Below, piece after piece: positions 1-64,000 of a stretch of 64,000 nucleotides of DNA. The notes below the pieces were generated by a model, which did not search any database, had not been told where the DNA came from, and was given only the letters and a program-made list of their open reading frames with translations. A program made the translations under genes and the position numbers. The stretch lies in the NCBI RefSeq assembly GCF_020410745.1, contig NZ_CP084528.1:1116001-1180000 (forward strand), read 5' to 3'. Within the stretch, counting starts at the first letter, position 1. Each line of letters starts with the position of its first letter. The stretch comes from Kaistella polysaccharea. GTDB lineage: Bacteria > Bacteroidota > Bacteroidia > Flavobacteriales > Weeksellaceae.

Positions 1-28
1 AAAAAATTAACAACTAAAACTTTAAATC

Positions 29-580
29 ATGATTGCTATTATTATTCTGGCAGCATTAGCCATCTTTTTCTTTTATGGTTTTTCAATCTACAACCGATTG
101 GTAAAATTGAAAACAATGGTTCAGGAAGCCTGGAGCAGCATCGATGTGATGCTTAAAAAAAGACATGACCTTATTCCCAACTTGGTGGAGACGGTGAAAG
201 GATATGCTACCCACGAAAGAGAAACTTTCGATAGTGTTACGCGAGCAAGAGCTGCAGCGATGGGCGCAAACTCGATTCAGGAAAAAGAAGCGGCTGAAAA
301 AAATCTGAATCAGGCGATGATGAATTTGAATGCGGTGGCTGAGCAATATCCTGATTTGAAAGCGAACACAAATTTTCTACAACTTCAGGGTGAGCTTTCT
401 ACCTTGGAAGGCGATATTGAAAAATCGAGAAGATATTATAATGGTACGGTTCGCGAAAATAATATTTTGGTTGATACTTTCCCCAGTAATATCATTGCAA
501 ACATGTACAAATTTACAAAAGCAGCCTTCTTCGAATTAGAAAACATTGCTGAACGTGCCGTTCCGTCGGTTAAATTCTAA
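29..580 (+). CDS. LemA family membrane-anchored protein
   Basis: A 183-aa protein with one hydrophobic N-terminal segment (residues 1-20), followed by a helical domain containing the family core EAWSSIDVMLKKRHDLIPNL (about 34-53). This matches the LemA family, whose members sit in the membrane with a helical bundle outside the membrane; their biochemical role is not established. The ATG at 29 fits the family length. A DUF2207 gene follows after 4 nt, so the two are very likely co-transcribed; this pairing is common in bacteria and suggests a joint envelope function. The family call is secure, the function is not. Confidence 0.93.
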   Translation: MIAIIILAALAIFFFYGFSIYNRLVKLKTMVQEAWSSIDVMLKKRHDLIPNLVETVKGYATHERETFDSVTRARAAAMGANSIQEKEAAEKNLNQAMMNLNAVAEQYPDLKANTNFLQLQGELSTLEGDIEKSRRYYNGTVRENNILVDTFPSNIIANMYKFTKAAFFELENIAERAVPSVKF

Positions 581-584
581 AATC

Positions 585-2510
585 ATGAAACGGTTTTTCT
601 TCTTCTTTTTATTAATACTTTCCATCGTTGGTTGGGGACAAAACCTCGGTGTAGATTCTTCATCTGCACAGAGCTACGAACATATTCTTTCTTTTCATGC
701 CGATATTGTTATTGATAAAAACGCTCAAGCCACTATTACGGAGAAAATAAAAGTGTACGCAGGAGGTTCTGAAATCCGTCGCGGCATATTCCGATCTTTA
801 CCACTTTGGCGAAACATTAACGGGAAAAAGAAAAGAATAAAATATGATATAATTTCTGTTCTGCGAGATGGTAAAAAAGAAGATTATCACAACGAAAACA
901 CCAGTTCTGATTATGCGATTTATTTTGGAAATAAAGATGTGGTACTAACTCCTGGAGTTTATGAATATGAACTGAAATACAAAACCTCAGACCAGATTGG
1001 TTTCTTTGATAAATATGATGAATTTTACTGGAACGTAAATGGCACATTATGGAATTTCCCCGTCGATGAAATTTCGGCTAAGGTAACGCTTCCGGATGCT
1101 GCAGAAATTATTCAGCAATCTTGCTACACGGGAAGTTATGGATCGAAAGAATCCAACTGTGCGGGGAAGCAGTTAAGTTCAAATACGGTTGAATGGTCCG
1201 CGAAAAATTTAGGTCAAAATGAAGGATTAACAATTGCTGTTGGCTTTAATAAGGGCGTTTTTGCACCTCCACCACCGCCCGGAATTTTAGAGAAGTATGG
1301 AGTTTTTGGACTGCTTATTCTTGCGGCTTCAAGTTTACTCGCTTACTTTTATTCCAGTTGGCAGAAGTACGGAATTGATCCGCAGAAACCAGTTGTTTAT
1401 CCGCAATTTAATTCGCCGCAAAATCTTTCACCCGCATCTCTGGGTTATCTGGAAAACGAATATTATTCCGAACAAATGATTTCTGCAGCGATCGTTAGTT
1501 TAGCGGTTAAAGGGTTCATTAAAATCATTGAAGAGGATAAAAGAATATTAGGGATTTTCGGTGGTAAAGAATATACTTTAGAGAAAATAAAAGAACAGGA
1601 TCAAACTTTACCTAAAGAAGAAATTAATCTTATGAATAAGTTATTTTCAGACGAAGCAACAACCGTTTCTTTTGATGGAAAGTACAACTCAAAAATTGAA
1701 AATGCGGTTAATGATTTCAAAGCAAGTCTAAAATTTCAGCATGATGCTTTCTTGGCAAAAGGAAATAATACAAAAAAATTAATCCTTCCGATTATTGCAA
1801 TCGCGGCACTTTACGGCCTCGGATTGTTCTTCAGTTATAAAACGAGCTACAGCGAATCTCATTTAGGAGCGGGGATCTTTTTATTTGCAGCGGCTCTGTT
1901 TGTCGGAATTTTTATAGCCGTCTTTTTTGAAAGATCACCTGTGGTGAAAATACTTTTTGCATTTATTTCAATAGGATTGATATTTATTTTAGTAACCGTG
2001 TTTTCTCTTGATGACTACAGGACAGAAAACCTGGGCTTCTATGCAAGTTATGGCTTCCTCCTCTTCGGATTTATAGCCATGGTTCTTTTTCAATTTCTTA
2101 TTAAACAACCCACTGCAGAAAAGTTGGAAACCCAGTCACTCATTGATGGATTCAAAATGTATCTGGGAACTGCAGAAGAAAAAACACTTCAATTTCACAA
2201 TCCGCCCGCTATGACTCCAGCGGTTTTTGAAACAATGTTGCCGTATGCAATGGTTTTAGGTGTCGATAAAATTTGGGGTCAAAAATTTCAAAATATGCTG
2301 AAAAATTCTGCTTTAGGTAATCAGCAATACAACTCAAGTTGGTACGTGGGAAGTTCGATGATGCATATGAACTTTGCCAATTCCTTAAATTCCTCATTAT
2401 CGCAATCAATCGCGAGTTCTTCAACCCAACCTTCCAGTTCAGGAAGTGGTTCTGGTGGTGGCGGATTTTCTGGCGGTGGCGGTGGCGGCGGTGGCGGTGG
2501 CGGCTGGTAA
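585..2510 (+). CDS. DUF2207 domain membrane protein
   Basis: A 641-aa protein. I chose the ATG at 585, 4 nt after the lemA stop, because it begins a clear signal peptide (MKRFFFFFLLILSIVGWGQ). An upstream in-frame ATG at 546 overlaps lemA and lacks this property. An extracytoplasmic DUF2207-type domain (about 25-225) is followed by a transmembrane segment near 240-260, a soluble part, then four more hydrophobic segments and a soluble tail. The C-terminus is almost pure Gly/Ser with a final Trp, as seen in DUF2207 and TPM-type proteins. Function unknown; the operon with lemA suggests an envelope role. Confidence 0.88.
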   Translation: MKRFFFFFLLILSIVGWGQNLGVDSSSAQSYEHILSFHADIVIDKNAQATITEKIKVYAGGSEIRRGIFRSLPLWRNINGKKKRIKYDIISVLRDGKKEDYHNENTSSDYAIYFGNKDVVLTPGVYEYELKYKTSDQIGFFDKYDEFYWNVNGTLWNFPVDEISAKVTLPDAAEIIQQSCYTGSYGSKESNCAGKQLSSNTVEWSAKNLGQNEGLTIAVGFNKGVFAPPPPPGILEKYGVFGLLILAASSLLAYFYSSWQKYGIDPQKPVVYPQFNSPQNLSPASLGYLENEYYSEQMISAAIVSLAVKGFIKIIEEDKRILGIFGGKEYTLEKIKEQDQTLPKEEINLMNKLFSDEATTVSFDGKYNSKIENAVNDFKASLKFQHDAFLAKGNNTKKLILPIIAIAALYGLGLFFSYKTSYSESHLGAGIFLFAAALFVGIFIAVFFERSPVVKILFAFISIGLIFILVTVFSLDDYRTENLGFYASYGFLLFGFIAMVLFQFLIKQPTAEKLETQSLIDGFKMYLGTAEEKTLQFHNPPAMTPAVFETMLPYAMVLGVDKIWGQKFQNMLKNSALGNQQYNSSWYVGSSMMHMNFANSLNSSLSQSIASSSTQPSSSGSGSGGGGFSGGGGGGGGGGGW

Positions 2511-2523
2511 ATAAAATAAAAAA

Positions 2524-2546
2524 AACGTTCTGAAAATCAGAACGTT
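2524..2546. terminator. Bidirectional terminator between DUF2207 gene and murA
   Basis: A perfect 9-bp hairpin, AACGTTCTG/CAGAACGTT, with a 5-nt loop and A-runs on the left and T-runs on the right. It lies between two convergent genes and can serve both. Confidence 0.8.
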
Positions 2547-2569
2547 GTACCTAAAATATTTTTTTTCTC

Positions 2570-3877
2570 TTAAATCCTTTCGATGTCTGCACCGAGGGCT
2601 TTAAGTCGACCGTCGATATTTTCATACCCTCTGTCAATTTGTTCGATATTTTGAATGATCGATGTTCCTTCGGCACTTAACGCTGCAATTAATAGCGCAT
2701 TTCCCGCTCTGATATCTGGTGAAACCAAAGTCGTTCCGCGCAAAGGATATTCATGATTTAAACCAACTACCGTCGCTCTGTGTGGATCACAAAGAATAAT
2801 CTGCGCGCCCATATCAATCAGCTTATCAACGAAAAACAATCGGGATTCGAACATTTTTTGATGAACCAAAACGGTTCCTTTTGCCTGAGTGGCAACGACC
2901 AAAATGATCGACAGTAAATCGGGCGTGAATCCTGGCCAAGGTGCATCAGAAACAGTCAAAATAGATCCATCGATAAATTTCTGAATTTTATAATTTTCCT
3001 GGGCTGGAACAAAAATATCATCGCCTCTTTTTTCAAGCTGAATTCCCAATTTTTTAAAGGTATTTGGAATAACACCAAGCTCACTCCAGTTCACATTTTT
3101 GATGGTAATTTCTGATTTTGTCATGGCTGCTAATCCAATCCAGGAACCAATTTCTACCATATCGGGTAACATGGTGTGTTCCGTTCCACGCAAACTTTTT
3201 ACCCCTTCTATGGTTAACAAATTCGATCCAATGCCAGAAATATTGGCGCCCATTCTGTTCAGCATTTTACAAAGTTGCTGTAAATAAGGTTCACAAGCTG
3301 CGTTGTAAATTTGTGTTTTACCTTCAGCTAAAACCGCTGCCATTACAATATTTGCCGTACCAGTTACCGACGCTTCTTCCAATAAAATAAATTTCCCGTG
3401 AAGCGATTTCGCTTTTAATGAGTAGTACAATTGCTTTTCATCATACTGAAACTCCGCACCCAATTCTACTAAACCTTGAAAGTGAGTATCTAAACGGCGG
3501 CGACCAATTTTATCTCCTCCCGGAGTGGGCATATAGGCTTCGCCATAACGCGCGAGCATCGGGCCGAGTAGCATGACGGAACCGCGAAGTCTGGCACCAT
3601 CTTGCTTAAAATCCTCTGATTTTATGTAATCAAAATTTACAGCATCCGCTTGAAAAGAGTAATCTCCGTGCGCATTTTTCGTAATTTTTACACCAAAATC
3701 CCCAAGTATTTCAATAAGTCGGTTAACGTCATGGATATCCGGAATATTCTTAACTCGAACAACCTCATCGGTTAACAGAACGGCGCATAAGATTTGAAGT
3801 GCTTCATTTTTCGCGCCCTGCGGCGTAATTTCCCCATGTAGCTTTTTTCCTCCTCTAATTTGAAAACTTCCGCTCAT
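2570..3877 (-). CDS. murA: UDP-N-acetylglucosamine 1-carboxyvinyltransferase
   Basis: A 435-aa cytoplasmic enzyme that transfers enolpyruvate from PEP to UDP-GlcNAc, the first committed step of peptidoglycan synthesis. Family marks include QGAKN (K23, substrate-binding lysine) and the catalytic-loop motif PGGDKIGRR at 119-127. In E. coli this loop carries the Cys (C115) that fosfomycin alkylates; here the position is Asp122 (codon at 3512-3514). Asp at this position occurs in MurA of Chlamydia and mycobacteria and gives intrinsic fosfomycin resistance. The gene lies 2 nt downstream of the DUF4290 gene, so the two are probably in one operon. Confidence 0.97.
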   Translation of the reverse strand: MSGSFQIRGGKKLHGEITPQGAKNEALQILCAVLLTDEVVRVKNIPDIHDVNRLIEILGDFGVKITKNAHGDYSFQADAVNFDYIKSEDFKQDGARLRGSVMLLGPMLARYGEAYMPTPGGDKIGRRRLDTHFQGLVELGAEFQYDEKQLYYSLKAKSLHGKFILLEEASVTGTANIVMAAVLAEGKTQIYNAACEPYLQQLCKMLNRMGANISGIGSNLLTIEGVKSLRGTEHTMLPDMVEIGSWIGLAAMTKSEITIKNVNWSELGVIPNTFKKLGIQLEKRGDDIFVPAQENYKIQKFIDGSILTVSDAPWPGFTPDLLSIILVVATQAKGTVLVHQKMFESRLFFVDKLIDMGAQIILCDPHRATVVGLNHEYPLRGTTLVSPDIRAGNALLIAALSAEGTSIIQNIEQIDRGYENIDGRLKALGADIERI

Positions 3878-3879
3878 GC

Positions 3880-4542
3880 TTATTTACGGTTTTTATTATT
3901 TTGAAAATTACGACGCTTATTTTGACTGTTTGGGTTGTTTTGATTGCCTTGATTATTTTTACCGTTGTTAGGGCGGTTTGTGCGATTGGTCGCGTAATAG
4001 ATCTTACTTTTTTCCAATGAATCTAATACTGTAAGATCCAGCCGGTTCCCAGAAAGATCTTTTAAATGACGAAAAATTACATCATCCTGAACATGCTCCT
4101 TGTTATACACGTTGTAGGATTTCTTCATATTATTTGCAATAACCTGTATTAGAGCATCTTTTTCATCACCACTTTCTAATTCAATTGCCTTATCGATTAA
4201 TTGCAGTATACTTTTACCATAAAATTTAAATTCTCCCTGTAAAACTGGGTAATCCATTCTTTTAGGTTTAACCTGCATTTCTTCAGCGGTAGGAATGTGA
4301 TAAGGGGAATCAACATCTAAATCATAACTGGCCAGAATGAATAAGTGGTCCCAAAGTTTATGTTTGTAATTATCTTCATCGCGCAATTGCGGATTGCGTT
4401 GTCCCATAAAATCTACAATCGCAACGGCCATATCATTTCGCTCCTCTCTATTCTCGATCTCCTTGCAGCGTTCTACCAACTGCTGAATAATGCGGCCATA
4501 TTCTGGCATTTGTAAGAGCGTTTTCTGTGTATTGTATTCCAT
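3880..4542 (-). CDS. DUF4290 family protein
   Basis: A 220-aa protein with an ordered N-terminal two-thirds (MEYNTQKTLLQMPEYGR..., typical of the Bacteroidota-restricted DUF4290 family) and a low-complexity basic tail rich in Asn, Gln, Lys and Arg (about 185-220), perhaps nucleic-acid binding. It sits directly upstream of murA with a 2-nt gap, an arrangement I recall as conserved in Flavobacteriia. No enzymatic motif is visible. Family assignment is from recognition of the sequence; function is unknown. Confidence 0.85.
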   Translation of the reverse strand: MEYNTQKTLLQMPEYGRIIQQLVERCKEIENREERNDMAVAIVDFMGQRNPQLRDEDNYKHKLWDHLFILASYDLDVDSPYHIPTAEEMQVKPKRMDYPVLQGEFKFYGKSILQLIDKAIELESGDEKDALIQVIANNMKKSYNVYNKEHVQDDVIFRHLKDLSGNRLDLTVLDSLEKSKIYYATNRTNRPNNGKNNQGNQNNPNSQNKRRNFQNNKNRK

Positions 4543-4599
4543 AAGGGCAAAGATATGAATTTGTAGAGTTTTTCTGTTTTAGAATTGTATAAATTTTGG

Positions 4600-4702
4600 G
4601 CGTGCCCCTTTCCGAGCTAAGCAGCCGCATGGGTCGGTCTTCGGCTCCCAATCCCCGAATGCTCGGGGGATTTCCGCCTACGCCCTCACGCGAGACCGTA
4701 TA
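4600..4702. repeat. GC-rich intergenic element with palindromic parts
   Basis: This 100-bp stretch is far more GC-rich than its surroundings. It begins with GGGCGTGCCCC and contains short inverted motifs such as ATCCCCCGAGCATTCGGGGA (given as its reverse complement). It resembles dispersed GGGCGT...ACGCCC intergenic repeats common in Flavobacteriia chromosomes. No other copy is seen in this window, so the repeat status is from general knowledge. Confidence 0.4.
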
Positions 4703-4733
4703 TACCTTGAAAGTATAAAGTGAGGTGTAAAGT

Positions 4734-5144
4734 TTAATCAATAAATTTCTTCCGTTCCTCCGGCGTAGGAATTTCACAGGCTTGAGTTGCCAATTTTTTC
4801 CGGTTTTCGGCTACCTGATCGTATAAGAAATCCGTAATCCCTGTGGGCAAAAATCGGAGAATTGAAATGAATTGATACAACCCACCAATTATTTCTGTAA
4901 TTTTAAATACTGCGTGTGATTTCTGAAGATAATATTGATCGGGTTTCCACAGATAAAGTGTATCCAAATCCTTAAGTTCCAGATTTCTCTCCTGCAAAAA
5001 TTTTTGTCCAAAATCCGATTGCAGCGATGCAAATAAAAAATGGTCTTTATTATCGCGCTTTAAAATCCAGTGAACCCAGAAATTGCAAAAGCCGCATTCA
5101 CCATCGTAAAAAATATAGTATTTATTAGAATCTGAGTTTGTCAT
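4734..5144 (-). CDS. DCC-type thiol-disulfide oxidoreductase (DUF393)
   Basis: A 136-aa protein with the family-defining N-terminal motif DGECGFC (about residues 15-21), a CxxC-like redox pair after a conserved Asp, and the later dipeptide pattern of the DUF393/DCC family. The substrate is unknown. The start ATG overlaps the stop of the upstream haem-binding gene by one base (TAATG), indicating translational coupling and a shared, perhaps redox-related, role. Confidence 0.88.
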   Translation of the reverse strand: MTNSDSNKYYIFYDGECGFCNFWVHWILKRDNKDHFLFASLQSDFGQKFLQERNLELKDLDTLYLWKPDQYYLQKSHAVFKITEIIGGLYQFISILRFLPTGITDFLYDQVAENRKKLATQACEIPTPEERKKFID

Positions 5145-5641
5145 TATTGTACTTTAAATTCGGATTTTTGAACTTCAGTGGGAATATTATTCATCAAACG
5201 GGTTTCCTGAGCTAGTGTTTTAAAATAATGAACAAGCTCCTCTTTTTCGGCGGCTGTAAATTTAGCTTCGGGGTGACCGATCACGTAGGAATCCAGAGGC
5301 ATTTCATTTTTCTCCAACAATTCCGCGGCTTCATCAAACTTTTTCGCTTCTTTTTTCTTTGGATAAGTCGCAAAAGTAGAAAAATTTAATTCTTTTCTGC
5401 CTTCTTCGATATGATTTTTCAAAAACCATCCAACAGGTTGTACATTCGAATACCATGGATATTTAGATTCATTGCTGTGGCAGTCATAACAGCCGTTTTT
5501 TATTAAATTAGCTGTGTGCTCCGGTGTATTTTTAATTTTTAAAAAATCCATCTGTGGCGTGAGCGGGGGATTATTCTTATCGATAGGGAAAAACTGAATT
5601 AATACAAATGCAACGACGAGAATAATCAGAATTTTTTTCAT
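5144..5641 (-). CDS. Haem-binding domain protein, membrane-anchored
   Basis: A 165-aa protein with an N-terminal hydrophobic anchor or signal (residues 2-19) and one c-type haem motif, CYDCH (C51, C54, H55), followed by SNESKYPWYSNVQP, characteristic of the small 'haem-binding domain' family of Bacteroidota. The covalent haem c implies export to the periplasm. It is the first gene of a two-gene unit with the DCC oxidoreductase. The electron-transfer partner is not evident. Confidence 0.85.
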   Translation of the reverse strand: MKKILIILVVAFVLIQFFPIDKNNPPLTPQMDFLKIKNTPEHTANLIKNGCYDCHSNESKYPWYSNVQPVGWFLKNHIEEGRKELNFSTFATYPKKKEAKKFDEAAELLEKNEMPLDSYVIGHPEAKFTAAEKEELVHYFKTLAQETRLMNNIPTEVQKSEFKVQ

Positions 5642-5846
5642 GACTTTAATTTTAGATTTGTGAATTTACTTAATTTTTCTGAAATGATGTTTAAATGATT
5701 TTTAAAGACCTGATTTTTCTCAGCTCACTGGCAATTGATTAAAACAATTATTAACTTTACTTCTGATAAAAGATAACGTTCATCACAACTCTTAATGTTA
5801 TAGATTTTATAAATCGAAAATCCTTTATCAATTGATGAAAACGTTG

Positions 5847-5854
5847 TACTTTTG
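5847..5854 (+). promoter_or_regulatory. Promoter -7 box for the peroxiredoxin operon
   Basis: TACTTTTG matches the Bacteroidota -7 consensus TAnnTTTG, 27 nt before the ATG at 5882. A TTG lies upstream, but its spacing is shorter than usual, so the -33 element is uncertain. Confidence 0.6.
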
Positions 5855-5881
5855 CACTATCAAAATTTAAAACAATATATT

Positions 5882-6517
5882 ATGTCATTAGTAGGAAAAA
5901 AATTCCCAAACATCTCCATCGATGCAATGTCTGAAATGGGTGATGATTTAAAAATTAACGTATTCGAAGAAGCAGCTAAAAATCAACAAAAAGTATTGTT
6001 GTTTTGGTACCCAAAAGATTTCACTTTTGTATGCCCGACTGAGCTTCACGCTTTCCAGGAAGCTTTAGTAGAATTCGAAAAAAGAAATACAAAAGTAATC
6101 GGTGCTTCATGTGATACGAACGAAGTACATTTTGCGTGGTTAAATACACCGAAAGATCAGGGTGGCATCGAAGGAGTTACCTATCCACTTTTATCTGACA
6201 CTCATCGTCAGTTAGCTAATATTTTAGGAATTGTTGATCAGGATTTCGATTATGATGAAGAAGGAAACGAGTCTTTCACTGGATCTAATGTTACATACAG
6301 AGCGACTTACTTGATTGATGAAACTGGTAAAGTTTTTCACGAAGCAGTAAACGATATGCCGTTGGGAAGAAATGTAAAAGAGTTCATAAGAATGATTGAT
6401 GCTTATTCTCACGTTCAAAAACATGGCGAAGTTTGTCCAGCGAACTGGGAAGAAGGAAAAGACGCAATGCAGGCGAACAGAAAATCAACTGCAGAATATT
6501 TAGCTCAACAAAACTAA
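5882..6517 (+). CDS. Peroxiredoxin, 2-Cys AhpC/Prx1 type
   Basis: A 211-aa cytoplasmic peroxidase that reduces H2O2 and organic peroxides. The peroxidatic Cys51 lies in FVCPTELHAF and the resolving Cys185 in GEVCPANW, the typical 2-Cys pattern. I chose the ATG at 5882 (MSLVGKKFPN); an in-frame ATG 30 nt earlier lies at the expected transcription start, immediately after the -7 box. A thioredoxin gene follows after 4 nt, a likely reductant. The order peroxiredoxin-thioredoxin-82-aa protein suggests a single oxidative-stress operon. Confidence 0.95.
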   Translation: MSLVGKKFPNISIDAMSEMGDDLKINVFEEAAKNQQKVLLFWYPKDFTFVCPTELHAFQEALVEFEKRNTKVIGASCDTNEVHFAWLNTPKDQGGIEGVTYPLLSDTHRQLANILGIVDQDFDYDEEGNESFTGSNVTYRATYLIDETGKVFHEAVNDMPLGRNVKEFIRMIDAYSHVQKHGEVCPANWEEGKDAMQANRKSTAEYLAQQN

Positions 6518-6521
6518 GACA

Positions 6522-6830
6522 ATGTATACAGAATTAGCAGAAGATACCTTGCAGCAAATTGTTGCTGATAATGAAAAAGTAGTTGTACAATACGGCGCTA
6601 CATGGTGTGGAAACTGTAGAATTATGAAGCCTAAATTCAAAAAACTAGCTTCAGAAAACGACGAGATTCCCTTTCTTTACGTAGATGCTGAGAAATTACC
6701 GGAAAGCCGAAAATTAGCCAAAGTTGATAATTTACCTACTTTCGCCATTTTTAAAGATGGAGTGTTGGTGAATCAAGTGCAGTCTAATCAAGCGGAAAGT
6801 TTAAATAATCTCTTTAAAGAATTAAATTAA
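6522..6830 (+). CDS. Thioredoxin family protein
   Basis: A 102-aa thioredoxin fold with active site WCGNC (C29, C32); Asn replaces the usual Pro, which changes redox potential in other thioredoxin-like proteins. The cis-Pro region VDNLPTFAIFKDG is present. There is no signal peptide, so it is cytoplasmic. It lies between the peroxiredoxin gene (4-nt gap) and an 82-aa gene whose ATG overlaps its stop (TAATG), so the three are probably co-translated. It is likely an electron donor to the peroxiredoxin (inference from context). Confidence 0.92.
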   Translation: MYTELAEDTLQQIVADNEKVVVQYGATWCGNCRIMKPKFKKLASENDEIPFLYVDAEKLPESRKLAKVDNLPTFAIFKDGVLVNQVQSNQAESLNNLFKELN

Positions 6831-7078
6831 TGAAACTCCCAATTATCCGACAGTTTTATCAAACGCAGTCTCCTGAAAATCTAGAAAAAACACTGGAAGT
6901 TTTGGAAGCTTTTTCTGAATTCCGCGGAACTACGGAAGAAGATTTAAACGTAGCTGGTGAATTAATTACCAACATTTGTGGTGCTCTGGAAGTTCATGCA
7001 AATGTAGCAAATGGAATGGTTGAGCGTGATGCTTTGAACTCATTTGCGCAGAAGGTTTTAGGGTCGATTGATAAATAG
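6830..7078 (+). CDS. Small conserved protein of the thioredoxin operon (DUF6952-like)
   Basis: An 82-aa soluble, mostly helical protein beginning MKLPIIRQFYQTQ. Its start overlaps the thioredoxin stop by one base. I associate it with the DUF6952 family, which accompanies this thioredoxin in Flavobacteriia; that assignment is from memory. There is one Cys (ICGAL), with no CxxC. The role is unknown; context suggests thiol-redox or peroxide defence. Confidence 0.75.
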   Translation: MKLPIIRQFYQTQSPENLEKTLEVLEAFSEFRGTTEEDLNVAGELITNICGALEVHANVANGMVERDALNSFAQKVLGSIDK

Positions 7079-7092
7079 GTCTTTAATTACAT

Positions 7093-7125
7093 AAAAAAAA
7101 TGCGGAAAAATTTCCCGCATTTTTT
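7093..7125. terminator. Bidirectional terminator
   Basis: Stem ATGCGG/CCGCAT with an A-run before and a T-run after. It ends the peroxiredoxin operon on one side and the lipoprotein gene at 7142-7630 on the other. Confidence 0.75.
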
Positions 7126-7141
7126 ATGTCGTTCAGTGAAC

Positions 7142-7630
7142 TTATTTTCTTTTATTATTTTTTCCTTTCTTGTAATTCTTATTATTCTTTCCTTTGTTGT
7201 GTCCCTGGTCGTTGTCGTTATCCCAATTTCTATTTTGGTTCGCTCTTTTTTTCTGTTGACCTTTCGCATAATCAGTGGCTTGTCCACCATAGATTTTCTT
7301 AGCTTGACCTGGAGGCAGATTTCTTTGATTATTGTTTGGATAATAAACTCCATTTGTACTATTTCCTCCTAAAATCCCTGGGTTACCAGTGACGTCGCCA
7401 GTTCTGATAACTCGTCCATTTTGATAAACGTTTCCACTTCGGTCTCTGTAAACTTCACCCCTTCTGTAGACTGCACCATCATTAGCTCGGTAAACCGTTC
7501 CACTGTTCGTACCGTTTGTCGGATATCGGTTGTTTGGATAGTTATTTCCGTATGCATCATTTTGAGTTCCGCACGATGATAAAGCCAAAGCTAAACCAGA
7601 ACCGATAATTATATTAAATAGATTTCTCAT
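7142..7630 (-). CDS. Putative lipoprotein, Asn/Gly-rich with basic tail
   Basis: A 162-aa protein with a lipoprotein signal peptide ending in the lipobox LSSC (Cys20). The mature part is rich in Asn, Gly, Tyr and Arg, with repeated 'Y/V-R-x-G-x-V-Y/I-R' segments (about 45-90) and a strongly basic Lys/Asn tail (about 135-162). No enzymatic motif is seen. It probably sits in the outer membrane or periplasm; its function is not known. Confidence 0.8.
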   Translation of the reverse strand: MRNLFNIIIGSGLALALSSCGTQNDAYGNNYPNNRYPTNGTNSGTVYRANDGAVYRRGEVYRDRSGNVYQNGRVIRTGDVTGNPGILGGNSTNGVYYPNNNQRNLPPGQAKKIYGGQATDYAKGQQKKRANQNRNWDNDNDQGHNKGKNNKNYKKGKNNKRK

Positions 7631-7709
7631 TTTGAAAGATTTTAAGATTTATATCAATACGCTCAATGTTAGTGCCAAACTAAAATACGAGCGTTTTCAT
7701 TCTTACAAA

Positions 7710-8210
7710 TCACTCATTTCCAACAACCTTACTTCTCCTTTCTAAGAGAATAACATCTCGCCACATTCCGTTTAATTCTCCCAACCTTTCACGCGTTCCT
7801 ACGACACGGAAATTTTGTTTTTCGTGTACCGCAATGCTCGGCTCATTTTCAGGGAAAATACCTGCCTGAAGTGTCCAGAATCCATTATCTTCACTATCTA
7901 AAATTAATTTTCGAAGCAACAATTTTCCTAAGCCTTTTCCTTGAACAGAACCGTCCAAGTAGATGCTGACTTCAGCAACCCCTCGGAAACAGTCGCGGTC
8001 GCTTACGGGTAAAAGTGCGCACCAACCAACTGCTTCATTAGATTCATCTTCCAGAACAAAACGACATGAATTCAAATGTTTAGAATCCCATGCCTCCCAG
8101 GTAGGAAGTGTTTTTTCAAATGTTGCATTTCCACCATTGATGCCTTGCTGAAAGATCTCTAAAACTTTCGGTCCATCTTCCTGTTGCATGGGGCGAATTT
8201 CGTAATTCAT
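7710..8210 (-). CDS. GNAT N-acetyltransferase, phosphinothricin/methionine-sulfoximine type
   Basis: A 166-aa cytoplasmic acetyltransferase. The start MNYEIRPMQQEDGP, the segment GINGGNATFE and the acetyl-CoA-binding motif A VQGKGLGKLLL (about 100-110) place it with the Pat/MnaT/YwnH-type GNAT enzymes, which acetylate phosphinothricin, methionine sulfoximine or related amino acids. The true substrate here is unknown. It stands alone between a lipoprotein gene and a DUF421 gene. Confidence 0.88.
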   Translation of the reverse strand: MNYEIRPMQQEDGPKVLEIFQQGINGGNATFEKTLPTWEAWDSKHLNSCRFVLEDESNEAVGWCALLPVSDRDCFRGVAEVSIYLDGSVQGKGLGKLLLRKLILDSEDNGFWTLQAGIFPENEPSIAVHEKQNFRVVGTRERLGELNGMWRDVILLERRSKVVGNE

Positions 8211-8238
8211 TATTTTTTATATTAAATTTTTTGTGCTA

Positions 8239-8757
8239 TTATTTATGACTTTTTCTAGGAAATTTTCTGCGCCGTCGTGTATAATTTGTAGATCCGTTTT
8301 CTTTATTTAAAGAAATTACACTTATGTTTCCATCTACTTCCAGAACAGCCAATCTTACCTCTTCAATCTTTTCAACACCATGTTCCCGAACAGCTTCTTC
8401 CAATTCATCAAAACTGACTTCCTGTTCCTTCATTTTGACATTATCTACAATCCCATCTTTAATTAAAATGACAGGATCAGATTCCACAAGACTTTTAATT
8501 TTCGGATTTTTAAAGATTACCTTTTTTACCAGAAAGTTTGCACCAAATAGTACCAATGCGGCGACCAAACCTCCTTCTAAACTTACATTAGAACCCACCA
8601 TCGCATTTTGTACCGCATTCGAAATTAATAGTAGTAAAACAATATCACCCGCATTTAACTGCGAGAGCTGATTTTTCCCGAAAATGCGAATGGCCGCAAA
8701 CATAAAGAGGTAGACAGCTAAACTCCTTAAAGCGACATCAAGAAATGGATTAATCAT
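8239..8757 (-). CDS. DUF421 (YetF-like) membrane protein
   Basis: A 172-aa protein from the preferred ATG at 8757 (MINPFLDVALRSL); an in-frame ATG 18 nt upstream is possible. Two to three N-terminal membrane segments (about 10-75), including RIFGKNQLSQLNAGDIVLLL, are followed by a cytoplasmic YetF-C-type domain with KDG, DELEEAVREHGVEKIEEVR and VLEVDGNISVI. The family is widespread, with no agreed biochemical function. A terminator of uvrA lies just upstream. Confidence 0.88.
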   Translation of the reverse strand: MINPFLDVALRSLAVYLFMFAAIRIFGKNQLSQLNAGDIVLLLLISNAVQNAMVGSNVSLEGGLVAALVLFGANFLVKKVIFKNPKIKSLVESDPVILIKDGIVDNVKMKEQEVSFDELEEAVREHGVEKIEEVRLAVLEVDGNISVISLNKENGSTNYTRRRRKFPRKSHK

Positions 8758-8789
8758 CGTAAACTTAAAATACAAAGTAAAAGAAAATA

Positions 8790-8812
8790 AAAAAACCGAA
8801 CATTACGTTCGG
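8790..8812 (-). terminator. Terminator downstream of uvrA
   Basis: The inverted repeat CCGAAC...GTTCGG is followed, on the minus strand, by a T-rich run, 27 nt beyond the uvrA stop. Confidence 0.7.
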
Positions 8813-8838
8813 CCTTGATTTTCAAAATAAATATCAAC

Positions 8839-11670
8839 TTATTTCAGTTCTCTTTTTAAAAATTTCGCAGTTAAAGATTTTTTTGAACGGGAAACTTCTT
8901 CTGGTGTTCCTTTCGCAATAATTTCGCCACCGCGGTAACCACCTTCTGGTCCAATATCGATGATATGATCTGCCAATTTCATGACATCTAAATTATGCTC
9001 AATAATAATGAAAGAATTTCCTAAATCAACGAGTTTGTTAATAGCTTCCATTAATACTTTTACATCTTCAAAATGCAATCCTGTTGTCGGTTCATCGAGA
9101 ATATACAGGGTGTTTCCAGTTTGTCTTTTCGATAATTCTGTGGCGAGTTTTATACGCTGAGCTTCTCCTCCACTCAAAGTAGTTGATTGCTGACCGAGTG
9201 TTATGTAGCCCAATCCAACATCCTGCATCGTTTTTACTTTGGAGTAAATCTTTGGAATCGGCTGGAAAAATTCAGTAGCTTCATTAATGGTCATTTCCAA
9301 AACATCGGAAATAGATTTGCCTTTGTAACGCACTTCTAAAGTTTCCCGGTTAAATCTTTTACCGTTGCATGTTTCACAATGCACGTAAACATCTGGCAGA
9401 AAATTCATTTCTATGACTTTCAAACCGCCACCCTGACAGGTTTCACAGCGGCCGCCTTTTACATTAAATGAAAATCGCCCTGCTTTATACCCGCGGATTT
9501 TAGATTCCGGAAGCTCTGCAAAAAGATTTCTGATATCCGTAAACATTCCCGTATAAGTTGCGGGATTAGATCGCGGTGTACGGCCAATTGGCGTTTGATC
9601 TACATCAACAATCTTGTCTATATTATCAATTCCTTCAATTTTTTTATAAGGCAAAGGATCTTTAACCGCTCTATAAAAATGCTGATTAAGAATGGGATAC
9701 AAAGTTCCATTGATCAGAGAGGATTTACCGCTTCCCGAAATTCCGGTGACCACAACCAATTTCCCAAGTGGAATTTCTAAGTTTACATTTTTAAGATTAT
9801 TTCCTGTAGCACCTTTTAAAATTAAAGATTTCCCGTTTCCTTCGCGGCGCTCGTCGGGAACTTCAATTTTCCGACGTCCCGTAATATAGTCGGCAGTAAT
9901 GGTATCTGCGTTTAGTAAATCTTTGGGTTTTCCCTGCCATAAAATTTCGCCACCAAATTTTCCGGCGCGCGGACCAATATCCAAAACTTCATCGGCCTCC
10001 ATAATCATGTCTTTGTCGTGTTCTACAACAATTACCGAATTACCGATATCACGAAGATTTTTCAGCGAAGCGATGAGTCTTTCGTTATCTCGTTGGTGTA
10101 ATCCAATAGAAGGTTCATCTAAAATATAGAGCACATTTACCAATTGAGAGCCAATTTGTGTAGCCAAACGAATCCGCTGAGATTCGCCGCCAGACAAGGT
10201 GCGCGAGCTTCTACTTAAACTCAGATAATCCAGACCGACATCAAGAAGGAACTGCAGTCGAGTTTTAATTTCTTTTAAAATCTCATGGGCAATAATTTTA
10301 TTGTTTTTACTGAATTTATCTTCGACCTGAATTAACCAATCTTTCAAATCTGCCAAAGAAAGGGCATTAATTTCAGCGATATTTTTACCATCGATTTTAA
10401 AACTCAAACTAGAAGCTTGCAATCGAGTGCCGTGACAGTCGGGACAAATTTCTTCGGTGGTGAAATGACGTTCGAGCAAGATCGCATCGTAGCTTTCTTT
10501 GTCATCGATCATATCATTAATTAAAGCAATAAGCCCATCGAAATTAACTTTAATCTTTTTGTTAATTCCCGCATATTTTAAATCTTTATTAAATTCTTTG
10601 TGACAGCCGTTGTACATATAATCCAAAGCTTCTGCAGGAATATCTTTCATAGGTGTCGTTAGGGAAAGTCCGAATATTTCTAAAATATTTTTAATCTGTC
10701 CCAAAATCCATTTGTTGGATTTTATATCTTCTAAAGGCAATAATCCCCCTTGATTAATAGAAAGTTTCGGATTGTCGACAAAATAATCGGTATTTACTTT
10801 TTTTACGGTTCCTAAACCTTTACAATACGGACAACTTCCTTTTGGGGAATTGAAGGAAAACGTATTGGGCTCCGGCAAAGCCAGCGAGTGTCCCGTATCA
10901 GCATCCATTAAATTCTTAGAAAAATATTCAATATTTTCAGTTCCCAATTTTTGAATACCTACAATACCTTCGCCCATTTGCAGGGCTGTTTTCAAGGATT
11001 TCTCCATTCTATTTTCGGAGGCACTTTCACCGATAATCCATCGATCAATGACAATATCAATATCATGGGTTTTATAACGGTCGAGTTTTAAATCATATTC
11101 AATATCCTGAATTTCGCCATCAATTCTTGCCTGACCATATCCTTTTTTTGCCATCTGAACAAAAAGCTCGTGATAATGACCTTTCCTGGAACGGACAACC
11201 GGAGCCAAAAGCATTACTTTTTCTGCCTTGTAATTATTTTTAATGGCTTCTAGAATCTGTTCTTCGGTATAACTTACGAGCCGTAACCCAGAAGTTAATG
11301 AATAAGCATCGGAAACGCGGGCAAAAAGAAGCCGTAAAAAGTCATACAGTTCGGTAACCGTTCCTACTGTAGAACGCGGATTTTTATTGGTTGTTTTTTG
11401 TTCGATGGCAATTACTGGGGAAAGTCCGTCGATTTTATCAACGTCAGGTCTTTCTAAACCACCGAGAAACTGCCGGGCATATGCTGAAAAAGTCTCAATA
11501 TACCGTCGCTGACCTTCCGCAAAAATAGTATCGAAGGCCAAGGATGACTTTCCGCTCCCCGAAAGACCGGTAATAACGACCAACTCATTACGCGGAATTT
11601 TAACATTAATATTTTTTAAATTGTGTTCACGAGCGCCGTAAACTTCTATATATTCTTTGCTTTCTTTCAT
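8839..11670 (-). CDS. uvrA: Excinuclease ABC subunit A
   Basis: A 943-aa damage-sensing ATPase of nucleotide excision repair, which acts with UvrB and UvrC. Two ABC modules are visible: Walker [13 protein letters not shown] near the N-terminus and [12 protein letters not shown] in the second half, with signatures [12 protein letters not shown] and [12 protein letters not shown]. Zinc-binding CxxC pairs are present ([27 protein letters not shown]). I prefer the ATG at 11670 ([17 protein letters not shown]), typical of UvrA; an in-frame ATG at 11691 would add seven residues. It is a monocistronic gene. Confidence 0.97.
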
Positions 11671-11823
11671 TGATTTGCTCTGAAATTTCAATTTTCAGAA
11701 TTCTGCAAAAATACGGATTTTTTAGAGGATTACCATCTTACCCTAATTCTATCATTTTTAAACGGAAGAGCAATTGGTGACATAAAACAGCATTAAATAT
11801 TCTATTAAAAAATTGATTTCCAC

Positions 11824-11831
11824 TAAATTTG
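11824..11831 (+). promoter_or_regulatory. Promoter -7 box upstream of fhs
   Basis: TAAATTTG matches TAnnTTTG, 19 nt before the ATG at 11851. No convincing -33 TTG is seen at standard spacing. Confidence 0.45.
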
Positions 11832-11850
11832 ACTGATTAAAACAATAGAT

Positions 11851-13527
11851 ATGAGCTTCCCAACCGATCTTGAAATTGCAGAATCTGCGAACATCCAACT
11901 AATCAAAAACATTGCCGATAAACTAAATATCGATCATGATGATTTAGAATATTACGGAAAATATAAAGCGAAGATCCCCTTAAAATACATCGATCCTGAA
12001 AAGATTAAAAAGTCGAAATTAATTTTGGTTACCGCCATTAATCCTACACCTGCGGGAGAAGGGAAAACTACAGTTTCTGTGGGTTTAAATGATGGTCTAA
12101 ATAAAATCGGTAAAAAAGCAATCGCAGTTTTGCGTGAACCTTCGCTTGGGCCTGTTTTCGGTGTTAAAGGTGGCGCAGCTGGTGGTGGCTATGCACAACT
12201 CATTCCCATGGTGGATATTAATCTTCATTTTACGGGAGATTTTTCCGCAATTGAGAAAGCCAACAATTTACTTTCTGCCTTAATTGATAATAATTTACAA
12301 AACAGAAAGTTTTCTCTAAATATCGACCCGCGAACCATCGTTTGGAAACGCGTAATGGATATGAATGACCGATCACTACGAAATATTGTCGTTGGCTTAG
12401 GTGGATCCAACAATGGAATTACACGCGAAGAAGGTTTTAATATAACACCTGCAAGTGAAGTAATGGCAATCTTGTGCTTAAGCAGTGATTTTGAAGATTT
12501 AAAAAATCGGTTAGGAAATATTTTTGTGGGTTACACTTTCGACAAAAAACCAATTTTTGCGCGTGATTTAAAAGCGGAAAACGCCATGGCTATTTTATTA
12601 AAGGATGCTATTAAACCCAATTTAGTACAAACTTTGGAAGGGAATCCTGCAATTCTTCATGGCGGACCATTTGCAAATATTGCCCAAGGAACCAATACAA
12701 TTATCGCGACACAAGCAGGTTTATCATTAGCAGACTATGTGGTAACGGAGGCTGGATTTGGCGCTGATTTGGGTGCAGAGAAATTCCTGCATATCAAATG
12801 TCATTATGGCAAAATGAAGCCAGATGCATACGTGATCGTTGCGACAATTCGTGCCTTACGATATCATGGCGGCGCGAAAAAAGGAGAATATGAACATCCA
12901 AACTTACCATTCCTGAAAAACGGATTTGAAAATCTGGAAAAACATATCGAAAATGCACTGAAATTTGGAATGCAGCCTATCGTTGCTATTAATCATTTCG
13001 CCACCGATTCTCAGGAAGAGATTGATTATTTGATTCATGAATGTGCAAAACTAAATGTGAAAGCGATTGTTGCAGATGAATTTACAAAAGGCGGCGACGG
13101 AATGACAGAACTTGCTGAAGAAGTGGTACGTTGCGCTGCCCATTGTGGTAATGATTTCAAACCGTTATATAACGTGGAAGATTCTGTGGAGCATAAAATT
13201 GAAACGATTGCAAAAGAAGTTTATGGTGGCGATTCAGTGGTTTATTCCCAAAAAGCAAAAAACCAGTTGAAAACAATTTACGAACTAAATTTCGACAAAA
13301 TGCCGATTTGCATGGCGAAAACCCAGAAGTCTCTAAGTGACGACGAGACTAAAATTGGTCGACCTTCTAATTTTAAAATCACCGTCCGTGAGTTTGAATT
13401 CGCCGCCGGTGCGGGATTCATCATCCCGGTTTTGGGTGATATGATGAGAATGCCAGGCCTGCCAAATGTTCCAGCAGCAGAAGGAATGTTTATTGATAAA
13501 AACGGAAAAATTACGGGATTGAGTTAA
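11851..13527 (+). CDS. fhs: Formate--tetrahydrofolate ligase
   Basis: A 558-aa enzyme making 10-formyl-THF from formate, THF and ATP for one-carbon metabolism. Family marks include the P-loop PTPAGEGKTTVSVG near residue 69, REPSLGPVFGVKGGAAGGGYAQ in two adjacent motifs, and HFTGDFSAI. The length is normal for FTHFS and there is no sign of damage. It is divergent from uvrA and monocistronic, and its product acts in the cytoplasm. Confidence 0.97.
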   Translation: MSFPTDLEIAESANIQLIKNIADKLNIDHDDLEYYGKYKAKIPLKYIDPEKIKKSKLILVTAINPTPAGEGKTTVSVGLNDGLNKIGKKAIAVLREPSLGPVFGVKGGAAGGGYAQLIPMVDINLHFTGDFSAIEKANNLLSALIDNNLQNRKFSLNIDPRTIVWKRVMDMNDRSLRNIVVGLGGSNNGITREEGFNITPASEVMAILCLSSDFEDLKNRLGNIFVGYTFDKKPIFARDLKAENAMAILLKDAIKPNLVQTLEGNPAILHGGPFANIAQGTNTIIATQAGLSLADYVVTEAGFGADLGAEKFLHIKCHYGKMKPDAYVIVATIRALRYHGGAKKGEYEHPNLPFLKNGFENLEKHIENALKFGMQPIVAINHFATDSQEEIDYLIHECAKLNVKAIVADEFTKGGDGMTELAEEVVRCAAHCGNDFKPLYNVEDSVEHKIETIAKEVYGGDSVVYSQKAKNQLKTIYELNFDKMPICMAKTQKSLSDDETKIGRPSNFKITVREFEFAAGAGFIIPVLGDMMRMPGLPNVPAAEGMFIDKNGKITGLS

Positions 13528-13591
13528 AATTTAGATCTATCAAAAACGGACAAATTTTCTTTAAACATAAAACAAATCTGGTTTCCAGCGT

Positions 13592-13680
13592 GAATTGCGC
13601 CCCGGATTGCAACGGAAATCCCGGAACAAGCGCAGGGAAAGTAAAGGCGTGAGGAATTGCAGTGGAAAGCCGGAAATGTG
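13592..13680 (+). repeat. Dispersed GC-rich intergenic repeat, copy 1
   Basis: GCGCCCCGGATTGCAACGGA...AATCCC, with a second half GAGGAATTGCAGTGGAAAGC. It shares the same pattern (GCCCcGATtGcAatGGAAATCC, then GATTGtAAtGgAaAGC) with copies near 18.8, 30.5 and 34.7 kb. No ORF. Function unknown; such elements are common in Chryseobacterium-type chromosomes. Confidence 0.6.
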
Positions 13681-13686
13681 CGCCAT

Positions 13687-13722
13687 AAAAAAAGAGTTAC
13701 AAATTAATGCAACTCTTTTTTT
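13687..13722 (-). terminator. Terminator of the tRNA-Ala gene
   Basis: Stem AAAAAAAGAGTT/AACTCTTTTTTT with a 12-nt loop. It directly follows the 3' end of the tRNA on the minus strand. Confidence 0.75.
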
Positions 13723-13723
13723 G

Positions 13724-13797
13724 TGGAGGATATCGGGATCGAACCGACCACCTCTTGACTGCCAGTCAAACGCTCTAGCCAGATGAGCTAATCCCCC
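13724..13797 (-). tRNA. tRNA-Ala (anticodon GGC)
   Basis: A 74-nt cloverleaf. The acceptor arm GGGGGAT pairs with ATCCTCC, followed by discriminator A. The D-arm region is TAGCTCATCTGGCTAGAGC. The anticodon stem-loop TTTGA-CTGGCAG-TCAAG gives anticodon GGC, and the T arm is GGTTCGATCCC. The 3' CCA is not encoded. The anticodon reads GCC/GCU alanine codons. A terminator follows immediately. Confidence 0.93.
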
Positions 13798-13920
13798 AAG
13801 AAAATCTAAATTTTAAATGCTGATTTTTAGATTGAGATCCTAAATTTTAGTTTTTAAAGTTTGAATTTTAGATTTGCAATGATACAAATTTTTGTGATTC
13901 AAAAGCAACAGTGTGCACGA

Positions 13921-14712
13921 TTATTTTTTCTCCGCGACAAGGGAGAATAAAAGCGGAAGTTTATTTCCAAATTTTTTTATTTGATATTTTCCTGTTTCAG
14001 TTTCTGCCATATCACGGAAACATGGATAGGGCGAATAATTATATTCCTGAAAAGACTTTAGTTCCAGATTTTCATTGAGTAGGCTGGTCAAAACTTCCGC
14101 GGTCGGATGATTCCAGCCAACTTCTTCATTTTTTAAATCTGCATTGTGGTCTGCGTAAGTTCCTTCGTTGGTTTCCGTGATTGCGCCCTCGTTAAAATAA
14201 CTGTACTGAACAAAAGTAAAGTCATTATTGTACATCCAAACAACGGGATGAAATTCTACAAAAATCAATTTGCCACCAGGTTTTAAAAAGTGGTTGATGA
14301 CTTCGGCCCATTTTTGCAAATCGGGAAGCCAACCAATTGCGCCGTAACTGGTATAGACAATGTCAAATTTTTGATGCAAAACACTTGGCAAATCATAAAC
14401 ATCTGAAATGATGAATTGGGTATCTGTTCCGCATTTTTTTGCTAAATCATTTGCTGCTTCAATCGCTTTATCAGACAAATCAATTCCGGTGACTTTTGCG
14501 CCCAATCGGGAAAGCGAAATAGAATCCTGCCCAAAATGACATTGCAGATGCAAGATTTCTTTTCCTTTGATATCTCCTAAAAGATCCAGTTCAATTGAAT
14601 TTAAAGAGTTTCTACCTTTTATAAATTCATCTACGAAATAGAAGTCAGATTTTAAATGCGAATCTACTTTTGCATTCCATAATTTGCGGTTGATGTCGAG
14701 ATAGTTTTCCAT
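13921..14712 (-). CDS. Class I SAM-dependent methyltransferase
   Basis: A 263-aa protein from the ATG at 14712 (MENYLDINRKLWNAKVDSH); an upstream in-frame ATG would add 21 unlikely residues. SAM-binding motif I is ILHLQCHFGQDSISLSRLGA, followed by VTGIDLSDKAIEAA (acidic ribose-binding Asp), then FDIVYTSYGAIGWLPDL and PGGKLIFVEFHP. It belongs to the methyltransf_25/11-type group. The substrate cannot be deduced and no operon partner is adjacent. Confidence 0.88.
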   Translation of the reverse strand: MENYLDINRKLWNAKVDSHLKSDFYFVDEFIKGRNSLNSIELDLLGDIKGKEILHLQCHFGQDSISLSRLGAKVTGIDLSDKAIEAANDLAKKCGTDTQFIISDVYDLPSVLHQKFDIVYTSYGAIGWLPDLQKWAEVINHFLKPGGKLIFVEFHPVVWMYNNDFTFVQYSYFNEGAITETNEGTYADHNADLKNEEVGWNHPTAEVLTSLLNENLELKSFQEYNYSPYPCFRDMAETETGKYQIKKFGNKLPLLFSLVAEKK

Positions 14713-14862
14713 GAGAGGTTTTCCGTAAAAATAGAATTTTAAAAACAAATTTTGGATGACCAATTTCAAGTACAAATGTTTGCTTCTTAATATCTATATT
14801 AGCACTCAATCATTTGGGACAAAATAATAAGTGTCAACTTGCCGAAATTTAATTTACTATCA

Positions 14863-15081
14863 ATGAAAAAATCTTTATTCCTATTTTTGATGGTTATTTT
14901 AAATTGGCAATGAACTGTTGTCACAAAAACCGAAGTTTATCTTTGTAACAGCGATGGTGGCAAAAAATACCATTATTCAAAAAACTGCAGAGGATTGTCT
15001 AATTGCAATGCGCAAATCATCAAGGTAAGTCTTCAAAAAGCACAGACTTTAGGTAAAGATCTTTGTGGCTGGGAAGATTAA
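14863..15081 (+). pseudogene. Small exported protein gene interrupted by TGA
   Basis: The reading frame from ATG 14863 to TAA 15079 would encode 72 codons, but codon 17 (14911-14913) is TGA. The first 16 codons form a signal-peptide-like start (MKKSLFLFLMVILNWQ). The remainder reads VYLCNSDGGKKYHYSKNCRG, then LSNCNAQIIKVSLQKA and LCGWED, a Cys-containing pattern I recognise from small exported Bacteroidota proteins. TGA is not expected to be read through here, so this is a recent nonsense mutation or a sequencing error. Function unknown. Confidence 0.65.
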
Positions 15082-15088
15082 TTCTCCA

Positions 15089-15505
15089 TTATTTCCAAAT
15101 TAAAAATAAAGTTCCAGCGATGATTAAACAAACACCAACTGCTGTTTTCCAGGTTAACGTTTCCCCTAAAAATACGACGGCAAAGATTATGGTTAAAGCC
15201 AAACTGAGTTTATCGATTCCGGCAACTTTTGATACTTCACCCATTTGCAAAGCTTTAAAATAGAACACCCAGGAAAGTCCCGTTGCGAATCCAGAGATGG
15301 TGAGAAAAATCCAGTTTCGGGAAGATAATTCGCCGATTCCTTTATATTCATTTCGGAAGAGAACAATCATCCAGATCATGACCAAAACTACAACCGTTCG
15401 AATGGCAGTGGCTAAATTCGAGTTTACATTTTCTACGCCGACTTTAGCGAAAATCGCGGTTAGTGCAGCAAAGAAAGCCGAAAGTAAAGCGTAAATCCAC
15501 CACAT
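15089..15505 (-). CDS. EamA-type (DMT superfamily) single-domain transporter
   Basis: A 138-aa, very hydrophobic protein with five predicted membrane segments. It contains the EamA hallmarks WWIYALLSAFFAALTAIFAKVG at the start and FYFKALQMGEVSKVAGIDKLS before the last two helices. Most DMT transporters have two EamA repeats (about 300 aa); this is a single-repeat form that probably dimerises. The substrate is unknown. Its stop lies 8 nt from the convergent broken small gene. Confidence 0.85.
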   Translation of the reverse strand: MWWIYALLSAFFAALTAIFAKVGVENVNSNLATAIRTVVVLVMIWMIVLFRNEYKGIGELSSRNWIFLTISGFATGLSWVFYFKALQMGEVSKVAGIDKLSLALTIIFAVVFLGETLTWKTAVGVCLIIAGTLFLIWK

Positions 15506-15664
15506 GTTTTTAAGTTATTAATTGTAATTAAAATCCAGTTTTGATAACAATGAAAAATTTAAACGCAAAAATTAATTCGTAAAATTATGTATTTCATACT
15601 TTCTTACGCGCAACGCTGTTTGACTTCTCAGAATCTTCGATCTCACTTACCAAAGATAGTATTA

Positions 15665-15697
15665 AACCGTGTCAAGGCTTAGAACCTTGACACGGTT
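15665..15697. terminator. Long hairpin terminator near hisS
   Basis: A perfect 13-bp inverted repeat, AACCGTGTCAAGG/CCTTGACACGGTT, 10 nt downstream of the hisS stop. A closely related hairpin occurs at 32374-32406, so this is probably a dispersed terminator-like element. Confidence 0.65.
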
Positions 15698-15706
15698 AAT
15701 TCTCGA

Positions 15707-17056
15707 TTATCCCAGAAACTCTTCGGTCGTCTGAATAATCTGTTCTCCCGTTTTCAGATTCTTAATGGTAATTTTTCCTTCTGAAATTTCCTGGTCGCCA
15801 TAGAAAACCAAGTTTGGAATTCCTTTCTTTTCTGCATAGGTAAATTGCTTTTTCAGCTTTGCAGATTCTGGATAGAGTTCTGCAGAAATTCCGTTTGCAC
15901 GAAGTTGACCAATAATTTTCATTGCGGCCGACGATTCGGTTTCACCATAGTTAGCGAATAAATATTGAACTGTTTTTACAGAATCTTCGGGAAATAAACA
16001 AAGTTCTTCCATCACCAAATAAATGCGATCCAGTCCAAATGAAATTCCAATTCCGGGAATATCTTTTACGCCGAAAACTTCGGTTAAGTTATCATATCGT
16101 CCACCGCCACCAATGGAACCCATGGCAACATCTGTGGCTTTTACTTCGAAAATAGCTCCAGTATAGTAATCGAGTCCTCTGGCTAAAGTAATATCGAATT
16201 TCAAACTCTCTTCTGAGATTCCTAATTCAAAAGATTGGGTCAATACAAATTCCAACTCTTCTACTCCACTTGTTCCAACTTCGTTACCTTGAAATTTCTC
16301 TTTTAATTGAGATAAATTCTCAAGCGCATTTTCACTTTGGGTAAAAAGAAAATCCAATTTATCGATTGAATCTTGGTTGATATTTTTTTCTAACAATTCT
16401 TTAACAACGCCTTCTTTACCAATTTTATCGAGTTTGTCCAATGCAACAGTAAAGTCAATCAGTTGGTCAGAAATTCCAGCAAATTCTGCCAATCCAGAAA
16501 GAATCTTTCTATTGTTTAAATGAAGAATGACCTTCACATTTAATTCCGAAAACGACTTTATATATAATTGAACCAATTCTACTTCTTGCCACAAACTCAC
16601 ACTTCCGACGACATCGGCGTCACATTGATAAAACTCCCGGAAACGCCCTTTCTGTGGACGATCAGCACGCCAAACTGGCTGGATTTGATATCGTTTAAAA
16701 GGGAAAGTCATCTGCCCATGATTCATGGCAACATATCTTGCGAACGGAACGGTTAGGTCGTAACGAAGTGCTTTTTCCGAAATTTGGGAAATCAGTTTTT
16801 GCGAATTCTTGGTTGACCAATCTTCATCTTTTGTTTTCGATGCATAATCCCCGGAATTCAGAATCTTAAAAATTAAACGGTCTCCTTCTTCACCATACTT
16901 TCCGGTCAAAGTAGAAAGATTTTCGAAACTTGGAGTTTCTAAAGGTTGGAAACCAAACAGTTCAAAATTCTTCTGTAAAATATTGGTAATAAATTTTCTT
17001 CGGTAAACTTCTTCCGCAGAAAAATCTCGAGTTCCTTTTGCTAAACTGGGCTTCAT
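15707..17056 (-). CDS. hisS: Histidine--tRNA ligase
   Basis: A 449-aa class II aminoacyl-tRNA synthetase that charges tRNA-His. I chose the ATG at 17056 ([20 protein letters not shown]), the standard HisRS start; an upstream in-frame ATG adds 23 residues with no family support. Class II motif 2 region [19 protein letters not shown], the HisRS-specific [15 protein letters not shown] and GGGGRYD are present, with a C-terminal anticodon-binding domain. It appears monocistronic and complete. Confidence 0.97.
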
Positions 17057-17143
17057 ATTTGTGCTAAATTTTAGATTTTTTATTGACTGCAGAGTCAAAA
17101 TAAAAGTAAGACCGCAAAAATACAAAATTATTCATCTAAATTC

Positions 17144-17626
17144 TTAAAGATGCTTGATCATCCAAAGGTTGCAACCGCTATGTCCCGAATTGCCCAAAGG
17201 TTTTTCCAGGTAACTAAAACCCTGCTTTTCATAAATGGAAACTGCGGTAGAAAATTCTGGTAAACTTTCTATATAAATGGATTGGTACCCCGACTTTTTT
17301 GCAAACGCAATACTTTCTTCCATTAACTTTTTTCCCAAACCTTTGCCTCGAAAATCTTTACCAATATAGAATTTTACAAGTTCACCACATTTTTCCGGCA
17401 AACCTTCAGTGGGAAAAATTCCGCAACAACCGCATAATTTGCCATCTACCTCAGCTACAAATAATGCTGAATTTTCTTCTGTAAACAATTCGTATAAATG
17501 ATCTGTTGCTGGATCTTCGTAAACAGTTGCTGGCGTCGGAACCTCAAAATCATGAAAGCAACTTCGTATTATTTTTGCTAACAATTGATTATCCGACTTA
17601 TTAATTTTTCTAATAGTTGTTTCCAT
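17144..17626 (-). CDS. GNAT family N-acetyltransferase
   Basis: A 160-aa cytoplasmic acetyltransferase. Motif A is FRGKGLGKKLMEESI (about 95-109), followed by the GNAT beta-bulge region YQSIYIES and the YEKQGF motif B common to small GNATs. CGCCGIFP is a Cys-rich stretch before motif A. The substrate is unknown. It lies between hisS and an HRDC-domain gene, all on the minus strand, but the gaps suggest separate transcripts. Confidence 0.88.
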   Translation of the reverse strand: METTIRKINKSDNQLLAKIIRSCFHDFEVPTPATVYEDPATDHLYELFTEENSALFVAEVDGKLCGCCGIFPTEGLPEKCGELVKFYIGKDFRGKGLGKKLMEESIAFAKKSGYQSIYIESLPEFSTAVSIYEKQGFSYLEKPLGNSGHSGCNLWMIKHL

Positions 17627-17698
17627 CAGATAAATTTAGAAAAATCTTCCTGAATTAATAAAATTAATTAATTACTCTTCACATTAATTTACAGATCC

Positions 17699-17728
17699 AA
17701 AAACCGAAGAAAATTTCTCCGGTTTTTA
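17699..17728 (-). terminator. Terminator of the HRDC-domain gene
   Basis: Inverted repeat AAAACCGAAGAAA/TTTCTCCGGTTTT with A/T-runs, 25 nt downstream of the HRDC gene stop at 17753. Confidence 0.65.
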
Positions 17729-17752
17729 TAAAAATATATTGAGTTTGTGTTT

Positions 17753-18202
17753 TTAAACTGTTTCTAAAATCTCGATAATTTCTTCACCATAATTTTCAAT
17801 TTTATGTTTGCCAAAACCTTTAATCTCGAGAAGTTCCTCTTTTTTGGCGGGCTTATACTTTGCGATAGAAAAAAGCTCCTTATTGGTAGCGATGAAATAA
17901 ACCGGCAACTTCTGATCTTTCGCTTTCTCCGACCGCCAAATCTTCAGGGAATCCAGAATTTTAATTTCATCTGCAGAAAGCGCTACGTCACTTTCCGCAC
18001 TATATTTTTGCGGCTTGCCTTCATTCACCAGAACTTTCATTTCTTCAAAATAAAGCATGACCGACCAATAACTTTCGTCATCTTTTACAAAAGCCGTTTC
18101 ATACTTTAATATATTATTTTCCTCTAAAAAATGATCAAGCAACTTTTGATCGGAATAAATATAATCCTCGGATAATCTGATTTTAAAAATTTTAACTTTC
18201 AT
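17753..18202 (-). CDS. HRDC domain protein
   Basis: A 149-aa protein. The C-terminal 75 residues form an HRDC domain (LDSLKIWRSEKAKDQKLPVY, then FIATNKELFSIAKYKPAKKE and LLEIKGFGKHKIENYG), the nucleic-acid-binding module of RecQ helicases and RNase D. The N-terminal 70 residues contain no known motif. No helicase or nuclease domain is attached. A role in DNA or RNA metabolism is inferred from the domain; the nearby ssb gene fits, but operon status is not shown. Confidence 0.88.
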   Translation of the reverse strand: MKVKIFKIRLSEDYIYSDQKLLDHFLEENNILKYETAFVKDDESYWSVMLYFEEMKVLVNEGKPQKYSAESDVALSADEIKILDSLKIWRSEKAKDQKLPVYFIATNKELFSIAKYKPAKKEELLEIKGFGKHKIENYGEEIIEILETV

Positions 18203-18233
18203 GACTTTGTATTTTTATTCGAAATTAATTTTA

Positions 18234-18277
18234 GAAAAAGTTAGAGCCGAATTTTTAATATTAGGTTCAGCTCCAAC
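18234..18277 (-). terminator. Probable terminator of ssb
   Basis: Imperfect inverted repeat GTTAGAGCCGAA/TTCAGCTCCAAC, with a T-rich run after it on the minus strand, 10 nt downstream of ssb. Confidence 0.55.
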
Positions 18278-18286
18278 GTTCATGGT

Positions 18287-18616
18287 TTATTTACCGCCCA
18301 AAAGCACAAGTTCTTCTACGCGAATTTCCGTGAAATACCGTTTCACTCCCTCTTTATCATCGTACGTTTTATAGACGATTTTTCCTTCTACGGCGATTTC
18401 CTTGCCTTTTTCCACGTATTTTTCCATGATATCAGCTAACTTTCCGTTCACAACCAAATTGTGCCATTGCGTTTCTTCCACTTTTTCGCCCATTGCGTTG
18501 GTGTAATGATCGGTTGTTGCCAAACTTACTTTAGCTAATTTTCCGTTTTCGAATTTTACGATTTCGACTTCTTTTCCTGTTCGACCTACAAGGTTTACTT
18601 TGTTTCTTAGTGACAT
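18287..18616 (-). CDS. ssb: Single-stranded DNA-binding protein, short form
   Basis: A 109-aa OB-fold protein: MSLRNKVNLVGRTGKEVEI at the start, then VSLATTDHYTNAMGEKVEETQWHN in two consecutive family blocks, KYVEKGKEIAVEGKI and RVEELVLLGGK. It ends right after the OB fold and lacks the flexible linker and acidic C-terminal tip (DDDIPF type) that recruits partner proteins in housekeeping SSBs. It may therefore be a paralogue rather than the main SSB. It binds ssDNA in replication and repair (family knowledge). Confidence 0.92.
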   Translation of the reverse strand: MSLRNKVNLVGRTGKEVEIVKFENGKLAKVSLATTDHYTNAMGEKVEETQWHNLVVNGKLADIMEKYVEKGKEIAVEGKIVYKTYDDKEGVKRYFTEIRVEELVLLGGK

Positions 18617-18782
18617 GACTTTAAATTTTATAATTAAACATTAGAAGTGAGGCTTACTTTTTTTCCTCAAATCTCTGGAGCAAAGGTTCACCAGAATCTA
18701 AAATTTAGTCGGTAAAGAATCACTTATTGTCATTTGTAGTCGTTTGCAACGATTATAAAACTGACAATCAACACCTTATCAG

Positions 18783-18897
18783 TAGCATAAAAATCATGTT
18801 TTCTTTTTAAAATCATACCCGCTGTACATTACAATCTTTTTTGCCCCCGCGGAAATCCATCCAAAAAAAGGATTTTCATTTCCATCGGGGCTAAAAT
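18783..18897 (-). repeat. Dispersed GC-rich intergenic repeat, copy 2
   Basis: Read on the minus strand it begins TAGCCCCGATGGAAATGAAA, then AATCC, then an inner GGATTTCCGCGGGGGC, and ends GATTGTAATGTACAGCGGG. This matches the layout of the copies at 13.6, 30.5 and 34.7 kb. Confidence 0.6.
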
Positions 18898-18965
18898 GAA
18901 GAGCGATTTTTCTTTCGTAAATAATAAATGGCTCTCAAAAGTTCTGAAAACTGAAAGAAGTATTT

Positions 18966-18973
18966 TATATTTG
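18966..18973 (+). promoter_or_regulatory. Promoter -7 box of the ADP-ribosylglycohydrolase gene
   Basis: TATATTTG is a perfect TAnnTTTG match, 32 nt before the ATG at 19006. The -33 element is not clear. Confidence 0.55.
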
Positions 18974-19005
18974 AGAGTTCTTTATCCCAATAGAAAATTC
19001 CAAAA

Positions 19006-19950
19006 ATGAAAGACTTAAGCCATCAAATAAAATCTGCACTCTTCGGCGTAGCAATCGGTGACGCATTGGGCGTTCCCGTTGAATTTAAAAGTAGAGAAAT
19101 CATTCGTCAGAATCCAGTCACAGACATGATTGGGTACGGCACCTATAACCTACCACCCGGAACTTTCTCGGATGACAGTTCGATGACTTTTTGTTTGGCA
19201 GAAGCCTTAACCCACGATTTTGATTTAAACCGAATCGCACAAAATTTTGTAAAATGGTATCATGAAAATTTTTGGACAGCCCGCGGTGAGGTTTTCGATA
19301 TTGGCATTGCAACCCGAGAAGCCATCAATAGAATTGCAAAGGGAGGACAGCCAGAATTCGCGGGAAGCACCGACGCATCATCCAATGGAAATGGTTCTTT
19401 AATGCGAATTTTACCGCTACTTTTCTATATAAAAGATTTGCCAATCGAAGAACGTTATCAAATCACAAAAAAAGTTTCATCAATAACACACGGCCACATT
19501 CGGTCGGTAATTTCCTGTTTTTACTATATTGAATTTGCAAGAGCAATTTTGTTAGGAAAAGAAAAATTTGAAATTTATCAAAACCTGCAGACTGAAATAC
19601 CAGACTTTCTAAATACGCGTTCTATTAATCCGAATGAAATATCAATATTTAATCGGCTTTTTCAAGAAAATATTTCTGAATTTGAAGAAGCGGAAATTTT
19701 CAGCAGTGGTTATGTTCTCCATTCATTGGAAGCGAGTATTTGGTGCTTACTGACTACCGAAAATTATAAAGACGCCACATTAAAAGCTGTAAATTTAGGA
19801 GAAGACACTGATACTACTGCCGCAATTGCAGGCGGACTTGCGGGATTGGTTTACGGTTTTGATTCAATCCCAAAAAGTTGGGTTGAGCAGTTAGCGCGGA
19901 AAGAAGATATTGATGATTTGGCAAAAAGAATGTGGGAAAAGTTACACTAA
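19006..19950 (+). CDS. ADP-ribosylglycohydrolase family protein
   Basis: A 314-aa ARH/DraG-type hydrolase. Signature elements are GVAIGDALGVPVEF (about 13-26), PGTFSDDSSMTFCLAEAL with the metal-binding S/T-D-D, NGSLMRILPL, and the C-terminal metal motif GEDTDTTAAIAGGLAG. These are the Mg-coordinating residues of ARH enzymes, which remove ADP-ribose from proteins or small molecules. The cellular target is unknown and no ADP-ribosyltransferase is adjacent. The end overlaps a convergent gene by 4 nt. Confidence 0.93.
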   Translation: MKDLSHQIKSALFGVAIGDALGVPVEFKSREIIRQNPVTDMIGYGTYNLPPGTFSDDSSMTFCLAEALTHDFDLNRIAQNFVKWYHENFWTARGEVFDIGIATREAINRIAKGGQPEFAGSTDASSNGNGSLMRILPLLFYIKDLPIEERYQITKKVSSITHGHIRSVISCFYYIEFARAILLGKEKFEIYQNLQTEIPDFLNTRSINPNEISIFNRLFQENISEFEEAEIFSSGYVLHSLEASIWCLLTTENYKDATLKAVNLGEDTDTTAAIAGGLAGLVYGFDSIPKSWVEQLARKEDIDDLAKRMWEKLH

Positions 19951-20558
19951 GAAGGTATCAAAGTAAATTGATTCACCGGAATTTCCAACTGATTAATGGT
20001 GCTCGAATCTGACTTATCCCTTTTACGGAGCTGTTTATTAATCGTCTTTAAAGCTCCAAATGTTCCAATTTTTATGGAGTTCTCCGCAGATCCAATCAGT
20101 CTTCCACCTTTTCTATAGGTATCGTAGGAAGTTTCTGCCAAAAGATTTCCTGTAGAAGAAAAAACTTTTAAACTCACAATAACCTGATTAGAAAACACAT
20201 ACTTTCCTATTCCTACCTTAAAATATTTCACTTTTGGAATAACTGCAAATTGTGCATTATTATTTTCGCAAAATTCAGTGATTAGTTTGGGGTCCGCGTC
20301 TTCGTATGGAATATTATAATCTACTCGCAAGAGTTTATTGGATCGTGTTTTACTAAGTTGATCAGAAAGCGCGGAGAAAAAAGCGGTGTAAGTAGGTTCT
20401 TTTATTTCGTCAATATCTGGAAAAACTTCTGGATTAAAGTAAAGAATTGTGTAAAGTTCCGCATCTCTATTTAAAGGCATATTCTGACTAAACATCGCGT
20501 AGCCAGTAAGCATTAAAATAACTGTAACAGAATTTCGAACTAAATAAAGATTTTTCAT
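19947..20558 (-). CDS. Exported protein of unknown function
   Basis: A 203-aa protein from the ATG at 20558 (MKNLYLVRNSVTVILMLTGY...), which begins a signal peptide cleaved near MFSQN; the longer frame to 20627 has no support. The mature part shows DAELYTILYFNPEVFPDIDE and a beta-rich segment VIPKVKYFKVGIGKYVFSNQ. No known catalytic motif. Probably periplasmic. It is convergent with the ADP-ribosylglycohydrolase gene with a 4-nt overlap. Confidence 0.75.
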   Translation of the reverse strand: MKNLYLVRNSVTVILMLTGYAMFSQNMPLNRDAELYTILYFNPEVFPDIDEIKEPTYTAFFSALSDQLSKTRSNKLLRVDYNIPYEDADPKLITEFCENNNAQFAVIPKVKYFKVGIGKYVFSNQVIVSLKVFSSTGNLLAETSYDTYRKGGRLIGSAENSIKIGTFGALKTINKQLRKRDKSDSSTINQLEIPVNQFTLIPS

Positions 20559-20687
20559 CGCTTTGTGTATTGCAAAGATATTGCCACGGGATAATATAAG
20601 CAATATAAAATTAAGATATTTTAACAATTTCCAGTAGATTATTACTTTTTAGAATATTTAAAGCTTTTAAGAATAGAAAAATAGTTG

Positions 20688-20695
20688 TACTTTTG
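20688..20695 (+). promoter_or_regulatory. Promoter -7 box of rpsO
   Basis: TACTTTTG matches TAnnTTTG, 36 nt before the rpsO ATG, in the same sequence context (GTTGTACTTTTGCAC) as the peroxiredoxin promoter. Confidence 0.6.
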
Positions 20696-20731
20696 CACCC
20701 GTTACATAATAATCATTAAAATAATATTGGA

Positions 20732-21001
20732 ATGTACTTAACAACTGACAAGAAGAAAGAAATCTTCGCAAAACATGGAAAGTCTGATGCAGACACTGGA
20801 ACAGCAGAAGGACAAATTGCCCTTTTCACCTTCAGAATTAACCACCTTTCAACTCACTTGAAAAGAAATCATAAAGATTACGCAACTGAGCGTTCTTTGG
20901 TACTTTTAGTAGGTAAAAGAAAAGCCCTTTTAGATTATCTTAAGAAAAAAGATGTTCTACGATATAGAGCTATTATTGCTGAATTAGGATTAAGAAAATA
21001 A
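20732..21001 (+). CDS. rpsO: 30S ribosomal protein S15
   Basis: An 89-aa protein. The S15 signature runs through GTAEGQIALFTFRINHLSTH, then LKRNHKDYATERSLVLLVGK and RKALLDYLKKKD. It binds 16S rRNA in the small-subunit platform. Its position upstream of pnp is conserved in many bacteria; here the two are separated by glsB-like and regulatory sequence and each has its own promoter box. Confidence 0.97.
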   Translation: MYLTTDKKKEIFAKHGKSDADTGTAEGQIALFTFRINHLSTHLKRNHKDYATERSLVLLVGKRKALLDYLKKKDVLRYRAIIAELGLRK

Positions 21002-21028
21002 TCTTTTTCGCTTCAAGCAAAATTTAGA

Positions 21029-21054
21029 GCAACTTAGAAATAAGTTGCTTTTTT
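21029..21054 (+). terminator. rpsO terminator
   Basis: Stem GCAACTTA/TAAGTTGC with a GAAA loop followed by a T-run. Confidence 0.8.
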
Positions 21055-21105
21055 ATGTTTAAAAGTGTAGGCGTTAGCAACAATTTTTTAGAATAGGTAC
21101 AAGAC

Positions 21106-21135
21106 AAAAAAAAGCAACTCGTAATGAGTTGCTTT
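21106..21135 (-). terminator. Terminator of the GlsB/YeaQ-like gene
   Basis: Stem GCAACTC/GAGTTGC with the A-run at 21106-21113 (T-run on the minus strand), 25 nt beyond the stop at 21160. Confidence 0.75.
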
Positions 21136-21159
21136 TGCGTTTAAAGAATAAATCTTTAC

Positions 21160-21402
21160 TTATACTTTTCCTCTTGTAAATAAATTTACAATGGCTAACA
21201 ATACAATTGCACCGATTGTTCCTGTTAAGATTTCTCCAACAATACCTTCACCTAATCTACCTCCTAAAAGAAAGTAACCGATAAAACCACCCACAATACC
21301 AACTACGATATTTCCGATTAATCCTAGACTTCCGCCTTTAAAGATTAATGATCCTAAATAACCTGCAATTGCTCCGATAATAAGTGTCCATAAAATTCCC
21401 AT
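21160..21402 (-). CDS. GlsB/YeaQ/YmgE family membrane protein
   Basis: An 80-aa, Gly-rich integral membrane protein with three helices (MGILWTLIIGAIAGYLGSLI, then LGLIGNIVVGIVGGFIGYFL, then GTIGAIVLLAIVNLF), the standard layout of the transglycosylase-associated/GlsB family, often stress-induced. Function is otherwise unknown. It is oriented opposite to rpsO and pnp. Confidence 0.9.
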   Translation of the reverse strand: MGILWTLIIGAIAGYLGSLIFKGGSLGLIGNIVVGIVGGFIGYFLLGGRLGEGIVGEILTGTIGAIVLLAIVNLFTRGKV

Positions 21403-21766
21403 AATGTTTAATTTTTAAAGTTTAATGTTTATATTTTAATTATGTTAAAATTACCATCCAATTTTATGCCGAAAAGTTTAAACGTAAATATTTTTATTGC
21501 GTAAAGCAATGCTCAACTCATCAGTAGCACTGCATTTTAGTCTTAAACATCAATTGGTGAGAAGAAAAAATGAGGTTTAAGATTTAAGAATTAAATGAAT
21601 TCTTTTAACAAAATTATTACGAGTCTAAATGAAGGTATAGGTTGTCAAATAGTTCATCATTCTAACGATAATCGCCTAAAGAAAAAGCCGTATCTTTGCA
21701 CACGAAAATTTAAATATTTTAAATAGTAACGCACTCAATACGGAGTGCCAAAGACGATCAAATTTT
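21403..21766. other. Intergenic region between glsB-like gene and pnp
   Basis: This 364-nt AT-rich stretch holds the pnp promoter (21691). I find no ORF, RNA gene or clear repeat in the remainder. Confidence 0.4.
21691..21698 (+). promoter_or_regulatory. Promoter -7 box of pnp
   Basis: TATCTTTG matches TAnnTTTG and is followed by CAC. The leader to the ATG at 21767 is about 65 nt, long enough for autoregulation, but I see no firm structure. Confidence 0.6.
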
Positions 21767-24115
21767 ATGAATGCTCCACAAGCAATTATTGAAAAAATTC
21801 AATTAAGTGATGGTAGAGAAATTACCATCGAAACAGGAAAATTAGCGAAACAGGCTAATGGTGCTGTTGTAGTAAGAATGGGCGGAACAATGCTTTTAGC
21901 AACTGTTGTCGCCAGTAAAGATGCCAAACCAGGTGTTGACTTTTTACCTTTAACTGTAGATTACAGAGAGAAATTTTATTCCGCAGGAAAAATCCCAGGA
22001 AACTTTTTTAGAAGAGAAGCTAGACCATCTGACGAAGAAATTTTAACAATGAGATTGGTAGACCGAGTTCTTCGTCCATTGTTTCCTTCTGATTTCCATG
22101 CAGAAGTTCAGGTGATGATTTCCCTGATTTCTTATGATAAAGAATGTATGCCAGAATCTTTGGCAGGATTAGCCGCTTCTGCAGCAATCGCAATTACCGA
22201 TATTCCTTTCAACGGACCAATGTCTGAAGTTACTGTCGCAAGAATCGACGGTAAATTAGTTGTAAACCCAAGTATGGAAAATTTAGCGAAAGCTGATTTG
22301 AATATTATGGTTGGTGCAACAAAAGATTCTATCGTAATGGTAGAAGGTGAAATGGAAGAAATTTCTGAACAGGAAATGATCGAAGCCATTAAATTCGCAC
22401 ACGAAGAAATTAAAGTTCAGGTAGCAGCTCAAGAAAGATTAGCCGAGAGAGTTGGTAAATCTCTTCCAAAAAGAGAATATTCTCACGAAGATCACAACGA
22501 AGAAATTCGTGAAAAAGTTTGGGCAGCCACTTATGATAAAGTATACGAAGTTGCAAAAACTGCTTCTGCTAAAGAAGAAAGACATGACAATTTCCAGGCA
22601 ATTTTAGAAGAATTCTTAACTCAGTATTCTGAAGAAGAATTAGAAGTTGCAAAACCTTTCGCAAAAATCTATTTCCACGATGTAGAAAAAGAAGCAATGC
22701 GTCAAATGATCTTGAACGAAAAAATCCGTTTGGATGGAAGAAGTCCAGAGACGATTCGTCCAATCTGGTCAGAAGTTGATTATTTACCCGGAGCACACGG
22801 TTCCGCAATCTTTACAAGAGGAGAAACTCAGTCATTAACTGCAGTAACTTTAGGATCTGTAAAAGATGCAAACATGGTAGACACGGTTGCCATCAACTAC
22901 GATCAAAAATTCTTCTTACACTATAACTTCCCACCTTTCTCAACGGGAGAAGCAAGACCTTTAAGAGGAACTTCAAGAAGAGAAGTAGGTCACGGAAACT
23001 TAGCGCAAAGAGCTTTGGCGAAAATGATCCCTACCGAAAATCCTTACACCATCCGTATCGTTTCTGATATTCTAGAATCAAATGGTTCGTCTTCAATGGC
23101 AACGGTTTGTGCCGGAACTTTAGCATTAATGGATGCCGGTGTTCAAATTTCAAAACCAGTTTCCGGAATTGCGATGGGATTGGTAACAGATCCGAAATCA
23201 GGTAAATTCACGGTACTTTCTGATATCTTAGGAGACGAAGATCACTTAGGTGACATGGACTTTAAAGTAACAGGAACTGCAGACGGAATAACCGCTTGTC
23301 AAATGGATATTAAAGTAACTGGACTTTCAATGGGCATTATGGAAAAAGCCTTAATCCAAGCGAAAGACGGAAGATTGCATATCCTTAACGAATTATTGAA
23401 AACGCTTGATGCACCAAGACCAGACGTGAAACCACACGCACCGAAAATGGAAGTATTGGAAATCTCTAAAGACTTCATCGGAGCGATCATTGGACCTGGA
23501 GGAAAAATTATTCAGCAAATGCAGAAAGATTTCGACACGGTTATCGCGATTGAAGAAATCGGTGAGATCGGAAGAATCGAAATTTCTGGTGTCAACAGAC
23601 AAAACATCGACGCAACCATTGCAGCGATTAACGAAATCTGTTTCGTACCTGTAGTTGGAAGTGTGTACAACGGTAGAGTTGTAAAAGTAATGGATTTCGG
23701 CGCATTCGTAGCGATTGCAAAAGGAACAGAAGGTTTGCTTCACATCTCAGAAATCGAATGGAAACGTTTGGATACCGTTCCTTACAACGAAGGCGATATG
23801 GTAGAAGTGAAATTCATGGGTTACGATGATCGTAAGAAAATGAAACTTTCAAGAAAAGTTCTTTTGGAACGTCCTCCACGTGAGGAAAGACCACAAGGTG
23901 ATCGTCCTCAATACAATAATGACAGACCGAGAGAAGACCGTCCACAAGGCGATAGAGGTCCGAGAAGAGATGACCGCAGAGAAGGCAACTTCAATGGTGG
24001 AAATAACAGACCTCAACAGAGCGGACAAACCAATGAGCGTCCAGCGGGGGAAGACACTTTCAAACCTTTGAATGAAGGAGAAAATCCAACAGACAGCAAG
24101 CCAGAAGGTTTTTAA
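21767..24115 (+). CDS. pnp: Polynucleotide phosphorylase
   Basis: A 782-aa 3'-5' phosphorolytic exoribonuclease of mRNA decay. Two RNase PH domains (about 10-225 and 315-550) contain [20 protein letters not shown] and [23 protein letters not shown] domain follows ([19 protein letters not shown]), then an S1 domain ([20 protein letters not shown]). The last 70 residues are an Arg/Asp/Pro/Gly/Asn-rich disordered tail, as in other Bacteroidota PNPases. The enzyme is complete. Confidence 0.97.
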
Positions 24116-24142
24116 TTAAATCCGAAATGCTTTAAATACAGA

Positions 24143-24170
24143 AACCACCTCGATTTGAGGTGGTTTTTTT
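24143..24170 (+). terminator. pnp terminator
   Basis: Perfect stem AACCACCTC/GAGGTGGTT with a 5-nt loop followed by a T-run, 27 nt after the stop. Confidence 0.85.
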
Positions 24171-24265
24171 TATAATCCAGGATTTTCAAAGTTTTTCTTC
24201 CAAAGTTTTTTCTTTCCTAATTTTCTAAATGTTACCCTTTATAAAACTGTTTAAAATAATTATAT

Positions 24266-24805
24266 TTAGTCGAATCTTTTATCGAATCGACCGTCAACAA
24301 TGTTGACGATCGTTCCTTTATCACCCATTGCTTTAAACTCAAAGTTTCCCGATACAATATGATTTTGCATATCTATACGCGAAATTTTTATTGTTCCAAC
24401 ATAATTTGATTCAGTTGAGTAATATTCCCCATCTTTATCAGTATATATTGCATAATTATAATCTGAATTTGGATCTTGATTAATTATAGAATAATTTTTA
24501 TTTAATTCTAAATTAATAATAAGAACTTTTATAAAAATTGAATTACTATAATTGTTTACATCAGATCGTAAATCTAATTTTATAATATAATTGTCATTGT
24601 ACTTTTCACAATACGTACCACTTCCATTTGCAGTATTTAATCTATTTTTAGTGGCCACCCAAATTTTACCGTCAATTAATGCTCCGGCAGTGTTAGCGCC
24701 AGACTGAGTGGCTTCTGTTAAAACATTTGGGTTTGCGTAGCGGTCTTTGGTACAGGAAGAAAGTCCCATGATAATAATTAATATAAAAAAGAAACTATTT
24801 TTCAT
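24266..24805 (-). CDS. Putative lipoprotein
   Basis: A 179-aa protein from the ATG at 24805 (MKNSFFFILIIIMGLSSCTK), which gives a lipoprotein signal peptide with lipobox LSSC; the longer frame has no family support. The mature part contains GALIDGKIWVATKN and a long beta-rich region ending in GNFEFKA and VDGRFD. This fits small DUF6252-like lipoproteins of Flavobacteriia (tentative). Function unknown. Confidence 0.75.
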   Translation of the reverse strand: MKNSFFFILIIIMGLSSCTKDRYANPNVLTEATQSGANTAGALIDGKIWVATKNRLNTANGSGTYCEKYNDNYIIKLDLRSDVNNYSNSIFIKVLIINLELNKNYSIINQDPNSDYNYAIYTDKDGEYYSTESNYVGTIKISRIDMQNHIVSGNFEFKAMGDKGTIVNIVDGRFDKRFD

Positions 24806-25032
24806 AATTTTTTTTAAAAGATACATCAAAAATCTAAAAGAAATTATCGAGTTTTCGGGGCAATTATATTTAAACATGCGCTGCCGATTTTTTCAGCAAG
24901 CGTACCAATTTGCAATAGTAATTGATGTAAACCAAGAAACAACAACCAGAAAATTTAAAATTATCTTTATCATTTAAGTTTCGCCGAATTTTTAATGAAT
25001 TTTTTTTGTATCTTTTTTACAAATTGTTCGAT

Positions 25033-26391
25033 ATGCCAAATTTATTTTCCAAAGTCAGAAACGCTATTGAAATATTCAAATCAATTGATCTGGATGAACT
25101 TTCAAAAATATCCGGAAAAGTAGATCTTCCCAAAATGATGGAAGGTTTTTCTAAAATGAATGATAAACAGATCAAAATGCTCATGCGCGCGATCGATCCG
25201 GAAAAAAAGAAAAAAGATCTTCCACCCGTTGATGGCGATTTCTACGATGTTTTCGAAACATTGACACCGGAACAGAAAGAAATTCAACTTAAAGTTCGAA
25301 CTTTTATGGAAACCGAAGTCAAACCTTTGGTGAATGATCATTGGCTGCACGATTCTTTTCCTTTTGAAATTATTGAAAAGTTTAAAAAACTCAATGTCTG
25401 CGGCGTGACTTACGAAGGTTACGGATGTCCCGGCCTACCCTTTTTAATGGAAGGTGTTTTGGCCATGGAAATGGCACGAGTAGATGCGTCAATCGCGACC
25501 TTCTTTGGCGTACAATCAGGACTTTCAATGGGCTCCATTTATCTTTGTGGATCGGAAGCACAGAAACAAAAATGGTTGCCTCAAATGCAGAACTTCGATA
25601 AAATTGGTGCTTTTGGTTTAACAGAACCGGAAGTTGGTTCCGGCGCGGCAGGCGGTTTAACCACAACCTGTAAAAAAACACCGGAAGGTTATATTCTGAA
25701 CGGTCAGAAAAAATGGATCGGCAACGCCACGTTCGCGGATGTCATTATTATCTGGGCAAGAAGTTTAGATGATGGCGAAGTGAAAGGTTTCATCTTAGAA
25801 AAAGATAATCCCGGCTTTAAAGTGGAAAAAATTAAAGGAAAAATGGCGCTTCGAATTGTGCAAAATGGTTTAATCACTTTAACCGACTGTTTTATATCTG
25901 ACGAAAATAAACTGGAACACGCCAATTCTTTCAAAGACACGGGAAATGTGTTGCGCATGACCAGAGCCGGCGTGGCCTGGATGGCGACCGGTTGTGCGAG
26001 AGGCGCTTACGAAAGTGCTTTGGCCTACACCAAAACGCGCGAACAGTTTGGAAAACCCATTGCGTCTTTCCAGATGATACAGGGACATTTGGTCGAAATG
26101 CTTTCTAATTTGACGGCGATGCAAACTATGGTTTTCCGTCTCTCCGAAATGCAGGACGAAGGAATTTTAAAAGACGAACACGCGTCTCTCGCCAAAGTAT
26201 TCTGCACCATGCGAACCCGTGATATTGTTTCCCGCGCCCGCGAAGTTCTGGGTGGAAACGGCATTTTATTGGAATACGACGTCGCCAGATTTGTCGCCGA
26301 TGCCGAAGCCATTTATTCTTATGAAGGCACGAAGGAGATTAATTCTTTGATTGTGGGAAGAAGTATTACTGGGTTTAGTGCGTTTGTTTAG
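25033..26391 (+). CDS. Acyl-CoA dehydrogenase, glutaryl-CoA dehydrogenase-like
   Basis: A 452-aa flavoprotein from the ATG at 25033 (MPNLFSKVRN). The first 75 residues are an unusual charged helical extension (PEKKKKDLPPVDGDFYDVFE) before the canonical acyl-CoA dehydrogenase fold. Family motifs are GAFGLTEPEVGSGAAGGLTT, GQKKWIGNATFADV, TREQFGKPIASFQMIQGHL and the C-terminal YEGTKEINSLIVGRSITG, where Glu in YEGT is the usual catalytic base of the glutaryl/isovaleryl-type group. The substrate is uncertain. Its end is 60 nt from the convergent UvrD gene. Confidence 0.92.
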   Translation: MPNLFSKVRNAIEIFKSIDLDELSKISGKVDLPKMMEGFSKMNDKQIKMLMRAIDPEKKKKDLPPVDGDFYDVFETLTPEQKEIQLKVRTFMETEVKPLVNDHWLHDSFPFEIIEKFKKLNVCGVTYEGYGCPGLPFLMEGVLAMEMARVDASIATFFGVQSGLSMGSIYLCGSEAQKQKWLPQMQNFDKIGAFGLTEPEVGSGAAGGLTTTCKKTPEGYILNGQKKWIGNATFADVIIIWARSLDDGEVKGFILEKDNPGFKVEKIKGKMALRIVQNGLITLTDCFISDENKLEHANSFKDTGNVLRMTRAGVAWMATGCARGAYESALAYTKTREQFGKPIASFQMIQGHLVEMLSNLTAMQTMVFRLSEMQDEGILKDEHASLAKVFCTMRTRDIVSRAREVLGGNGILLEYDVARFVADAEAIYSYEGTKEINSLIVGRSITGFSAFV

Positions 26392-26450
26392 AAACAAAAA
26401 ACCCTTCAATTGATGTATTTCTGCGCCGTTTTTTGTAATTTCTTTTATCT

Positions 26451-28259
26451 TCATTCCATAATTGTATACTTGTATTTATAATCCAATAAATGCGAAGTTG
26501 GTAGTTTTCCCTCAGGTGCATGATAAGCATGAACCTGACGATGTTTTTCTGATATTAAATGCAAATTTTTTCGTGCTCTAGAAGCCAAAACATATAGCAT
26601 TTTTTTAGAGTTTGCAGTTCCATTTATTTTATCTGAAAAATGTGGAACAAAACCATCCAATAAAGCAAAGCCTATCACAGTATCATATTCTTCACCCTTA
26701 GTGCCGTGGATAGTAGATACTGTAATTCCATCTCGCTGTCTGAATACTTTTCTAAAATTTTCAATATCTCCAATATATGGATTTCCTTCATCAATTAGTC
26801 TCTGAATTCTACTTTCAGAACTCGCAAAAAATGAATTGAAATGTTCATTTAGCACGGGGAAATTTCGTAAAGTAATTTTCAGCTTTTCACAAATTTTGTT
26901 AAAAAAAGTTCTTAAATAAGATAATCCTTCTTTTTCGTTTATCTCTAAAGAATTACAAATTCTTAAAAAATTTTTACTACCAATATTTGAAACATCAACT
27001 CCTGCATTACCAAGTTCATTTAGTATTTCGTTACTCCATCTCAACCTCCTTACATACATAAAAGGAGAAGGTTCTGTCAATGCAACTCTTGAAACCTTGA
27101 ACCAAAAATTATCGATATCCCGAGAGAAAGGAGCCATTCCAGGTCCGTCGAAACTTAAATCAGGGAGTCTAATAATAAGTTTTCTTGTAATACTTGCGAT
27201 ATGAATCCATTGTGGTGCAGTGATGCATATTTCGTTTGGGCTAATTCCGGCTTTTTCTATATTATATAAAATCAAATGAGCTAATTCTTCAATTAAATCA
27301 TCTACTGAGACCACTGAATTGAATGTAATTGTACTTCGATAATCTTTTCCATAACCAAACGCAACAATTGGCGTTTCGAAAGTTTTATAATAATCAAAAT
27401 AGTTGATAATAGCCGACGATGATCTATAGTTTTTATCTAACGTTAATGGGGTTAATTCAAATCCCAATAATTTTTCTAATTCATTTTTTGGCATTGGAAA
27501 GCCTCCCAAAGATTCATAAATAGATTGATTTGGATCGCCAACGATAAGAGTTTTTGAATTGCAATTGTTTACGCTTAATATTTTAGATATGATGTGATAC
27601 TGTATTTCCTTAGTATCCTGATACTCGTCAATTAAAATAAAAGGAAATAATTTGGACAGAATGTTTGCTACAACTGGTTTAGATCTGAGTATTTCATAGG
27701 CGTAAAACAAAATTTGTTCGAAATCAATCTGCCTGTTTTTTTCAAGGATTGCAAAATATTCCCCAAGAATTTTTTTTAAAGAATCATGCTTTTTTGTGTC
27801 TGGACAAGTCAAATAGAAATCATCTGTTTTGGCAAGGATGCCACAATCATAGTAGCTTATTTTCTCTTTTTTATAGGGTTCGCATAATTCGTTTAGTATA
27901 TTTTCACTGTCAAAAGAATTGATAACCTTATAGCCTGTTTTCAATCTTTCAGAATACAAATGATACGGCTTTAAAATCCATTCCATACAAAAAGAATGGA
28001 TAGTACCAATCCATAATTGTGTTGTGTCAACGCCTAACAACTCTACTCGTTCCTTAATCTCATCAGAAGCCCTATTAGTATAAGTTATGGCTATAACGAA
28101 CACCCGATCTGATTTCAATCTACTTAACTCGTAAGCAATTTTGAATGTAAGAGTTCTTGTTTTGCCGCTTCCTGGGCAAGCAATTAGAAGTACACTACTT
28201 TCTTCAAGAATTGCATTTTCCTGTTCTTTGTTAATACTGTCCTTTTCCCAAATAAACAT
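26451..28259 (-). CDS. UvrD/PcrA-like helicase, putative Gabija GajB partner
   Basis: A 602-aa superfamily 1A helicase. Motif I is LLIACPGSGKTRTL (about 28-41), motif II DEYQDTKE, motif III VGDPNQSIYESLGG, motif IV KNYRSSSAI, motif V STIHGTKGEEYDTVIGF and motif VI YVLASRARKNLHL. All are intact. The gene starts 1 nt after the stop of an OLD-type ATPase/TOPRIM nuclease gene, so the pair is one transcript and probably translationally coupled. OLD class 2 nuclease plus UvrD helicase is the definition of the Gabija anti-phage system. It is somewhat longer than a typical GajB (about 500 aa), so other OLD-UvrD systems remain possible. Confidence 0.82.
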   Translation of the reverse strand: MFIWEKDSINKEQENAILEESSVLLIACPGSGKTRTLTFKIAYELSRLKSDRVFVIAITYTNRASDEIKERVELLGVDTTQLWIGTIHSFCMEWILKPYHLYSERLKTGYKVINSFDSENILNELCEPYKKEKISYYDCGILAKTDDFYLTCPDTKKHDSLKKILGEYFAILEKNRQIDFEQILFYAYEILRSKPVVANILSKLFPFILIDEYQDTKEIQYHIISKILSVNNCNSKTLIVGDPNQSIYESLGGFPMPKNELEKLLGFELTPLTLDKNYRSSSAIINYFDYYKTFETPIVAFGYGKDYRSTITFNSVVSVDDLIEELAHLILYNIEKAGISPNEICITAPQWIHIASITRKLIIRLPDLSFDGPGMAPFSRDIDNFWFKVSRVALTEPSPFMYVRRLRWSNEILNELGNAGVDVSNIGSKNFLRICNSLEINEKEGLSYLRTFFNKICEKLKITLRNFPVLNEHFNSFFASSESRIQRLIDEGNPYIGDIENFRKVFRQRDGITVSTIHGTKGEEYDTVIGFALLDGFVPHFSDKINGTANSKKMLYVLASRARKNLHLISEKHRQVHAYHAPEGKLPTSHLLDYKYKYTIME

Positions 28260-28260
28260 A

Positions 28261-30402
28261 TTATTTCAGTTTATCTATTAATGTTGAGATTTGGTCACCT
28301 GGAATTGCAACGTCGAAATCAAAAGATAAATCTTCTAATTTATTTGTTCCATTTCTATACTTCAAAAGTTCCGCTTTACAATTTGTAAAATTTATAGTAT
28401 CATCATCTTCAAAATGCTTAGTCATTCTGTATTGGAAAATGTCAGCAACAATGTTTGAAGAATAGGTTTCTTTTGCAAAAATAATAGCATCAAGAATATA
28501 AGCGGGAATTTCAGTTTTGTAAAAAATATGTTTACCCAACATAATTGCAAACCAACCCTTACCTTCTTGTTTAGCCATTGTAAGCACCCGTTTTCCATAT
28601 ACAGCAACATCAGCATTTTCTATATCTTCCTTTGCTTGGATACGTGTTGCTGAGTCGATGTAGACTTTTTTAATAATTTTCTTAACTTCCTCTTCATTTC
28701 CTTCGGTGATAAAATCAACTTCGAATGTGTGTTGTGAATAAAAAGCTTTTACCCAATTATTACCTGTTTCAAATACATCTAATTTTGCTTTTCTTTCTAC
28801 TCCTTTTTGCATAGAACCAGCAACTTTCTTCTTATATTTTTTCTGGGCAGCACTGTCGTCAGCATTTTCGGTGGTATCACAGATCGCATCATCTAAGTCA
28901 GTCAGAATAGCACATTTTCTTTGTATCCTGTCATTATGGAAAAGTTGCGCGACATTTTCAAAACCTGTGCTTCTAATGTTTATCAAACTTATTCCCAACT
29001 CGTCCAAACTTACACCAAGAACTTTTTTCACCATAATAGGAATTAGAATTTCTTCAGCATCACCTTCTACCAAAATAACACCTTTAGCAAAGAGTAAATT
29101 GGTTCTTACAGCATCCAAGTAACGCTCTACCTGATTAATATTTTCTGCAGCTAATCCTGTAGAGGGTTGATAGACCTCAGCATAATTTAATTTTTTAGCT
29201 AAGATATTTATGTTTTCTACATTACTTACTTCAGATATTTGGGTAGAATGAGTTGAATATATGATTTGAGTATCGCCATAATCTAAATTGTCGAACAATG
29301 TCTTTTGAATGTGATTATGTATATGAGCTTCTGGCTCTTCTATGATTAAGAAATTTGCAAAAGTATCTTTTGATTTTCGATATTTAAATTCCAAAAGTTT
29401 TAATGTGAGAAAAATAAGATTAGCACCTCCTAAGCTTAACTCGTGGATACCGCCTTCATATTCTTCTCCGGGTTCTCCAATAAATAATTTCAAGGATTGA
29501 AGCAGTTTTTCTGCTTCATCAGGAACACTGGATTTTATAGATAAAGATGAGGGAGAATAGGTAAGCCCAACAGCATCTTGAATTGTAGTTTTAATGTCTT
29601 CACGGATAGTCTGTACATCTGGAAGAGCTTCAATGCTATTATTTAATTGAGTAACTAAATCACTGATGGGTTGGTAGTCTGTATCCTTTATTTCACCACT
29701 TTTATTTTTTAGAAGAGTTATTAGAGGGTTTGTTCTGTTATTATGAAAATCACTTACGACATCTCTTAATGCCTGTATGAATGTAAAAGAAACTTCTTTT
29801 GCAATAGATAATTGATGAGGAATTTTGGAACCAAATTTTGATGCATCAATAGCAGAGGGAAAAATGACATTTTCAAAATCACCTACAAGTTCTTTGTATA
29901 CTTCAGGATTGTTAAAATCTGCTGTACTCTTACCTGTAAAAAAAGTTTCATAGTTGTCTAAAATATTAATATCGTCAAGAATTTTTTGTAATCCTACTTT
30001 GTCCCCTTCAGCTAACTCAGAAAGTTTTTGTCTGATGTCTGCTTTTGGACGAAAAAAAAGATTGTAAGTAGCTTTTTTTACATAGTCCGCTTCGGCAATA
30101 CCAGTTCCGTGTATGAATAATGATTGAATAGCTTCTTCATCATTAAGCTCATTAAATTCAATACTGATAATAATCCAATGACCTTTCCATTTTCCTTTGT
30201 CTAAAATTCTATTAAAATCTCCTTCAGTTAGTTTATATGCAAACTGAAGAGAAGCATCTTCTAAAAGTAGTCTGATTGCTTTAAAAACGTTGGTTTTTCC
30301 TGAACCATTTTCACCTATAATGGTGTTTATTCCTTTATTGAAATTAAAATATGCATTTGCAAAATTTCTGTAATTGACAAGACTTACTTTTGATATATAC
30401 AT
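28261..30402 (-). CDS. OLD-family ATP-dependent endonuclease, putative Gabija GajA
   Basis: A 713-aa protein. The N-terminal ABC/SMC-like ATPase has NYRNFANAYF, Walker A IIGENGSGKTNVFKAI (about 30-45), the signature-like ELSLGGANLIFLTLK, Walker B FLIIEEPEAHIHNH and the switch YSTHSTQISE. The C-terminal TOPRIM nuclease has VILVEGDAEEILIP (catalytic Glu) and the DLDD acidic motif. This is the class 2 OLD arrangement. With the adjoining helicase it resembles Gabija, in which GajA cuts DNA when nucleotides are depleted by phage. It is longer than typical GajA (about 580 aa). Confidence 0.82.
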   Translation of the reverse strand: MYISKVSLVNYRNFANAYFNFNKGINTIIGENGSGKTNVFKAIRLLLEDASLQFAYKLTEGDFNRILDKGKWKGHWIIISIEFNELNDEEAIQSLFIHGTGIAEADYVKKATYNLFFRPKADIRQKLSELAEGDKVGLQKILDDINILDNYETFFTGKSTADFNNPEVYKELVGDFENVIFPSAIDASKFGSKIPHQLSIAKEVSFTFIQALRDVVSDFHNNRTNPLITLLKNKSGEIKDTDYQPISDLVTQLNNSIEALPDVQTIREDIKTTIQDAVGLTYSPSSLSIKSSVPDEAEKLLQSLKLFIGEPGEEYEGGIHELSLGGANLIFLTLKLLEFKYRKSKDTFANFLIIEEPEAHIHNHIQKTLFDNLDYGDTQIIYSTHSTQISEVSNVENINILAKKLNYAEVYQPSTGLAAENINQVERYLDAVRTNLLFAKGVILVEGDAEEILIPIMVKKVLGVSLDELGISLINIRSTGFENVAQLFHNDRIQRKCAILTDLDDAICDTTENADDSAAQKKYKKKVAGSMQKGVERKAKLDVFETGNNWVKAFYSQHTFEVDFITEGNEEEVKKIIKKVYIDSATRIQAKEDIENADVAVYGKRVLTMAKQEGKGWFAIMLGKHIFYKTEIPAYILDAIIFAKETYSSNIVADIFQYRMTKHFEDDDTINFTNCKAELLKYRNGTNKLEDLSFDFDVAIPGDQISTLIDKLK

Positions 30403-30516
30403 TTATTAAATTGCTTTTTATTTAGTTTGTTATGAGAATTCGGCTTATTGGTAAATATACAGAAGATTTTTTTTCATAAAATATTAAATACTCCAAACAA
30501 AACTGACCATTCAACC

Positions 30517-30600
30517 TAGCCCCGATTGCAATGGAAATCCTTTTTTATAAATCTGCGAAAGCAGTTTTGTAAACAAGATTGTAATGGAAAGGAGGTACAG
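30517..30600 (+). repeat. Dispersed GC-rich intergenic repeat, copy 3
   Basis: Begins CTAGCCCCGATTGCAATGGA and ends with AGATTGTAATGGAAAGGAGG, matching the copies at 13.6, 18.8 and 34.7 kb. It lies between the Gabija-like pair and the P450 gene. Confidence 0.6.
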
Positions 30601-30680
30601 TTTTCGGAAAAAGCTAAACCTTGTTGCTCCTTAATTTCTTTATTATTTCCGTAATTTCGCTACAAATTCAAAACAAATCC

Positions 30681-32021
30681 GTGTATAATTATCCTCCAAA
30701 AGTTAGCGAAAAAAGTATCTGGAAGACTTTACTGAAGTTGAACAGCGATCCGATTGCGATTATTTCTCAAAACTTTCAGGAACTGGGAAAAACGTACACC
30801 TTAAGTTCTTTTTTAGTAAAAAAGCGGTTCGTCTTTAGCCGCGATCCCGAACTGTTTGATTTTGTGTTGCGCAAAAATCAAAAGAATTATGAGAAATCTG
30901 CCATTCAAACGCATGTTTTAGGCAAATATCTGGGTAAAGGGTTATTGACAAATACTGGCAAAGACTGGCTGAAACAACGCCGGCTTATTCAACCCAATTT
31001 TAGCAATAAAAATATTGAACTGCTGCATCAAACGATGGTGGATGAAATAAACGCCGTGATTGAAGATCAGATCAAAAATGAGACGATTGATCTTTATAAG
31101 ATGACCAATACGCTCACTTTTAATATCATCGCGAAAACTTTATTCGGAAATTCGATCGACTACAATCAGATCCTGAGAATTTCGGATTCCATTACGGAGA
31201 TTCAGAAAATGTTCATCAAAGAAGTGCGCAAACCTTTTTTGATGTCCTGGTATAAAGTCTCCGGACAACTGAAAAAGCACCTTCAACTTTCGGATGAAAT
31301 GCGTGAAGTTTTCCGGGAAATCATTTTGAAAAGGCAAACTGAATCGGGAGAATACAACGATATTCTACAAAATCTACTGGAGTCCAGATATGAAGACACC
31401 GGCGAACCCATGACGATGGAACAACTGATCGACGAAATCATCATCCTCTTCGTTGCCGGACATGAAACCTCCGCCAATGCGCTGGCTTTTACCTTGTTTT
31501 TAATTGAAAATAATGAGAATGAAAAGCAATTGTTAATGAAAGAAATTAACGATCTGGACGACGATTTTTTATCTTTAAAAACACTTTTTGGAAATTCTAA
31601 AACAATGACCATCATCAAAGAATCATTGCGCTTGTATCCACCCGCGTGGATTATTGACAGAGTGGCTTTGGCAGATGATACTTATAAAGACTTCTCTTGG
31701 GAAAAAGGGACGATCGTAGAATTTTTGCTTTATGATATGCACAGAAATCCGGTTTATTGGGAGCAACCGAATTCTTTTCTTCCCGAAAGATTTGAAGATA
31801 AGGACATTAAAAGCAAACCTTATTTTCCTTTTGGAAATGGAGCGCGACACTGCATCGGCGAACATTTTGCCTACATGGAAATGATCCTTTTTTTACGGTT
31901 ATTTTATAAAAAATACGAGTTGGAACTGCAGACCAAAGAAATGAAAACCATCGCCTTAATTACCTTGCGACCGGTAGAATTAAGAGGAAATATCATTTTA
32001 ACTTCCCCAAAATTAAATTGA
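30681..32021 (+). CDS. Cytochrome P450
   Basis: A 446-aa haem monooxygenase. I prefer the GTG at 30681 (VYNYPPKVSEK...), since the open frame further upstream begins only with TTG codons and contains a promoter-like stretch. Motifs are the I-helix oxygen-binding AGHETSAN, K-helix ESLRLYPP (ExxR), and haem-binding FGNGARHCIG with the cysteine ligand. It has no membrane anchor, so it is soluble. The substrate is unknown. Its stop overlaps or adjoins the start of a HopJ-like gene, suggesting one transcript. Confidence 0.9.
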   Translation: MYNYPPKVSEKSIWKTLLKLNSDPIAIISQNFQELGKTYTLSSFLVKKRFVFSRDPELFDFVLRKNQKNYEKSAIQTHVLGKYLGKGLLTNTGKDWLKQRRLIQPNFSNKNIELLHQTMVDEINAVIEDQIKNETIDLYKMTNTLTFNIIAKTLFGNSIDYNQILRISDSITEIQKMFIKEVRKPFLMSWYKVSGQLKKHLQLSDEMREVFREIILKRQTESGEYNDILQNLLESRYEDTGEPMTMEQLIDEIIILFVAGHETSANALAFTLFLIENNENEKQLLMKEINDLDDDFLSLKTLFGNSKTMTIIKESLRLYPPAWIIDRVALADDTYKDFSWEKGTIVEFLLYDMHRNPVYWEQPNSFLPERFEDKDIKSKPYFPFGNGARHCIGEHFAYMEMILFLRLFYKKYELELQTKEMKTIALITLRPVELRGNIILTSPKLN

Positions 32022-32038
32022 AAAATTATCCAAAAGTA

Positions 32039-32368
32039 ATGCTGCACCAATTAAAAACTTCACCTGAAGAAATAGATTTTAAAGAAGTCATTTCTTTCAT
32101 CGATAAAAACTACAAATTCACGCCGACCAAATTCACAAATGGAAATACCGTAAATAAAGCCAATCAAAATAATGGTTCCTGCAAAATTTTCAGTTTTGCG
32201 AAATTGAATGATTTATCAAAAAAGGAAACTTTGGCTTTGTTTGGAGCCTTTTATAGAGAGGACGTTTTGGGAAATCCAGAGGGAATTGATCATCAAAACA
32301 TCCGGAATTTTACAGATTTTGGGTGGGACGGAATTTCTTTCGAAGGAGATGCTTTGAGCATAAAGTAA
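32039..32368 (+). CDS. HopJ type III effector-like small protein
   Basis: A 109-aa soluble protein from ATG 32039 (MLHQLKTSPEEIDFKEVISF); the open frame reaches back to a TTG overlapping the P450 stop. The sequence includes IDKNYKFTPTKFTNG and NGSCKIFSFAKLN, then ALFGAFYREDVLGNPEG, which match the HopJ family. Despite the name, the family is widespread in non-pathogens lacking type III secretion, and its role is unknown. It is co-directional with the P450 and followed by a strong terminator. Confidence 0.8.
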   Translation: MLHQLKTSPEEIDFKEVISFIDKNYKFTPTKFTNGNTVNKANQNNGSCKIFSFAKLNDLSKKETLALFGAFYREDVLGNPEGIDHQNIRNFTDFGWDGISFEGDALSIK

Positions 32369-32373
32369 TTATT

Positions 32374-32406
32374 AACCTTGTCAAGGTTCAGAACCTTGAC
32401 AAGGTT
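32374..32406 (+). terminator. Terminator of the P450-HopJ unit
   Basis: Long inverted repeat AACCTTGTCAAGGTT/AACCTTGACAAGGTT followed by T-rich DNA. It is related to the hairpin at 15665-15697. Confidence 0.8.
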
Positions 32407-32614
32407 TTATTTTTACACTAAAAGCTCGGAGCCCGACCTGTGTGGAGCTCTTTTTTTCTGGTATCTTATCGAAGCAAAATTTACTATAGAAAAAACGGGA
32501 ATACTTCGACTTTGCTCAGTATAAACTTCGGGCAGATAAAGATGCCTTAAATAAAATGTATTCCTGTTTGGCAAATTTTTTGCAAAACAATTTTCAACAA
32601 AAATTTAAATTATT

Positions 32615-32722
32615 ATGGGAACACTATTTAGAAGAGTTTTAATCTTCGCAGCACCAATGTTATTGGGTTACGTTATGAAAAAAATCAAGGGAAACAAACA
32701 AAGCTCGGTAAGAACGAGATAG
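32615..32722 (+). CDS. Small protein, 35 aa, hydrophobic N-terminal half
   Basis: A short frame (MGTLFRRVLIFAAPMLLGYV, then MKKIKGNKQSSVRTR) with one potential membrane helix and a basic tail. It has the look of tiny membrane proteins common in Flavobacteriia, and it is preceded by AT-rich DNA that could hold a promoter. Expression is unproven and no function is known. Confidence 0.5.
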   Translation: MGTLFRRVLIFAAPMLLGYVMKKIKGNKQSSVRTR

Positions 32723-32762
32723 TCGAAACCCTGGAACCGACTAAAGGTTCATATTAACACAT

Positions 32763-32798
32763 AAAAAATTCCGTTTCAAGTTTGAGACGGAATTTTTT
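32763..32798. terminator. Bidirectional terminator
   Basis: Inverted repeat AATTCCGTTTCAA/TTGAGACGGAATT with A-run and T-run sides, just beyond the stop of the nitronate monooxygenase gene. Confidence 0.75.
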
Positions 32799-32801
32799 GA
32801 T

Positions 32802-33791
32802 CTACAAAACGAAGGAATTTGCTGACCGATATTCTCGCAGTAAATTTTCAAAAACTTTTTCAACAGGTAAAATTTCTTTAATTAAAGCGGAAACCTGCCC
32901 GATTTCTAATTCGCCTTCTATTAAATCACCTTCAAACATGCCGCGTTTCGATCTGGCTCTGCCGAGGGTTTCTTTTAAAGCTTCAACGTTTCGCCCGGTA
33001 TCGTAGAGTTTTTCTAAATCATGGAAAAATTTATTCTTGACCATTCTTACCGGCGCGAGTTCTTTCAAAGTTAAATGGGTATCGCCTTCATCTAAAGAAA
33101 TTATTTTATCTTTCCACGAATCATGCGAACTTGCCTCAACTGTTGCGGCAAAACGGGAGCCGATCTGAACACCATCAGCGCCAAGAATCATGGCGGCTTT
33201 CATTTGGGAACCCAAAGCGATTCCTCCCGCGGCGATGAGCGGTTTTGAAATATGTTGTTTTACATTTGGAATCAGACAGAACGTGGTGGTTTCATCACGT
33301 CCGTTATGGCCGCCGGCTTCGAATCCTTCCGCAACAATTGCGTCCACGCCGGCATCTTCACATTTCATGGCAAACTTAGTAGAGGAAACGACGTGAGCGA
33401 CTTTTAGACCTTCTTTTTTTAATGTTTCTGTATAGGTTTTCGGATTTCCGGCAGAAGTGAAAATAATCTTCACGCCTTCTTCTAAAATAATCTGAATAAC
33501 TTCTTCTAAATTCGGATAAAGCATCGGAACATTCACCCCAAATGGTTTGTTGGTTGCCGCTTTACATTTCTGAATGTTTTCACGGAGAATATCGGGATAC
33601 ATACTTCCCGCTCCGATTAAACCTAAACCGCCGTTATTAGAAACTGCAGAAGCCAAGCGCCACCCGGAATGCCAAATCATTCCACCCTGAATTATAGGAT
33701 ATTTTATGTTAAATAAGCTGGTGATCTTATTTTGTTTCTCACTCATTTCTTTCATTTTTTTGGCCACGCCAAAATCTAAAAAACTACTCAT
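32802..33791 (-). CDS. Nitronate monooxygenase-like flavoprotein
   Basis: A 329-aa FMN-dependent TIM-barrel enzyme of the 2-nitropropane dioxygenase group. The start region NIKYPIIQGGMIW is followed by LGLIGAGSMYP, VDAIVAEGFEAGGHNGRDE with the catalytic-His-type AGGHNG, LIAAGGIALG and GADGVQIGSRF for flavin phosphate binding. Members oxidise alkyl nitronates or act as enoyl-ACP reductase-like proteins. An alternative ATG at 33746 (MSEKQNKITSLF) fits the usual family start better than 33791. It is monocistronic. Confidence 0.9.
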   Translation of the reverse strand: MSSFLDFGVAKKMKEMSEKQNKITSLFNIKYPIIQGGMIWHSGWRLASAVSNNGGLGLIGAGSMYPDILRENIQKCKAATNKPFGVNVPMLYPNLEEVIQIILEEGVKIIFTSAGNPKTYTETLKKEGLKVAHVVSSTKFAMKCEDAGVDAIVAEGFEAGGHNGRDETTTFCLIPNVKQHISKPLIAAGGIALGSQMKAAMILGADGVQIGSRFAATVEASSHDSWKDKIISLDEGDTHLTLKELAPVRMVKNKFFHDLEKLYDTGRNVEALKETLGRARSKRGMFEGDLIEGELEIGQVSALIKEILPVEKVFENLLREYRSANSFVL

Positions 33792-34155
33792 GGCGTAAAT
33801 TTAATTAAATCGTCGAAGAGGAAAAAATGTTGGAGTGGAAAATTAAGGATCGAAATAAAATTAAGGCAAAGAACGCAAAGTTTTCTTTACAAACATGCTG
33901 TTTTACGCACGTCTTTAGGTCGCAAAGGCGTTTCACTTCGTAAAGTTTTCAACGAATTGATAGTTATGACTATTGCTAGACATTAAAAAAATATTTAGAA
34001 GTTTTCAACTGTCTCAAAAACTAATCTTTAAACCGCAAAAGAGGCAAAAAACAAATAATGACATGATGATTTTCAGAAGAATGCAAAGTGCATAAACTTA
34101 TATGATGAAGCATTTGTTAATCTTTTGCAGTAAAAAAAAAGTTGTTGATCAATTT
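33792..34155. other. Intergenic region with degenerate CGCAAA-type repeats
   Basis: 364 nt without a convincing gene. It contains scattered related words (GGCAAAGAACGCAAAG, GTCGCAAAGGCG, ACCGCAAAAGAGGCAAAA) that look like a decayed simple repeat. I see no RNA gene or promoter with confidence. Confidence 0.4.
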
Positions 34156-34497
34156 TTATTCTGTAATAATTTTATAATCACCGAATTTACCGTTCCAGTT
34201 TTCGCCGTAGGTTGTAAATTCGATGTAGAGAATTTGACCGTCGGTGACATCAATGACATAGCTTAATCCTTGTTTTAAGCCTTTGACTTCTATATTTTCT
34301 CCACCGCTGAATAAGGCATTGATATCTTCGAAAGTAAGTTCTTCTTCAGTATTAGTGTATTCAAAATTGACCGTCATTCCGGTTTTTGTGATTTCCCGAT
34401 CTTTCACTTTTAGATACGGAAGATGAGATTTTAATGTAGGATATTTTTCGATTAAAAGGTTTAAAAGATTTGATTCGAGAGTGGTTAATTGTTCCAT
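34156..34497 (-). CDS. Conserved hypothetical protein, 113 aa
   Basis: A small soluble acidic protein (MEQLTTLESNLLNLLIEKYP...). A helical N-terminal third is followed by a beta-rich part with GMTVNFEYTNTEEEL, GLKQGLSYVIDVTDGQILYI and FTTYGENWNGKFGDYKI. No signal peptide or membrane segment. I do not recognise the family with certainty, and the neighbours give no functional clue. Confidence 0.7.
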   Translation of the reverse strand: MEQLTTLESNLLNLLIEKYPTLKSHLPYLKVKDREITKTGMTVNFEYTNTEEELTFEDINALFSGGENIEVKGLKQGLSYVIDVTDGQILYIEFTTYGENWNGKFGDYKIITE

Positions 34498-34716
34498 AGT
34501 TGTGCGCGTTTTGGTGGCATTTTATCTGATTTTGATCGAGGCGAATAAAAGGTAAAGATTAGAATAAAAAAATTAATATCGGAAAATAATTATTTCAATT
34601 TTTAAGTTTTGAAAAAATCATATAAAAGGAAGAGTTCGACTTCGGCCTCTCAAACCTGCGTAAAATCCTAGAAAAAGAGTTGTCATTTAGCTGTGGAAAT
34701 TAAAACTGACTGAAGT

Positions 34717-34812
34717 TTTAGCCCTGATCGCAGTGAAAATCCCGGAATGAGGCGCGAGCGCAGCGAGCGCCGAAATGAGGAATTGTAACGTAGAGCAGGT
34801 TATGATTTTGAA
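34717..34812 (+). repeat. Dispersed GC-rich intergenic repeat, copy 4
   Basis: Begins TTAGCCCTGATCGCAGTGAA, then AATCC, and has a central GGCGCGAGCGCAGCGAGCGCC palindrome region and the end GGAATTGTAACGTAGAGCAG. It is the most GC-rich of the four copies. Confidence 0.6.
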
Positions 34813-34948
34813 AGAAGCAAATATCTTGTTGCTCCTGAAAAAACAATTTCGTGTTGCAAGCAATGTCGATCATTAAATAATTTCCTGAAAAATTCGCCTT
34901 ATTATTTTAATTCTATGACCGGATCTATTAATTGATAAAAAGTGTGGT

Positions 34949-34956
34949 TATCTTTG
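34949..34956 (+). promoter_or_regulatory. Promoter -7 box of the DEAD-box helicase gene
   Basis: TATCTTTG matches TAnnTTTG, only 13 nt before the ATG at 34970, so the mRNA leader would be very short. TTG at 34932 may be part of the -33 element. Confidence 0.55.
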
Positions 34957-34969
34957 CAAAAAAAGTAGC

Positions 34970-36268
34970 ATGCCCAGACTCATCTCCGATTTAGGAATTA
35001 TCAAAAAACTTCAAAACGCTTTAACCGATTTAGAAATTACGGTGGCGACTGATATTCAGGAACAGGTGATTCCCGTCATTCTAGAGCAGACTGAAGATTT
35101 GGTGGCGCTGGCAAAAACGGGAACGGGTAAAACTGCCGCTTTCGGATTGCCGCTTTTACAGTTGGTGGAGCCTGATAATGCGACCATACAAACTTTGATT
35201 TTATCACCGACCAGAGAGTTGAGTCAACAGATTTATAACAACCTAAAGGATTTAGGAAAATATATGCCTGAGGTTTCCATTGTTTTATTAACAGGCGGAA
35301 ACACCGTGAAATCACAAGTTGAAGAGTTGAAATCGACTCCCCAAATTATTGTGGCAACACCAGGTCGTTTTTTAGATTTGCTGGAGAAAGGTGAAGTCGA
35401 TATTAAATCGCTAAAAAACTTGGTTTTAGATGAAGCCGACGAAATGTTCCAGGCATTGAAAGAAGATTTAATGTCGATCCTGAAAGCGGTTCCTAAAAAC
35501 CGACGTACGTATTTATTCAGTGCGACCATGCCGGGCGAGCTGAAAGATATCGTTCATAATTATATGTCGAAAAATGCGGTTTCCATAAATTCTGATATGG
35601 CGACGATTGGGCATGAAGGTATTTATCATCAATATATCGTGGTCGATCCGATCGAGAAATTAGATGTGCTTTTGCACTTTTTGAATTCGCAGGAAGGCGG
35701 AAGAGGAATTATCTTCTGCAAAACCAAAGCAGCCGTAAATAAATTAGCAAAAAATTTAGCGATCCGTAAAATCTCATCCGGCGCATTGCACGGAAGTTTG
35801 ACGCAGGGAATTCGGGACCGAATTATGGATCAGTTTCGTGAAGGTTATATCGATATTTTGGTAGCAACCGACTTGGTGGCACGTGGAATTGATGTGAAAG
35901 AACTGGCGTACGTTGTGAATTATCATTTGCCTGACACCCCTGAAGCTTATGTTCACCGCAGCGGCAGAACGGGAAGAGCGGGTGCAAAAGGACTTTCGAT
36001 GACGATTATTCAGGAAGAGGAAGTGAAAGAAATCGCTGATTTTGAGCAAGAATTAGGCATTAAATTTCATCCGGTTAAAAAAGCAGACGCATCAGCTATC
36101 GAATGGAATAATACTTTGGTTTGGGCGAAGAAGGTATTTAAAACAAAACCAAACCGCGAAGTTCCAGAAGAAATAAGACAGCAAGTGAAAACGATTTTTC
36201 ACCATTTGACGAAAGAAGAATTGGTGGATAAAGTTCTTTCAAATTATCTAGCGGAGAACAGTAAATAG
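34970..36268 (+). CDS. DEAD-box RNA helicase
   Basis: A 432-aa ATP-dependent RNA helicase. It has Walker A ALAKTGTGKTAAFGLPLLQ (motif I), SPTRELSQQ (Ia), TPGRFLDLL (Ib), VLDEADEMF (II), FSATMPGE (III), IIFCKTKAAVNKLA (IV), ATDLVARGIDVKE (V) and HRSGRTGRAGAKG (VI). The C-terminal extension is short, without the long basic tail of many Bacteroidota RhlE proteins. It is likely involved in RNA remodelling, ribosome assembly or cold adaptation (family knowledge). Monocistronic. Confidence 0.93.
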   Translation: MPRLISDLGIIKKLQNALTDLEITVATDIQEQVIPVILEQTEDLVALAKTGTGKTAAFGLPLLQLVEPDNATIQTLILSPTRELSQQIYNNLKDLGKYMPEVSIVLLTGGNTVKSQVEELKSTPQIIVATPGRFLDLLEKGEVDIKSLKNLVLDEADEMFQALKEDLMSILKAVPKNRRTYLFSATMPGELKDIVHNYMSKNAVSINSDMATIGHEGIYHQYIVVDPIEKLDVLLHFLNSQEGGRGIIFCKTKAAVNKLAKNLAIRKISSGALHGSLTQGIRDRIMDQFREGYIDILVATDLVARGIDVKELAYVVNYHLPDTPEAYVHRSGRTGRAGAKGLSMTIIQEEEVKEIADFEQELGIKFHPVKKADASAIEWNNTLVWAKKVFKTKPNREVPEEIRQQVKTIFHHLTKEELVDKVLSNYLAENSK

Positions 36269-36292
36269 CTTTAAGTACATTATCAAATAATA

Positions 36293-36343
36293 AAGCGGTC
36301 TAAATTTGAACTATTGTGCTCAAATTCAGACCGCTTCTTTTTT
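36293..36343. terminator. Terminator between DEAD helicase and cupin genes
   Basis: Long imperfect stem AAGCGGTCTAAATTTGA/TCAAATTCAGACCGCTT with a T-rich tail, between convergent genes. Confidence 0.8.
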
Positions 36344-36394
36344 GTCAATCATTCACAGATTTTATTTTACCTGTTTCAAAATTTAAGTTAAAAG

Positions 36395-36733
36395 TTATTC
36401 AATTACTTTTTTTACTCTTTCGATGGTATCAAATTTCGATAAAGTTAATCTTACAATACTGTCTTCCTGGGCCAGTAAATCGTGCGGAACATTGGCTTCC
36501 AGAGAAATCAAATCACCTGCTTTTAGCGACATTTTTTCGCCCTGAACACCAAATTCAATTGTTCCTTCGTGAATCTCCACTGTAATTGGAAAACCGGCTT
36601 TATGCTCCTTCATTGTTTGCCCTTTTCTAAAAAGGATTCGTATCTCTTTTGATGATTCAGTTTCCATCATCACCGTCACGGCAACTTTATCTTCGTTGTA
36701 ATTGAGGTCATTTCTTAACGAGGCTGTTTTCAT
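36395..36733 (-). CDS. Cupin domain protein
   Basis: A 112-aa single-domain cupin. Cupin motif 1 region is KAGFPITVEIHEGTIEFGVQ and motif 2 LISLEANVPHDLLAQEDSIV. The first motif lacks the usual HxH pair (only H in EH and IH positions), so metal binding may be reduced. A regulatory or stress-response small cupin is plausible. It has no obvious operon partner. Confidence 0.82.
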   Translation of the reverse strand: MKTASLRNDLNYNEDKVAVTVMMETESSKEIRILFRKGQTMKEHKAGFPITVEIHEGTIEFGVQGEKMSLKAGDLISLEANVPHDLLAQEDSIVRLTLSKFDTIERVKKVIE

Positions 36734-36891
36734 AATATGATTTTTAAAATAATGACATCAATTTACCAAAATTTTTTGAATGTTTTTTCTTGGCTGTGAA
36801 GGCAATTTTAATTAATAGATTTGAAAACTCCGGTACATTGAAATTACTAAACGTCAACAGACCCTCGCCATTTTCTTGAATTTAAATAGAT

Positions 36892-37143
36892 TTATACCGT
36901 TAAATTTCGTTCTCTTACCTCATTTTCAAAAGCTTTCTTCCGCGCATTGTTTTTAAGAAGCATTTGGCTAAAAAGCACGGGAAAAAAAGTGAGAATCCCA
37001 AAACCATTATTATAAGTGCTGTAAGCTGCAATGCCAATCATTAGACCAAACAAAACGGCATTAACAATATTACCTGATTTAATTTTTTTACCTTCCAGCA
37101 AAAGTTCTTCATTTGTTAGATCTGCTAAAACCTTTTGAGTCAT
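36892..37143 (-). CDS. Small membrane protein, 83 aa
   Basis: Two hydrophobic segments (NIVNAVLFGLMIGIAAYS and FGILTFFPVLFSQMLL) flanked by charged ends (KVLADLTNEELLLEGKKIKS and NNARKKAFENEVRERN). I do not recognise a named family. It lies 12 nt upstream of nothing obvious and close downstream of the lipoprotein gene at 37156-37821, with which it may be co-transcribed. Confidence 0.7.
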   Translation of the reverse strand: MTQKVLADLTNEELLLEGKKIKSGNIVNAVLFGLMIGIAAYSTYNNGFGILTFFPVLFSQMLLKNNARKKAFENEVRERNLTV

Positions 37144-37155
37144 TTTATTATTTAT

Positions 37156-37821
37156 TTAGTTGGCCAAAGTATTTTCGCTTTGAAAACATTCTTCATTCGC
37201 TACATTTTGAATTGCTTGGAAAACTTGGGTTTTATAAAATTCACCGAAATAACTGATAAAGTGTCCCTCCTTTGAAATAACCACAAAACTGCTGCACGGA
37301 TAGTGATTCTGAAAGAATAACCGTTCGATTGTTCCGGCTGGATCTTTGTGCCAATTAACAATCCCCTTATATTTTCGTAAACCTGTGTCGTTTTTATATA
37401 CGTAAATAGGCTTAGTTTGCGCGATTTTGTTCACCCCATCTTCTAATTCACGAAACCTGTTTCTTAAAAATGTTTGACCTGTCAATCGAGATGAATTACA
37501 CTCGTCTTCTCCCGGATGAAAAATAATTACAAGTGGTTTTGAATCATCGAGCTTTTCATTTATCGCCTTTTCTATTAAAGATTGCAGGGCCGGTCTGCTG
37601 CTGATATTTCCCCTATTTACTCTAAAAATAAGTTTCTTATGATTCATAGAATCTCCGGGAACATCAAGAAATTTATGAGTCGCCCGAATTTCATCGAATT
37701 TAGTTTTGGTTATTTGATTATCATCTTCATCAAAGTATTTTATCTCCTTTGTTGCAGCTGGTGTCGCGGAACAGGAATACATTAAAATTGCAAATAGCAG
37801 TGTAGGTAAAAGATTTTTCAT
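37156..37821 (-). CDS. Putative lipoprotein, 221 aa
   Basis: Signal peptide MKNLLPTLLFAILMYSCS with lipobox MYSC (Cys17). The mature region is mixed alpha/beta with PLVIIFHPGEDECNSS, IYVYKNDTGLRKYKG and PCSSFVVISKEGHFISYFGE. The last segment resembles the C-terminal strand pair of thioredoxin-like proteins, but there is no CxxC. Function unknown. It ends 12 nt before the start of the small membrane protein gene (37143), consistent with an operon. Confidence 0.75.
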   Translation of the reverse strand: MKNLLPTLLFAILMYSCSATPAATKEIKYFDEDDNQITKTKFDEIRATHKFLDVPGDSMNHKKLIFRVNRGNISSRPALQSLIEKAINEKLDDSKPLVIIFHPGEDECNSSRLTGQTFLRNRFRELEDGVNKIAQTKPIYVYKNDTGLRKYKGIVNWHKDPAGTIERLFFQNHYPCSSFVVISKEGHFISYFGEFYKTQVFQAIQNVANEECFQSENTLAN

Positions 37822-37900
37822 CGTTTAAAAAATTTATAACTGCAAGAAATTTAGTTGAAGACTGCTCATAACGAAAAGTTTACATGGTTTTAAGGAAAAT

Positions 37901-37918
37901 AACGTTCGAGTGAACGTT
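37901..37918 (-). terminator. Hairpin downstream of the 128-aa membrane protein gene
   Basis: Perfect 7-bp stem AACGTTC/GAACGTT with a GAGT loop adjoining the stop codon of the gene at 37922. The T-run on the minus strand is weak. Confidence 0.5.
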
Positions 37919-37921
37919 TTT

Positions 37922-38308
37922 TTAAGGTGTCAAAGCCATTATTTGAGATTTAAAATTTTCAAGTTTGATCAAATAATAACCAGAAAATAATAAGACCCAA
38001 AGCATGAAAACTAAATAAAACGGAATGAAGTTTATTTCAGAATTTTGGATTTGTGCACTCATCAATAAAATTCCAACAATTATTCCACCGATGAAATTAT
38101 AAATCATGGCGTTTTTAAGACTCATCGCAATTAATCCCGTTAAAAAATTCCACCCGGTTAATTTGTCTTTTATTTTAATTTTATTGGGTTCAGAAAAGTC
38201 AATCATAACTTTGTGTGCAAAATCAAGATTTACAGTCACGTGATTTGCGTGTACTGCATATTTAAAATCATACCTCTCAAGAAAGTTTATAATTTGATCT
38301 TTTCCCAT
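37922..38308 (-). CDS. Hypothetical membrane protein, 128 aa
   Basis: The N-terminal half is a soluble beta-rich domain (YDFKYAVHANHVTVNLDFAH, then KVMIDFSEPNKIKIKD). The C-terminal half has two membrane helices (MIYNFIGGIIVGILLMSA and FIPFYLVFMLWVLLFSGYYL). Family not recognised. It is the last chromosomal gene before the cassette array. A tandem GTACCGTAC x2 motif lies just upstream at 38340-38357. Confidence 0.7.
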   Translation of the reverse strand: MGKDQIINFLERYDFKYAVHANHVTVNLDFAHKVMIDFSEPNKIKIKDKLTGWNFLTGLIAMSLKNAMIYNFIGGIIVGILLMSAQIQNSEINFIPFYLVFMLWVLLFSGYYLIKLENFKSQIMALTP

Positions 38309-38483
38309 TATTTAATTTAATGATTTAGTAATAATGCGCGTACCGTACGTACCGTACTGCATTTCGAAAACCAAGACTAAATATACTGAAACTTTATCTT
38401 TAGAAGATACTTTAATGCATCTAAATTTTCTGAAATAAAAGTTGAATATCTTATAAATACTTCCCTCCTACTGTCGGTTACCT

Positions 38484-38620
38484 TAGATTCCATTTTTAAT
38501 TGAAGGAGGCGGTACCCTCACCTCATTTGCTTTATTAATTATTTCTGGATGATTTTTTTTCCATTTTTCATTACAAAGTGAGTCCAACTTATTAGGATGT
38601 CTATTCAAGGGGACTATTTT
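38484..38620 (-). pseudogene. C-terminal gene fragment fused into a truncated attC-like site
   Basis: The minus strand carries an open frame ending at TAA 38484 that reads VPLNRHPNKLDSLCNEKWKK, then NHPEIINKANEVRVPPPSIK and NGI. It runs upstream without a stop into the loop of the truncated repeat at 38586-38707. It looks like the 3' end of a gene whose 5' part was replaced by the repeat. The family is not recognised. Confidence 0.35.
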
Positions 38621-38707
38621 ATCAAGTCTTTGTAAATATAACAAATTGAACAATTAGTGGAAATCTTTAAACTTACGAATATCCCACACTATTGCAAAAC
38701 AGCTGTT
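38586..38707 (-). repeat. attC-like site 0, truncated hybrid (array end)
   Basis: The loop (GGGGACTATTTTATCAAGTC onwards) is type A-like, the right arm (CACTATTGCAAAACAGCTGTT) is type E-like, and the left arm is unrecognisable and overlaps a gene fragment. It is the downstream site of the alpha/beta hydrolase cassette. Probably inactive. Confidence 0.55.
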
Positions 38708-38719
38708 ATCTGATCTTTT

Positions 38720-40363
38720 TCATTTTTTCAAGAAATCCAATATCTTTTTATTTAGAATTCCAGGTTGCTCGAAAGGAATATTATGGGTGCTGTTCTCAAT
38801 TATTTCTAATTTTGCATTATCAATCATTTCTGCAATTTGCACCGTGTGTTCTTGTTTTATATCATCATCGTCACCTGCAAGAATTAATACAGGATTTTTA
38901 ATCTTCTTTAAATCATCAATGGTAATATTGGGATAATTGATCATTAAATTTAATCTTCTTTTTTCCTTTTCATCTTTGGAATTTTCATAACCTTGCTTTA
39001 TTGATTGCATTAATTCATCTTTCACTCCTTGAGGATTTGTATTCGCACCAATTGTAACCAGTTTATTTACCAAATCATGATTTTTAGCATTGAAAATTAA
39101 ACCTGTAATTCCACCATCGCTCCAACCCACGATATTTACTTTTCCCAATTTCAGTTCCTTTATTATTTGTAACAAATCGTCAGCTAACTTCTCATATCCG
39201 TAATTGTTTTTTGCAAAATCAAGACTTTTTCCTTGTGCTCTCGTGTCTATTGCAATCACCTTGAATTGTTTTGTGAAGTATGGAATTTGATTATAAAAAT
39301 CTGAAATTATTCCATTATTTCCTTCTAATAAAATGAGTGGTTCTCCGCTTCCATATTCTTCATAATAAATTTTGGCATGGTCAAGTTTAATATATCTTCC
39401 ATTCGTATTTCTTCCATATATTGTTTTTATGCCTGCTTCTCTGCCTTTATAAAAACTGATTAGTTCTTTTTCAATATGATTTTCTGTTGGCTCTTCATTA
39501 ATTATTTTATAATCAAAATTTGTTTGTCCTTTCTTCTCATAACCGACATTTATATTGGTAAGAAATGTGCCTTCACTTTTTTTCCATTGAGATTGGCTCT
39601 GATATTTGAATATTAAATTTTCCGATAGAGATTTTTTAGCAGAAATTCCAAAAACAAAATCTTCATTATCAATAGGATTGTAATCTACCAGTTGTAAGGT
39701 AATTGCAATTTTATCTAAGTTATTGAATATCAATTTATATTTTAATAAATCAATTATTTGCCAACCTGTTGATGAAGTTTTAAAAATGATATTCTCATTC
39801 AAAATTGATCGGTCTGGCAACGAGTTTTTTACGCTATAGATATTTAGTTTTAAAGTTATTTGTTCAAACTTCGAACTTGGTATTATGTGGAAACTGAAAT
39901 AATTTAATTTTGTTTTTTTATAAATTTCAAAAATATTTCCCTGTTCAATGGTTGGTACATTCTTATCAAACATTTTTGAAAAAGTTATAATGGGACGAGA
40001 TTTCTGACCAATCGTTTTTTCTTTTAATTTTTTTGCGGTTAAAAAAACTTCTTTAATATTCTCAGTTTTAAATTTTAGAATAACGTTCGGATTTTCTTTT
40101 AACTCTAAAAAATTAAATGTTTGCTCCAGATAACCTTCTGCCGTTATGATTACATTTTCATTTTGAAATTCATTTGGAATACTTATTTTGTAAAATCCTC
40201 TTTCATCTGTAATTGCACCTACATTTGTATCTTTAATACCAATAGCACAATACGATAAAGTTTTGTTTTCCTCGTTTTTTATAACCCCCTGAATAATGGT
40301 TTGAGATTTAACTAAAAAGAAAGACAATAATAAGAAGAAGATAAATTGCAATTTCAGTTTCAT
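38720..40363 (-). CDS. Alpha/beta hydrolase with N-terminal carboxypeptidase-D regulatory-like domain
   Basis: A 547-aa exported protein. The signal peptide (MKLKLQFIFFLLLSFFLVKS) is followed by a CarboxypepD_reg-like beta-sandwich (GVIKNEENKTLSYCAIGIKD...), a middle beta-rich region (about 110-300), and a C-terminal alpha/beta hydrolase. The hydrolase has the oxyanion region LLEGNNGIISDF, nucleophile elbow GWSDGG (Ser), acid LILAGDDDDI and the final His in ENSTHNIPFEQP. It is probably a periplasmic or surface esterase or peptidase. Cassette 1; ends GTTATCTG and CAGATAAC match. Confidence 0.88.
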   Translation of the reverse strand: MKLKLQFIFFLLLSFFLVKSQTIIQGVIKNEENKTLSYCAIGIKDTNVGAITDERGFYKISIPNEFQNENVIITAEGYLEQTFNFLELKENPNVILKFKTENIKEVFLTAKKLKEKTIGQKSRPIITFSKMFDKNVPTIEQGNIFEIYKKTKLNYFSFHIIPSSKFEQITLKLNIYSVKNSLPDRSILNENIIFKTSSTGWQIIDLLKYKLIFNNLDKIAITLQLVDYNPIDNEDFVFGISAKKSLSENLIFKYQSQSQWKKSEGTFLTNINVGYEKKGQTNFDYKIINEEPTENHIEKELISFYKGREAGIKTIYGRNTNGRYIKLDHAKIYYEEYGSGEPLILLEGNNGIISDFYNQIPYFTKQFKVIAIDTRAQGKSLDFAKNNYGYEKLADDLLQIIKELKLGKVNIVGWSDGGITGLIFNAKNHDLVNKLVTIGANTNPQGVKDELMQSIKQGYENSKDEKEKRRLNLMINYPNITIDDLKKIKNPVLILAGDDDDIKQEHTVQIAEMIDNAKLEIIENSTHNIPFEQPGILNKKILDFLKK

Positions 40364-40425
40364 AAAAATTAGAGGAATTTTGAAAATATTAAATTAAAAA
40401 AATTAATTGTCTTAAGATGGCAGAT

Positions 40426-40548
40426 AACGTTTTGCGTATTGGCGATGGTGTGGCTTTAATGCGAAAATTTTATTGTTATAGGTTAAACTTCGAAATATCT
40501 AAAAGTTTAAACTTGCAAAAAACCCGCACTATTGCAAAAACCGCTGTT
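40426..40548 (-). repeat. attC-like site 1 (type E)
   Basis: Type E has left arm TTTTGCG...GATGGTGTGG and right arm CCGCACTATTGCAAAAACC between AAC and GTT. It resembles a TAACGTTTTGCGG...GTTA element I know from other Bacteroidota genomes. Cores: CAGATAAC and GTTATCTGC. Confidence 0.75.
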
Positions 40549-40571
40549 ATCTGCAGGTATATTTTTCAATC

Positions 40572-41000
40572 TTATTTAAACTGTAATTTTGCTGACTCAA
40601 AAATTAATTCAGTTATTTTACGAAATTTCTCTCCTTTCTTTGGATTTCCTGTATAACAGAAGTCTTTTTTAAATTCATTCCTTCTATATTCAATATTGAA
40701 ATAAGGTGGGTCAATCCCTTCCATTTTTGCTGTGTCTTTGATTGAAATTTGTTTATATAAATCTACAATTTGGTTGTATTCATTTTTAGATATTTTCCGA
40801 TTGTCCAACTTTTTATTTGCGTAAAATATTTTTACAGTTTCATTTTTCGCTCTTTTTTTATTTGTAGGAATCAAAGTTATACTTGTCTCACCTCCAATAA
40901 TCATTGCATTTCCAGTTTCAAATTTGAGATACTCATTACTTTGGGTTTTACAAGAAATTACCAATACAATCAATAATAAAAATAGTAAATTTTTCCTCAT
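40572..41000 (-). CDS. Putative lipoprotein, cassette 2
   Basis: A 142-aa protein with signal MRKNLLFLLLIVLVISCKT (lipobox VISC). The mature part is Lys-rich with GGETSITLIP, KIFYANKKLDNRKISKNEYN and a C-terminal KDFCYTGNPKKGEKFRKI. Function unknown. Cassette ends GTTATCTGC and GCAGATAAC are complementary. Confidence 0.75.
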   Translation of the reverse strand: MRKNLLFLLLIVLVISCKTQSNEYLKFETGNAMIIGGETSITLIPTNKKRAKNETVKIFYANKKLDNRKISKNEYNQIVDLYKQISIKDTAKMEGIDPPYFNIEYRRNEFKKDFCYTGNPKKGEKFRKITELIFESAKLQFK

Positions 41001-41037
41001 TTAAATTTGTGCTTTTTGTTGGTAAATTCTTGCAGAT

Positions 41038-41160
41038 AACATTTTGCGGCTTTGCGATGGTGCGGATTAATATGATAAATCTTTCTATTATAAACTGAAC
41101 TTCGAAATATATAAAATCTTTAAATTTGCGAAAATCTCGCACTATTTCAAAACCGCTGTT
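41038..41160 (-). repeat. attC-like site 2 (type E)
   Basis: AACATTTTGCGGCTTTGCGA at the left, CGCACTATTTCAAAACCGCT before GTT at the right. Its cores belong to different cassettes: GCAGATAAC (left) and GTTATCTGTA (right). Confidence 0.75.
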
Positions 41161-41174
41161 ATCTGTAGTGCTTT

Positions 41175-42291
41175 TTAATAATAATCAATTTTTCTAATCC
41201 ATTTAAACAAGTCAACACCATCAACATTTTTTATAATTTCAATCCAGTTATTTTTTGAATCGTATTTGTATCTGAAAGATATTTTATGTTTTTTACCTTC
41301 TTCTATATATTGTAAATCGGAAATGCTACCATTTTTATATTTAAACCTTTCAATTATCATTGATTTTTTTATATCTACATTACAGCAATTGCGCTCTGTT
41401 ACGTGATTTAAATTATTATATTTAAAATAATCAAAACTTTCCATTCCTGTCCTATATCTTCTTTTGGTTGAAATTAGATTGTCATTTTTATATTCATATT
41501 CAATCCTATTTGTTAAAAGAGGCTCTTTGTGATTTTCGTCATCTTCGTACAAATCATAATTTTCATATTTGATTAATCTACTTTTCGCATCATAAAAGTT
41601 TAAGATATCTTTATAAACAGTTAAAAGTGAATCTTGAACACCATATGACCAACTCCTTTTTCCTTCTTCTTTCCAAGAGTTCGGATTTTTGTAAATTCTG
41701 TATTTCAATTTTCCTTTATCATTATAATAATATTTGTATTCATTAACAGTTCCATCTTCATCAAATTCTTTTAAAGTTGTCAATTTCCCTTTATCATATT
41801 TTTTGTAAGTATGACGAAAAAAATCATTTTTAGAATTCTGTCTTATAATGTTTACATCTCCGTAATCAGAATAATAGTAGGTTGTGGTATATTTTGAATA
41901 ATTACTTGAGTCTATTTCTTTTTCTATTTTTTATTAATATTATAAATTTTTTTATATGAATTCATAAAATTGTCCTTTTTGCCGAACCACGTATCAACTG
42001 TTATATTTCGGTTTTTGTCAAAATTTCTTTCATAATTTATAAAATAGCACAAATCAGAAGTATACCAAGTGTCTTTAAATCTCGCAATAGTTGATTCTGG
42101 ACCCATAAATCCAGAATGTCCATAATCATCATAATAAAGAAGTTGTGGATTTTCAGTTTCAGTTAAAAAAAGAACTTTTTCTCTAATTTTTTTAATATTC
42201 CAAAAATTGTATCCTTTGGCAAATAGTTTTGCGATTTAAATTCTGTAAAAAATAATAATGTTAAAAGTGTAAAGAATAGACATTTTTTCAT
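41175..42291 (-). pseudogene. Cassette 3 gene broken by two frameshifts
   Basis: One coding sequence spread over three frames. The start at 42291 (MKKCLFFTLLTLLFFTEFKS, signal peptide) runs out of frame at an A-run near 42165-42171. A second piece (TETENPQLLYYDDYGHSGFM...) ends at a T-run near 41927-41932. The third piece begins IEKEIDSSNYSKYTTTYYYS and continues to 41175. Intact it would encode about 370 aa of repeated KYDxKGN/YYYND-type strands, akin to toxin-associated or sugar-binding beta-repeat proteins. Both shifts are in homopolymers, so real decay and sequencing error are both possible. The partial gene at the right edge of the window looks related. Confidence 0.7.
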
Positions 42292-42320
42292 TTAATGACG
42301 GTTTTGTTAGCATTACAGAT

Positions 42321-42440
42321 AACGTACGGGTATTTCTGCAGGCGGGGCTTAATATAACCACCTTTTCTATTTACGAATATATTGAAAATATCTAAAATCT
42401 TCAACTAAAAACTGATCCCCGCTTGCAGAAATATTGTGTT
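42321..42440 (-). repeat. attC-like site 3 (type D)
   Basis: Single copy of a variant: AACGTACGGGTATTTCTGCA at the left, CCCCGCTTGCAGAAATATTG before GTT at the right. Stem arms are close to types A and C. Left core ACAGATAAC, right core GTTATCTGCA. Confidence 0.75.
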
Positions 42441-42454
42441 ATCTGCAGTTTCTT

Positions 42455-42904
42455 TCATTGAATTTCCGAGTTGTTTTCGATAAATCTCTTGTTTATTGGA
42501 TCAGAAATTAAAAATAAACTTCCCATCTCATTGCTATAATTTGGATTATAATATATTGTGCTTGAATCAGAAATGACTTTTATGATTTCTCCAGTTTTCC
42601 TTTCCACAGAAACCGTTGCATAAACTTCTGCGTATCCATTTTTGATTTTATATGGGAACATATTTGAATTTATTTTTCTATCGAAATTCTTAATGTTAGA
42701 TTTAGTTAGTTCTACGCCAATAATTCCAAAAGCATGATTATCAGAACGCTTTAAGTATTTAATTTTTCCTTCAAATTTTATATTATTTGTTAAAGCTTTG
42801 TCAGAAAATTCACTGGTTTGCCTACTAATTTTTAAGTCATAAAATATAAAAATAATTAGAGCAAAAAGTAAAATTAAAAATCTATATTTTTTCATTGATT
42901 TCAT
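42455..42904 (-). CDS. Membrane-anchored protein of unknown function, cassette 4
   Basis: A 149-aa protein with one N-terminal membrane helix (YRFLILLFALIIFIFYDL) and a soluble C-terminal domain (IKFEGKIKYLKRSDNHAFGI, then GYAEVYATVSVERKTGEIIK). The initiator may be the ATG at 42904 or 42895. Family not recognised. Cassette ends GTTATCTGCA and TGCAGATAAC are complementary. Confidence 0.7.
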   Translation of the reverse strand: MKSMKKYRFLILLFALIIFIFYDLKISRQTSEFSDKALTNNIKFEGKIKYLKRSDNHAFGIIGVELTKSNIKNFDRKINSNMFPYKIKNGYAEVYATVSVERKTGEIIKVISDSSTIYYNPNYSNEMGSLFLISDPINKRFIENNSEIQ

Positions 42905-42940
42905 AACTTTTTGTTCTAGGCAGTTTTTTGAAATTGCAGA

Positions 42941-43065
42941 TAACGGTTGGGTATTTCTGTTGGCGGGGACTTTTTATAACAAGTCTTTGTAAATATAACA
43001 AATTGAACAATTAGCAAAAATCTTGATGATAGGAACTTCCGCCCCGCTAATAGAAATACCTTGTT
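42941..43065 (-). repeat. attC-like site 4 (type A)
   Basis: Type A has left arm GGTATTTCTGTTGGCGGGG and right arm CCCCGCTAATAGAAATACC; the arms are complementary except for two G-T wobbles on the plus strand. Cores: GCAGATAAC and GTTACCAGCA. Confidence 0.85.
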
Positions 43066-43162
43066 ACCAGCAGTTTTTTTTGTGGTTAGTAGTTTAAAGT
43101 TATAAAGAGAATTTTCTTGTGAATCATTTTTCAATTTCATATTTGTAAAGCAATTCCTCGTT

Positions 43163-43447
43163 TTATTGTGGGTCCGATTTATTCCACATTTCTAAAAACT
43201 CAACCTCTGTCATTTCGTTGTCGATAAATTCAGTAATTTCAAGTTGTTGATCGGCTAAACCTCCAAAATCATCTTCTAAATACTGTTCGTTATATTTAAG
43301 AATTTTGCCATTTCGGAAAAGTTGAATTTGCTTTATAACATTTAAGTTTTTGTCTGTTTCAAAAAAATAAGTTGAATCACCCCAAGAATCAGTCAATTCT
43401 TCTCCAGTAGTTTCTTCCCAAAATTTTTTAAAATATCTTGTATTCAT
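43163..43447 (-). CDS. Small soluble acidic protein, cassette 5
   Basis: A 94-aa protein from ATG 43447 (MNTRYFKKFWEETTGEELTD). The apparent longer frame (to 43546) reads through the repeat and is an artefact. Acidic C-terminus with NEQYLEDDFGGLADQQLEIT and EFLEMWNKSD. No family recognised; the size and charge resemble immunity-type proteins, but this is only an impression. Cassette ends GTTACCAGCA and TGCTGGTAAC match. Confidence 0.65.
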   Translation of the reverse strand: MNTRYFKKFWEETTGEELTDSWGDSTYFFETDKNLNVIKQIQLFRNGKILKYNEQYLEDDFGGLADQQLEITEFIDNEMTEVEFLEMWNKSDPQ

Positions 43448-43477
43448 ATAAAAACGATTCTTTTTAAAATTGCTGGT

Positions 43478-43601
43478 AACGGTTGGGTATTTCTGTTGGC
43501 GGGGACTTTTTAAAACAAGTCTTGGTAAATATAAGAAATTGAGCAATTAACGAAAATATTTATGATATAATCTTTCACCCCGCTAATAGAAATACCTTGT
43601 T
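43478..43601 (-). repeat. attC-like site 5 (type A)
   Basis: Left core CTGGTAAC, right core GTTGTACGAC. The loop variant (TTTTTAAAACAAGTC, AAGAAATTGAGCAATTAACG) is shared only with site 20, which follows the duplicate of the same gene. Confidence 0.85.
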
Positions 43602-43615
43602 GTACGACGTTTTTT

Positions 43616-44059
43616 TTACTCAATATACTTATTTAATTTCGGTTGCAAAATCCAAACTCCAACTATATAAAACCAAAGTAAAAAGAAATTCCCTGCTGTT
43701 CCAAAAGTCTCAAGATTTTTATTCTTTTCATATTTCGTTAAACTTTCAGAACCTAGAAGAAGTAATATTAATCCACATAGAATTGCAAATAAATGAAAAG
43801 GGAATATTTTTATAAGTCCGTTTCCATTATTGACTGAAATATCATAAATCATATAAATTATTAAAACAAAAAAGTAAAATATAGAATAGAAAGTCGAAAA
43901 TTTTGTTAACAGTTTTCTTCCAGAATTATTTGTTCCATTTTTTTTGTCAAATTCCGTGATAATGGAATACATCCACAAGTAAAAAGGGGCACCGAGAAAA
44001 AATAAAAAGAAAATTTTCGTGGCATTTTGATTTAAGTACCATTTAGATATTTCTTCCAT
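43616..44059 (-). CDS. Four-helix membrane protein, cassette 6 (duplicated in cassette 21)
   Basis: A 147-aa protein with about four hydrophobic segments (FFLFFLGAPFYLWMYSIITE, STFYSIFYFFVLIIYMIY, FPFHLFAILCGLILLLLGSE, FFLLWFYIVGVWIL). Function unknown. A copy at 54829-55272 differs by one residue (Ser versus Phe in MYSIITEF). Cassette ends GTTGTACGAC and GTCGTACAAC are perfectly complementary. Both copies carry the same downstream repeat variant, defining the mobile unit. Confidence 0.75.
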   Translation of the reverse strand: MEEISKWYLNQNATKIFFLFFLGAPFYLWMYSIITEFDKKNGTNNSGRKLLTKFSTFYSIFYFFVLIIYMIYDISVNNGNGLIKIFPFHLFAILCGLILLLLGSESLTKYEKNKNLETFGTAGNFFLLWFYIVGVWILQPKLNKYIE

Positions 44060-44105
44060 AATTTAATTTTACTCTTGTATGTGCAGTTTTATTAAAATGT
44101 CGTAC

Positions 44106-44229
44106 AACGGTTGGGTATTTCTGTTGGCGGGGACTTTTTATAACAAGTCTTGGTAAATATAACAAATTGAACAATTAGCGAAAATCTTTATGATAGGAAC
44201 TTCCGACCCGCTAATAGAAATACTTTGTT
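44106..44229 (-). repeat. attC-like site 6 (type A)
   Basis: Left core GTCGTACAAC, right core GTTACCAGGA. Right arm ends AAATACTTT instead of AAATACCTT. Confidence 0.85.
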
Positions 44230-44240
44230 ACCAGGAGTTT

Positions 44241-45053
44241 TTATATTTCCATTTCTACCATTTCGGCTCTTGCCCCAAATCTAATAGGTAAAATACTCGT
44301 TCCAATTCCTTTTGAAATATACATTTTTGGCTCCGAGTCTTTATACCAACCTTTTAAATATCTTCCACTTCCTTGAGGTTTGAATGGAACAATTCCTAAG
44401 AATGTAATTTGTCCTCCGTGAGTATGACCAGAAAGAACTAAATCAATATTTATATTTCCTTTTTGTTTTGTAATTATATCTCTATGTTCAGGACAGTGTG
44501 ATAAAACAATATTTGTTGCAGAGCTTTTTAGATTTTCAGTCGCTTTTACGAAATCAGCATCGCCACCAATAAAATCGTCAATTCCAATTATTGATATATC
44601 ACGGTTTCTTATTGATATAGTTCTATTCTCATTTATTAACAATTCGCAATTATTTTGAAAATAGACACTTTTAAGTTCATTTAGATTAACATTTCCCCAA
44701 TATTCCCAATTTCCCGTTATAGCATATTTTTTAATCGAATTATCAATTAATTTGAGGAATAAGTTCAAATGTTCTATTTTTTCTGTTTTGTCAACAGAAT
44801 CCCCAGTGATAAATATTAAATCGGGTTTCAGTATATTTATTTTTTTCGCTATAGATTTGTGGAAAAATCTTAATTGATCAAAATGTAAATCCGAAATTTG
44901 TATGATTCTTATTTTATTCTTTTCCGATTTTGAGATGTCAAAATAATTCCAGTCAATAACATATTTTTCAAACCAAAATGAGTCTAAAAGAATTAATCCA
45001 GATGTGGCTAATATTCCTGTTTTTATAAATTTTCTTCTGGTTAATTTTTTCAT
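44241..45053 (-). CDS. Metallophosphoesterase, cassette 7
   Basis: A 270-aa calcineurin-like phosphoesterase with a basic signal or anchor (MKKLTRRKFIKTGILATSGL, Arg-Arg included). Metal-binding motifs: ISDLHFD (DxH), ITGDSVD (GD), VLSHCPEH (H) and LSGHTHGGQ (GHxH). The usual GNHD/E motif reads TGNWEYWG, with Trp in the His position, which may alter catalysis. Similar to YkuE/YaeI-type phosphodiesterases acting at the outer face of the membrane. Cassette ends GTTACCAG and CTGGTAAC match. Confidence 0.88.
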   Translation of the reverse strand: MKKLTRRKFIKTGILATSGLILLDSFWFEKYVIDWNYFDISKSEKNKIRIIQISDLHFDQLRFFHKSIAKKINILKPDLIFITGDSVDKTEKIEHLNLFLKLIDNSIKKYAITGNWEYWGNVNLNELKSVYFQNNCELLINENRTISIRNRDISIIGIDDFIGGDADFVKATENLKSSATNIVLSHCPEHRDIITKQKGNINIDLVLSGHTHGGQITFLGIVPFKPQGSGRYLKGWYKDSEPKMYISKGIGTSILPIRFGARAEMVEMEI

Positions 45054-45069
45054 TTCTAAAATTACTGGT

Positions 45070-45189
45070 AACGGTTGGGTATTTATGCAGGCGGGATAAA
45101 AATACGAAAACTTTATACTTGCTAAAATCTTAATTAATTGCTAAAATCTTCGATGAAAACGTCTGACCCGCTTGTATAAATACCTTGTT
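45070..45189 (-). repeat. attC-like site 7 (type B)
   Basis: Type B has left arm GGTATTTATGCAGGCGGG and right arm CCCGCTTGTATAAATACC, complementary except for two G-T wobbles on the plus strand. Cores: ACTGGTAAC and GTTAGTGGC. Confidence 0.85.
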
Positions 45190-45204
45190 AGTGGCTGTCT
45201 TTTT

Positions 45205-46230
45205 CTATTGTTTTTTCATCTTTTTTAAATATTTTTTCATTATCCAACCTGTCTGTGGTAAGTTGTCAATTGGACTAAAGTAACTTACATATGCCCACTT
45301 GCTATTAAATTGTAAGATTGTAACTTCAAAATCAACTGGAAGGCTTATAATTAGAACTGCTTTCGATCCAGGTTTTGATAAAACTTTGCAAACTCGATCT
45401 ACAATTCGAAACTCTTTATCTTCTTTTAATTTGTTTTGATAAATACCAAATTGTTTACTAATCAACGTTTCAACTTCTTGTCTAGTTGAATATTCAGGTT
45501 TAGGTATCCAATTTCTCGCTTCACTCGTCAACGTAATAATAAAACCTAACAAAGTCAAAATTTTCCAAAATAGAGTTTGACCGTCTGAGTCAATATTGTC
45601 AACTTTATTTTCAATTCTTTGAAGAAAATCATTCAGTTCATTATACCCATCCTTTGTAATTCCATTTTCATCGAATATTCTTTCATTTAATAAAACTACT
45701 TCTTGCGTAATTTCCTCAAAATCCTTTATTAAATTCCATTTTTTGTGGGCGGTTGCAACAGAAGATAACTGTCCTGACAGTCCACTAACTGCAAACTGTA
45801 TATTGCCAATTTGAGAAAATAGGTAGTCATTTCTATTAAATACTTCGGATATACTTCTAAGGTTTCCGAAAAGTATATCGTGTTGCTTACTTATAGATGC
45901 TATTGCAGTAATAGTTGCTTGTGGAATAGCAAATTGAGTTAAACCATTAAGTCCTTTAATTGCTGCCAAAGATGAATTCAAACTAGTTTGCTGTAGTGAG
46001 GCATTTATGCCAAGTGCATTTAACATATTTATTCCAGTAAGATTGCTAAATGGCTTATCAATTTGTTGAAAGGTTTTGGCAAGTTGACTAATTGTAGTAA
46101 ATCCAGCCAAATCACTTGAGATTTTTCCTTGAGTTTTGAGAATTTCAGATATTTGTGAACTTACTCCAAAAGACTTAGGAAGATTCTGCATCCATTCGGT
46201 AGATTTTATTATGTCTTCAATTCCTTTCAT
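45205..46230 (-). CDS. Protein with C-terminal SH3-like domain, cassette 8
   Basis: A 341-aa protein. The N-terminal 170 residues are helical and Ser/Leu/Ile-rich (LAGFTTISQLAKTFQQIDKP, LNALGINASLQQTSLNSSLA), likely coiled. Then a short hydrophobic segment (LFWKILTLLGFIITL) and a C-terminal SH3-like module (VLSKPGSKAVLIISLPVDFE, then TGWIMKKYLKK). Function unknown. It recalls C-terminal bacterial SH3_3 domains. Cassette ends GTTAGTGGC and GCCACTAAC match. Confidence 0.75.
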   Translation of the reverse strand: MKGIEDIIKSTEWMQNLPKSFGVSSQISEILKTQGKISSDLAGFTTISQLAKTFQQIDKPFSNLTGINMLNALGINASLQQTSLNSSLAAIKGLNGLTQFAIPQATITAIASISKQHDILFGNLRSISEVFNRNDYLFSQIGNIQFAVSGLSGQLSSVATAHKKWNLIKDFEEITQEVVLLNERIFDENGITKDGYNELNDFLQRIENKVDNIDSDGQTLFWKILTLLGFIITLTSEARNWIPKPEYSTRQEVETLISKQFGIYQNKLKEDKEFRIVDRVCKVLSKPGSKAVLIISLPVDFEVTILQFNSKWAYVSYFSPIDNLPQTGWIMKKYLKKMKKQ

Positions 46231-46268
46231 CTTTTATGTTATTTTCTGCTTCGGATAAGGTTGCCACT

Positions 46269-46392
46269 AACGGTTGGGTATTTCTGTTGGCGGGGACTTT
46301 TTATAACAAGTCTTGGTAAATATAACAAATTGAACAATTAGCGAAAATCTTGATGATAGGAACTTCCGCCCCGCTAATAGAAATACCTTGTT
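46269..46392 (-). repeat. attC-like site 8 (type A)
   Basis: Left core GCCACTAAC, right core GTTAGCAGAA. Confidence 0.85.
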
Positions 46393-46402
46393 AGCAGAAG
46401 TG

Positions 46403-46978
46403 TTATCTTTTTTCAAGTTTTTGAATAAATTTTCTATTTATTCGAGATTTGCTCTTCAGTTTAAATAAGCTGTATAATTTAGAAGTTAATTCTATTTCTT
46501 TGTTTGTATTTGTTCCTTCAAAACCACCAATAGAATAGACTCGATTATCGTTTAAAACAATAACTGTATTAGTATTTGCTCCATCAATTACAGGATGTTT
46601 TTTTTCATCCTCTTTAAAGTCATTCTCCGTGAAAGAAGTAATGATTTTTTGAATGGCTTTTATCTCATCCTCATTTAATTCTAAATATTCAGGTTCCAAC
46701 TTTGGATTGTCGTCTATGAATTGTTGATGTTCGGTTCTCCGATTTTCTAATTCCTTCTCACTTGCATCTTTTGATGGTGGTGGAGGCGGTGGAATCAAAT
46801 ATTTAGAGGGATTATAAAATATGAGAGATTTGTCACTTAGATTAGCAATGATCTCAAATTGCTGAATAAAGGGTGGATAATATCCAAACTTTACCAAATT
46901 TGCCTCGTTAGAATTAATTTTCTTGTCACAACTTACGGTTGCGAAAATCAGAAGAATTATTGTGAAAAAATATTTCAT
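46403..46978 (-). CDS. Putative lipoprotein with poly-Pro stretch, cassette 9
   Basis: A 191-aa protein with signal MKYFFTIILLIFATVSCDK (lipobox TVSC). The mature part has a LIPPPPPPSK stretch, an acidic region (EPEYLELNEDEIKAIQKIIT) and beta strands (NTVIVLNDNRVYSIGGFEG). Function unknown. Cassette ends GTTAGCAGAA and TTCTGCTAAC are perfectly complementary over 10 bases. Confidence 0.75.
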   Translation of the reverse strand: MKYFFTIILLIFATVSCDKKINSNEANLVKFGYYPPFIQQFEIIANLSDKSLIFYNPSKYLIPPPPPPSKDASEKELENRRTEHQQFIDDNPKLEPEYLELNEDEIKAIQKIITSFTENDFKEDEKKHPVIDGANTNTVIVLNDNRVYSIGGFEGTNTNKEIELTSKLYSLFKLKSKSRINRKFIQKLEKR

Positions 46979-47005
46979 GCGGATCGGGTTTCTAACATTT
47001 CTGCT

Positions 47006-47125
47006 AACGGTTGGGTATTTATGCAGGCGGGATAAAAATACGAAAACTTTATACTTGCTAAAAACATAATTAATCGCTAAAATCTTCGATGAAAACTTCA
47101 GACCCGCTTGTATAAATACCTTGTT
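47006..47125 (-). repeat. attC-like site 9 (type B)
   Basis: Left core TTCTGCTAAC, right core GTTACCTGAG. Confidence 0.85.
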
Positions 47126-47139
47126 ACCTGAGGTCTTTT

Positions 47140-47625
47140 CTACTCACTAAGTTTTCCGTCTTTGTAATTCTGAATTACTTTTTCCTTTCCATTCTCATTA
47201 TACATTTCCCATGGTCCGTCATAAATTCCATTTTTCCAATTTCCAATTCCTCTTAATTGTCCGTTTTCGTACCAGTATTTATGAGTTCCATTTGGTTTAC
47301 CGTCGATGAATTCTCCTTCACGTGCTTTTTTGCCGTTAGAATGCCAAAATTCCCACTGTCCATTTTCTTTGTGATTTTTAATTTCACCTTTTGAAAATAT
47401 ATTACCATTTAAGAAGTATGCGGTTTTACTTCCGTCGGTTATAGGTTTGAATTCAAGTTTTTGAGATTTATCTGTCGGTATGTTCTGAGCATTTTTTAAA
47501 AAATCTGATTTTCCGATCAATGTTTCTCCAATATAAATTTCGTAATCATCCATATTGATGTTTTGAGAAAACATATTTAAAAAACAGAACATTGTAAAAG
47601 TCAATGTAAAAAATATTTTTTTCAT
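47140..47625 (-). CDS. MORN-repeat (YwqK antitoxin-like) exported protein, cassette 10
   Basis: A 161-aa protein from ATG 47625 (MKKIFFTLTFTMFCFLNMFS, signal peptide). The longer frame beginning MFNLLYLQRL... is translation of the upstream repeat. The C-terminal half contains MORN-like repeats: NGQWEFWHSNGKKAREGEF, NGTHKYWYENGQLRGIGNW and DGPWEMYNENGKEKVIQNY. This matches the 'toxin-antitoxin system YwqK family antitoxin' group, although the toxin link is by family name only. Cassette ends GTTACCTG and CAGGTAAC match. Confidence 0.82.
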   Translation of the reverse strand: MKKIFFTLTFTMFCFLNMFSQNINMDDYEIYIGETLIGKSDFLKNAQNIPTDKSQKLEFKPITDGSKTAYFLNGNIFSKGEIKNHKENGQWEFWHSNGKKAREGEFIDGKPNGTHKYWYENGQLRGIGNWKNGIYDGPWEMYNENGKEKVIQNYKDGKLSE

Positions 47626-47653
47626 GCGGGATTTTGTTTTTAAGATCGCAGGT

Positions 47654-47776
47654 AACGGTTGGGTATTTCTGTTGGCGGGGACTTTTAATAAAAGTCTTTG
47701 TAAATATAGCAAATTGAACAATTAGCGAAAACCTTTATTATATAAACTTCAAACCCGCTAATAGAAATACCATGTT
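47654..47776 (-). repeat. attC-like site 10 (type A)
   Basis: Left core GCAGGTAAC, right core GTTGTACGCA. Loop variant TTTTAATAAAAGTC is shared with site 14. Confidence 0.85.
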
Positions 47777-47791
47777 GTACGCAGTTTTTAT

Positions 47792-48082
47792 TTATTTTAA
47801 GAGGTAACTACCAAATATTATAATCGCAAATATACCACTTGCAATACTACCATAAAAAGCCGATTGTGCTGAATACTGATATTTAGTTGTTTTAGTTAAA
47901 GGCAGCTTACAAACAACGAGTACAATCAAACAAAAATTTATAAGAATTAGAGATATCAATAAGGATTTTTCTAATTTTTCTATATCAGTAAACTGAATAA
48001 TTAACAAATCAATACCAAAGATCGCTAATCGAGATAACTCGTAATAGTTTATTTTCTTAAAAATCCTCAAAATATTACTCAT
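47792..48082 (-). CDS. Three-helix membrane protein, cassette 11
   Basis: A 96-aa protein: LAIFGIDLLIIQF, LLISLILINFCLIVLVVCKL and FYGSIASGIFAIIIFGSYLL are hydrophobic segments. No family recognised. Cassette ends GTTGTACGCA and TGCGGACAAC are complementary with one mismatch. A repeat remnant (GGTATTTCCGTCGGCG) precedes the start at 48150-48165. Confidence 0.65.
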   Translation of the reverse strand: MSNILRIFKKINYYELSRLAIFGIDLLIIQFTDIEKLEKSLLISLILINFCLIVLVVCKLPLTKTTKYQYSAQSAFYGSIASGIFAIIIFGSYLLK

Positions 48083-48149
48083 TTCAACTCTTCATATTTG
48101 TTATTAATTTCATAGTGAAGAATATTAACTAAGAAATCTATTTAGTCTG

Positions 48150-48165
48150 GTATTTCCGTCGGCGT
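48150..48165 (-). repeat. Fragment of an attC-like left arm
   Basis: GGTATTTCCGTCGGCG resembles the type A left arm (GGTATTTCTGTTGGCG) but has no AAC core, loop or right arm. It lies 15 nt inside the cassette from site 11. Possibly a relic of a fused cassette. Confidence 0.4.
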
Positions 48166-48179
48166 TGTGAATTGCGGAC

Positions 48180-48303
48180 AACGGTTGGGTATTTCTGTTG
48201 GCGGGGATTTTTTATAAATGGTCTTTGTAAATATAACAAATTGAACAATAAGCTAAAATCTTTATGATAGGAACTTCCGACCCGCTAATAGAAATACTGT
48301 GTT
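48180..48303 (-). repeat. attC-like site 11 (type A)
   Basis: Left core GCGGACAAC, right core GTTACCTGAC. The right GTTA supplies the stop codon (TAA at 48302-48304) of the following gene. Confidence 0.85.
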
Positions 48304-49018
48304 ACCTGACGTATTTATTTTCACAATCTTGTGCTTTTTTTATCATTAATGAGTCAAAACGCTGACTTTTTTTAAAATTTTCAACTTTTCTATCAGTATA
48401 ACTTCCTACAAAAAATTCTTGGTAATAATATTTTTTGGTCGTTGCCGATTCTGCATAATTACCAAGCGTTCCCCATCCAAAAATTCCAATTTTTTGTCTT
48501 GAAGGTTCGTTTAGATTCTTTTCAATTGTCCATTCCTCATTGAAATCTCTATTATCCATTTGAGGAATTTCAGATTTATTTCCTTTATCATCAACAAAAA
48601 AATACTTTTGATCAATGAATCCATCATCTAGTTTATTTGAAATTAGTAATATCCCGTCGTTTGGTATTTGATAAATTATTTTTCCGTCATTTTCTTTTAT
48701 TTCTGGAGCGCATTTTAGATTGTAAATAATGTTTACTTTTCCTTTAAAATTTTGCGGAATTAAAAAAACTTCGGGAGATTTAGTATTTAGTTGCTTCCAT
48801 ATGAAAAGAAAAAATGGAATTGAAATTATTGGAAAAAGGGTCCACAATATTTTGTGAAAAATTTTTGTTTTGCTTATCCAAATTAATATTAAACCGATAA
48901 ACAAAAATACAACAGGTAGTAAATAATAGTAAATTGTTCCTGGAGCAAATCCGATAAGCACAACAGTTATTATTGTTATTAAAATACCTGAAATGTAAAA
49001 TTTTTTGTTTTTAAACAC
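48302..49018 (-). CDS. Membrane protein with soluble domain, cassette 12
   Basis: A 238-aa protein if it starts at GTG 49018 (reading FKNKKFYISGILITIITVVL); the only upstream ATG lies in the repeat. Two N-terminal helices (ISGILITIITVVLIGF and YYLLPVVFLFIGLILIWI), possibly a third, and a soluble C-terminal part with YNLKCAPEIKENDGKIIYQI. The stop TAA overlaps the cassette core GTTA. Function unknown. Cassette ends GTTACCTG and CAGGTAAC match. Confidence 0.65.
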   Translation of the reverse strand: MFKNKKFYISGILITIITVVLIGFAPGTIYYYLLPVVFLFIGLILIWISKTKIFHKILWTLFPIISIPFFLFIWKQLNTKSPEVFLIPQNFKGKVNIIYNLKCAPEIKENDGKIIYQIPNDGILLISNKLDDGFIDQKYFFVDDKGNKSEIPQMDNRDFNEEWTIEKNLNEPSRQKIGIFGWGTLGNYAESATTKKYYYQEFFVGSYTDRKVENFKKSQRFDSLMIKKAQDCENKYVR

Positions 49019-49040
49019 GATTTTTATAATATGGCAGGTA

Positions 49041-49163
49041 ACGGTTGGGTATTTCTGTTGGCGGGGACTTTTTATAACAGGTCTTGGTAAATATAACAAA
49101 TTGAACAACTAGCGAAAATCTTTATGATAGGAACTTCCGACCCGCTAATAGAAATACCTTGTT
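49041..49163 (-). repeat. attC-like site 12 (type A)
   Basis: Left core GCAGGTAAC, right core GTTGTAGGAA. The loop variant (ATAACAGGTCTTGG, GAACAACTAGCG) is shared with site 29, which follows the duplicate gene. Confidence 0.85.
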
Positions 49164-49175
49164 GTAGGAAGTTTC

Positions 49176-49679
49176 TTAATCCTTTACCTGTAATAAAAGG
49201 TCATTTATTTTAGTTTCGTAAAAGTCCAATTTCATTTTTTTAAAATCAATTTCGTTTACATCTAAAATAATCTTTTTTGAAGTTATGATTTTATTATCAA
49301 TTAATTCCTCGTTAATAAATTTTGCTATTTCTGGTTTTTCATTTTGATCGAAATAAATTGTAGTTTGATAAGAAATCGTTTTAGCAGGAATTTTTTTATT
49401 TTTTTTGAAGAAGTGAATTTCTGAGTTTAAAATACGAACTAATTTCCCATCGTGGTTTCTGCTAAATTCGGTTTCAAATCCAATTGAACCAATTATTTTT
49501 TTAGACTTATTTTTTATTGTTCCAGAACCTTCAATTAGTTTCGTTGGAAATGATTTTGAGTAAGTATTTATTGTGTCCAAATACTTATAAGATTCAAATC
49601 TGTTTTTTAAAGCATTATCTTTATTTTGCGCAAAAGTTTGAAATGATAAGAAAAATAAGATCGGAATTAATGCTTTCAT
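49176..49679 (-). CDS. Exported protein, cassette 13 (duplicated in cassette 30)
   Basis: A 167-aa protein with signal peptide MKALIPILFFLSFQTFAQN. The mature part is Lys-rich and beta-stranded (KLIEGSGTIKNKSKKIIGSI, then GFETEFSRNHDGKLVRILNS). Function unknown. The protein at 60647-61150 is identical, and the downstream repeats are also the same variant, while the upstream repeats differ (type B here, type C there). Cassette ends GTTGTAGG and CCTACAAC match. Confidence 0.75.
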   Translation of the reverse strand: MKALIPILFFLSFQTFAQNKDNALKNRFESYKYLDTINTYSKSFPTKLIEGSGTIKNKSKKIIGSIGFETEFSRNHDGKLVRILNSEIHFFKKNKKIPAKTISYQTTIYFDQNEKPEIAKFINEELIDNKIITSKKIILDVNEIDFKKMKLDFYETKINDLLLQVKD

Positions 49680-49710
49680 TCTTAATCGGTACTTGTGTGA
49701 AATTGCCTAC

Positions 49711-49831
49711 AACGGTTTGGTATTTATGCAGGCGGGATAAAAATACGAAAACTTTGTACTTGCTAAAATCTTAATTAATTGCTAAAATCTTCAATTGAAA
49801 ACTTCAAACCCGCTTGTATAAATACCGTGTT
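49711..49831 (-). repeat. attC-like site 13 (type B)
   Basis: Left core GCCTACAAC, right core GTTATACGGG. Spacer reads AACGGTTTGG instead of AACGGTTGGG. Confidence 0.85.
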
Positions 49832-50378
49832 ATACGGGGTTGCTTTGTTCCCAATCTTCTTTATTAATCTGAAATAAATCCATTAATTTACTTCCATAAT
49901 TTATTTGGCGATTTAATTTCATTCCATTTCTTGAGGCAACTCTTTTTGAATTTATATTTTCTTGAACAATAATAGAAATCAATCTATCGTGAAAATTGTT
50001 TTCAAAAGCATAGTCTCTGCATTTTTTTGCACTTTCGATCGCAAAGCCTTTCATTCGGTAATTAGGAAGAATAGAATATGCTACTTCTAATTCAAAATCT
50101 TTTTCAACTTCCCTTACTAAAAGTCCACATTGTCCAATTAATTTATTGTCCTCTTTGCAAATTAATACATTTTGCCCACCGAGATTATTTTCATACCGGT
50201 TAAATGTCCATTCGAACCATTTTTCACAACGTTCTTGTGGCGACTTGTATTCTGCCATTCCGAGTAATTGTGTGGTATGATCATCCTTGAATAATTCCAA
50301 CCACTTTTCAAAGTCAGAATCTTCTAATTGTCGAAATTTTAATCTTTCAGTTTCTTGGTTTGTTAAAAGAAATTTCAT
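49830..50378 (-). CDS. GNAT N-acetyltransferase (RimJ/RimL type), cassette 14
   Basis: A 182-aa protein from ATG 50378 (MKFLLTNQETERLKFRQLED); the upstream frame MFNLLYLQRL... is repeat translation. Acetyltransf_3 features: ETERLKFRQLEDSDFEKWLE, IGQCGLLVREVEKDFELEVA, YSILPNYRMKGFAIESAKKC (motif A with a degenerate R-x-x-G-x-A) and NINSKRVASRNGMK. The substrate is unknown. The stop TAA overlaps the cassette core GTTA. Cassette ends GTTATACG and CGTATAAC match. Confidence 0.87.
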   Translation of the reverse strand: MKFLLTNQETERLKFRQLEDSDFEKWLELFKDDHTTQLLGMAEYKSPQERCEKWFEWTFNRYENNLGGQNVLICKEDNKLIGQCGLLVREVEKDFELEVAYSILPNYRMKGFAIESAKKCRDYAFENNFHDRLISIIVQENINSKRVASRNGMKLNRQINYGSKLMDLFQINKEDWEQSNPV

Positions 50379-50409
50379 TGGCTGACGATATTTTTTTGCA
50401 ATCTCGTAT

Positions 50410-50532
50410 AACGGTTGGGTATTTCTGTTGGCGGGGACTTTTAATAAAAGTCTTTGTAAATATAGCAAATTGAACAATTAGCGAAAATCTTGATGATAGG
50501 AACTTCCGACCCGCTAATAGAAATACCGTGTT
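50410..50532 (-). repeat. attC-like site 14 (type A)
   Basis: Left core TCGTATAAC, right core GTTGGGCGA. Loop variant TTTTAATAAAAGTC as in site 10. Confidence 0.85.
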
Positions 50533-50546
50533 GGGCGATCGCTTTT

Positions 50547-51071
50547 TTACGGTTTCTGATATTCTTTTAAATAGTTATAAGTCGCGTCTTTTAACGACTT
50601 TTTTAAATTATTCATTTCATCGCCACCACCACTTTTGCGAATTCCAGTCGCTTGAATTTCTCTATTATCTCTTATGTTTTTGAAATTTATTACCGTTTTT
50701 AATGTTGCTACAGAGAAACCAAAATGCCAATTGATTATTGAAATATCAGTATCAATTATTAAAGGTTCTTCACCATCAACTTCGTCAAAACTTTCAATAA
50801 ATTTTAAATTTAAATTGGTTTCGTTAGCAAGTTCTTTGATAGATAATTTGAAAGTTTCCTTGACATTTGGTTGCGCTATTCCTCCGAACACCGTTCCAAC
50901 CATTCCTGAGAAGTTTATAGTATTTTGACTTTTAGTGTTTAATTGGAAATAAATAGTTTTTCCATCGTAGAAGTTTTTATTTAAAGTGCTATTTGTATAA
51001 TTATGAGAAGTGCCACAACTCAATAATGTCAGCATAGTAATAAATTTTAACAATAATTTCAAGTTTTTCAT
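50547..51071 (-). CDS. Putative lipoprotein, cassette 15
   Basis: A 174-aa protein from ATG 51071 (MKNLKLLLKFITMLTLLSCG, lipobox LLSC). The mature part contains FSGMVGTVFGGIAQPNVKET, then SIKELANETNLNLKFIESFD, and EPLIIDTDISIINWHFGFSV, a pattern like small outer-membrane lipoproteins of the LptE/CsgG-like kind, but without a firm match. Cassette ends GTTGGGCG and CGCCCAAC match; this core also fits the classical integron GTTRRRY. Confidence 0.75.
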   Translation of the reverse strand: MKNLKLLLKFITMLTLLSCGTSHNYTNSTLNKNFYDGKTIYFQLNTKSQNTINFSGMVGTVFGGIAQPNVKETFKLSIKELANETNLNLKFIESFDEVDGEEPLIIDTDISIINWHFGFSVATLKTVINFKNIRDNREIQATGIRKSGGGDEMNNLKKSLKDATYNYLKEYQKP

Positions 51072-51099
51072 ATATATATCTTTTTTTAAAGTGGCGCCC

Positions 51100-51223
51100 A
51101 ACGGTTGGGTATTTCTGTTGGCGGGGACTTTTTATAAGAAGTCTTTGTAAATATAACGAATTGAACAATTAGCGAAAATCTTCATGATATAAACTTCCCA
51201 CCCGCTAATAGAAATACCTTGTT
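51100..51223 (-). repeat. attC-like site 15 (type A)
   Basis: Left core GCGCCCAAC, right core GTTAGCGGTT. Confidence 0.85.
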
Positions 51224-51764
51224 AGCGGTTCGGCATATTTTCTTGATTTTCTATTAATTTTTTTGTCAAAAGGTTTTCCAAGTCATTAAAGTTACATTTT
51301 AAAGTGTTGGAAGTTATAGATAATGGTGTTCCATATATTTTATTATTTCCCTGTAAAAGTTTTTTCTTAAAGCCATTTACTCTTTCAACATAATAGTCAG
51401 GATTTGATATATAAATTAATAAAAATTTTGTCGAAGCAACTTTTTCTGTTTTTATTTCGATGATATCATTCCATTTTATAAGTCCAACACTTGAAGCATT
51501 TGAATTATCCAAAATTCCGTCATCATCAACTGTTAATCCAATTTTTCTCTCTAATAATTTTTTAATTCCGTAAATGCCTGTTGCAGAGAAAAAAATAATA
51601 GCCGCGATACCTGCGATTCTTATTATTTCCAGACTTCTGAAAAACAATGATATAAACATTTCAGGTTTAGTAGAGAATAAAATTCCGCATACTACAAATA
51701 AAATAGACGCAAAAGTTCCAAGAAATAATTTCGTTTTGCTTAATGGAATTTCAATTTTGTTCAT
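51222..51764 (-). CDS. STM3941-like membrane protein, cassette 16
   Basis: A 180-aa protein from ATG 51764 (MNKIEIPLSKTKLFLGTFAS). Two membrane helices (TFASILFVVCGILFSTKP and IAGIAAIIFFSATGIYGI) and a cytoplasmic PH-like part (IGLTVDDDGILDNSNASSVG, LIKWNDIIEI). This matches the STM3941 family as I remember it; function unknown. The longer frame to 51950 is repeat translation. The stop TAA overlaps the core GTTA. Cassette ends GTTAGCGGT and ACCGCTAAC match. Confidence 0.8.
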   Translation of the reverse strand: MNKIEIPLSKTKLFLGTFASILFVVCGILFSTKPEMFISLFFRSLEIIRIAGIAAIIFFSATGIYGIKKLLERKIGLTVDDDGILDNSNASSVGLIKWNDIIEIKTEKVASTKFLLIYISNPDYYVERVNGFKKKLLQGNNKIYGTPLSITSNTLKCNFNDLENLLTKKLIENQENMPNR

Positions 51765-51818
51765 TTTAATTTTTTTCGAAATCTCATTCTTTATTTCTCG
51801 GTTTTTTTGCTGACCGCT

Positions 51819-51938
51819 AACGGTTGGGTATTTATGCAGGCGGGATAAAAATACGAAAACTTTATACTTGCTAAAAACTTTATTAATCGCTAAAATCTTC
51901 GATGAAAACTTCATACCCGCTTGTATAAATAGCTTGTT
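51819..51938 (-). repeat. attC-like site 16 (type B)
   Basis: Left core GACCGCTAAC, right core GTTAGTGGC. Right arm ends AAATAGCTT instead of AAATACCTT. Confidence 0.85.
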
Positions 51939-51953
51939 AGTGGCTGCCAATAT

Positions 51954-52445
51954 TTAAAGAAATAATCTCTTATCGTTTTTTTTAGCAATTTCTAAAGTGT
52001 CCATATTATTTTTAAAATCTTTGTTTTTCTTTAAAAGAACAAATAATTCTTCTTTAAACTTATAAATTTTAACTTCTGTCTTCGTAAGTTTTGATTCGGT
52101 TAAATTAACTTGTGTTGAAATATAAATCTTGCATTTAAGTTTGTTTCCTTTTTTTAAAGTAATTTCATCTTTAAAATTCGGCATCATTAGATTTTCTTTT
52201 CCAAAAACATAGTTTTTGCCTTTCAATTTTTGAATACTATATTTATAAATCAGTTCATTTAAATGGTCTTTTTCATTTTTAGAAAACTCAATATTACTTT
52301 TATAATTTTTATACCAGTCTATTTTAAACTCTCCATTTTCAACATTTAGATTATAATTTACGGTTGAAATATATAAATCAAATTTTTCTTCTTTCGAACA
52401 ACTTGTTATTAAAATGACAACTAAAATCAAGCAAAAATTTTTCAT
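51954..52445 (-). CDS. Putative lipoprotein, cassette 17 (paralogue of cassette 28)
   Basis: A 163-aa protein with signal MKNFCLILVVILITSCSKEE (lipobox ITSC). The C-terminal NKDFKNNMDTLEIAKKNDKR, then LFL, parallels NPDFKRCLDTLKSVKKYDDR, MFL in the cassette 28 protein, as does the start FDLYISTVNYNLNVENGEFK. A diverged lipoprotein family within the array; function unknown. Its downstream repeat is type B, while that of its paralogue is type A. Cassette ends GTTAGTGGC and GCCACTAAC match. Confidence 0.77.
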   Translation of the reverse strand: MKNFCLILVVILITSCSKEEKFDLYISTVNYNLNVENGEFKIDWYKNYKSNIEFSKNEKDHLNELIYKYSIQKLKGKNYVFGKENLMMPNFKDEITLKKGNKLKCKIYISTQVNLTESKLTKTEVKIYKFKEELFVLLKKNKDFKNNMDTLEIAKKNDKRLFL

Positions 52446-52484
52446 TTTTTCTTCTTTTTGTTTTCGCGCGGGTTGGTTGCCACT

Positions 52485-52604
52485 AACGGTTGGGTATTTA
52501 TGCAGGCGGGATAAAAGTACGAAAACTTTATACTTGCTAAAAACTTAATTAATCGCTAAAATCTTCGATGAAAACTTCAGACCCGCTTGTATAAATACCT
52601 TGTT
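52485..52604 (-). repeat. attC-like site 17 (type B)
   Basis: Left core GCCACTAAC, right core GTTAGCCGTA. Confidence 0.85.
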
Positions 52605-52622
52605 AGCCGTAGTATCTTCTTA

Positions 52623-53378
52623 CTATAATATTTTGTCGATTGAATCAGGTAATAATGGTTTAATAAATTCACCTGTATCTTTTAAGAATTTTCTATTCTC
52701 TTCTTTTGAAACCCACGTAAATATTTTTCCTCCAAAAGATTTGAACCAATTTCGTTTATTCAAAACTTTTGATTGACCTTTAAGTTTTTCAATTTCTTTA
52801 TGTAACTCTTCAAGAACGTCTTTTAATGCTTCCTTATCTTTAATTTCGCTTTCTAATTTATCAATGAATTGATTTTCTAAATTTTCTAATTTTTCATTGA
52901 GTTTTGTTATTTCATCCTTAGAAAAATAATCTTCAGGAACATTATCGAATTTTTCATTTATTTTTTGAATTTCTTCATCAAGATCTTTCAATTTTCTCAG
53001 TTCAGGTGCGAACGTTAATTCATTCCATAGATTATTTAGCCAATTATTTAAATATGTTAAAACTTTAGCCTCACCTTCAAATTTGAAATGTTCCGTTTCT
53101 GAAACCGTTCCAGGACTTAACCTTCCTGAAAACTCATATTGCTGATACTCAATTTCCTTTTGATTTGAAAGAATTCCGAAAGAACTTGTTTGTTTTTCAC
53201 TGCGAGATAAAATAGACATTTCAGATGGAATCTTTAGTTCGAAGAAGTAAGTTTCTGTATAATTATAGTTAACATTTAATTTCCCATATTCTTCAGTAAC
53301 AGAAAAATCATTACTGCCAAAATATTTGCTTTCGTCAATTTTCTGCTTTAATTTTAAAATGAATGTCTTATTTACCAT
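52623..53378 (-). CDS. Coiled-coil protein, cassette 18
   Basis: A 251-aa soluble protein. The N-terminal 115 residues are beta-rich (VNYNYTETYFFELKIPSEMS); the middle (about 125-205) is a strong heptad coiled coil (LKDLDEEIQKINEKFDNVPE, then LEELHKEIEKLKGQSK). The C-terminus has WFKSFGGKIFTWVSKEENRK. No signal peptide, no known catalytic motif. Cassette ends GTTAGCCGTA and TACGGCTAAC are perfectly complementary. Confidence 0.72.
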   Translation of the reverse strand: MVNKTFILKLKQKIDESKYFGSNDFSVTEEYGKLNVNYNYTETYFFELKIPSEMSILSRSEKQTSSFGILSNQKEIEYQQYEFSGRLSPGTVSETEHFKFEGEAKVLTYLNNWLNNLWNELTFAPELRKLKDLDEEIQKINEKFDNVPEDYFSKDEITKLNEKLENLENQFIDKLESEIKDKEALKDVLEELHKEIEKLKGQSKVLNKRNWFKSFGGKIFTWVSKEENRKFLKDTGEFIKPLLPDSIDKIL

Positions 53379-53400
53379 GATTTTATTTGATATTACGGCT

Positions 53401-53524
53401 AACGGTTGGGTATTTCTGTTGGCGGGGACTTTTTATAAAAAGTCTTTGTAAATATAACAAATTGAACAATTAGCGAAAATCTTTACGATAGGAACTTCCG
53501 ACCCGCTAATAGAAATACTTTGTT
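53401..53524 (-). repeat. attC-like site 18 (type A)
   Basis: Left core TACGGCTAAC, right core GTTACCTGCT. Confidence 0.85.
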
Positions 53525-53584
53525 ACCTGCTGCCCTTTTTTAGTCTCCGTCATTTTTCCCCTTATTTAATGTAATTTGCATTTG

Positions 53585-53974
53585 TCAGATTACGCAATAA
53601 ATTAGTGTAAATCCAATAAGAGCTGAAAATGGTGAAATTAATTGAAAGTAAAATGGTTTTAAAATGTCAGCCGCTTTGTTTGAAAAATTATGATGAAATT
53701 TATGAGGCACAAAATATAATACCAAAGAAGTAAGCAACATAAACCAACCAAAAGTTTTAAAAATGTCAGGATATTTTGAAATGTTTGCCGATAAAATCAG
53801 TGCAGTTGCTGGAATAATTCGTACCGTTATTTCAGCGTAATTTATAAAATTCGTACTTCCTGCTTTTCGTAAAATTGTTCTTGCGATTTCGGGTTTAATA
53901 AGCATTAAAACTCCAACACAAATAAAAAATAGACCGAAAAGTATAATTGTCCATTTAGCTAATATTTCTATCAT
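53585..53974 (-). CDS. Four-helix membrane protein, cassette 19
   Basis: A 129-aa hydrophobic protein (WTIILFGLFFICVGVLMLIK, ITVRIIPATALILSANI, FGWFMLLTSLVLYFV, LISPFSALIGFTLIY). No family recognised. Cassette ends GTTACCTGC and GCAGGTAAC match. Confidence 0.7.
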   Translation of the reverse strand: MIEILAKWTIILFGLFFICVGVLMLIKPEIARTILRKAGSTNFINYAEITVRIIPATALILSANISKYPDIFKTFGWFMLLTSLVLYFVPHKFHHNFSNKAADILKPFYFQLISPFSALIGFTLIYCVI

Positions 53975-54021
53975 TTTATTGTCTGTTCGTTGTTTGCGAG
54001 GTTTATTTTAGGGTTGCAGGT

Positions 54022-54145
54022 AACGTTTGGGTATTTCTGTTGGCGGGGACTTTTTATAACAAATTTTTGAAAATATAACAAAATGAACAACTAGCGAAAA
54101 TCTTGATGATAGGAACTTCCGACCCGCTAATAGAAATACCGTGTT
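54022..54145 (-). repeat. attC-like site 19 (type A)
   Basis: Left core GCAGGTAAC, right core GTTAGCGGTA. Spacer reads AACGTTTGGG; loop has AAATTTTTGAAAATATAAC. Confidence 0.83.
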
Positions 54146-54156
54146 AGCGGTAGGTT

Positions 54157-54630
54157 TTATTTATTTCTATATTTTTTCCATTCTTCAAAACGTTTGTCAA
54201 TTTTAGGTTGCAAAGTTTCATAATCTTCAAATGTATTTTCGATATGATAAAGTGTTTCATATTCAAAACCTAATTTTTCTGCTTTTTGGTCAAAAACTTC
54301 AGAATAGTCATCTAAATAATTAGCGAATTTTTTACCAAATTCCGTTGCATTTTCAAAATAATCTATGGCAAATTCATTTCCTAAATCATTTAAATCTTCA
54401 TCAGTGAATTTTTCATCGCAGTTGTCAATCAAAAATTCGGCACCAGTTAAGTTTCGCTGTTTTACTCTTTCAATATCTTTAGTGTTTTCTTCAAGTTGAA
54501 ATTCAGATACTAAATCATTATCTATACACCAATTTATAAACATTCCAATATGTGTCGCTCCATTTTCTGTTGGTAATTCATCAGGAAATTCTCCTCCATA
54601 ATGCCACGATGCGTCGTCATATTTTGCCAT
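54157..54630 (-). CDS. DUF7832-like soluble protein, cassette 20
   Basis: A 157-aa acidic protein starting MAKYDDASWHYGGEFPDELP, then TENGATHIGMFINWCIDNDL. This start is typical of a widespread family (DUF7832, by memory) often found near toxin/immunity loci. The C-terminus has DYSEVFDQKAEKLGFEYETL. No membrane segment. An immunity-like role is only a suggestion. Cassette ends GTTAGCGGTA and TACCGCTAAC are perfectly complementary. Confidence 0.78.
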   Translation of the reverse strand: MAKYDDASWHYGGEFPDELPTENGATHIGMFINWCIDNDLVSEFQLEENTKDIERVKQRNLTGAEFLIDNCDEKFTDEDLNDLGNEFAIDYFENATEFGKKFANYLDDYSEVFDQKAEKLGFEYETLYHIENTFEDYETLQPKIDKRFEEWKKYRNK

Positions 54631-54690
54631 ATTAATTTACTTTTCTTTGAATATTTTTGGTTTCACATTCGGTTTTCTAAACTTACCGCT

Positions 54691-54814
54691 AACGGTTGGG
54701 TATTTCTGTTGGCGGGGACTTTTTAAAACAAGTCTTGGTAAATATAAGAAATTGAGCAATTAACGAAAATATTTATGATATAATCTTTCACCCCGCTAAT
54801 AGAAATACCTTGTT
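54691..54814 (-). repeat. attC-like site 20 (type A, same variant as site 5)
   Basis: Left core TACCGCTAAC, right core GTTGTACGAC. By eye the repeat body is the same as site 5, while the left core differs. Confidence 0.85.
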
Positions 54815-54828
54815 GTACGACGTTTTTT

Positions 54829-55272
54829 TTACTCAATATACTTATTTAATTTCGGTTGCAAAATCCAAACTCCAACTATATAAAACCAAAGTAAAAAGAA
54901 ATTCCCTGCTGTTCCAAAAGTCTCAAGATTTTTATTCTTTTCATATTTCGTTAAACTTTCAGAACCTAGAAGAAGTAATATTAATCCACATAGAATTGCA
55001 AATAAATGAAAAGGGAATATTTTTATAAGTCCGTTTCCATTATTGACTGAAATATCATAAATCATATAAATTATTAAAACAAAAAAGTAAAATATAGAAT
55101 AGAAAGTCGAAAATTTTGTTAACAGTTTTCTTCCAGAATTATTTGTTCCATTTTTTTTGTCAAATTCCGTGATAATGAAATACATCCACAAGTAAAAAGG
55201 GGCACCGAGAAAAAATAAAAAGAAAATTTTCGTGGCATTTTGATTTAAGTACCATTTAGATATTTCTTCCAT
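54829..55272 (-). CDS. Four-helix membrane protein, cassette 21 (duplicate of cassette 6)
   Basis: A 147-aa protein differing from the one at 43616-44059 by one residue (Phe in MYFIITEF). Same size, membrane layout and unknown function. Cassette ends GTTGTACGAC and GTCATACAAC have one mismatch, where the other copy is perfect, so this copy's upstream end mutated after duplication. The upstream repeat (site 21) differs from that of cassette 6 (site 6). Confidence 0.75.
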   Translation of the reverse strand: MEEISKWYLNQNATKIFFLFFLGAPFYLWMYFIITEFDKKNGTNNSGRKLLTKFSTFYSIFYFFVLIIYMIYDISVNNGNGLIKIFPFHLFAILCGLILLLLGSESLTKYEKNKNLETFGTAGNFFLLWFYIVGVWILQPKLNKYIE

Positions 55273-55318
55273 AATTTAATTTTACTCTTGTATGTGCAGT
55301 TTTATTAAAATGTCATAC

Positions 55319-55443
55319 AACGGTTGGGTATTTCTGTTGGCGGGGACTTTTTATAAATGGTCTTTGTAAATATAACAAAAAAGAACAATTAGCGAAAATC
55401 TTTATGATAGGAACTTCCGACCCGCTAATAGAAATACCTTGTT
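55319..55443 (-). repeat. attC-like site 21 (type A)
   Basis: Left core GTCATACAAC, right core GTTGTAGCGC. Loop variant TTTATAAATGGTCTTTG resembles site 11. Confidence 0.85.
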
Positions 55444-55454
55444 GTAGCGCGTTT

Positions 55455-55838
55455 TTATTTTTCAATTTCTATTACTTCGACAGTTTTGTTTACGTATAAA
55501 ACAATCATGATTCCAATGATAACGGTAATTCCAGTTGTAATGTAGTGAAGGGAATTTGCGTTCACAAAATTATCAACAGCATCCTTCAATAACCTTCCAA
55601 AAAATTGAAGTCCAGAAGCGATTATCAAGAAAATTATTGACCAAATTTTAATTCCAATTTTAGCATATTGATTCCTCGTTAAGATTAATGCGAGTAAAAC
55701 TCCTTGAATAGTTATTGGAAGTATTCCACTTAATTTGCCTGTATCTATAGTCGCATAGATATTCCACATCATTAATCCTCCGATGACAGCAATAATTGTC
55801 CAATAGACTGTTTGGTTATTAAATTTTGATATTTTCAT
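55455..55838 (-). CDS. Four-helix membrane protein, cassette 22
   Basis: A 127-aa hydrophobic protein: YWTIIAVIGGLMMWNIYA, GILPITIQGVLLALILT, IWSIIFLIIASGLQFFG and YITTGITVIIGIMIVLYV are likely helices. Short acidic tail. Function unknown. Cassette ends GTTGTAGC and GCTACAAC match. Confidence 0.7.
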   Translation of the reverse strand: MKISKFNNQTVYWTIIAVIGGLMMWNIYATIDTGKLSGILPITIQGVLLALILTRNQYAKIGIKIWSIIFLIIASGLQFFGRLLKDAVDNFVNANSLHYITTGITVIIGIMIVLYVNKTVEVIEIEK

Positions 55839-55860
55839 CTTAGATTTTAAAATGTGCTAC

Positions 55861-55981
55861 AACGGTTGGGTATTTCTGCAGGCGGGCATAATAACCAAAC
55901 TTTTTCTACTCGAAATATACTAAATATATAACACAAATCTCGTTTTGAAAACTTCCAGCCCGCTTGTAGAAATACCGTGTT
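55861..55981 (-). repeat. attC-like site 22 (type C)
   Basis: Type C has left arm GGTATTTCTGCAGGCGGGC and right arm GCCCGCTTGTAGAAATACC, with two G-T wobbles on the plus strand. It is the downstream site of non-coding cassette 23. Cores: GCTACAAC and GTTGCCCGCA. Confidence 0.83.
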
Positions 55982-56325
55982 GCCCGCAGTGTTTTTTTGC
56001 GAAATTTAGTCCAAAATTTCAGTTGAGTTAAATTCGTAATTATTTAAAAATACCATCATTTAGCTCGATATTTTTTCCTTAGAAATTCCAAAATTTATTT
56101 CCGCACATTTGCGGCATTTATTCGGTGCGATTTCCAATATTTTTTTTTCGTCGCTATTTTCAATATTTATTCCGGTTTTTTGTCGTCCGCTCTTTAATAT
56201 TCACGCTGTCTGTTTTGAGAATTTCCACACGTTTAGCACGGAATTTTTTAGATTTTTATTTCAGAAATTTTAGCCGTTAAAACAGTAAAATTTTAATTTT
56301 GAACGATATTTTTCACATTGCGGGC
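55982..56325 (-). other. Non-coding cassette 23
   Basis: A 344-nt cassette with no ORF of note. The ends GTTGCCCGCAGTG and CATTGCGGGCAAC pair. The body is alignable by eye with cassette 31 (61301-61647): TAGCTCGATATTTT, CCTTAGAAATTCCAAAATTT, TTTTGTCGTCCGC and AGCCGTTAAAA occur in both, in the same order. Conservation without coding suggests an RNA or a decayed gene. Its downstream site is type C, as for cassette 31. Confidence 0.6.
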
Positions 56326-56449
56326 AACGGTTGGGTATTTCTGTTGGCGGCAACTTTTTATAACAAGTCTTTGTAAATATAACAAATTGAACAATTAGTG
56401 AAAATCTTGATGACAGGAACTTCCGCCCCGCTAATAGAAATACCGTGTT
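56326..56449 (-). repeat. attC-like site 23 (type A)
   Basis: Left core TGCGGGCAAC, right core GTTGCACGCA. The left arm has GGCGGCAAC instead of GGCGGGGAC, weakening the stem end. Confidence 0.82.
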
Positions 56450-56479
56450 GCACGCAGTTTTTTTATTTCTCAATTATTT

Positions 56480-56824
56480 TTAGTTTCTCAAGAGCGTTAG
56501 GAAGAAGAAATGTTTTAGTTTCTCAAGTCTTAATTCGCTTGAAAGTCCGTTTTCAAAGTCGAAAATTTCAGATGATTCCGATTTAATACTCATCATTATG
56601 TCAGAGGCGTCATGTTGTATAAATTCGGTAGAATTAAAATTTTTCTCAAAAGGTTTTATTTGAGTTTTTATTCTAAAATAATAATTCTTTGAGTATCCTG
56701 ATTTTATCAATAATATGAAGATAATTGTATCGCTACTTTCTAAAAAATAAGAACTTTTAAACTTCTTAAGATTTAATTTTTTACAATTTATATCAAATTC
56801 ATTTCGAAAATCTTTAATCTCCAT
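56480..56824 (-). CDS. Small soluble protein, cassette 24
   Basis: A 114-aa protein from ATG 56824 (MEIKDFRNEFDINCKKLNLK). It contains FKSSYFLESSDTIIFILLIK and KPFEKNFNSTEFIQHDASDI, Lys/Glu-rich, without signal peptide. Function unknown. Cassette ends GTTGCACGCA and TGCGGGCAAC have one mismatch. Confidence 0.65.
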   Translation of the reverse strand: MEIKDFRNEFDINCKKLNLKKFKSSYFLESSDTIIFILLIKSGYSKNYYFRIKTQIKPFEKNFNSTEFIQHDASDIMMSIKSESSEIFDFENGLSSELRLEKLKHFFFLTLLRN

Positions 56825-56858
56825 TCTTTCAACGATCGTGGTTTTTAAAATTGCGGGC

Positions 56859-56978
56859 AACGGTTGGGTATTTATGCAGGCGGGATAAAAATACGAAAAC
56901 TTTATACTTGCTAAAATCTTAATTAATCGCTAAAATCTTCGATGAAAACTTCAGACCCGCTTGTATAAATACCTTGTT
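56859..56978 (-). repeat. attC-like site 24 (type B)
   Basis: Left core TGCGGGCAAC, right core GTTAGCAGAT. Confidence 0.85.
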
Positions 56979-56990
56979 AGCAGATGTGCT

Positions 56991-57404
56991 TTATTTTGGT
57001 GCGTTAAATTTTAAGAATTCTATGCTGTTTTCCTCAACATTTATTAACGCGTTAAAATAGCATTTTCCTCCGCCTTTCACTGTCAAAATTTGCGAATCGA
57101 AATATTCTGTTTTTCTACATGATGCATTTACGTAAATAAAGTTTTTGTCAAGTTTTTTTACTCCGACATACTGAAAATAATAATTTGAGTAGTTAAGTTT
57201 TTTCTTTTGTAATTCGTTTTTGAGTAATGAATTTACAATTTCTATATTTTTAACATTTGGTAAGAATTGGTCATAATTTTCAGTGCCTTTTTCAAGGTAA
57301 ATTTTTTGTCCACTAGCGAAGCATATTTCTTTGTCCGTCAACTTAACTTGAGCGAACGTAAATATTGAATTTATTACTAAACCAAAAATAAAAAGTTTTT
57401 TCAT
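56991..57404 (-). CDS. Small exported protein, cassette 25
   Basis: A 137-aa protein with signal peptide MKKLFIFGLVINSIFTFAQV. The mature part contains CFASGQKIYLEKGTENYDQF, NIEIVNSLLKNELQKKKLNY, and YVNASCRKTEYFDSQILTVK, then GGGKCYFNALINVEE. Three or four Cys may form disulfides. Function unknown. Cassette ends GTTAGCAGAT and ATCTGCTAAC are perfectly complementary. Confidence 0.72.
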   Translation of the reverse strand: MKKLFIFGLVINSIFTFAQVKLTDKEICFASGQKIYLEKGTENYDQFLPNVKNIEIVNSLLKNELQKKKLNYSNYYFQYVGVKKLDKNFIYVNASCRKTEYFDSQILTVKGGGKCYFNALINVEENSIEFLKFNAPK

Positions 57405-57452
57405 TTCTTTTATTTACATATTGTTAACCGCAATGTCTGTAGCATATCTGCT

Positions 57453-57572
57453 AACGGTTGGGTATTTATGCAGGCGGGATAAAAATACGAAAACTTTATA
57501 CTTGCTAAAATCTTTATTAATCGCTAAAATCTTCGATGAAAACTTCAGACCCGCTTGTATAAATACCTTGTT
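57453..57572 (-). repeat. attC-like site 25 (type B)
   Basis: Left core ATCTGCTAAC, right core GTTATCGGCA. Confidence 0.85.
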
Positions 57573-57586
57573 ATCGGCAGTGTTTG

Positions 57587-58258
57587 TTAATTTCTTCGGT
57601 CTAGACTTAAATTGGATTCAATTATATATCGCAAAAAGTCTTGTCCAAAATTAGTTATTGTAAGCGAATTTGATTCTTGATCATAGTTAACTAATTTATT
57701 TGAAATTAAAAATTGCAAATAATCTTTATAAAGATAGTTCTTATATGTTTCGGGATAAATCTTTACAGCATTGTCAAAATAAAACTTCAGTTCATCAATA
57801 TCTTCAGTTATAGAGTAATTAAGTCTTTGTAATATTCTTATCTGACTTCCAAAAATCACCAAATAAATTCGCTCAAAATTCTTTAACAATACAATTAATT
57901 TAGAGTAATCATAGAGTTGTTCGGCTCGAGTTTGAACATCATTTATTTCAGTTAAATTTGTTTCGGAATTAATTATTTCGTCAAGTTCAATATTAGTCGC
58001 TTGTGAAAATTTAGACAAGTAATTTTTGAAATTACTTTCATTAATTTGAGAGTCTATATTTTCCAATTCCGCGATTTGTTCTTTTTGATTTGATTCAGAA
58101 AACGTTTCTAAAAGCGTTCCTCCGTAAGATAATTTTTTCAAATTCAGCAATAAATTTGAAATAGGCTTTTTAAGTGATAAAAAAATAACGAGAACAATTA
58201 TTGGCCAAGCAATGGAACCAATAAACTTTAGAATTATTTCAGTAAAATGATATATCAT
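57587..58258 (-). CDS. Membrane-anchored protein with helical cytoplasmic domain, cassette 26
   Basis: A 223-aa protein. One N-terminal helix (IAWPIIVLVIFLSLKKPI) is followed by a Gly-Gly turn (LKKLSYGGTLLETFSESNQK) and a long helical domain. The C-terminus (YKDYLQFLISNKLVNYDQES, then LTITNFGQDFLRYIIESNLS) looks like a winged-helix-type segment. Function unknown. Cassette ends GTTATCGGCA and TGCCGATAAC are perfectly complementary. Confidence 0.72.
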   Translation of the reverse strand: MIYHFTEIILKFIGSIAWPIIVLVIFLSLKKPISNLLLNLKKLSYGGTLLETFSESNQKEQIAELENIDSQINESNFKNYLSKFSQATNIELDEIINSETNLTEINDVQTRAEQLYDYSKLIVLLKNFERIYLVIFGSQIRILQRLNYSITEDIDELKFYFDNAVKIYPETYKNYLYKDYLQFLISNKLVNYDQESNSLTITNFGQDFLRYIIESNLSLDRRN

Positions 58259-58287
58259 ATTTTAAACTTTTTTTTAACATTGCCGAT

Positions 58288-58411
58288 AACGGTTGGGTAT
58301 TTCTGTTGGCGGGGACTTTTTATAACAAGTCTTTGTAAATATAACAAATTGAACAATCAGCGAAAATCTCGATGATAGGAACTTCCGCCCCGCTAATAGA
58401 AATACCTTGTT
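58288..58411 (-). repeat. attC-like site 26 (type A)
   Basis: Left core TGCCGATAAC, right core GTTATCTACC. Confidence 0.85.
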
Positions 58412-58424
58412 ATCTACCGTTTTT

Positions 58425-59012
58425 TTACTGGATCCAATAACTGTTGCAGTAATCTATAACTTGTCCATTTTTCACGATTATATCAAAATTATTTCCATGC
58501 TCATAATCTTGCTTGGTCATAAATATTCTTGTCAAATAGATATCTTCTGCAATCTGGATTGAAGATGAAACTTTCAGATTGTATTTTTGGGAAAATATTT
58601 TATTGACTTTATATCTAAATATTCCCGCTTTTCTCTCTTTCGTTTTAAGTGTTTTTCTAAATTTTATATTTTCTGGAATTCTCAAAGTCGTTAATTTCGA
58701 GTTTTTGACATTCGCATAAGTTAACATTGTTTTAAAGTCATAGTTTTTGTCAATATTGAACGTGTAATTGTTTGAAGAATTTTTACACGTTTTATAGTCC
58801 CATAAAATTATTTCAATAATCGTTTCCTCACCTTCATTTTTACTAATTGGCTCATATGAAGATTTATTAATAACATTTCCATCGTAATATATTACTGATT
58901 TCTTTATTTTTGGTAGAATTTTGGACGCAAAATAATCAAGGCTAATTTGTTCTGTTTGAGCAAATATAAAATTAGAAAAAATAACGAAAAGTGTTAATGT
59001 TACGCGCTTCAT
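58425..59012 (-). CDS. Exported protein, cassette 27
   Basis: A 195-aa protein from ATG 59012 (MKRVTLTLFVIFSNFIFAQT, signal peptide); the longer frame is repeat translation. The mature part has KIKKSVIYYDGNVINKSSYE, KTKERKAGIFRYKVNKIFSQ and YDGN/VKNGQVIDYCNSYW elements. Function unknown. Cassette ends GTTATCTACC and GGTAGATAAC are perfectly complementary. Confidence 0.72.
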   Translation of the reverse strand: MKRVTLTLFVIFSNFIFAQTEQISLDYFASKILPKIKKSVIYYDGNVINKSSYEPISKNEGEETIIEIILWDYKTCKNSSNNYTFNIDKNYDFKTMLTYANVKNSKLTTLRIPENIKFRKTLKTKERKAGIFRYKVNKIFSQKYNLKVSSSIQIAEDIYLTRIFMTKQDYEHGNNFDIIVKNGQVIDYCNSYWIQ

Positions 59013-59024
59013 AAAATGGTAGAT

Positions 59025-59148
59025 AACGGTTGGGTATTTCTGTTGGCGGGGACTTTTTATAACAAGTCTTTGTAAATATAGCAAATTGAACAATTAGCGA
59101 AAATCTTGATGATGTAAACTTCAACCCCGCTAATAGAAATACCTTGTT
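59025..59148 (-). repeat. attC-like site 27 (type A)
   Basis: Left core GGTAGATAAC, right core GTTATCTGCT. Confidence 0.85.
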
Positions 59149-59163
59149 ATCTGCTGCCAAAGA

Positions 59164-59712
59164 TCACAAAAACATTCTGTCGTCGTACTTTTTAACTGAT
59201 TTTAAAGTATCTAGACATCTTTTAAAGTCGGGATTTTGCTTTAAAATATTAAGTAAGTTTTTTTTAAAGAGCAATATGTTTTTCTCCTTATCAGGAAGGT
59301 CGTCAATATTTTTATAGTCGCCGTTTACTATTCTTATAAAAGACTTATTGAATCCTTTGTAATAAATATAAAAAGAATCTCCAGAATTTGGCATAATCAT
59401 CATTTCATTTTGGTCAACAACAATATTGTCGTTTGTCAAAGTGTCAATAAATTTTTCGAAAAATACTTTCGCAATTTTATTTTCCTCAGTTCTAGAAAGT
59501 TTTATAGAGTCAGAAAATTTGTAGAAATCTATTTTAAATTTACGTGACTTCATATCGAATTCGTAATCGGTGTTTACTAAGTTGAAAGAGTAATTTTTAA
59601 AACTATCAATAGGATAATTTCTTTGAGTTATAGCAACTGATTTTTTCTCATCATTACTACAAGAAGTGAGGATTAATGAAACAAGGAAAAGTATTATCAA
59701 TTCTACTCTCAT
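59164..59712 (-). CDS. Putative lipoprotein, cassette 28 (paralogue of cassette 17)
   Basis: A 182-aa protein with signal MRVELIILFLVSLILTSCSN (lipobox LTSC). YSFNLVNTDYEFDMKSRKFK, then IDFYKFSDSIKLSRTEENKI and the C-terminal DFKRCLDTLKSVKKYDDRMF parallel the cassette 17 lipoprotein. Function unknown. Cassette ends GTTATCTGCT and AGCAGATAAC match over 10 bases. Confidence 0.77.
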   Translation of the reverse strand: MRVELIILFLVSLILTSCSNDEKKSVAITQRNYPIDSFKNYSFNLVNTDYEFDMKSRKFKIDFYKFSDSIKLSRTEENKIAKVFFEKFIDTLTNDNIVVDQNEMMIMPNSGDSFYIYYKGFNKSFIRIVNGDYKNIDDLPDKEKNILLFKKNLLNILKQNPDFKRCLDTLKSVKKYDDRMFL

Positions 59713-59743
59713 TTATAACGCAAATTTTATTTTGGTAGCAGAT

Positions 59744-59863
59744 AACGGTTGGGTATTTATGCAGGCGGGGTAAAAATACGAAAACTTTATACTTGCTAAA
59801 AACTTAATTAATCGCTAAAATCCTCGATGAAAACTTCAGACCCGCTTGTATAAATACCTTGTT
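59744..59863 (-). repeat. attC-like site 28 (type B)
   Basis: Left core AGCAGATAAC, right core GTTAGCGACA. Left arm ends GGCGGGGT. Confidence 0.85.
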
Positions 59864-59878
59864 AGCGACAGTATTGTT

Positions 59879-60496
59879 TTACATTTGCTTTTCAATTTCG
59901 TTCATTTCAGTTTCGAGATCTATTATTCCTTTATTAATTTTAATATGTTCAGACATTTTGTATTCTGCAATATTTGAAATTAGCAGAATTTCATCAAATT
60001 CTTCTATAATATTCATACATATTTTTTCCATTATTTTTAAGAATACTAATTTTTCATTTAATGTGTCTGGAAATGAATATTCGTAAACCTTATTCTCTTC
60101 GTTATCAAAAAAAGACTTATTCTTAATTTGGAAGTTATGAGCCAGAAGTTGATTTCTAATATCGTATAAATTTGTCCATTTATTTATTCTTTTTAATCCG
60201 TATTTATTTTTATCTCGTACTTTTCTTATTCTCGCCTTTAAAGATTCATTATCAGTTAATGTTTGATTAAATTTTTTGTATTCATCTAAAAATGAACAAA
60301 ACTGAATTACTGAGTAATTAGAAAGTAATGCACGAATCGAATTACTAAAAGGAGTTCTATTATAAAATTCTTCATCGAATTGAATTTCATTTATATATTC
60401 ACTTTTAATCAAGCATTTCTCAATTGAAATAACTGTTAATTTAGTTTGCGTAAATAAAAAAGATAGTCCTTTGTAAACTTCGACTAATTGTTTCAT
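59879..60496 (-). CDS. HEPN-like helical protein, cassette 29
   Basis: A 205-aa soluble, almost all-helical protein. The segment LYDIRNQLLAHNFQIK (about 110-125) carries Arg-x5-His with the R-N pair, the catalytic signature of HEPN-type RNases (Rx4-6H). Upstream lies a helical bundle (YSVIQFCSFLDEYKKFNQTL), as in HEPN/AbiV-like proteins. It could be a toxin or abortive-infection RNase, or a non-catalytic HEPN protein. No antitoxin is obvious in the same cassette. Cassette ends GTTAGCGACA and TGTCGCTAAC are perfectly complementary. Confidence 0.68.
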   Translation of the reverse strand: MKQLVEVYKGLSFLFTQTKLTVISIEKCLIKSEYINEIQFDEEFYNRTPFSNSIRALLSNYSVIQFCSFLDEYKKFNQTLTDNESLKARIRKVRDKNKYGLKRINKWTNLYDIRNQLLAHNFQIKNKSFFDNEENKVYEYSFPDTLNEKLVFLKIMEKICMNIIEEFDEILLISNIAEYKMSEHIKINKGIIDLETEMNEIEKQM

Positions 60497-60510
60497 AAAA
60501 TATTGTCGCT

Positions 60511-60634
60511 AACGGTTGGGTATTTCTGTTGGCGGGGACTTTTTATAACAGGTCTTGGTAAATATAACAAATTGAACAACTAGCGAAAATCTTTATGATA
60601 GGAACTTCCGACCCGCTAATAGAAATACCTTGTT
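60511..60634 (-). repeat. attC-like site 29 (type A, same variant as site 12)
   Basis: Left core TGTCGCTAAC, right core GTTGTAGGAA. The body looks identical to site 12 by eye. Confidence 0.85.
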
Positions 60635-60646
60635 GTAGGAAGTTTC

Positions 60647-61150
60647 TTAATCCTTTACCTGTAATAAAAGGTCATTTATTTTAGTTTCGTAAAAGTCCAA
60701 TTTCATTTTTTTAAAATCAATTTCGTTTACATCTAAAATAATCTTTTTTGAAGTTATGATTTTATTATCAATTAATTCCTCGTTAATAAATTTTGCTATT
60801 TCTGGTTTTTCATTTTGATCGAAATAAATTGTAGTTTGATAAGAAATCGTTTTAGCAGGAATTTTTTTATTTTTTTTGAAGAAGTGAATTTCTGAGTTTA
60901 AAATACGAACTAATTTCCCATCGTGGTTTCTGCTAAATTCGGTTTCAAATCCAATTGAACCAATTATTTTTTTAGACTTATTTTTTATTGTTCCAGAACC
61001 TTCAATTAGTTTCGTTGGAAATGATTTTGAGTAAGTATTTATTGTGTCCAAATACTTATAAGATTCAAATCTGTTTTTTAAAGCATTATCTTTATTTTGC
61101 GCAAAAGTTTGAAATGATAAGAAAAATAAGATCGGAATTAATGCTTTCAT
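60647..61150 (-). CDS. Exported protein, cassette 30 (duplicate of cassette 13)
   Basis: A 167-aa protein identical in translation to the one at 49176-49679 (signal MKALIPILFFLSFQTFAQN). The DNA also looks identical from the AAC of the downstream site to the AAC of the upstream site; outside these points the sequences differ at once. The two copies are about 11.5 kb apart, so this is a recent cassette duplication. Function unknown. Confidence 0.75.
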   Translation of the reverse strand: MKALIPILFFLSFQTFAQNKDNALKNRFESYKYLDTINTYSKSFPTKLIEGSGTIKNKSKKIIGSIGFETEFSRNHDGKLVRILNSEIHFFKKNKKIPAKTISYQTTIYFDQNEKPEIAKFINEELIDNKIITSKKIILDVNEIDFKKMKLDFYETKINDLLLQVKD

Positions 61151-61181
61151 TCTTAATCGGTACTTGTGTGAAATTGCCTAC

Positions 61182-61300
61182 AACGGTTGGGTATTTCTGC
61201 AGGCGGGCATAATAACCAACTTTTTCTACTCGAAATATACTAAATTAATAACAAAAATCTCCTTTTAAAACTTCCAACCCGCTTGCAGAAATACCGTGTT
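61182..61300 (-). repeat. attC-like site 30 (type C)
   Basis: Left core GCCTACAAC, right core GTTGCCCGCA. Right arm CCCGCTTGCAGAAATACC. It is the downstream site of non-coding cassette 31. Confidence 0.83.
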
Positions 61301-61647
61301 GCCCGCAGTGTTTTTTTCAGGAAGTTTATTCTTAAATTCCCGCTGAATTCGTTTCGTAATTTATTTAAAATTGCAAGAATGTAGCTCGATATTTTTCCTT
61401 AGAAATTCCAAAATTTAAATCCGCAATATTTCCGTCATTTATTCCGCGCAATTTTCCAATATTTTTTTGCGCCGGTAATTCCAATATTTAGTCCCATTTT
61501 TTGTCGTCCGCGGTAAGAAGTTCGCGCTGCTTTTTTTCTAAAATTCCACGCGTTTAACTCCAAGTTTTTTTACGTTTTTATTCTCAGAAATTCTAGCCGT
61601 TAAAAAAGAAAAATTTAATTTTGAACGGTACTTTTCACATTGCGGGC
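61301..61647 (-). other. Non-coding cassette 31
   Basis: A 347-nt cassette without a credible ORF, a diverged relative of cassette 23 with the same ends (GTTGCCCGCAGTG and CATTGCGGGCAAC) and the same downstream site type C. It includes GC-containing blocks between T-runs (CCGCGCAATTTTCCAATATT, TTGCGCCGGTAATTCC), which could fold. Confidence 0.6.
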
Positions 61648-61766
61648 AACGGTTGGGTATTTATGCAGGCGGGATAAAAATACGAAAACTATATACTTGC
61701 TAAAAACTTAATTAATCGCTAAAATCTTCGATGAAAACTTCAGACCCGCTTGTATAAATACCGTGT
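61648..61766 (-). repeat. attC-like site 31 (type B)
   Basis: Left core TGCGGGCAAC, right core GTTACAAGC. Confidence 0.85.
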
Positions 61767-62161
61767 TACAAGCTGCGCCTGTTTGCAAGTTTACTGAGAA
61801 TATATTACAACAATTTATGCACTTTTAACTGTCAGTTTTTTTTCGTCAGAACAGCAATTTTCCATTATTCTTTAATGATGTGTTGAATCTAAAATATTAA
61901 TCCGTCATGTAATTTAACGCAATAATTTAATTGTACAACAGAGTAGAAGATGTCTGGAAAGTCAGTTTTAATTTTTAGAAAAAAACTTTATTTGATTCCG
62001 TCTTCTAATAATATTTTTCTGGGGTTTAAGAGTTAAAAGTGGAAATCAAAATTAAACATAATTCACAAAAAAATTTGATCAGAATCCAGTTTTGCTGAAG
62101 TCAAGTTTCAGTAATTCGAGAACTTCGGAATTAGCACAAAATTTTCTATGGCGTTGCTTGT
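61767..62161 (-). other. Non-coding cassette 32
   Basis: A 395-nt AT-rich cassette with no supported ORF, unrelated by eye to cassettes 23 and 31. Ends GTTACAAGC and GCTTGTAAC are complementary. Content unknown. Confidence 0.5.
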
Positions 62162-62285
62162 AACGGTTGGGTATTTCTGTTGGCGGGGACTTTTTATTAC
62201 AAGTCTTTGTAAATATAACAAATTGAACAATTAGCGAAAATCTTGATGATATAAACTTCAGCCCCGCTAATAGAAATACCTTGTT
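62162..62285 (-). repeat. attC-like site 32 (type A)
   Basis: Left core GCTTGTAAC, right core GTTGTAGGCA. Confidence 0.85.
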
Positions 62286-62296
62286 GTAGGCAGTGC

Positions 62297-63691
62297 TTAA
62301 TATAGTTTTCCAGGATATTCTTCCGCAATTATTTCCTCGATAGATTTATGATCTTTTATTGAATTTAAATTCTCTAATATTTCTAGAGTTTCACGATATT
62401 GCATTGCTTCTGGCAAAACGGTAAATTCAGCTTCAAAGCCAAGTTCAGCAATTTTATTTTCGATTTCGGCTAGACTGACATTAAAAAATTCTTTTCTATA
62501 ATTCATCATATTTACCTTTCTTTCACTGAAAGCTTTATGAAGTTCAGCTTCTAGCGTTCTTGCTTCATCAGAATATATCATAGCGTGAACATCAAACTGA
62601 AATGGTACTGAAGCATCTCCAAGTTCACGTACTCTATCAATAGGTTCCAATCTTCTGGTCATTCCAATTTTGTAAACGTTTTCACCAAAAGATCCGAGGT
62701 TTGAAATTATATAAACATGTCCACGTTTAGTTTGTTGAGCCATCGATAAAGCTCTTTCCTTTTTTTCTTGTGCATTTAGAAGTTCCTGTTCAAGAAGAAG
62801 AATTTGTGCATGTAATTGTTGTTGTAGTTCTCCAGTTGCTTTCTCAACTTCTTTTCTAGCTTTTTGTAATGCTTTCTGAAATGTTTCTTCTTCCTTCTCT
62901 GCCTTTCTTTGAGCTTGCTCAAATTCACGACGCGCCTTTTCTTCTTCGCGTAATTCTTCTTGAATTGCACGCATTGCTTCTTTCTCGTCTTGGCGTTTTA
63001 CTTGAAACTCATATTCTAAGATTATTTCTTGTAATTTAAGTTCTAAATATTCGTTCGAGAGATAAACAGTAGAGCTTTCACCAAGTTTGTTTAACGTTTC
63101 ATACGATTTTTTAATCCTTTCTTTAATCTGATTGATGTTATTCCATTTAACTTTTGATATTAAAGCATTGCACTCACCATTGAAAGCACGAAGAATTAGT
63201 TTAGTGAATTTTTTTGTCGAAGCTCGCCCTTTTGCCTCACTGCCATCAATGGTCCATCTCGTATTACAAATTGCAGCTGTATCGAGTTGAATCATGCTTT
63301 TTTGTTGTTCGATAATGCTTTTTTGTTCAGCACGGTACTCTTCAGATTTTTCAAAATCGTAAATAGGTTCATAAATTCCAAATTCAATTAAATCTATTTT
63401 CGATTCAAATAAGCTCACATCTTTTCTCAGTCGCGTATAAGTTTCCAAGGAAGCTTGGTAAGTAATATCTAATTTTTCAAAATCACTCTGCAGCTTTTGA
63501 AGTACTTCTGTTTTATTCTCAATTGTTGTATTTAGTTCCTTGGTCTTTTCAAATATTAAAGATTGTATTTCAATTTCTTTGTTGACGATTTCTTGTTCAA
63601 TATTCGAAATTGGTTTGTACTTTTCTAGTTGCGTTTTTAACAGTTTAATTTCATTTAGTTCTTTTCTCTTCAAAAAGTCAAATAATCCCAT
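62297..63691 (-). CDS. DUF4041 / T5orf172 (GIY-YIG-like) protein, cassette 33
   Basis: A 464-aa protein. The N-terminal part is coiled (KTQLEKYKPISNIEQEIVNK) and leads into a DUF4041-type domain (CNTRWTIDGSEAKGRASTKK, then FTKLILRAFNGECNALISKV). A long charged coiled coil follows (about 240-325), and the C-terminus is a T5orf172/Mug113-type GIY-YIG nuclease domain (GHVYIISNLGSFGENVYKIG, MTRRLEPIDRVRELG, ARTLEAELHKAFSERKVN). Such proteins occur in phages and defence-related loci; the exact role is unknown. It is the longest intact cassette gene after the hydrolase. Cassette ends GTTGTAGGCA and TGCCTACAAC are perfectly complementary. Confidence 0.85.
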   Translation of the reverse strand: MGLFDFLKRKELNEIKLLKTQLEKYKPISNIEQEIVNKEIEIQSLIFEKTKELNTTIENKTEVLQKLQSDFEKLDITYQASLETYTRLRKDVSLFESKIDLIEFGIYEPIYDFEKSEEYRAEQKSIIEQQKSMIQLDTAAICNTRWTIDGSEAKGRASTKKFTKLILRAFNGECNALISKVKWNNINQIKERIKKSYETLNKLGESSTVYLSNEYLELKLQEIILEYEFQVKRQDEKEAMRAIQEELREEEKARREFEQAQRKAEKEEETFQKALQKARKEVEKATGELQQQLHAQILLLEQELLNAQEKKERALSMAQQTKRGHVYIISNLGSFGENVYKIGMTRRLEPIDRVRELGDASVPFQFDVHAMIYSDEARTLEAELHKAFSERKVNMMNYRKEFFNVSLAEIENKIAELGFEAEFTVLPEAMQYRETLEILENLNSIKDHKSIEEIIAEEYPGKLY

Positions 63692-63747
63692 ATTTCATGT
63701 TTTTATCTCTATGTTTTTGTATGCGTGATCTTGGTTGCATTGCCTAC

Positions 63748-63866
63748 AACGGTTGGGTATTTATGCAGGCGGGATAAAAATACGAAAACTTTATACTTGC
63801 TAAAAACTTAATTAATCGCTAAAATCTTCGATGAAAACTTCATACCCGCTTGTATAAATACCTTGT
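63748..63866 (-). repeat. attC-like site 33 (type B)
   Basis: Left core TGCCTACAAC, right core GTTATCGGCA. This is the last complete site in the window. Confidence 0.85.
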
Positions 63867-63892
63867 TATCGGCAGTTTATTGTAATCGAAAT

Positions 63893-64000
63893 TTACCGGT
63901 ATTCATAGACTCGTAAAGTGACGTTATCAAGTTTCCCATCAATAGTTTCAATTTTTTGAATCCAATTGCAATAGTTATCATAAACATATTCATAGCGATT
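63893..64000 (-). CDS. C-terminal end of a beta-repeat protein gene, cassette 34 (partial)
   Basis: The last 35 residues of a minus-strand gene that continues past the right edge: NRYEYVYDNYCNWIQKIETI, then DGKLDNVTLRVYEYR. The pattern Y-x-Y-D-x-x-x-N-W-I resembles the C-terminus of the broken cassette 3 gene (YKYDSKNNWIEIIKNVDGVD). It shows that the array extends beyond this window. Confidence 0.65.
   Translation of the reverse strand, partial: NRYEYVYDNYCNWIQKIETIDGKLDNVTLRVYEYR

What the first reader, a model, noticed from the sequence alone, without database searches (positions are those of the whole stretch)
38586..64000. Large integron-like cassette array in a Flavobacteriia chromosome, with no integrase in view
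At least 33 complete 119-125 bp hairpin sites alternate with single genes, all coding on the minus strand. On the coding strand each site runs from AAC, just after the gene, through an unpaired spacer, a 17-19 bp imperfect stem, an AT-rich loop and the other arm, to GTT. Length and order of elements resemble Vibrio attC (VCR) sites, including TAACAA at one end and CGTTA at the other. The core after GTT is GTTR but mostly not the classical GTTRRRY. Integrons are rarely reported in Bacteroidota, so this may be a divergent integron or an independent hairpin-cassette system.
Basis: partly seen in the sequence, partly recalled or inferred. Interest (0 to 1): 0.95.

Follow-up and report, generated by a model that had tools for sequence, protein, structure and literature searches.

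The report
Integrons with a domain-less integrase
A bacterium of the genus Kaistella (inferred) carries 43 DNA hairpins in a row, most closing one small gene, next to a recombinase that lacks the domain called essential in integrons, so it likely runs the gene-collecting integron in a second, overlooked way.

Summary
The window has 33 complete hairpin sites (119-125 bp); the array continues past its edge to 43 sites in 32.6 kb. The missing integrase lies 7.3 kb beyond the window, divergent from the cassettes, beside a conserved attI-like junction with a predicted promoter. Each cassette's start pairs with the start of its own site (0 of 10,000 permutations as high), and whole cassettes recur at new places in the array and in other species. 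So it works like an integron.

It is not a member by the usual definition. The integrase lacks the ~41-residue IntI insert (absent in 110 of 110 relatives aligned, present in 31 of 31 IntI), scores 170 bits against a cut-off of 265, and 42 of 43 sites lack the bulged bases which that insert reads in known integrons. The bottom strand is instead favoured by G-T wobbles. Relatives with hairpin arrays occur in many Bacteroidota; 84 of 149 Bacteroidia genomes drawn have the integrase family, 1 of 98 a canonical IntI.

Recombination, strand choice and promoter are predicted, not shown. Some relatives' sites do carry one bulge (13 of 73 with an asymmetric loop). Verdict: new variant of the integron, high interest. 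Host genus is inferred from matching contigs.

The parts
38578..64000 (-). the part of the cassette array that lies in the window; the array runs on to extended coordinate 71142, integrase at 71284-72369 (outside the window, C1:1187284-1188369)
38578..38716 (-). degenerate hairpin site, distal end of the array
   Evidence: 45.2 bits; the other sites of the array score 77-163
40426..40548 (-). hairpin site 43
   Evidence: the one site with an asymmetric loop in its first 16 pairs
41038..41160 (-). hairpin site 42
42321..42440 (-). hairpin site 41
42942..43065 (-). hairpin site 40
   Evidence: 162.6 bits as bottom strand, 43.1 as top strand
43478..43601 (-). hairpin site 39
44106..44229 (-). hairpin site 38
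45070..45189 (-). hairpin site 37
46269..46392 (-). hairpin site 36
47006..47125 (-). hairpin site 35
47654..47776 (-). hairpin site 34
48180..48303 (-). hairpin site 33
49040..49163 (-). hairpin site 32
49711..49831 (-). hairpin site 31
50410..50532 (-). hairpin site 30
51100..51223 (-). hairpin site 29
51819..51938 (-). hairpin site 28
52485..52604 (-). hairpin site 27
53401..53524 (-). hairpin site 26
54022..54145 (-). hairpin site 25
54691..54814 (-). hairpin site 24
55319..55443 (-). hairpin site 23
55861..55981 (-). hairpin site 22
56326..56449 (-). hairpin site 21
56859..56978 (-). hairpin site 20
57453..57572 (-). hairpin site 19
58288..58411 (-). hairpin site 18
59025..59148 (-). hairpin site 17
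59744..59863 (-). hairpin site 16
60511..60634 (-). hairpin site 15
61182..61300 (-). hairpin site 14
61648..61767 (-). hairpin site 13
62162..62285 (-). hairpin site 12
63748..63867 (-). hairpin site 11
49040..49710 (-). 671-bp cassette, identical to the one at 60511-61181
   Evidence: 100% identity, flanks about 40-60%
60511..61181 (-). 671-bp cassette, identical to the one at 49040-49710
43478..44105 (-). 628-bp cassette, near-identical to the one at 54691-55318
   Evidence: 99.6%
54691..55318 (-). 628-bp cassette, near-identical to the one at 43478-44105
51819..52484 (-). 666-bp cassette; identical copy beyond the window at extended 68761-69426
51100..51818 (-). 719-bp cassette; identical copy beyond the window at extended 66704-67422
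50410..51099 (-). 690-bp cassette (split in two by a spurious site); identical copy at extended 68071-68760
47006..47653 (-). 648-bp cassette; identical copy at extended 67423-68070
55861..56325 (-). 465-bp cassette without a long ORF; identical copy at extended 70141-70605

Best explanation
This is a chromosomal integron-like platform in which an adjacent tyrosine recombinase that lacks the IntI-specific domain likely inserts circular gene cassettes, through the folded bottom strand of their hairpins, at an attI-like junction that carries a predicted promoter. Shown by sequence: 43 sites, the own-end complementarity of cassettes, the recombinase with all six catalytic residues and without the insert, the conserved junction, and the recurrence of whole cassettes. 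Inferred: (1) the recombinase acts on these sites; (2) strand choice rests on G-T wobble pairs that only the bottom strand can form, in place of the bulged bases read by the IntI insert; (3) the excised circle has a better hairpin than the integrated site, because its two ends match each other, which would favour capture over loss; (4) the first cassettes are read from a promoter whose -7 box ends three bases before the crossover; (5) identical copies in one array arise because only one strand is moved and replication makes the second copy.
For: Own-end complementarity 7.31 v 3.66 of 9, 0 of 10,000 permutations; outside the 20 Kaistella stretches 4.84 of 7 against 2.28 (3.56 when permuted within loci), 0 of 5000, over 55 cassettes at 25 loci, one of them Kaistella palustris. 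Recombinase divergent from the array, 142 bp from the first cassette; R/K/H/R/H/Y kept in 110, 110, 109, 109, 109 and 106 of 110 relatives. Junction [CT]ATATTTG-N3-GTT in 22 of 27 loci (19 of 20 Kaistella, 3 of 7 others), 0.0002 in shuffles; with TTG 17-21 bases upstream in 16 of 27. DNA folding favours the bottom strand in 41 of 43 sites, and the circle form over the integrated form in 41 of 42, mean 6.2 kcal/mol. Orientation by ORF direction: bottom-strand wobbles against top-strand wobbles 203 v 46 in 102 Kaistella sites and 164 v 58 in 90 further sites; 22 loci more, 2 fewer, 3 tied of 27. 28 of 52 similar cassette pairs match over the whole cassette at 90% or more, 10 of them between genomes; flanks about 50% over all 52. 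At 20 loci chosen from the 84 genomes with the integrase, 9 have a complete cassette nearby, 20 cassettes in all, against 0 of 18 control stretches (p 0.0013).
Against: No recombination was observed. The insert that is missing is described as necessary for integron recombination (passages of PMC9668308 and PMC8138268). Strand bias is not universal: 17 of 73 sites at other loci fold better as top strand, and 13 of 73 have an asymmetric loop in the first 16 pairs, 6 of them at one Flavobacterium locus. The wobble test was not run on canonical attC sites; of those few, energy differences between strands were 0.1-4.2 kcal/mol, so an energy gap alone is not peculiar to this system. 5 of 27 junctions lack the core; 11 of 20 loci show no complete cassette, several being cut by contig ends. 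Six of 36 genomes of the genus have sites but no such integrase. 24 of 52 cassette pairs match only in part.
Confidence: 0.83

Rival explanations
1. A canonical integron whose IntI lies elsewhere or was lost; the neighbouring recombinase is a bystander.
For: IntI-like C-terminal end (SPLDHL), two-piece match to the IntI model at 170 bits; six of 36 genomes have sites without the integrase, as clusters of attC without integrase are known (PMC9024848, passages).
Against: No hit over the IntI cut-off in this genome, and 1 of 98 Bacteroidia rows over it there. The same domain-less family, not IntI, sits beside arrays at many loci, and 23 of 26 arrays read away from it. GTTRRRY in 2 of 43 and 2 of 55 sites. 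42 of 43 sites lack bulges in the first 16 pairs.
Confidence: 0.05
2. An independent hairpin-cassette system that arose separately from integrons from a Xer-like recombinase and converged on the same design.
Against: The site design is shared in detail: order of elements, G|TT core, own-end complementarity, bottom-strand bias. The order of branching between IntI and this family is unresolved (89/38, with long branches meeting).
Confidence: 0.3
3. Ordinary repeats: terminators or RNA elements between duplicated genes, spread by homologous recombination.
For: Sites within one genome are very alike; cassettes are duplicated; no recombination was seen.
Against: Own-end complementarity of cassette ends, identity that stops at cassette limits, the adjacent recombinase and junction, no Rfam family at gathering score, 0 of 18 control stretches with a cassette.
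Confidence: 0.02
4. The host's XerC/XerD, not the neighbouring enzyme, moves the cassettes, as they do for some filamentous phages.
For: Two Xer-like proteins in the genome (L001, L002); hairpins without bulges resemble the phage site described in PMC4792948 (passages).
Against: The neighbouring family keeps its catalytic residues and its position beside arrays in distant genera.
Confidence: 0.05

Closest known systems
Sedentary chromosomal integrons (Vibrio type: IntI, attI, Pc, attC/VCR)
   Same: Divergent integrase gene, attI-like junction with a predicted promoter, one-gene cassettes in one direction, hairpin sites of about 120 bp with a G|TT core, own-end complementarity, recurrence of whole cassettes.
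   Different: Integrase lacks the ~41-residue IntI insert and has an extra N-terminal domain; core is GTTR, not GTTRRRY; 42 of 43 sites have no bulge in the first 16 pairs; strand bias by G-T wobbles.
Reverse or inverted integrons (recalled for Treponema; not from a call)
   Same: At 21 of 26 loci of relatives the array lies on the 3' side of the integrase and reads away from it.
   Different: The recombinase again lacks the insert.
Archaeal Xer (XerA, NF040815 'site-specific tyrosine recombinase/integron integrase')
   Same: Best NCBIfam and PDB match by sequence and fold.
   Different: 193 bits against a cut-off of 220; N-terminal extra domain; sits beside a cassette array.
[quoted passage not shown]
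   Same: A search that demands the IntI domain would see this array, at most, as such a cluster (inference; IntegronFinder was not run).
   Different: A dedicated recombinase and attI-like junction are adjacent.

Membership tests
Integron (IntI type) | Integrase with the IntI-specific additional domain | tested here: not met
   Residues between K-box arginine and first H of HxxR: 53-63 in 110 of 110 family rows, 100 in 31 of 31 IntI; 2a3v aligned in two pieces around the gap.
Integron (IntI type) | Score over the integron-integrase model cut-off (TIGR02249) | tested here: not met
   170 bits against 265, two stretches; no hit over the cut-off in the own genome.
Integron (IntI type) | Cassette start complementary to the start of its own attC (R' and R'' from one circle) | tested here: met
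   in relatives
Integron (IntI type) | Core GTTRRRY | tested here: not met
   2 of 43, 2 of 55; GTTR in 43 of 43
Integron (IntI type) | Extrahelical bases in the stem of the bottom strand | tested here: not met
   1 of 43 sites has any asymmetric loop in the first 16 pairs, 7 of 43 within 18. Same folding on canonical candidates: aadA1 attC and 5 of 7 candidates near IntI show 2-3 single-base bulges. In relatives 13 of 73 have an asymmetric loop.
Integron (IntI type) | Bottom strand is the better-folding strand | tested here: met
   Predicted only: 41 of 43; relatives 56 of 73
Integron (IntI type) | attI between integrase and first cassette | tested here: inconclusive
   A conserved junction exists (22 of 27) with TGCGTATTT-like repeats seen by eye; recombination there is untested.
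Integron (IntI type) | Array promoter (Pc) | tested here: inconclusive
   TTG 17-21 bases before [CT]ATATTTG in 16 of 27; the Bacteroidota promoter pattern is recalled, not from a call.
Integron (IntI type) | Gain, loss and shuffling of whole cassettes | tested here: met
Integron (IntI type) | Integrase recombines the folded single strand | not testable with these tools
   needs an experiment
IntI clade | Falls inside the IntI clade | tested here: not met
   IntI is one clade without it
XerA equivalog (NF040815) | Score over cut-off | tested here: not met
   193.2 bits against 220
HARP-like DNA-binding domain (N-terminal part) | Sequence or fold match to HARP | tested here: inconclusive

The most novel reading that the evidence does not exclude
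Bacteroidota run a second lineage of integrons, perhaps the older form: a Xer-like integrase without the IntI insert, with its own N-terminal DNA-binding domain, that reads bulge-free hairpins and picks the bottom strand by G-T wobbles, with circles that fold better than integrated sites so that capture outweighs loss. It would show that the IntI insert and the bulged bases are a later, paired refinement.
Probability: 0.42. Interest if true: 0.93.

Novelty: new variant of a known kind. Interest (0 to 1): 0.87.

Why it matters
Integron surveys define the system by the IntI insert, so arrays of this kind would be passed over (inference from passages of PMC9668308 on how IntegronFinder works; the program was not run here). 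If the prediction holds, a large phylum has its own gene-collecting platforms, with a pool of mostly unknown small genes. It also makes an open question testable: PMC4792948 (passages) supposes that a Xer-like ancestor gained the insert to handle bulged bases; here are recombinases without the insert beside sites mostly without the bulges.

Full report
What is there. The window has 33 complete hairpin sites on the minus strand (40426-63867), 119-125 bp from AAC to GTT, and a degenerate one at 38578-38716. The own genome is one contig of 2,687,097 bases and the window is C1:1116001-1180000. Past the window's end ten more sites follow, so the array has 43 complete sites between extended coordinates 38578 and 71142. 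At 71284 a 361-residue tyrosine recombinase starts on the opposite strand, 142 bp from the first cassette. Next to it lies a surA-like gene; the same neighbour stands beside the integrase in two other genomes of the genus, G007 and G017; most of the loci held were too short to see it.

Cassette logic. After GTT each cassette starts with a sequence that is complementary to the bases before the AAC of its own site: 7.31 of 9 against 3.66 for other sites, 0 of 10,000 permutations; within one integrated site the two ends match no better than chance (3.81). That is what a unit excised as a circle and inserted at G|TT leaves behind. Position 8 is A at all 43 starts and matches in 0 of 42 cassettes; as bottom strand this mismatch is a G-T wobble. 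In 39 of 43 cassettes the longest ORF is on the cassette strand. In 15 arrays of the genus (two of one genome), 52 cassette pairs were similar; 28 match over the whole cassette at 90% or more, 10 of them between genomes (for instance G019 and G032, 100%), while flanks average about 50%; the other 24 match only in part. In the own array seven cassettes have an identical or 99.6% copy, and their order differs: 666, 690, 648, 719 bp near the integrase against 666, 719, 690, then 648 further off.

The sites. As DNA the bottom strand folds better in 41 of 43 sites and the modelled circle better than the integrated site in 41 of 42, mean 6.2 kcal/mol. Arms folded alone: 17 interior loops in the first 18 pairs on the bottom strand against 111 on the top strand. 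One of 43 sites has an asymmetric loop within 16 pairs, 7 within 18. Canonical sites folded likewise: aadA1 has two single-base bulges, and five of seven candidates near IntI two or three. With orientation taken from ORF direction, positions that wobble only in the bottom strand outnumber those that wobble only in the top strand by 203 to 46 in Kaistella and 164 to 58 at other loci (identical arms counted once, lone sites dropped; L041 among the others is Kaistella palustris). PMC4792948 (passages) says that bulged bases guide strand choice and that the IntI insert holds them; [quoted passage not shown] Here both are mostly missing. Against this: 13 of 73 sites of relatives have an asymmetric loop in the first 16 pairs, some a single base on the arm opposite to the canonical one, and 17 of 73 fold better as top strand.

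The junction. Between recombinase and first cassette [CT]ATATTTG-N3-GTT is found in 22 of 27 loci (19 of 20 Kaistella, 3 of 7 others; shuffles 0.0002), with TTG 17-21 bases upstream in 16 of 27. By eye, TGCGTATTT repeats stand further up. The pattern TTTG-N19-TAnnTTTG as Bacteroidota promoter is recalled. I read it as attI with a promoter in it.

Spread. Model R1 finds sites in 36 of 36 genomes of the genus (5 to 54 each), 1 of 1 of the same family and 3 of 23 of the same order. In one search, 21 of the 36 have a long hit of 54-81% identity, one a broken one (G008), eight only the ~40% form, six none. The best 80 named loci (of 580 relatives, a capped scan) span Flavobacteriaceae, Chitinophagaceae, Sphingobacteriaceae, Cytophagales and others, with a few outside Bacteroidota. 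At 27 of these 80 loci neighbouring sites with gap-free arms were counted; own-end matches hold there. A fresh draw: 84 of 149 Bacteroidia genomes have the recombinase family at E 1e-60; at 20 of those 84, chosen by score and room on the contig, 9 have complete cassettes and 0 of 18 control stretches do. Canonical IntI: over the cut-off in 105 of 395 genomes of the phylum, but in 1 of 98 rows of class Bacteroidia by my count of the list.

Reading. It works like an integron; by the definition in use it is not one, since the defining domain was tested and is absent. The most likely account is an integron variant whose recombinase and sites lack the insert and the bulges together. Activity, strand choice, promoter and the replicative origin of copies are inferred. 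[quoted passage not shown] the searches list nothing that ties insert-less recombinases to cassette arrays.

Noticed in passing
L121 (NZ_CP041688.1, 6035-27048), integrase at 9974-11017: A Chryseobacterium plasmid carries a ~42% relative of the recombinase, named 'site-specific tyrosine recombinase/integron integrase', so this kind of platform may also travel on plasmids.
   Followed up: partly
G005, G018, G019, G020, G025, G035: Six genomes of the genus have 5 to 25 sites but no family integrase hit beyond the Xer level: arrays that seem to have lost their recombinase.
   Followed up: no
L040-L119, 21 of 26 arrays: The array lies on the 3' side of the integrase and reads away from it; by eye a TATATTTG-like box follows the integrase stop codon at several of them.
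   Followed up: partly
all 43 cassette starts, position 8 after GTT: Always A, and never matched by the other end of the cassette: a mismatch on the top strand that is a G-T wobble on the bottom strand.
   Followed up: partly
L112, L115, L087, L093: Relatives without the insert in records named as an Undinarchaeales MAG, a Clostridia MAG, Marinicella pacifica and a Spirochaetes MAG; MAG contigs may be misplaced.
   Followed up: no
L168-L172 (two arrays of one genome, G030): A unit of about 2.2-2.7 kb recurs in both arrays at about 99% with differing ends (73-91% overall).
   Followed up: no
window about 38335-38365: Short palindromic stretch (GTACGGTACGTACGGTAC) just outside the distal end of the array.
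   Followed up: no
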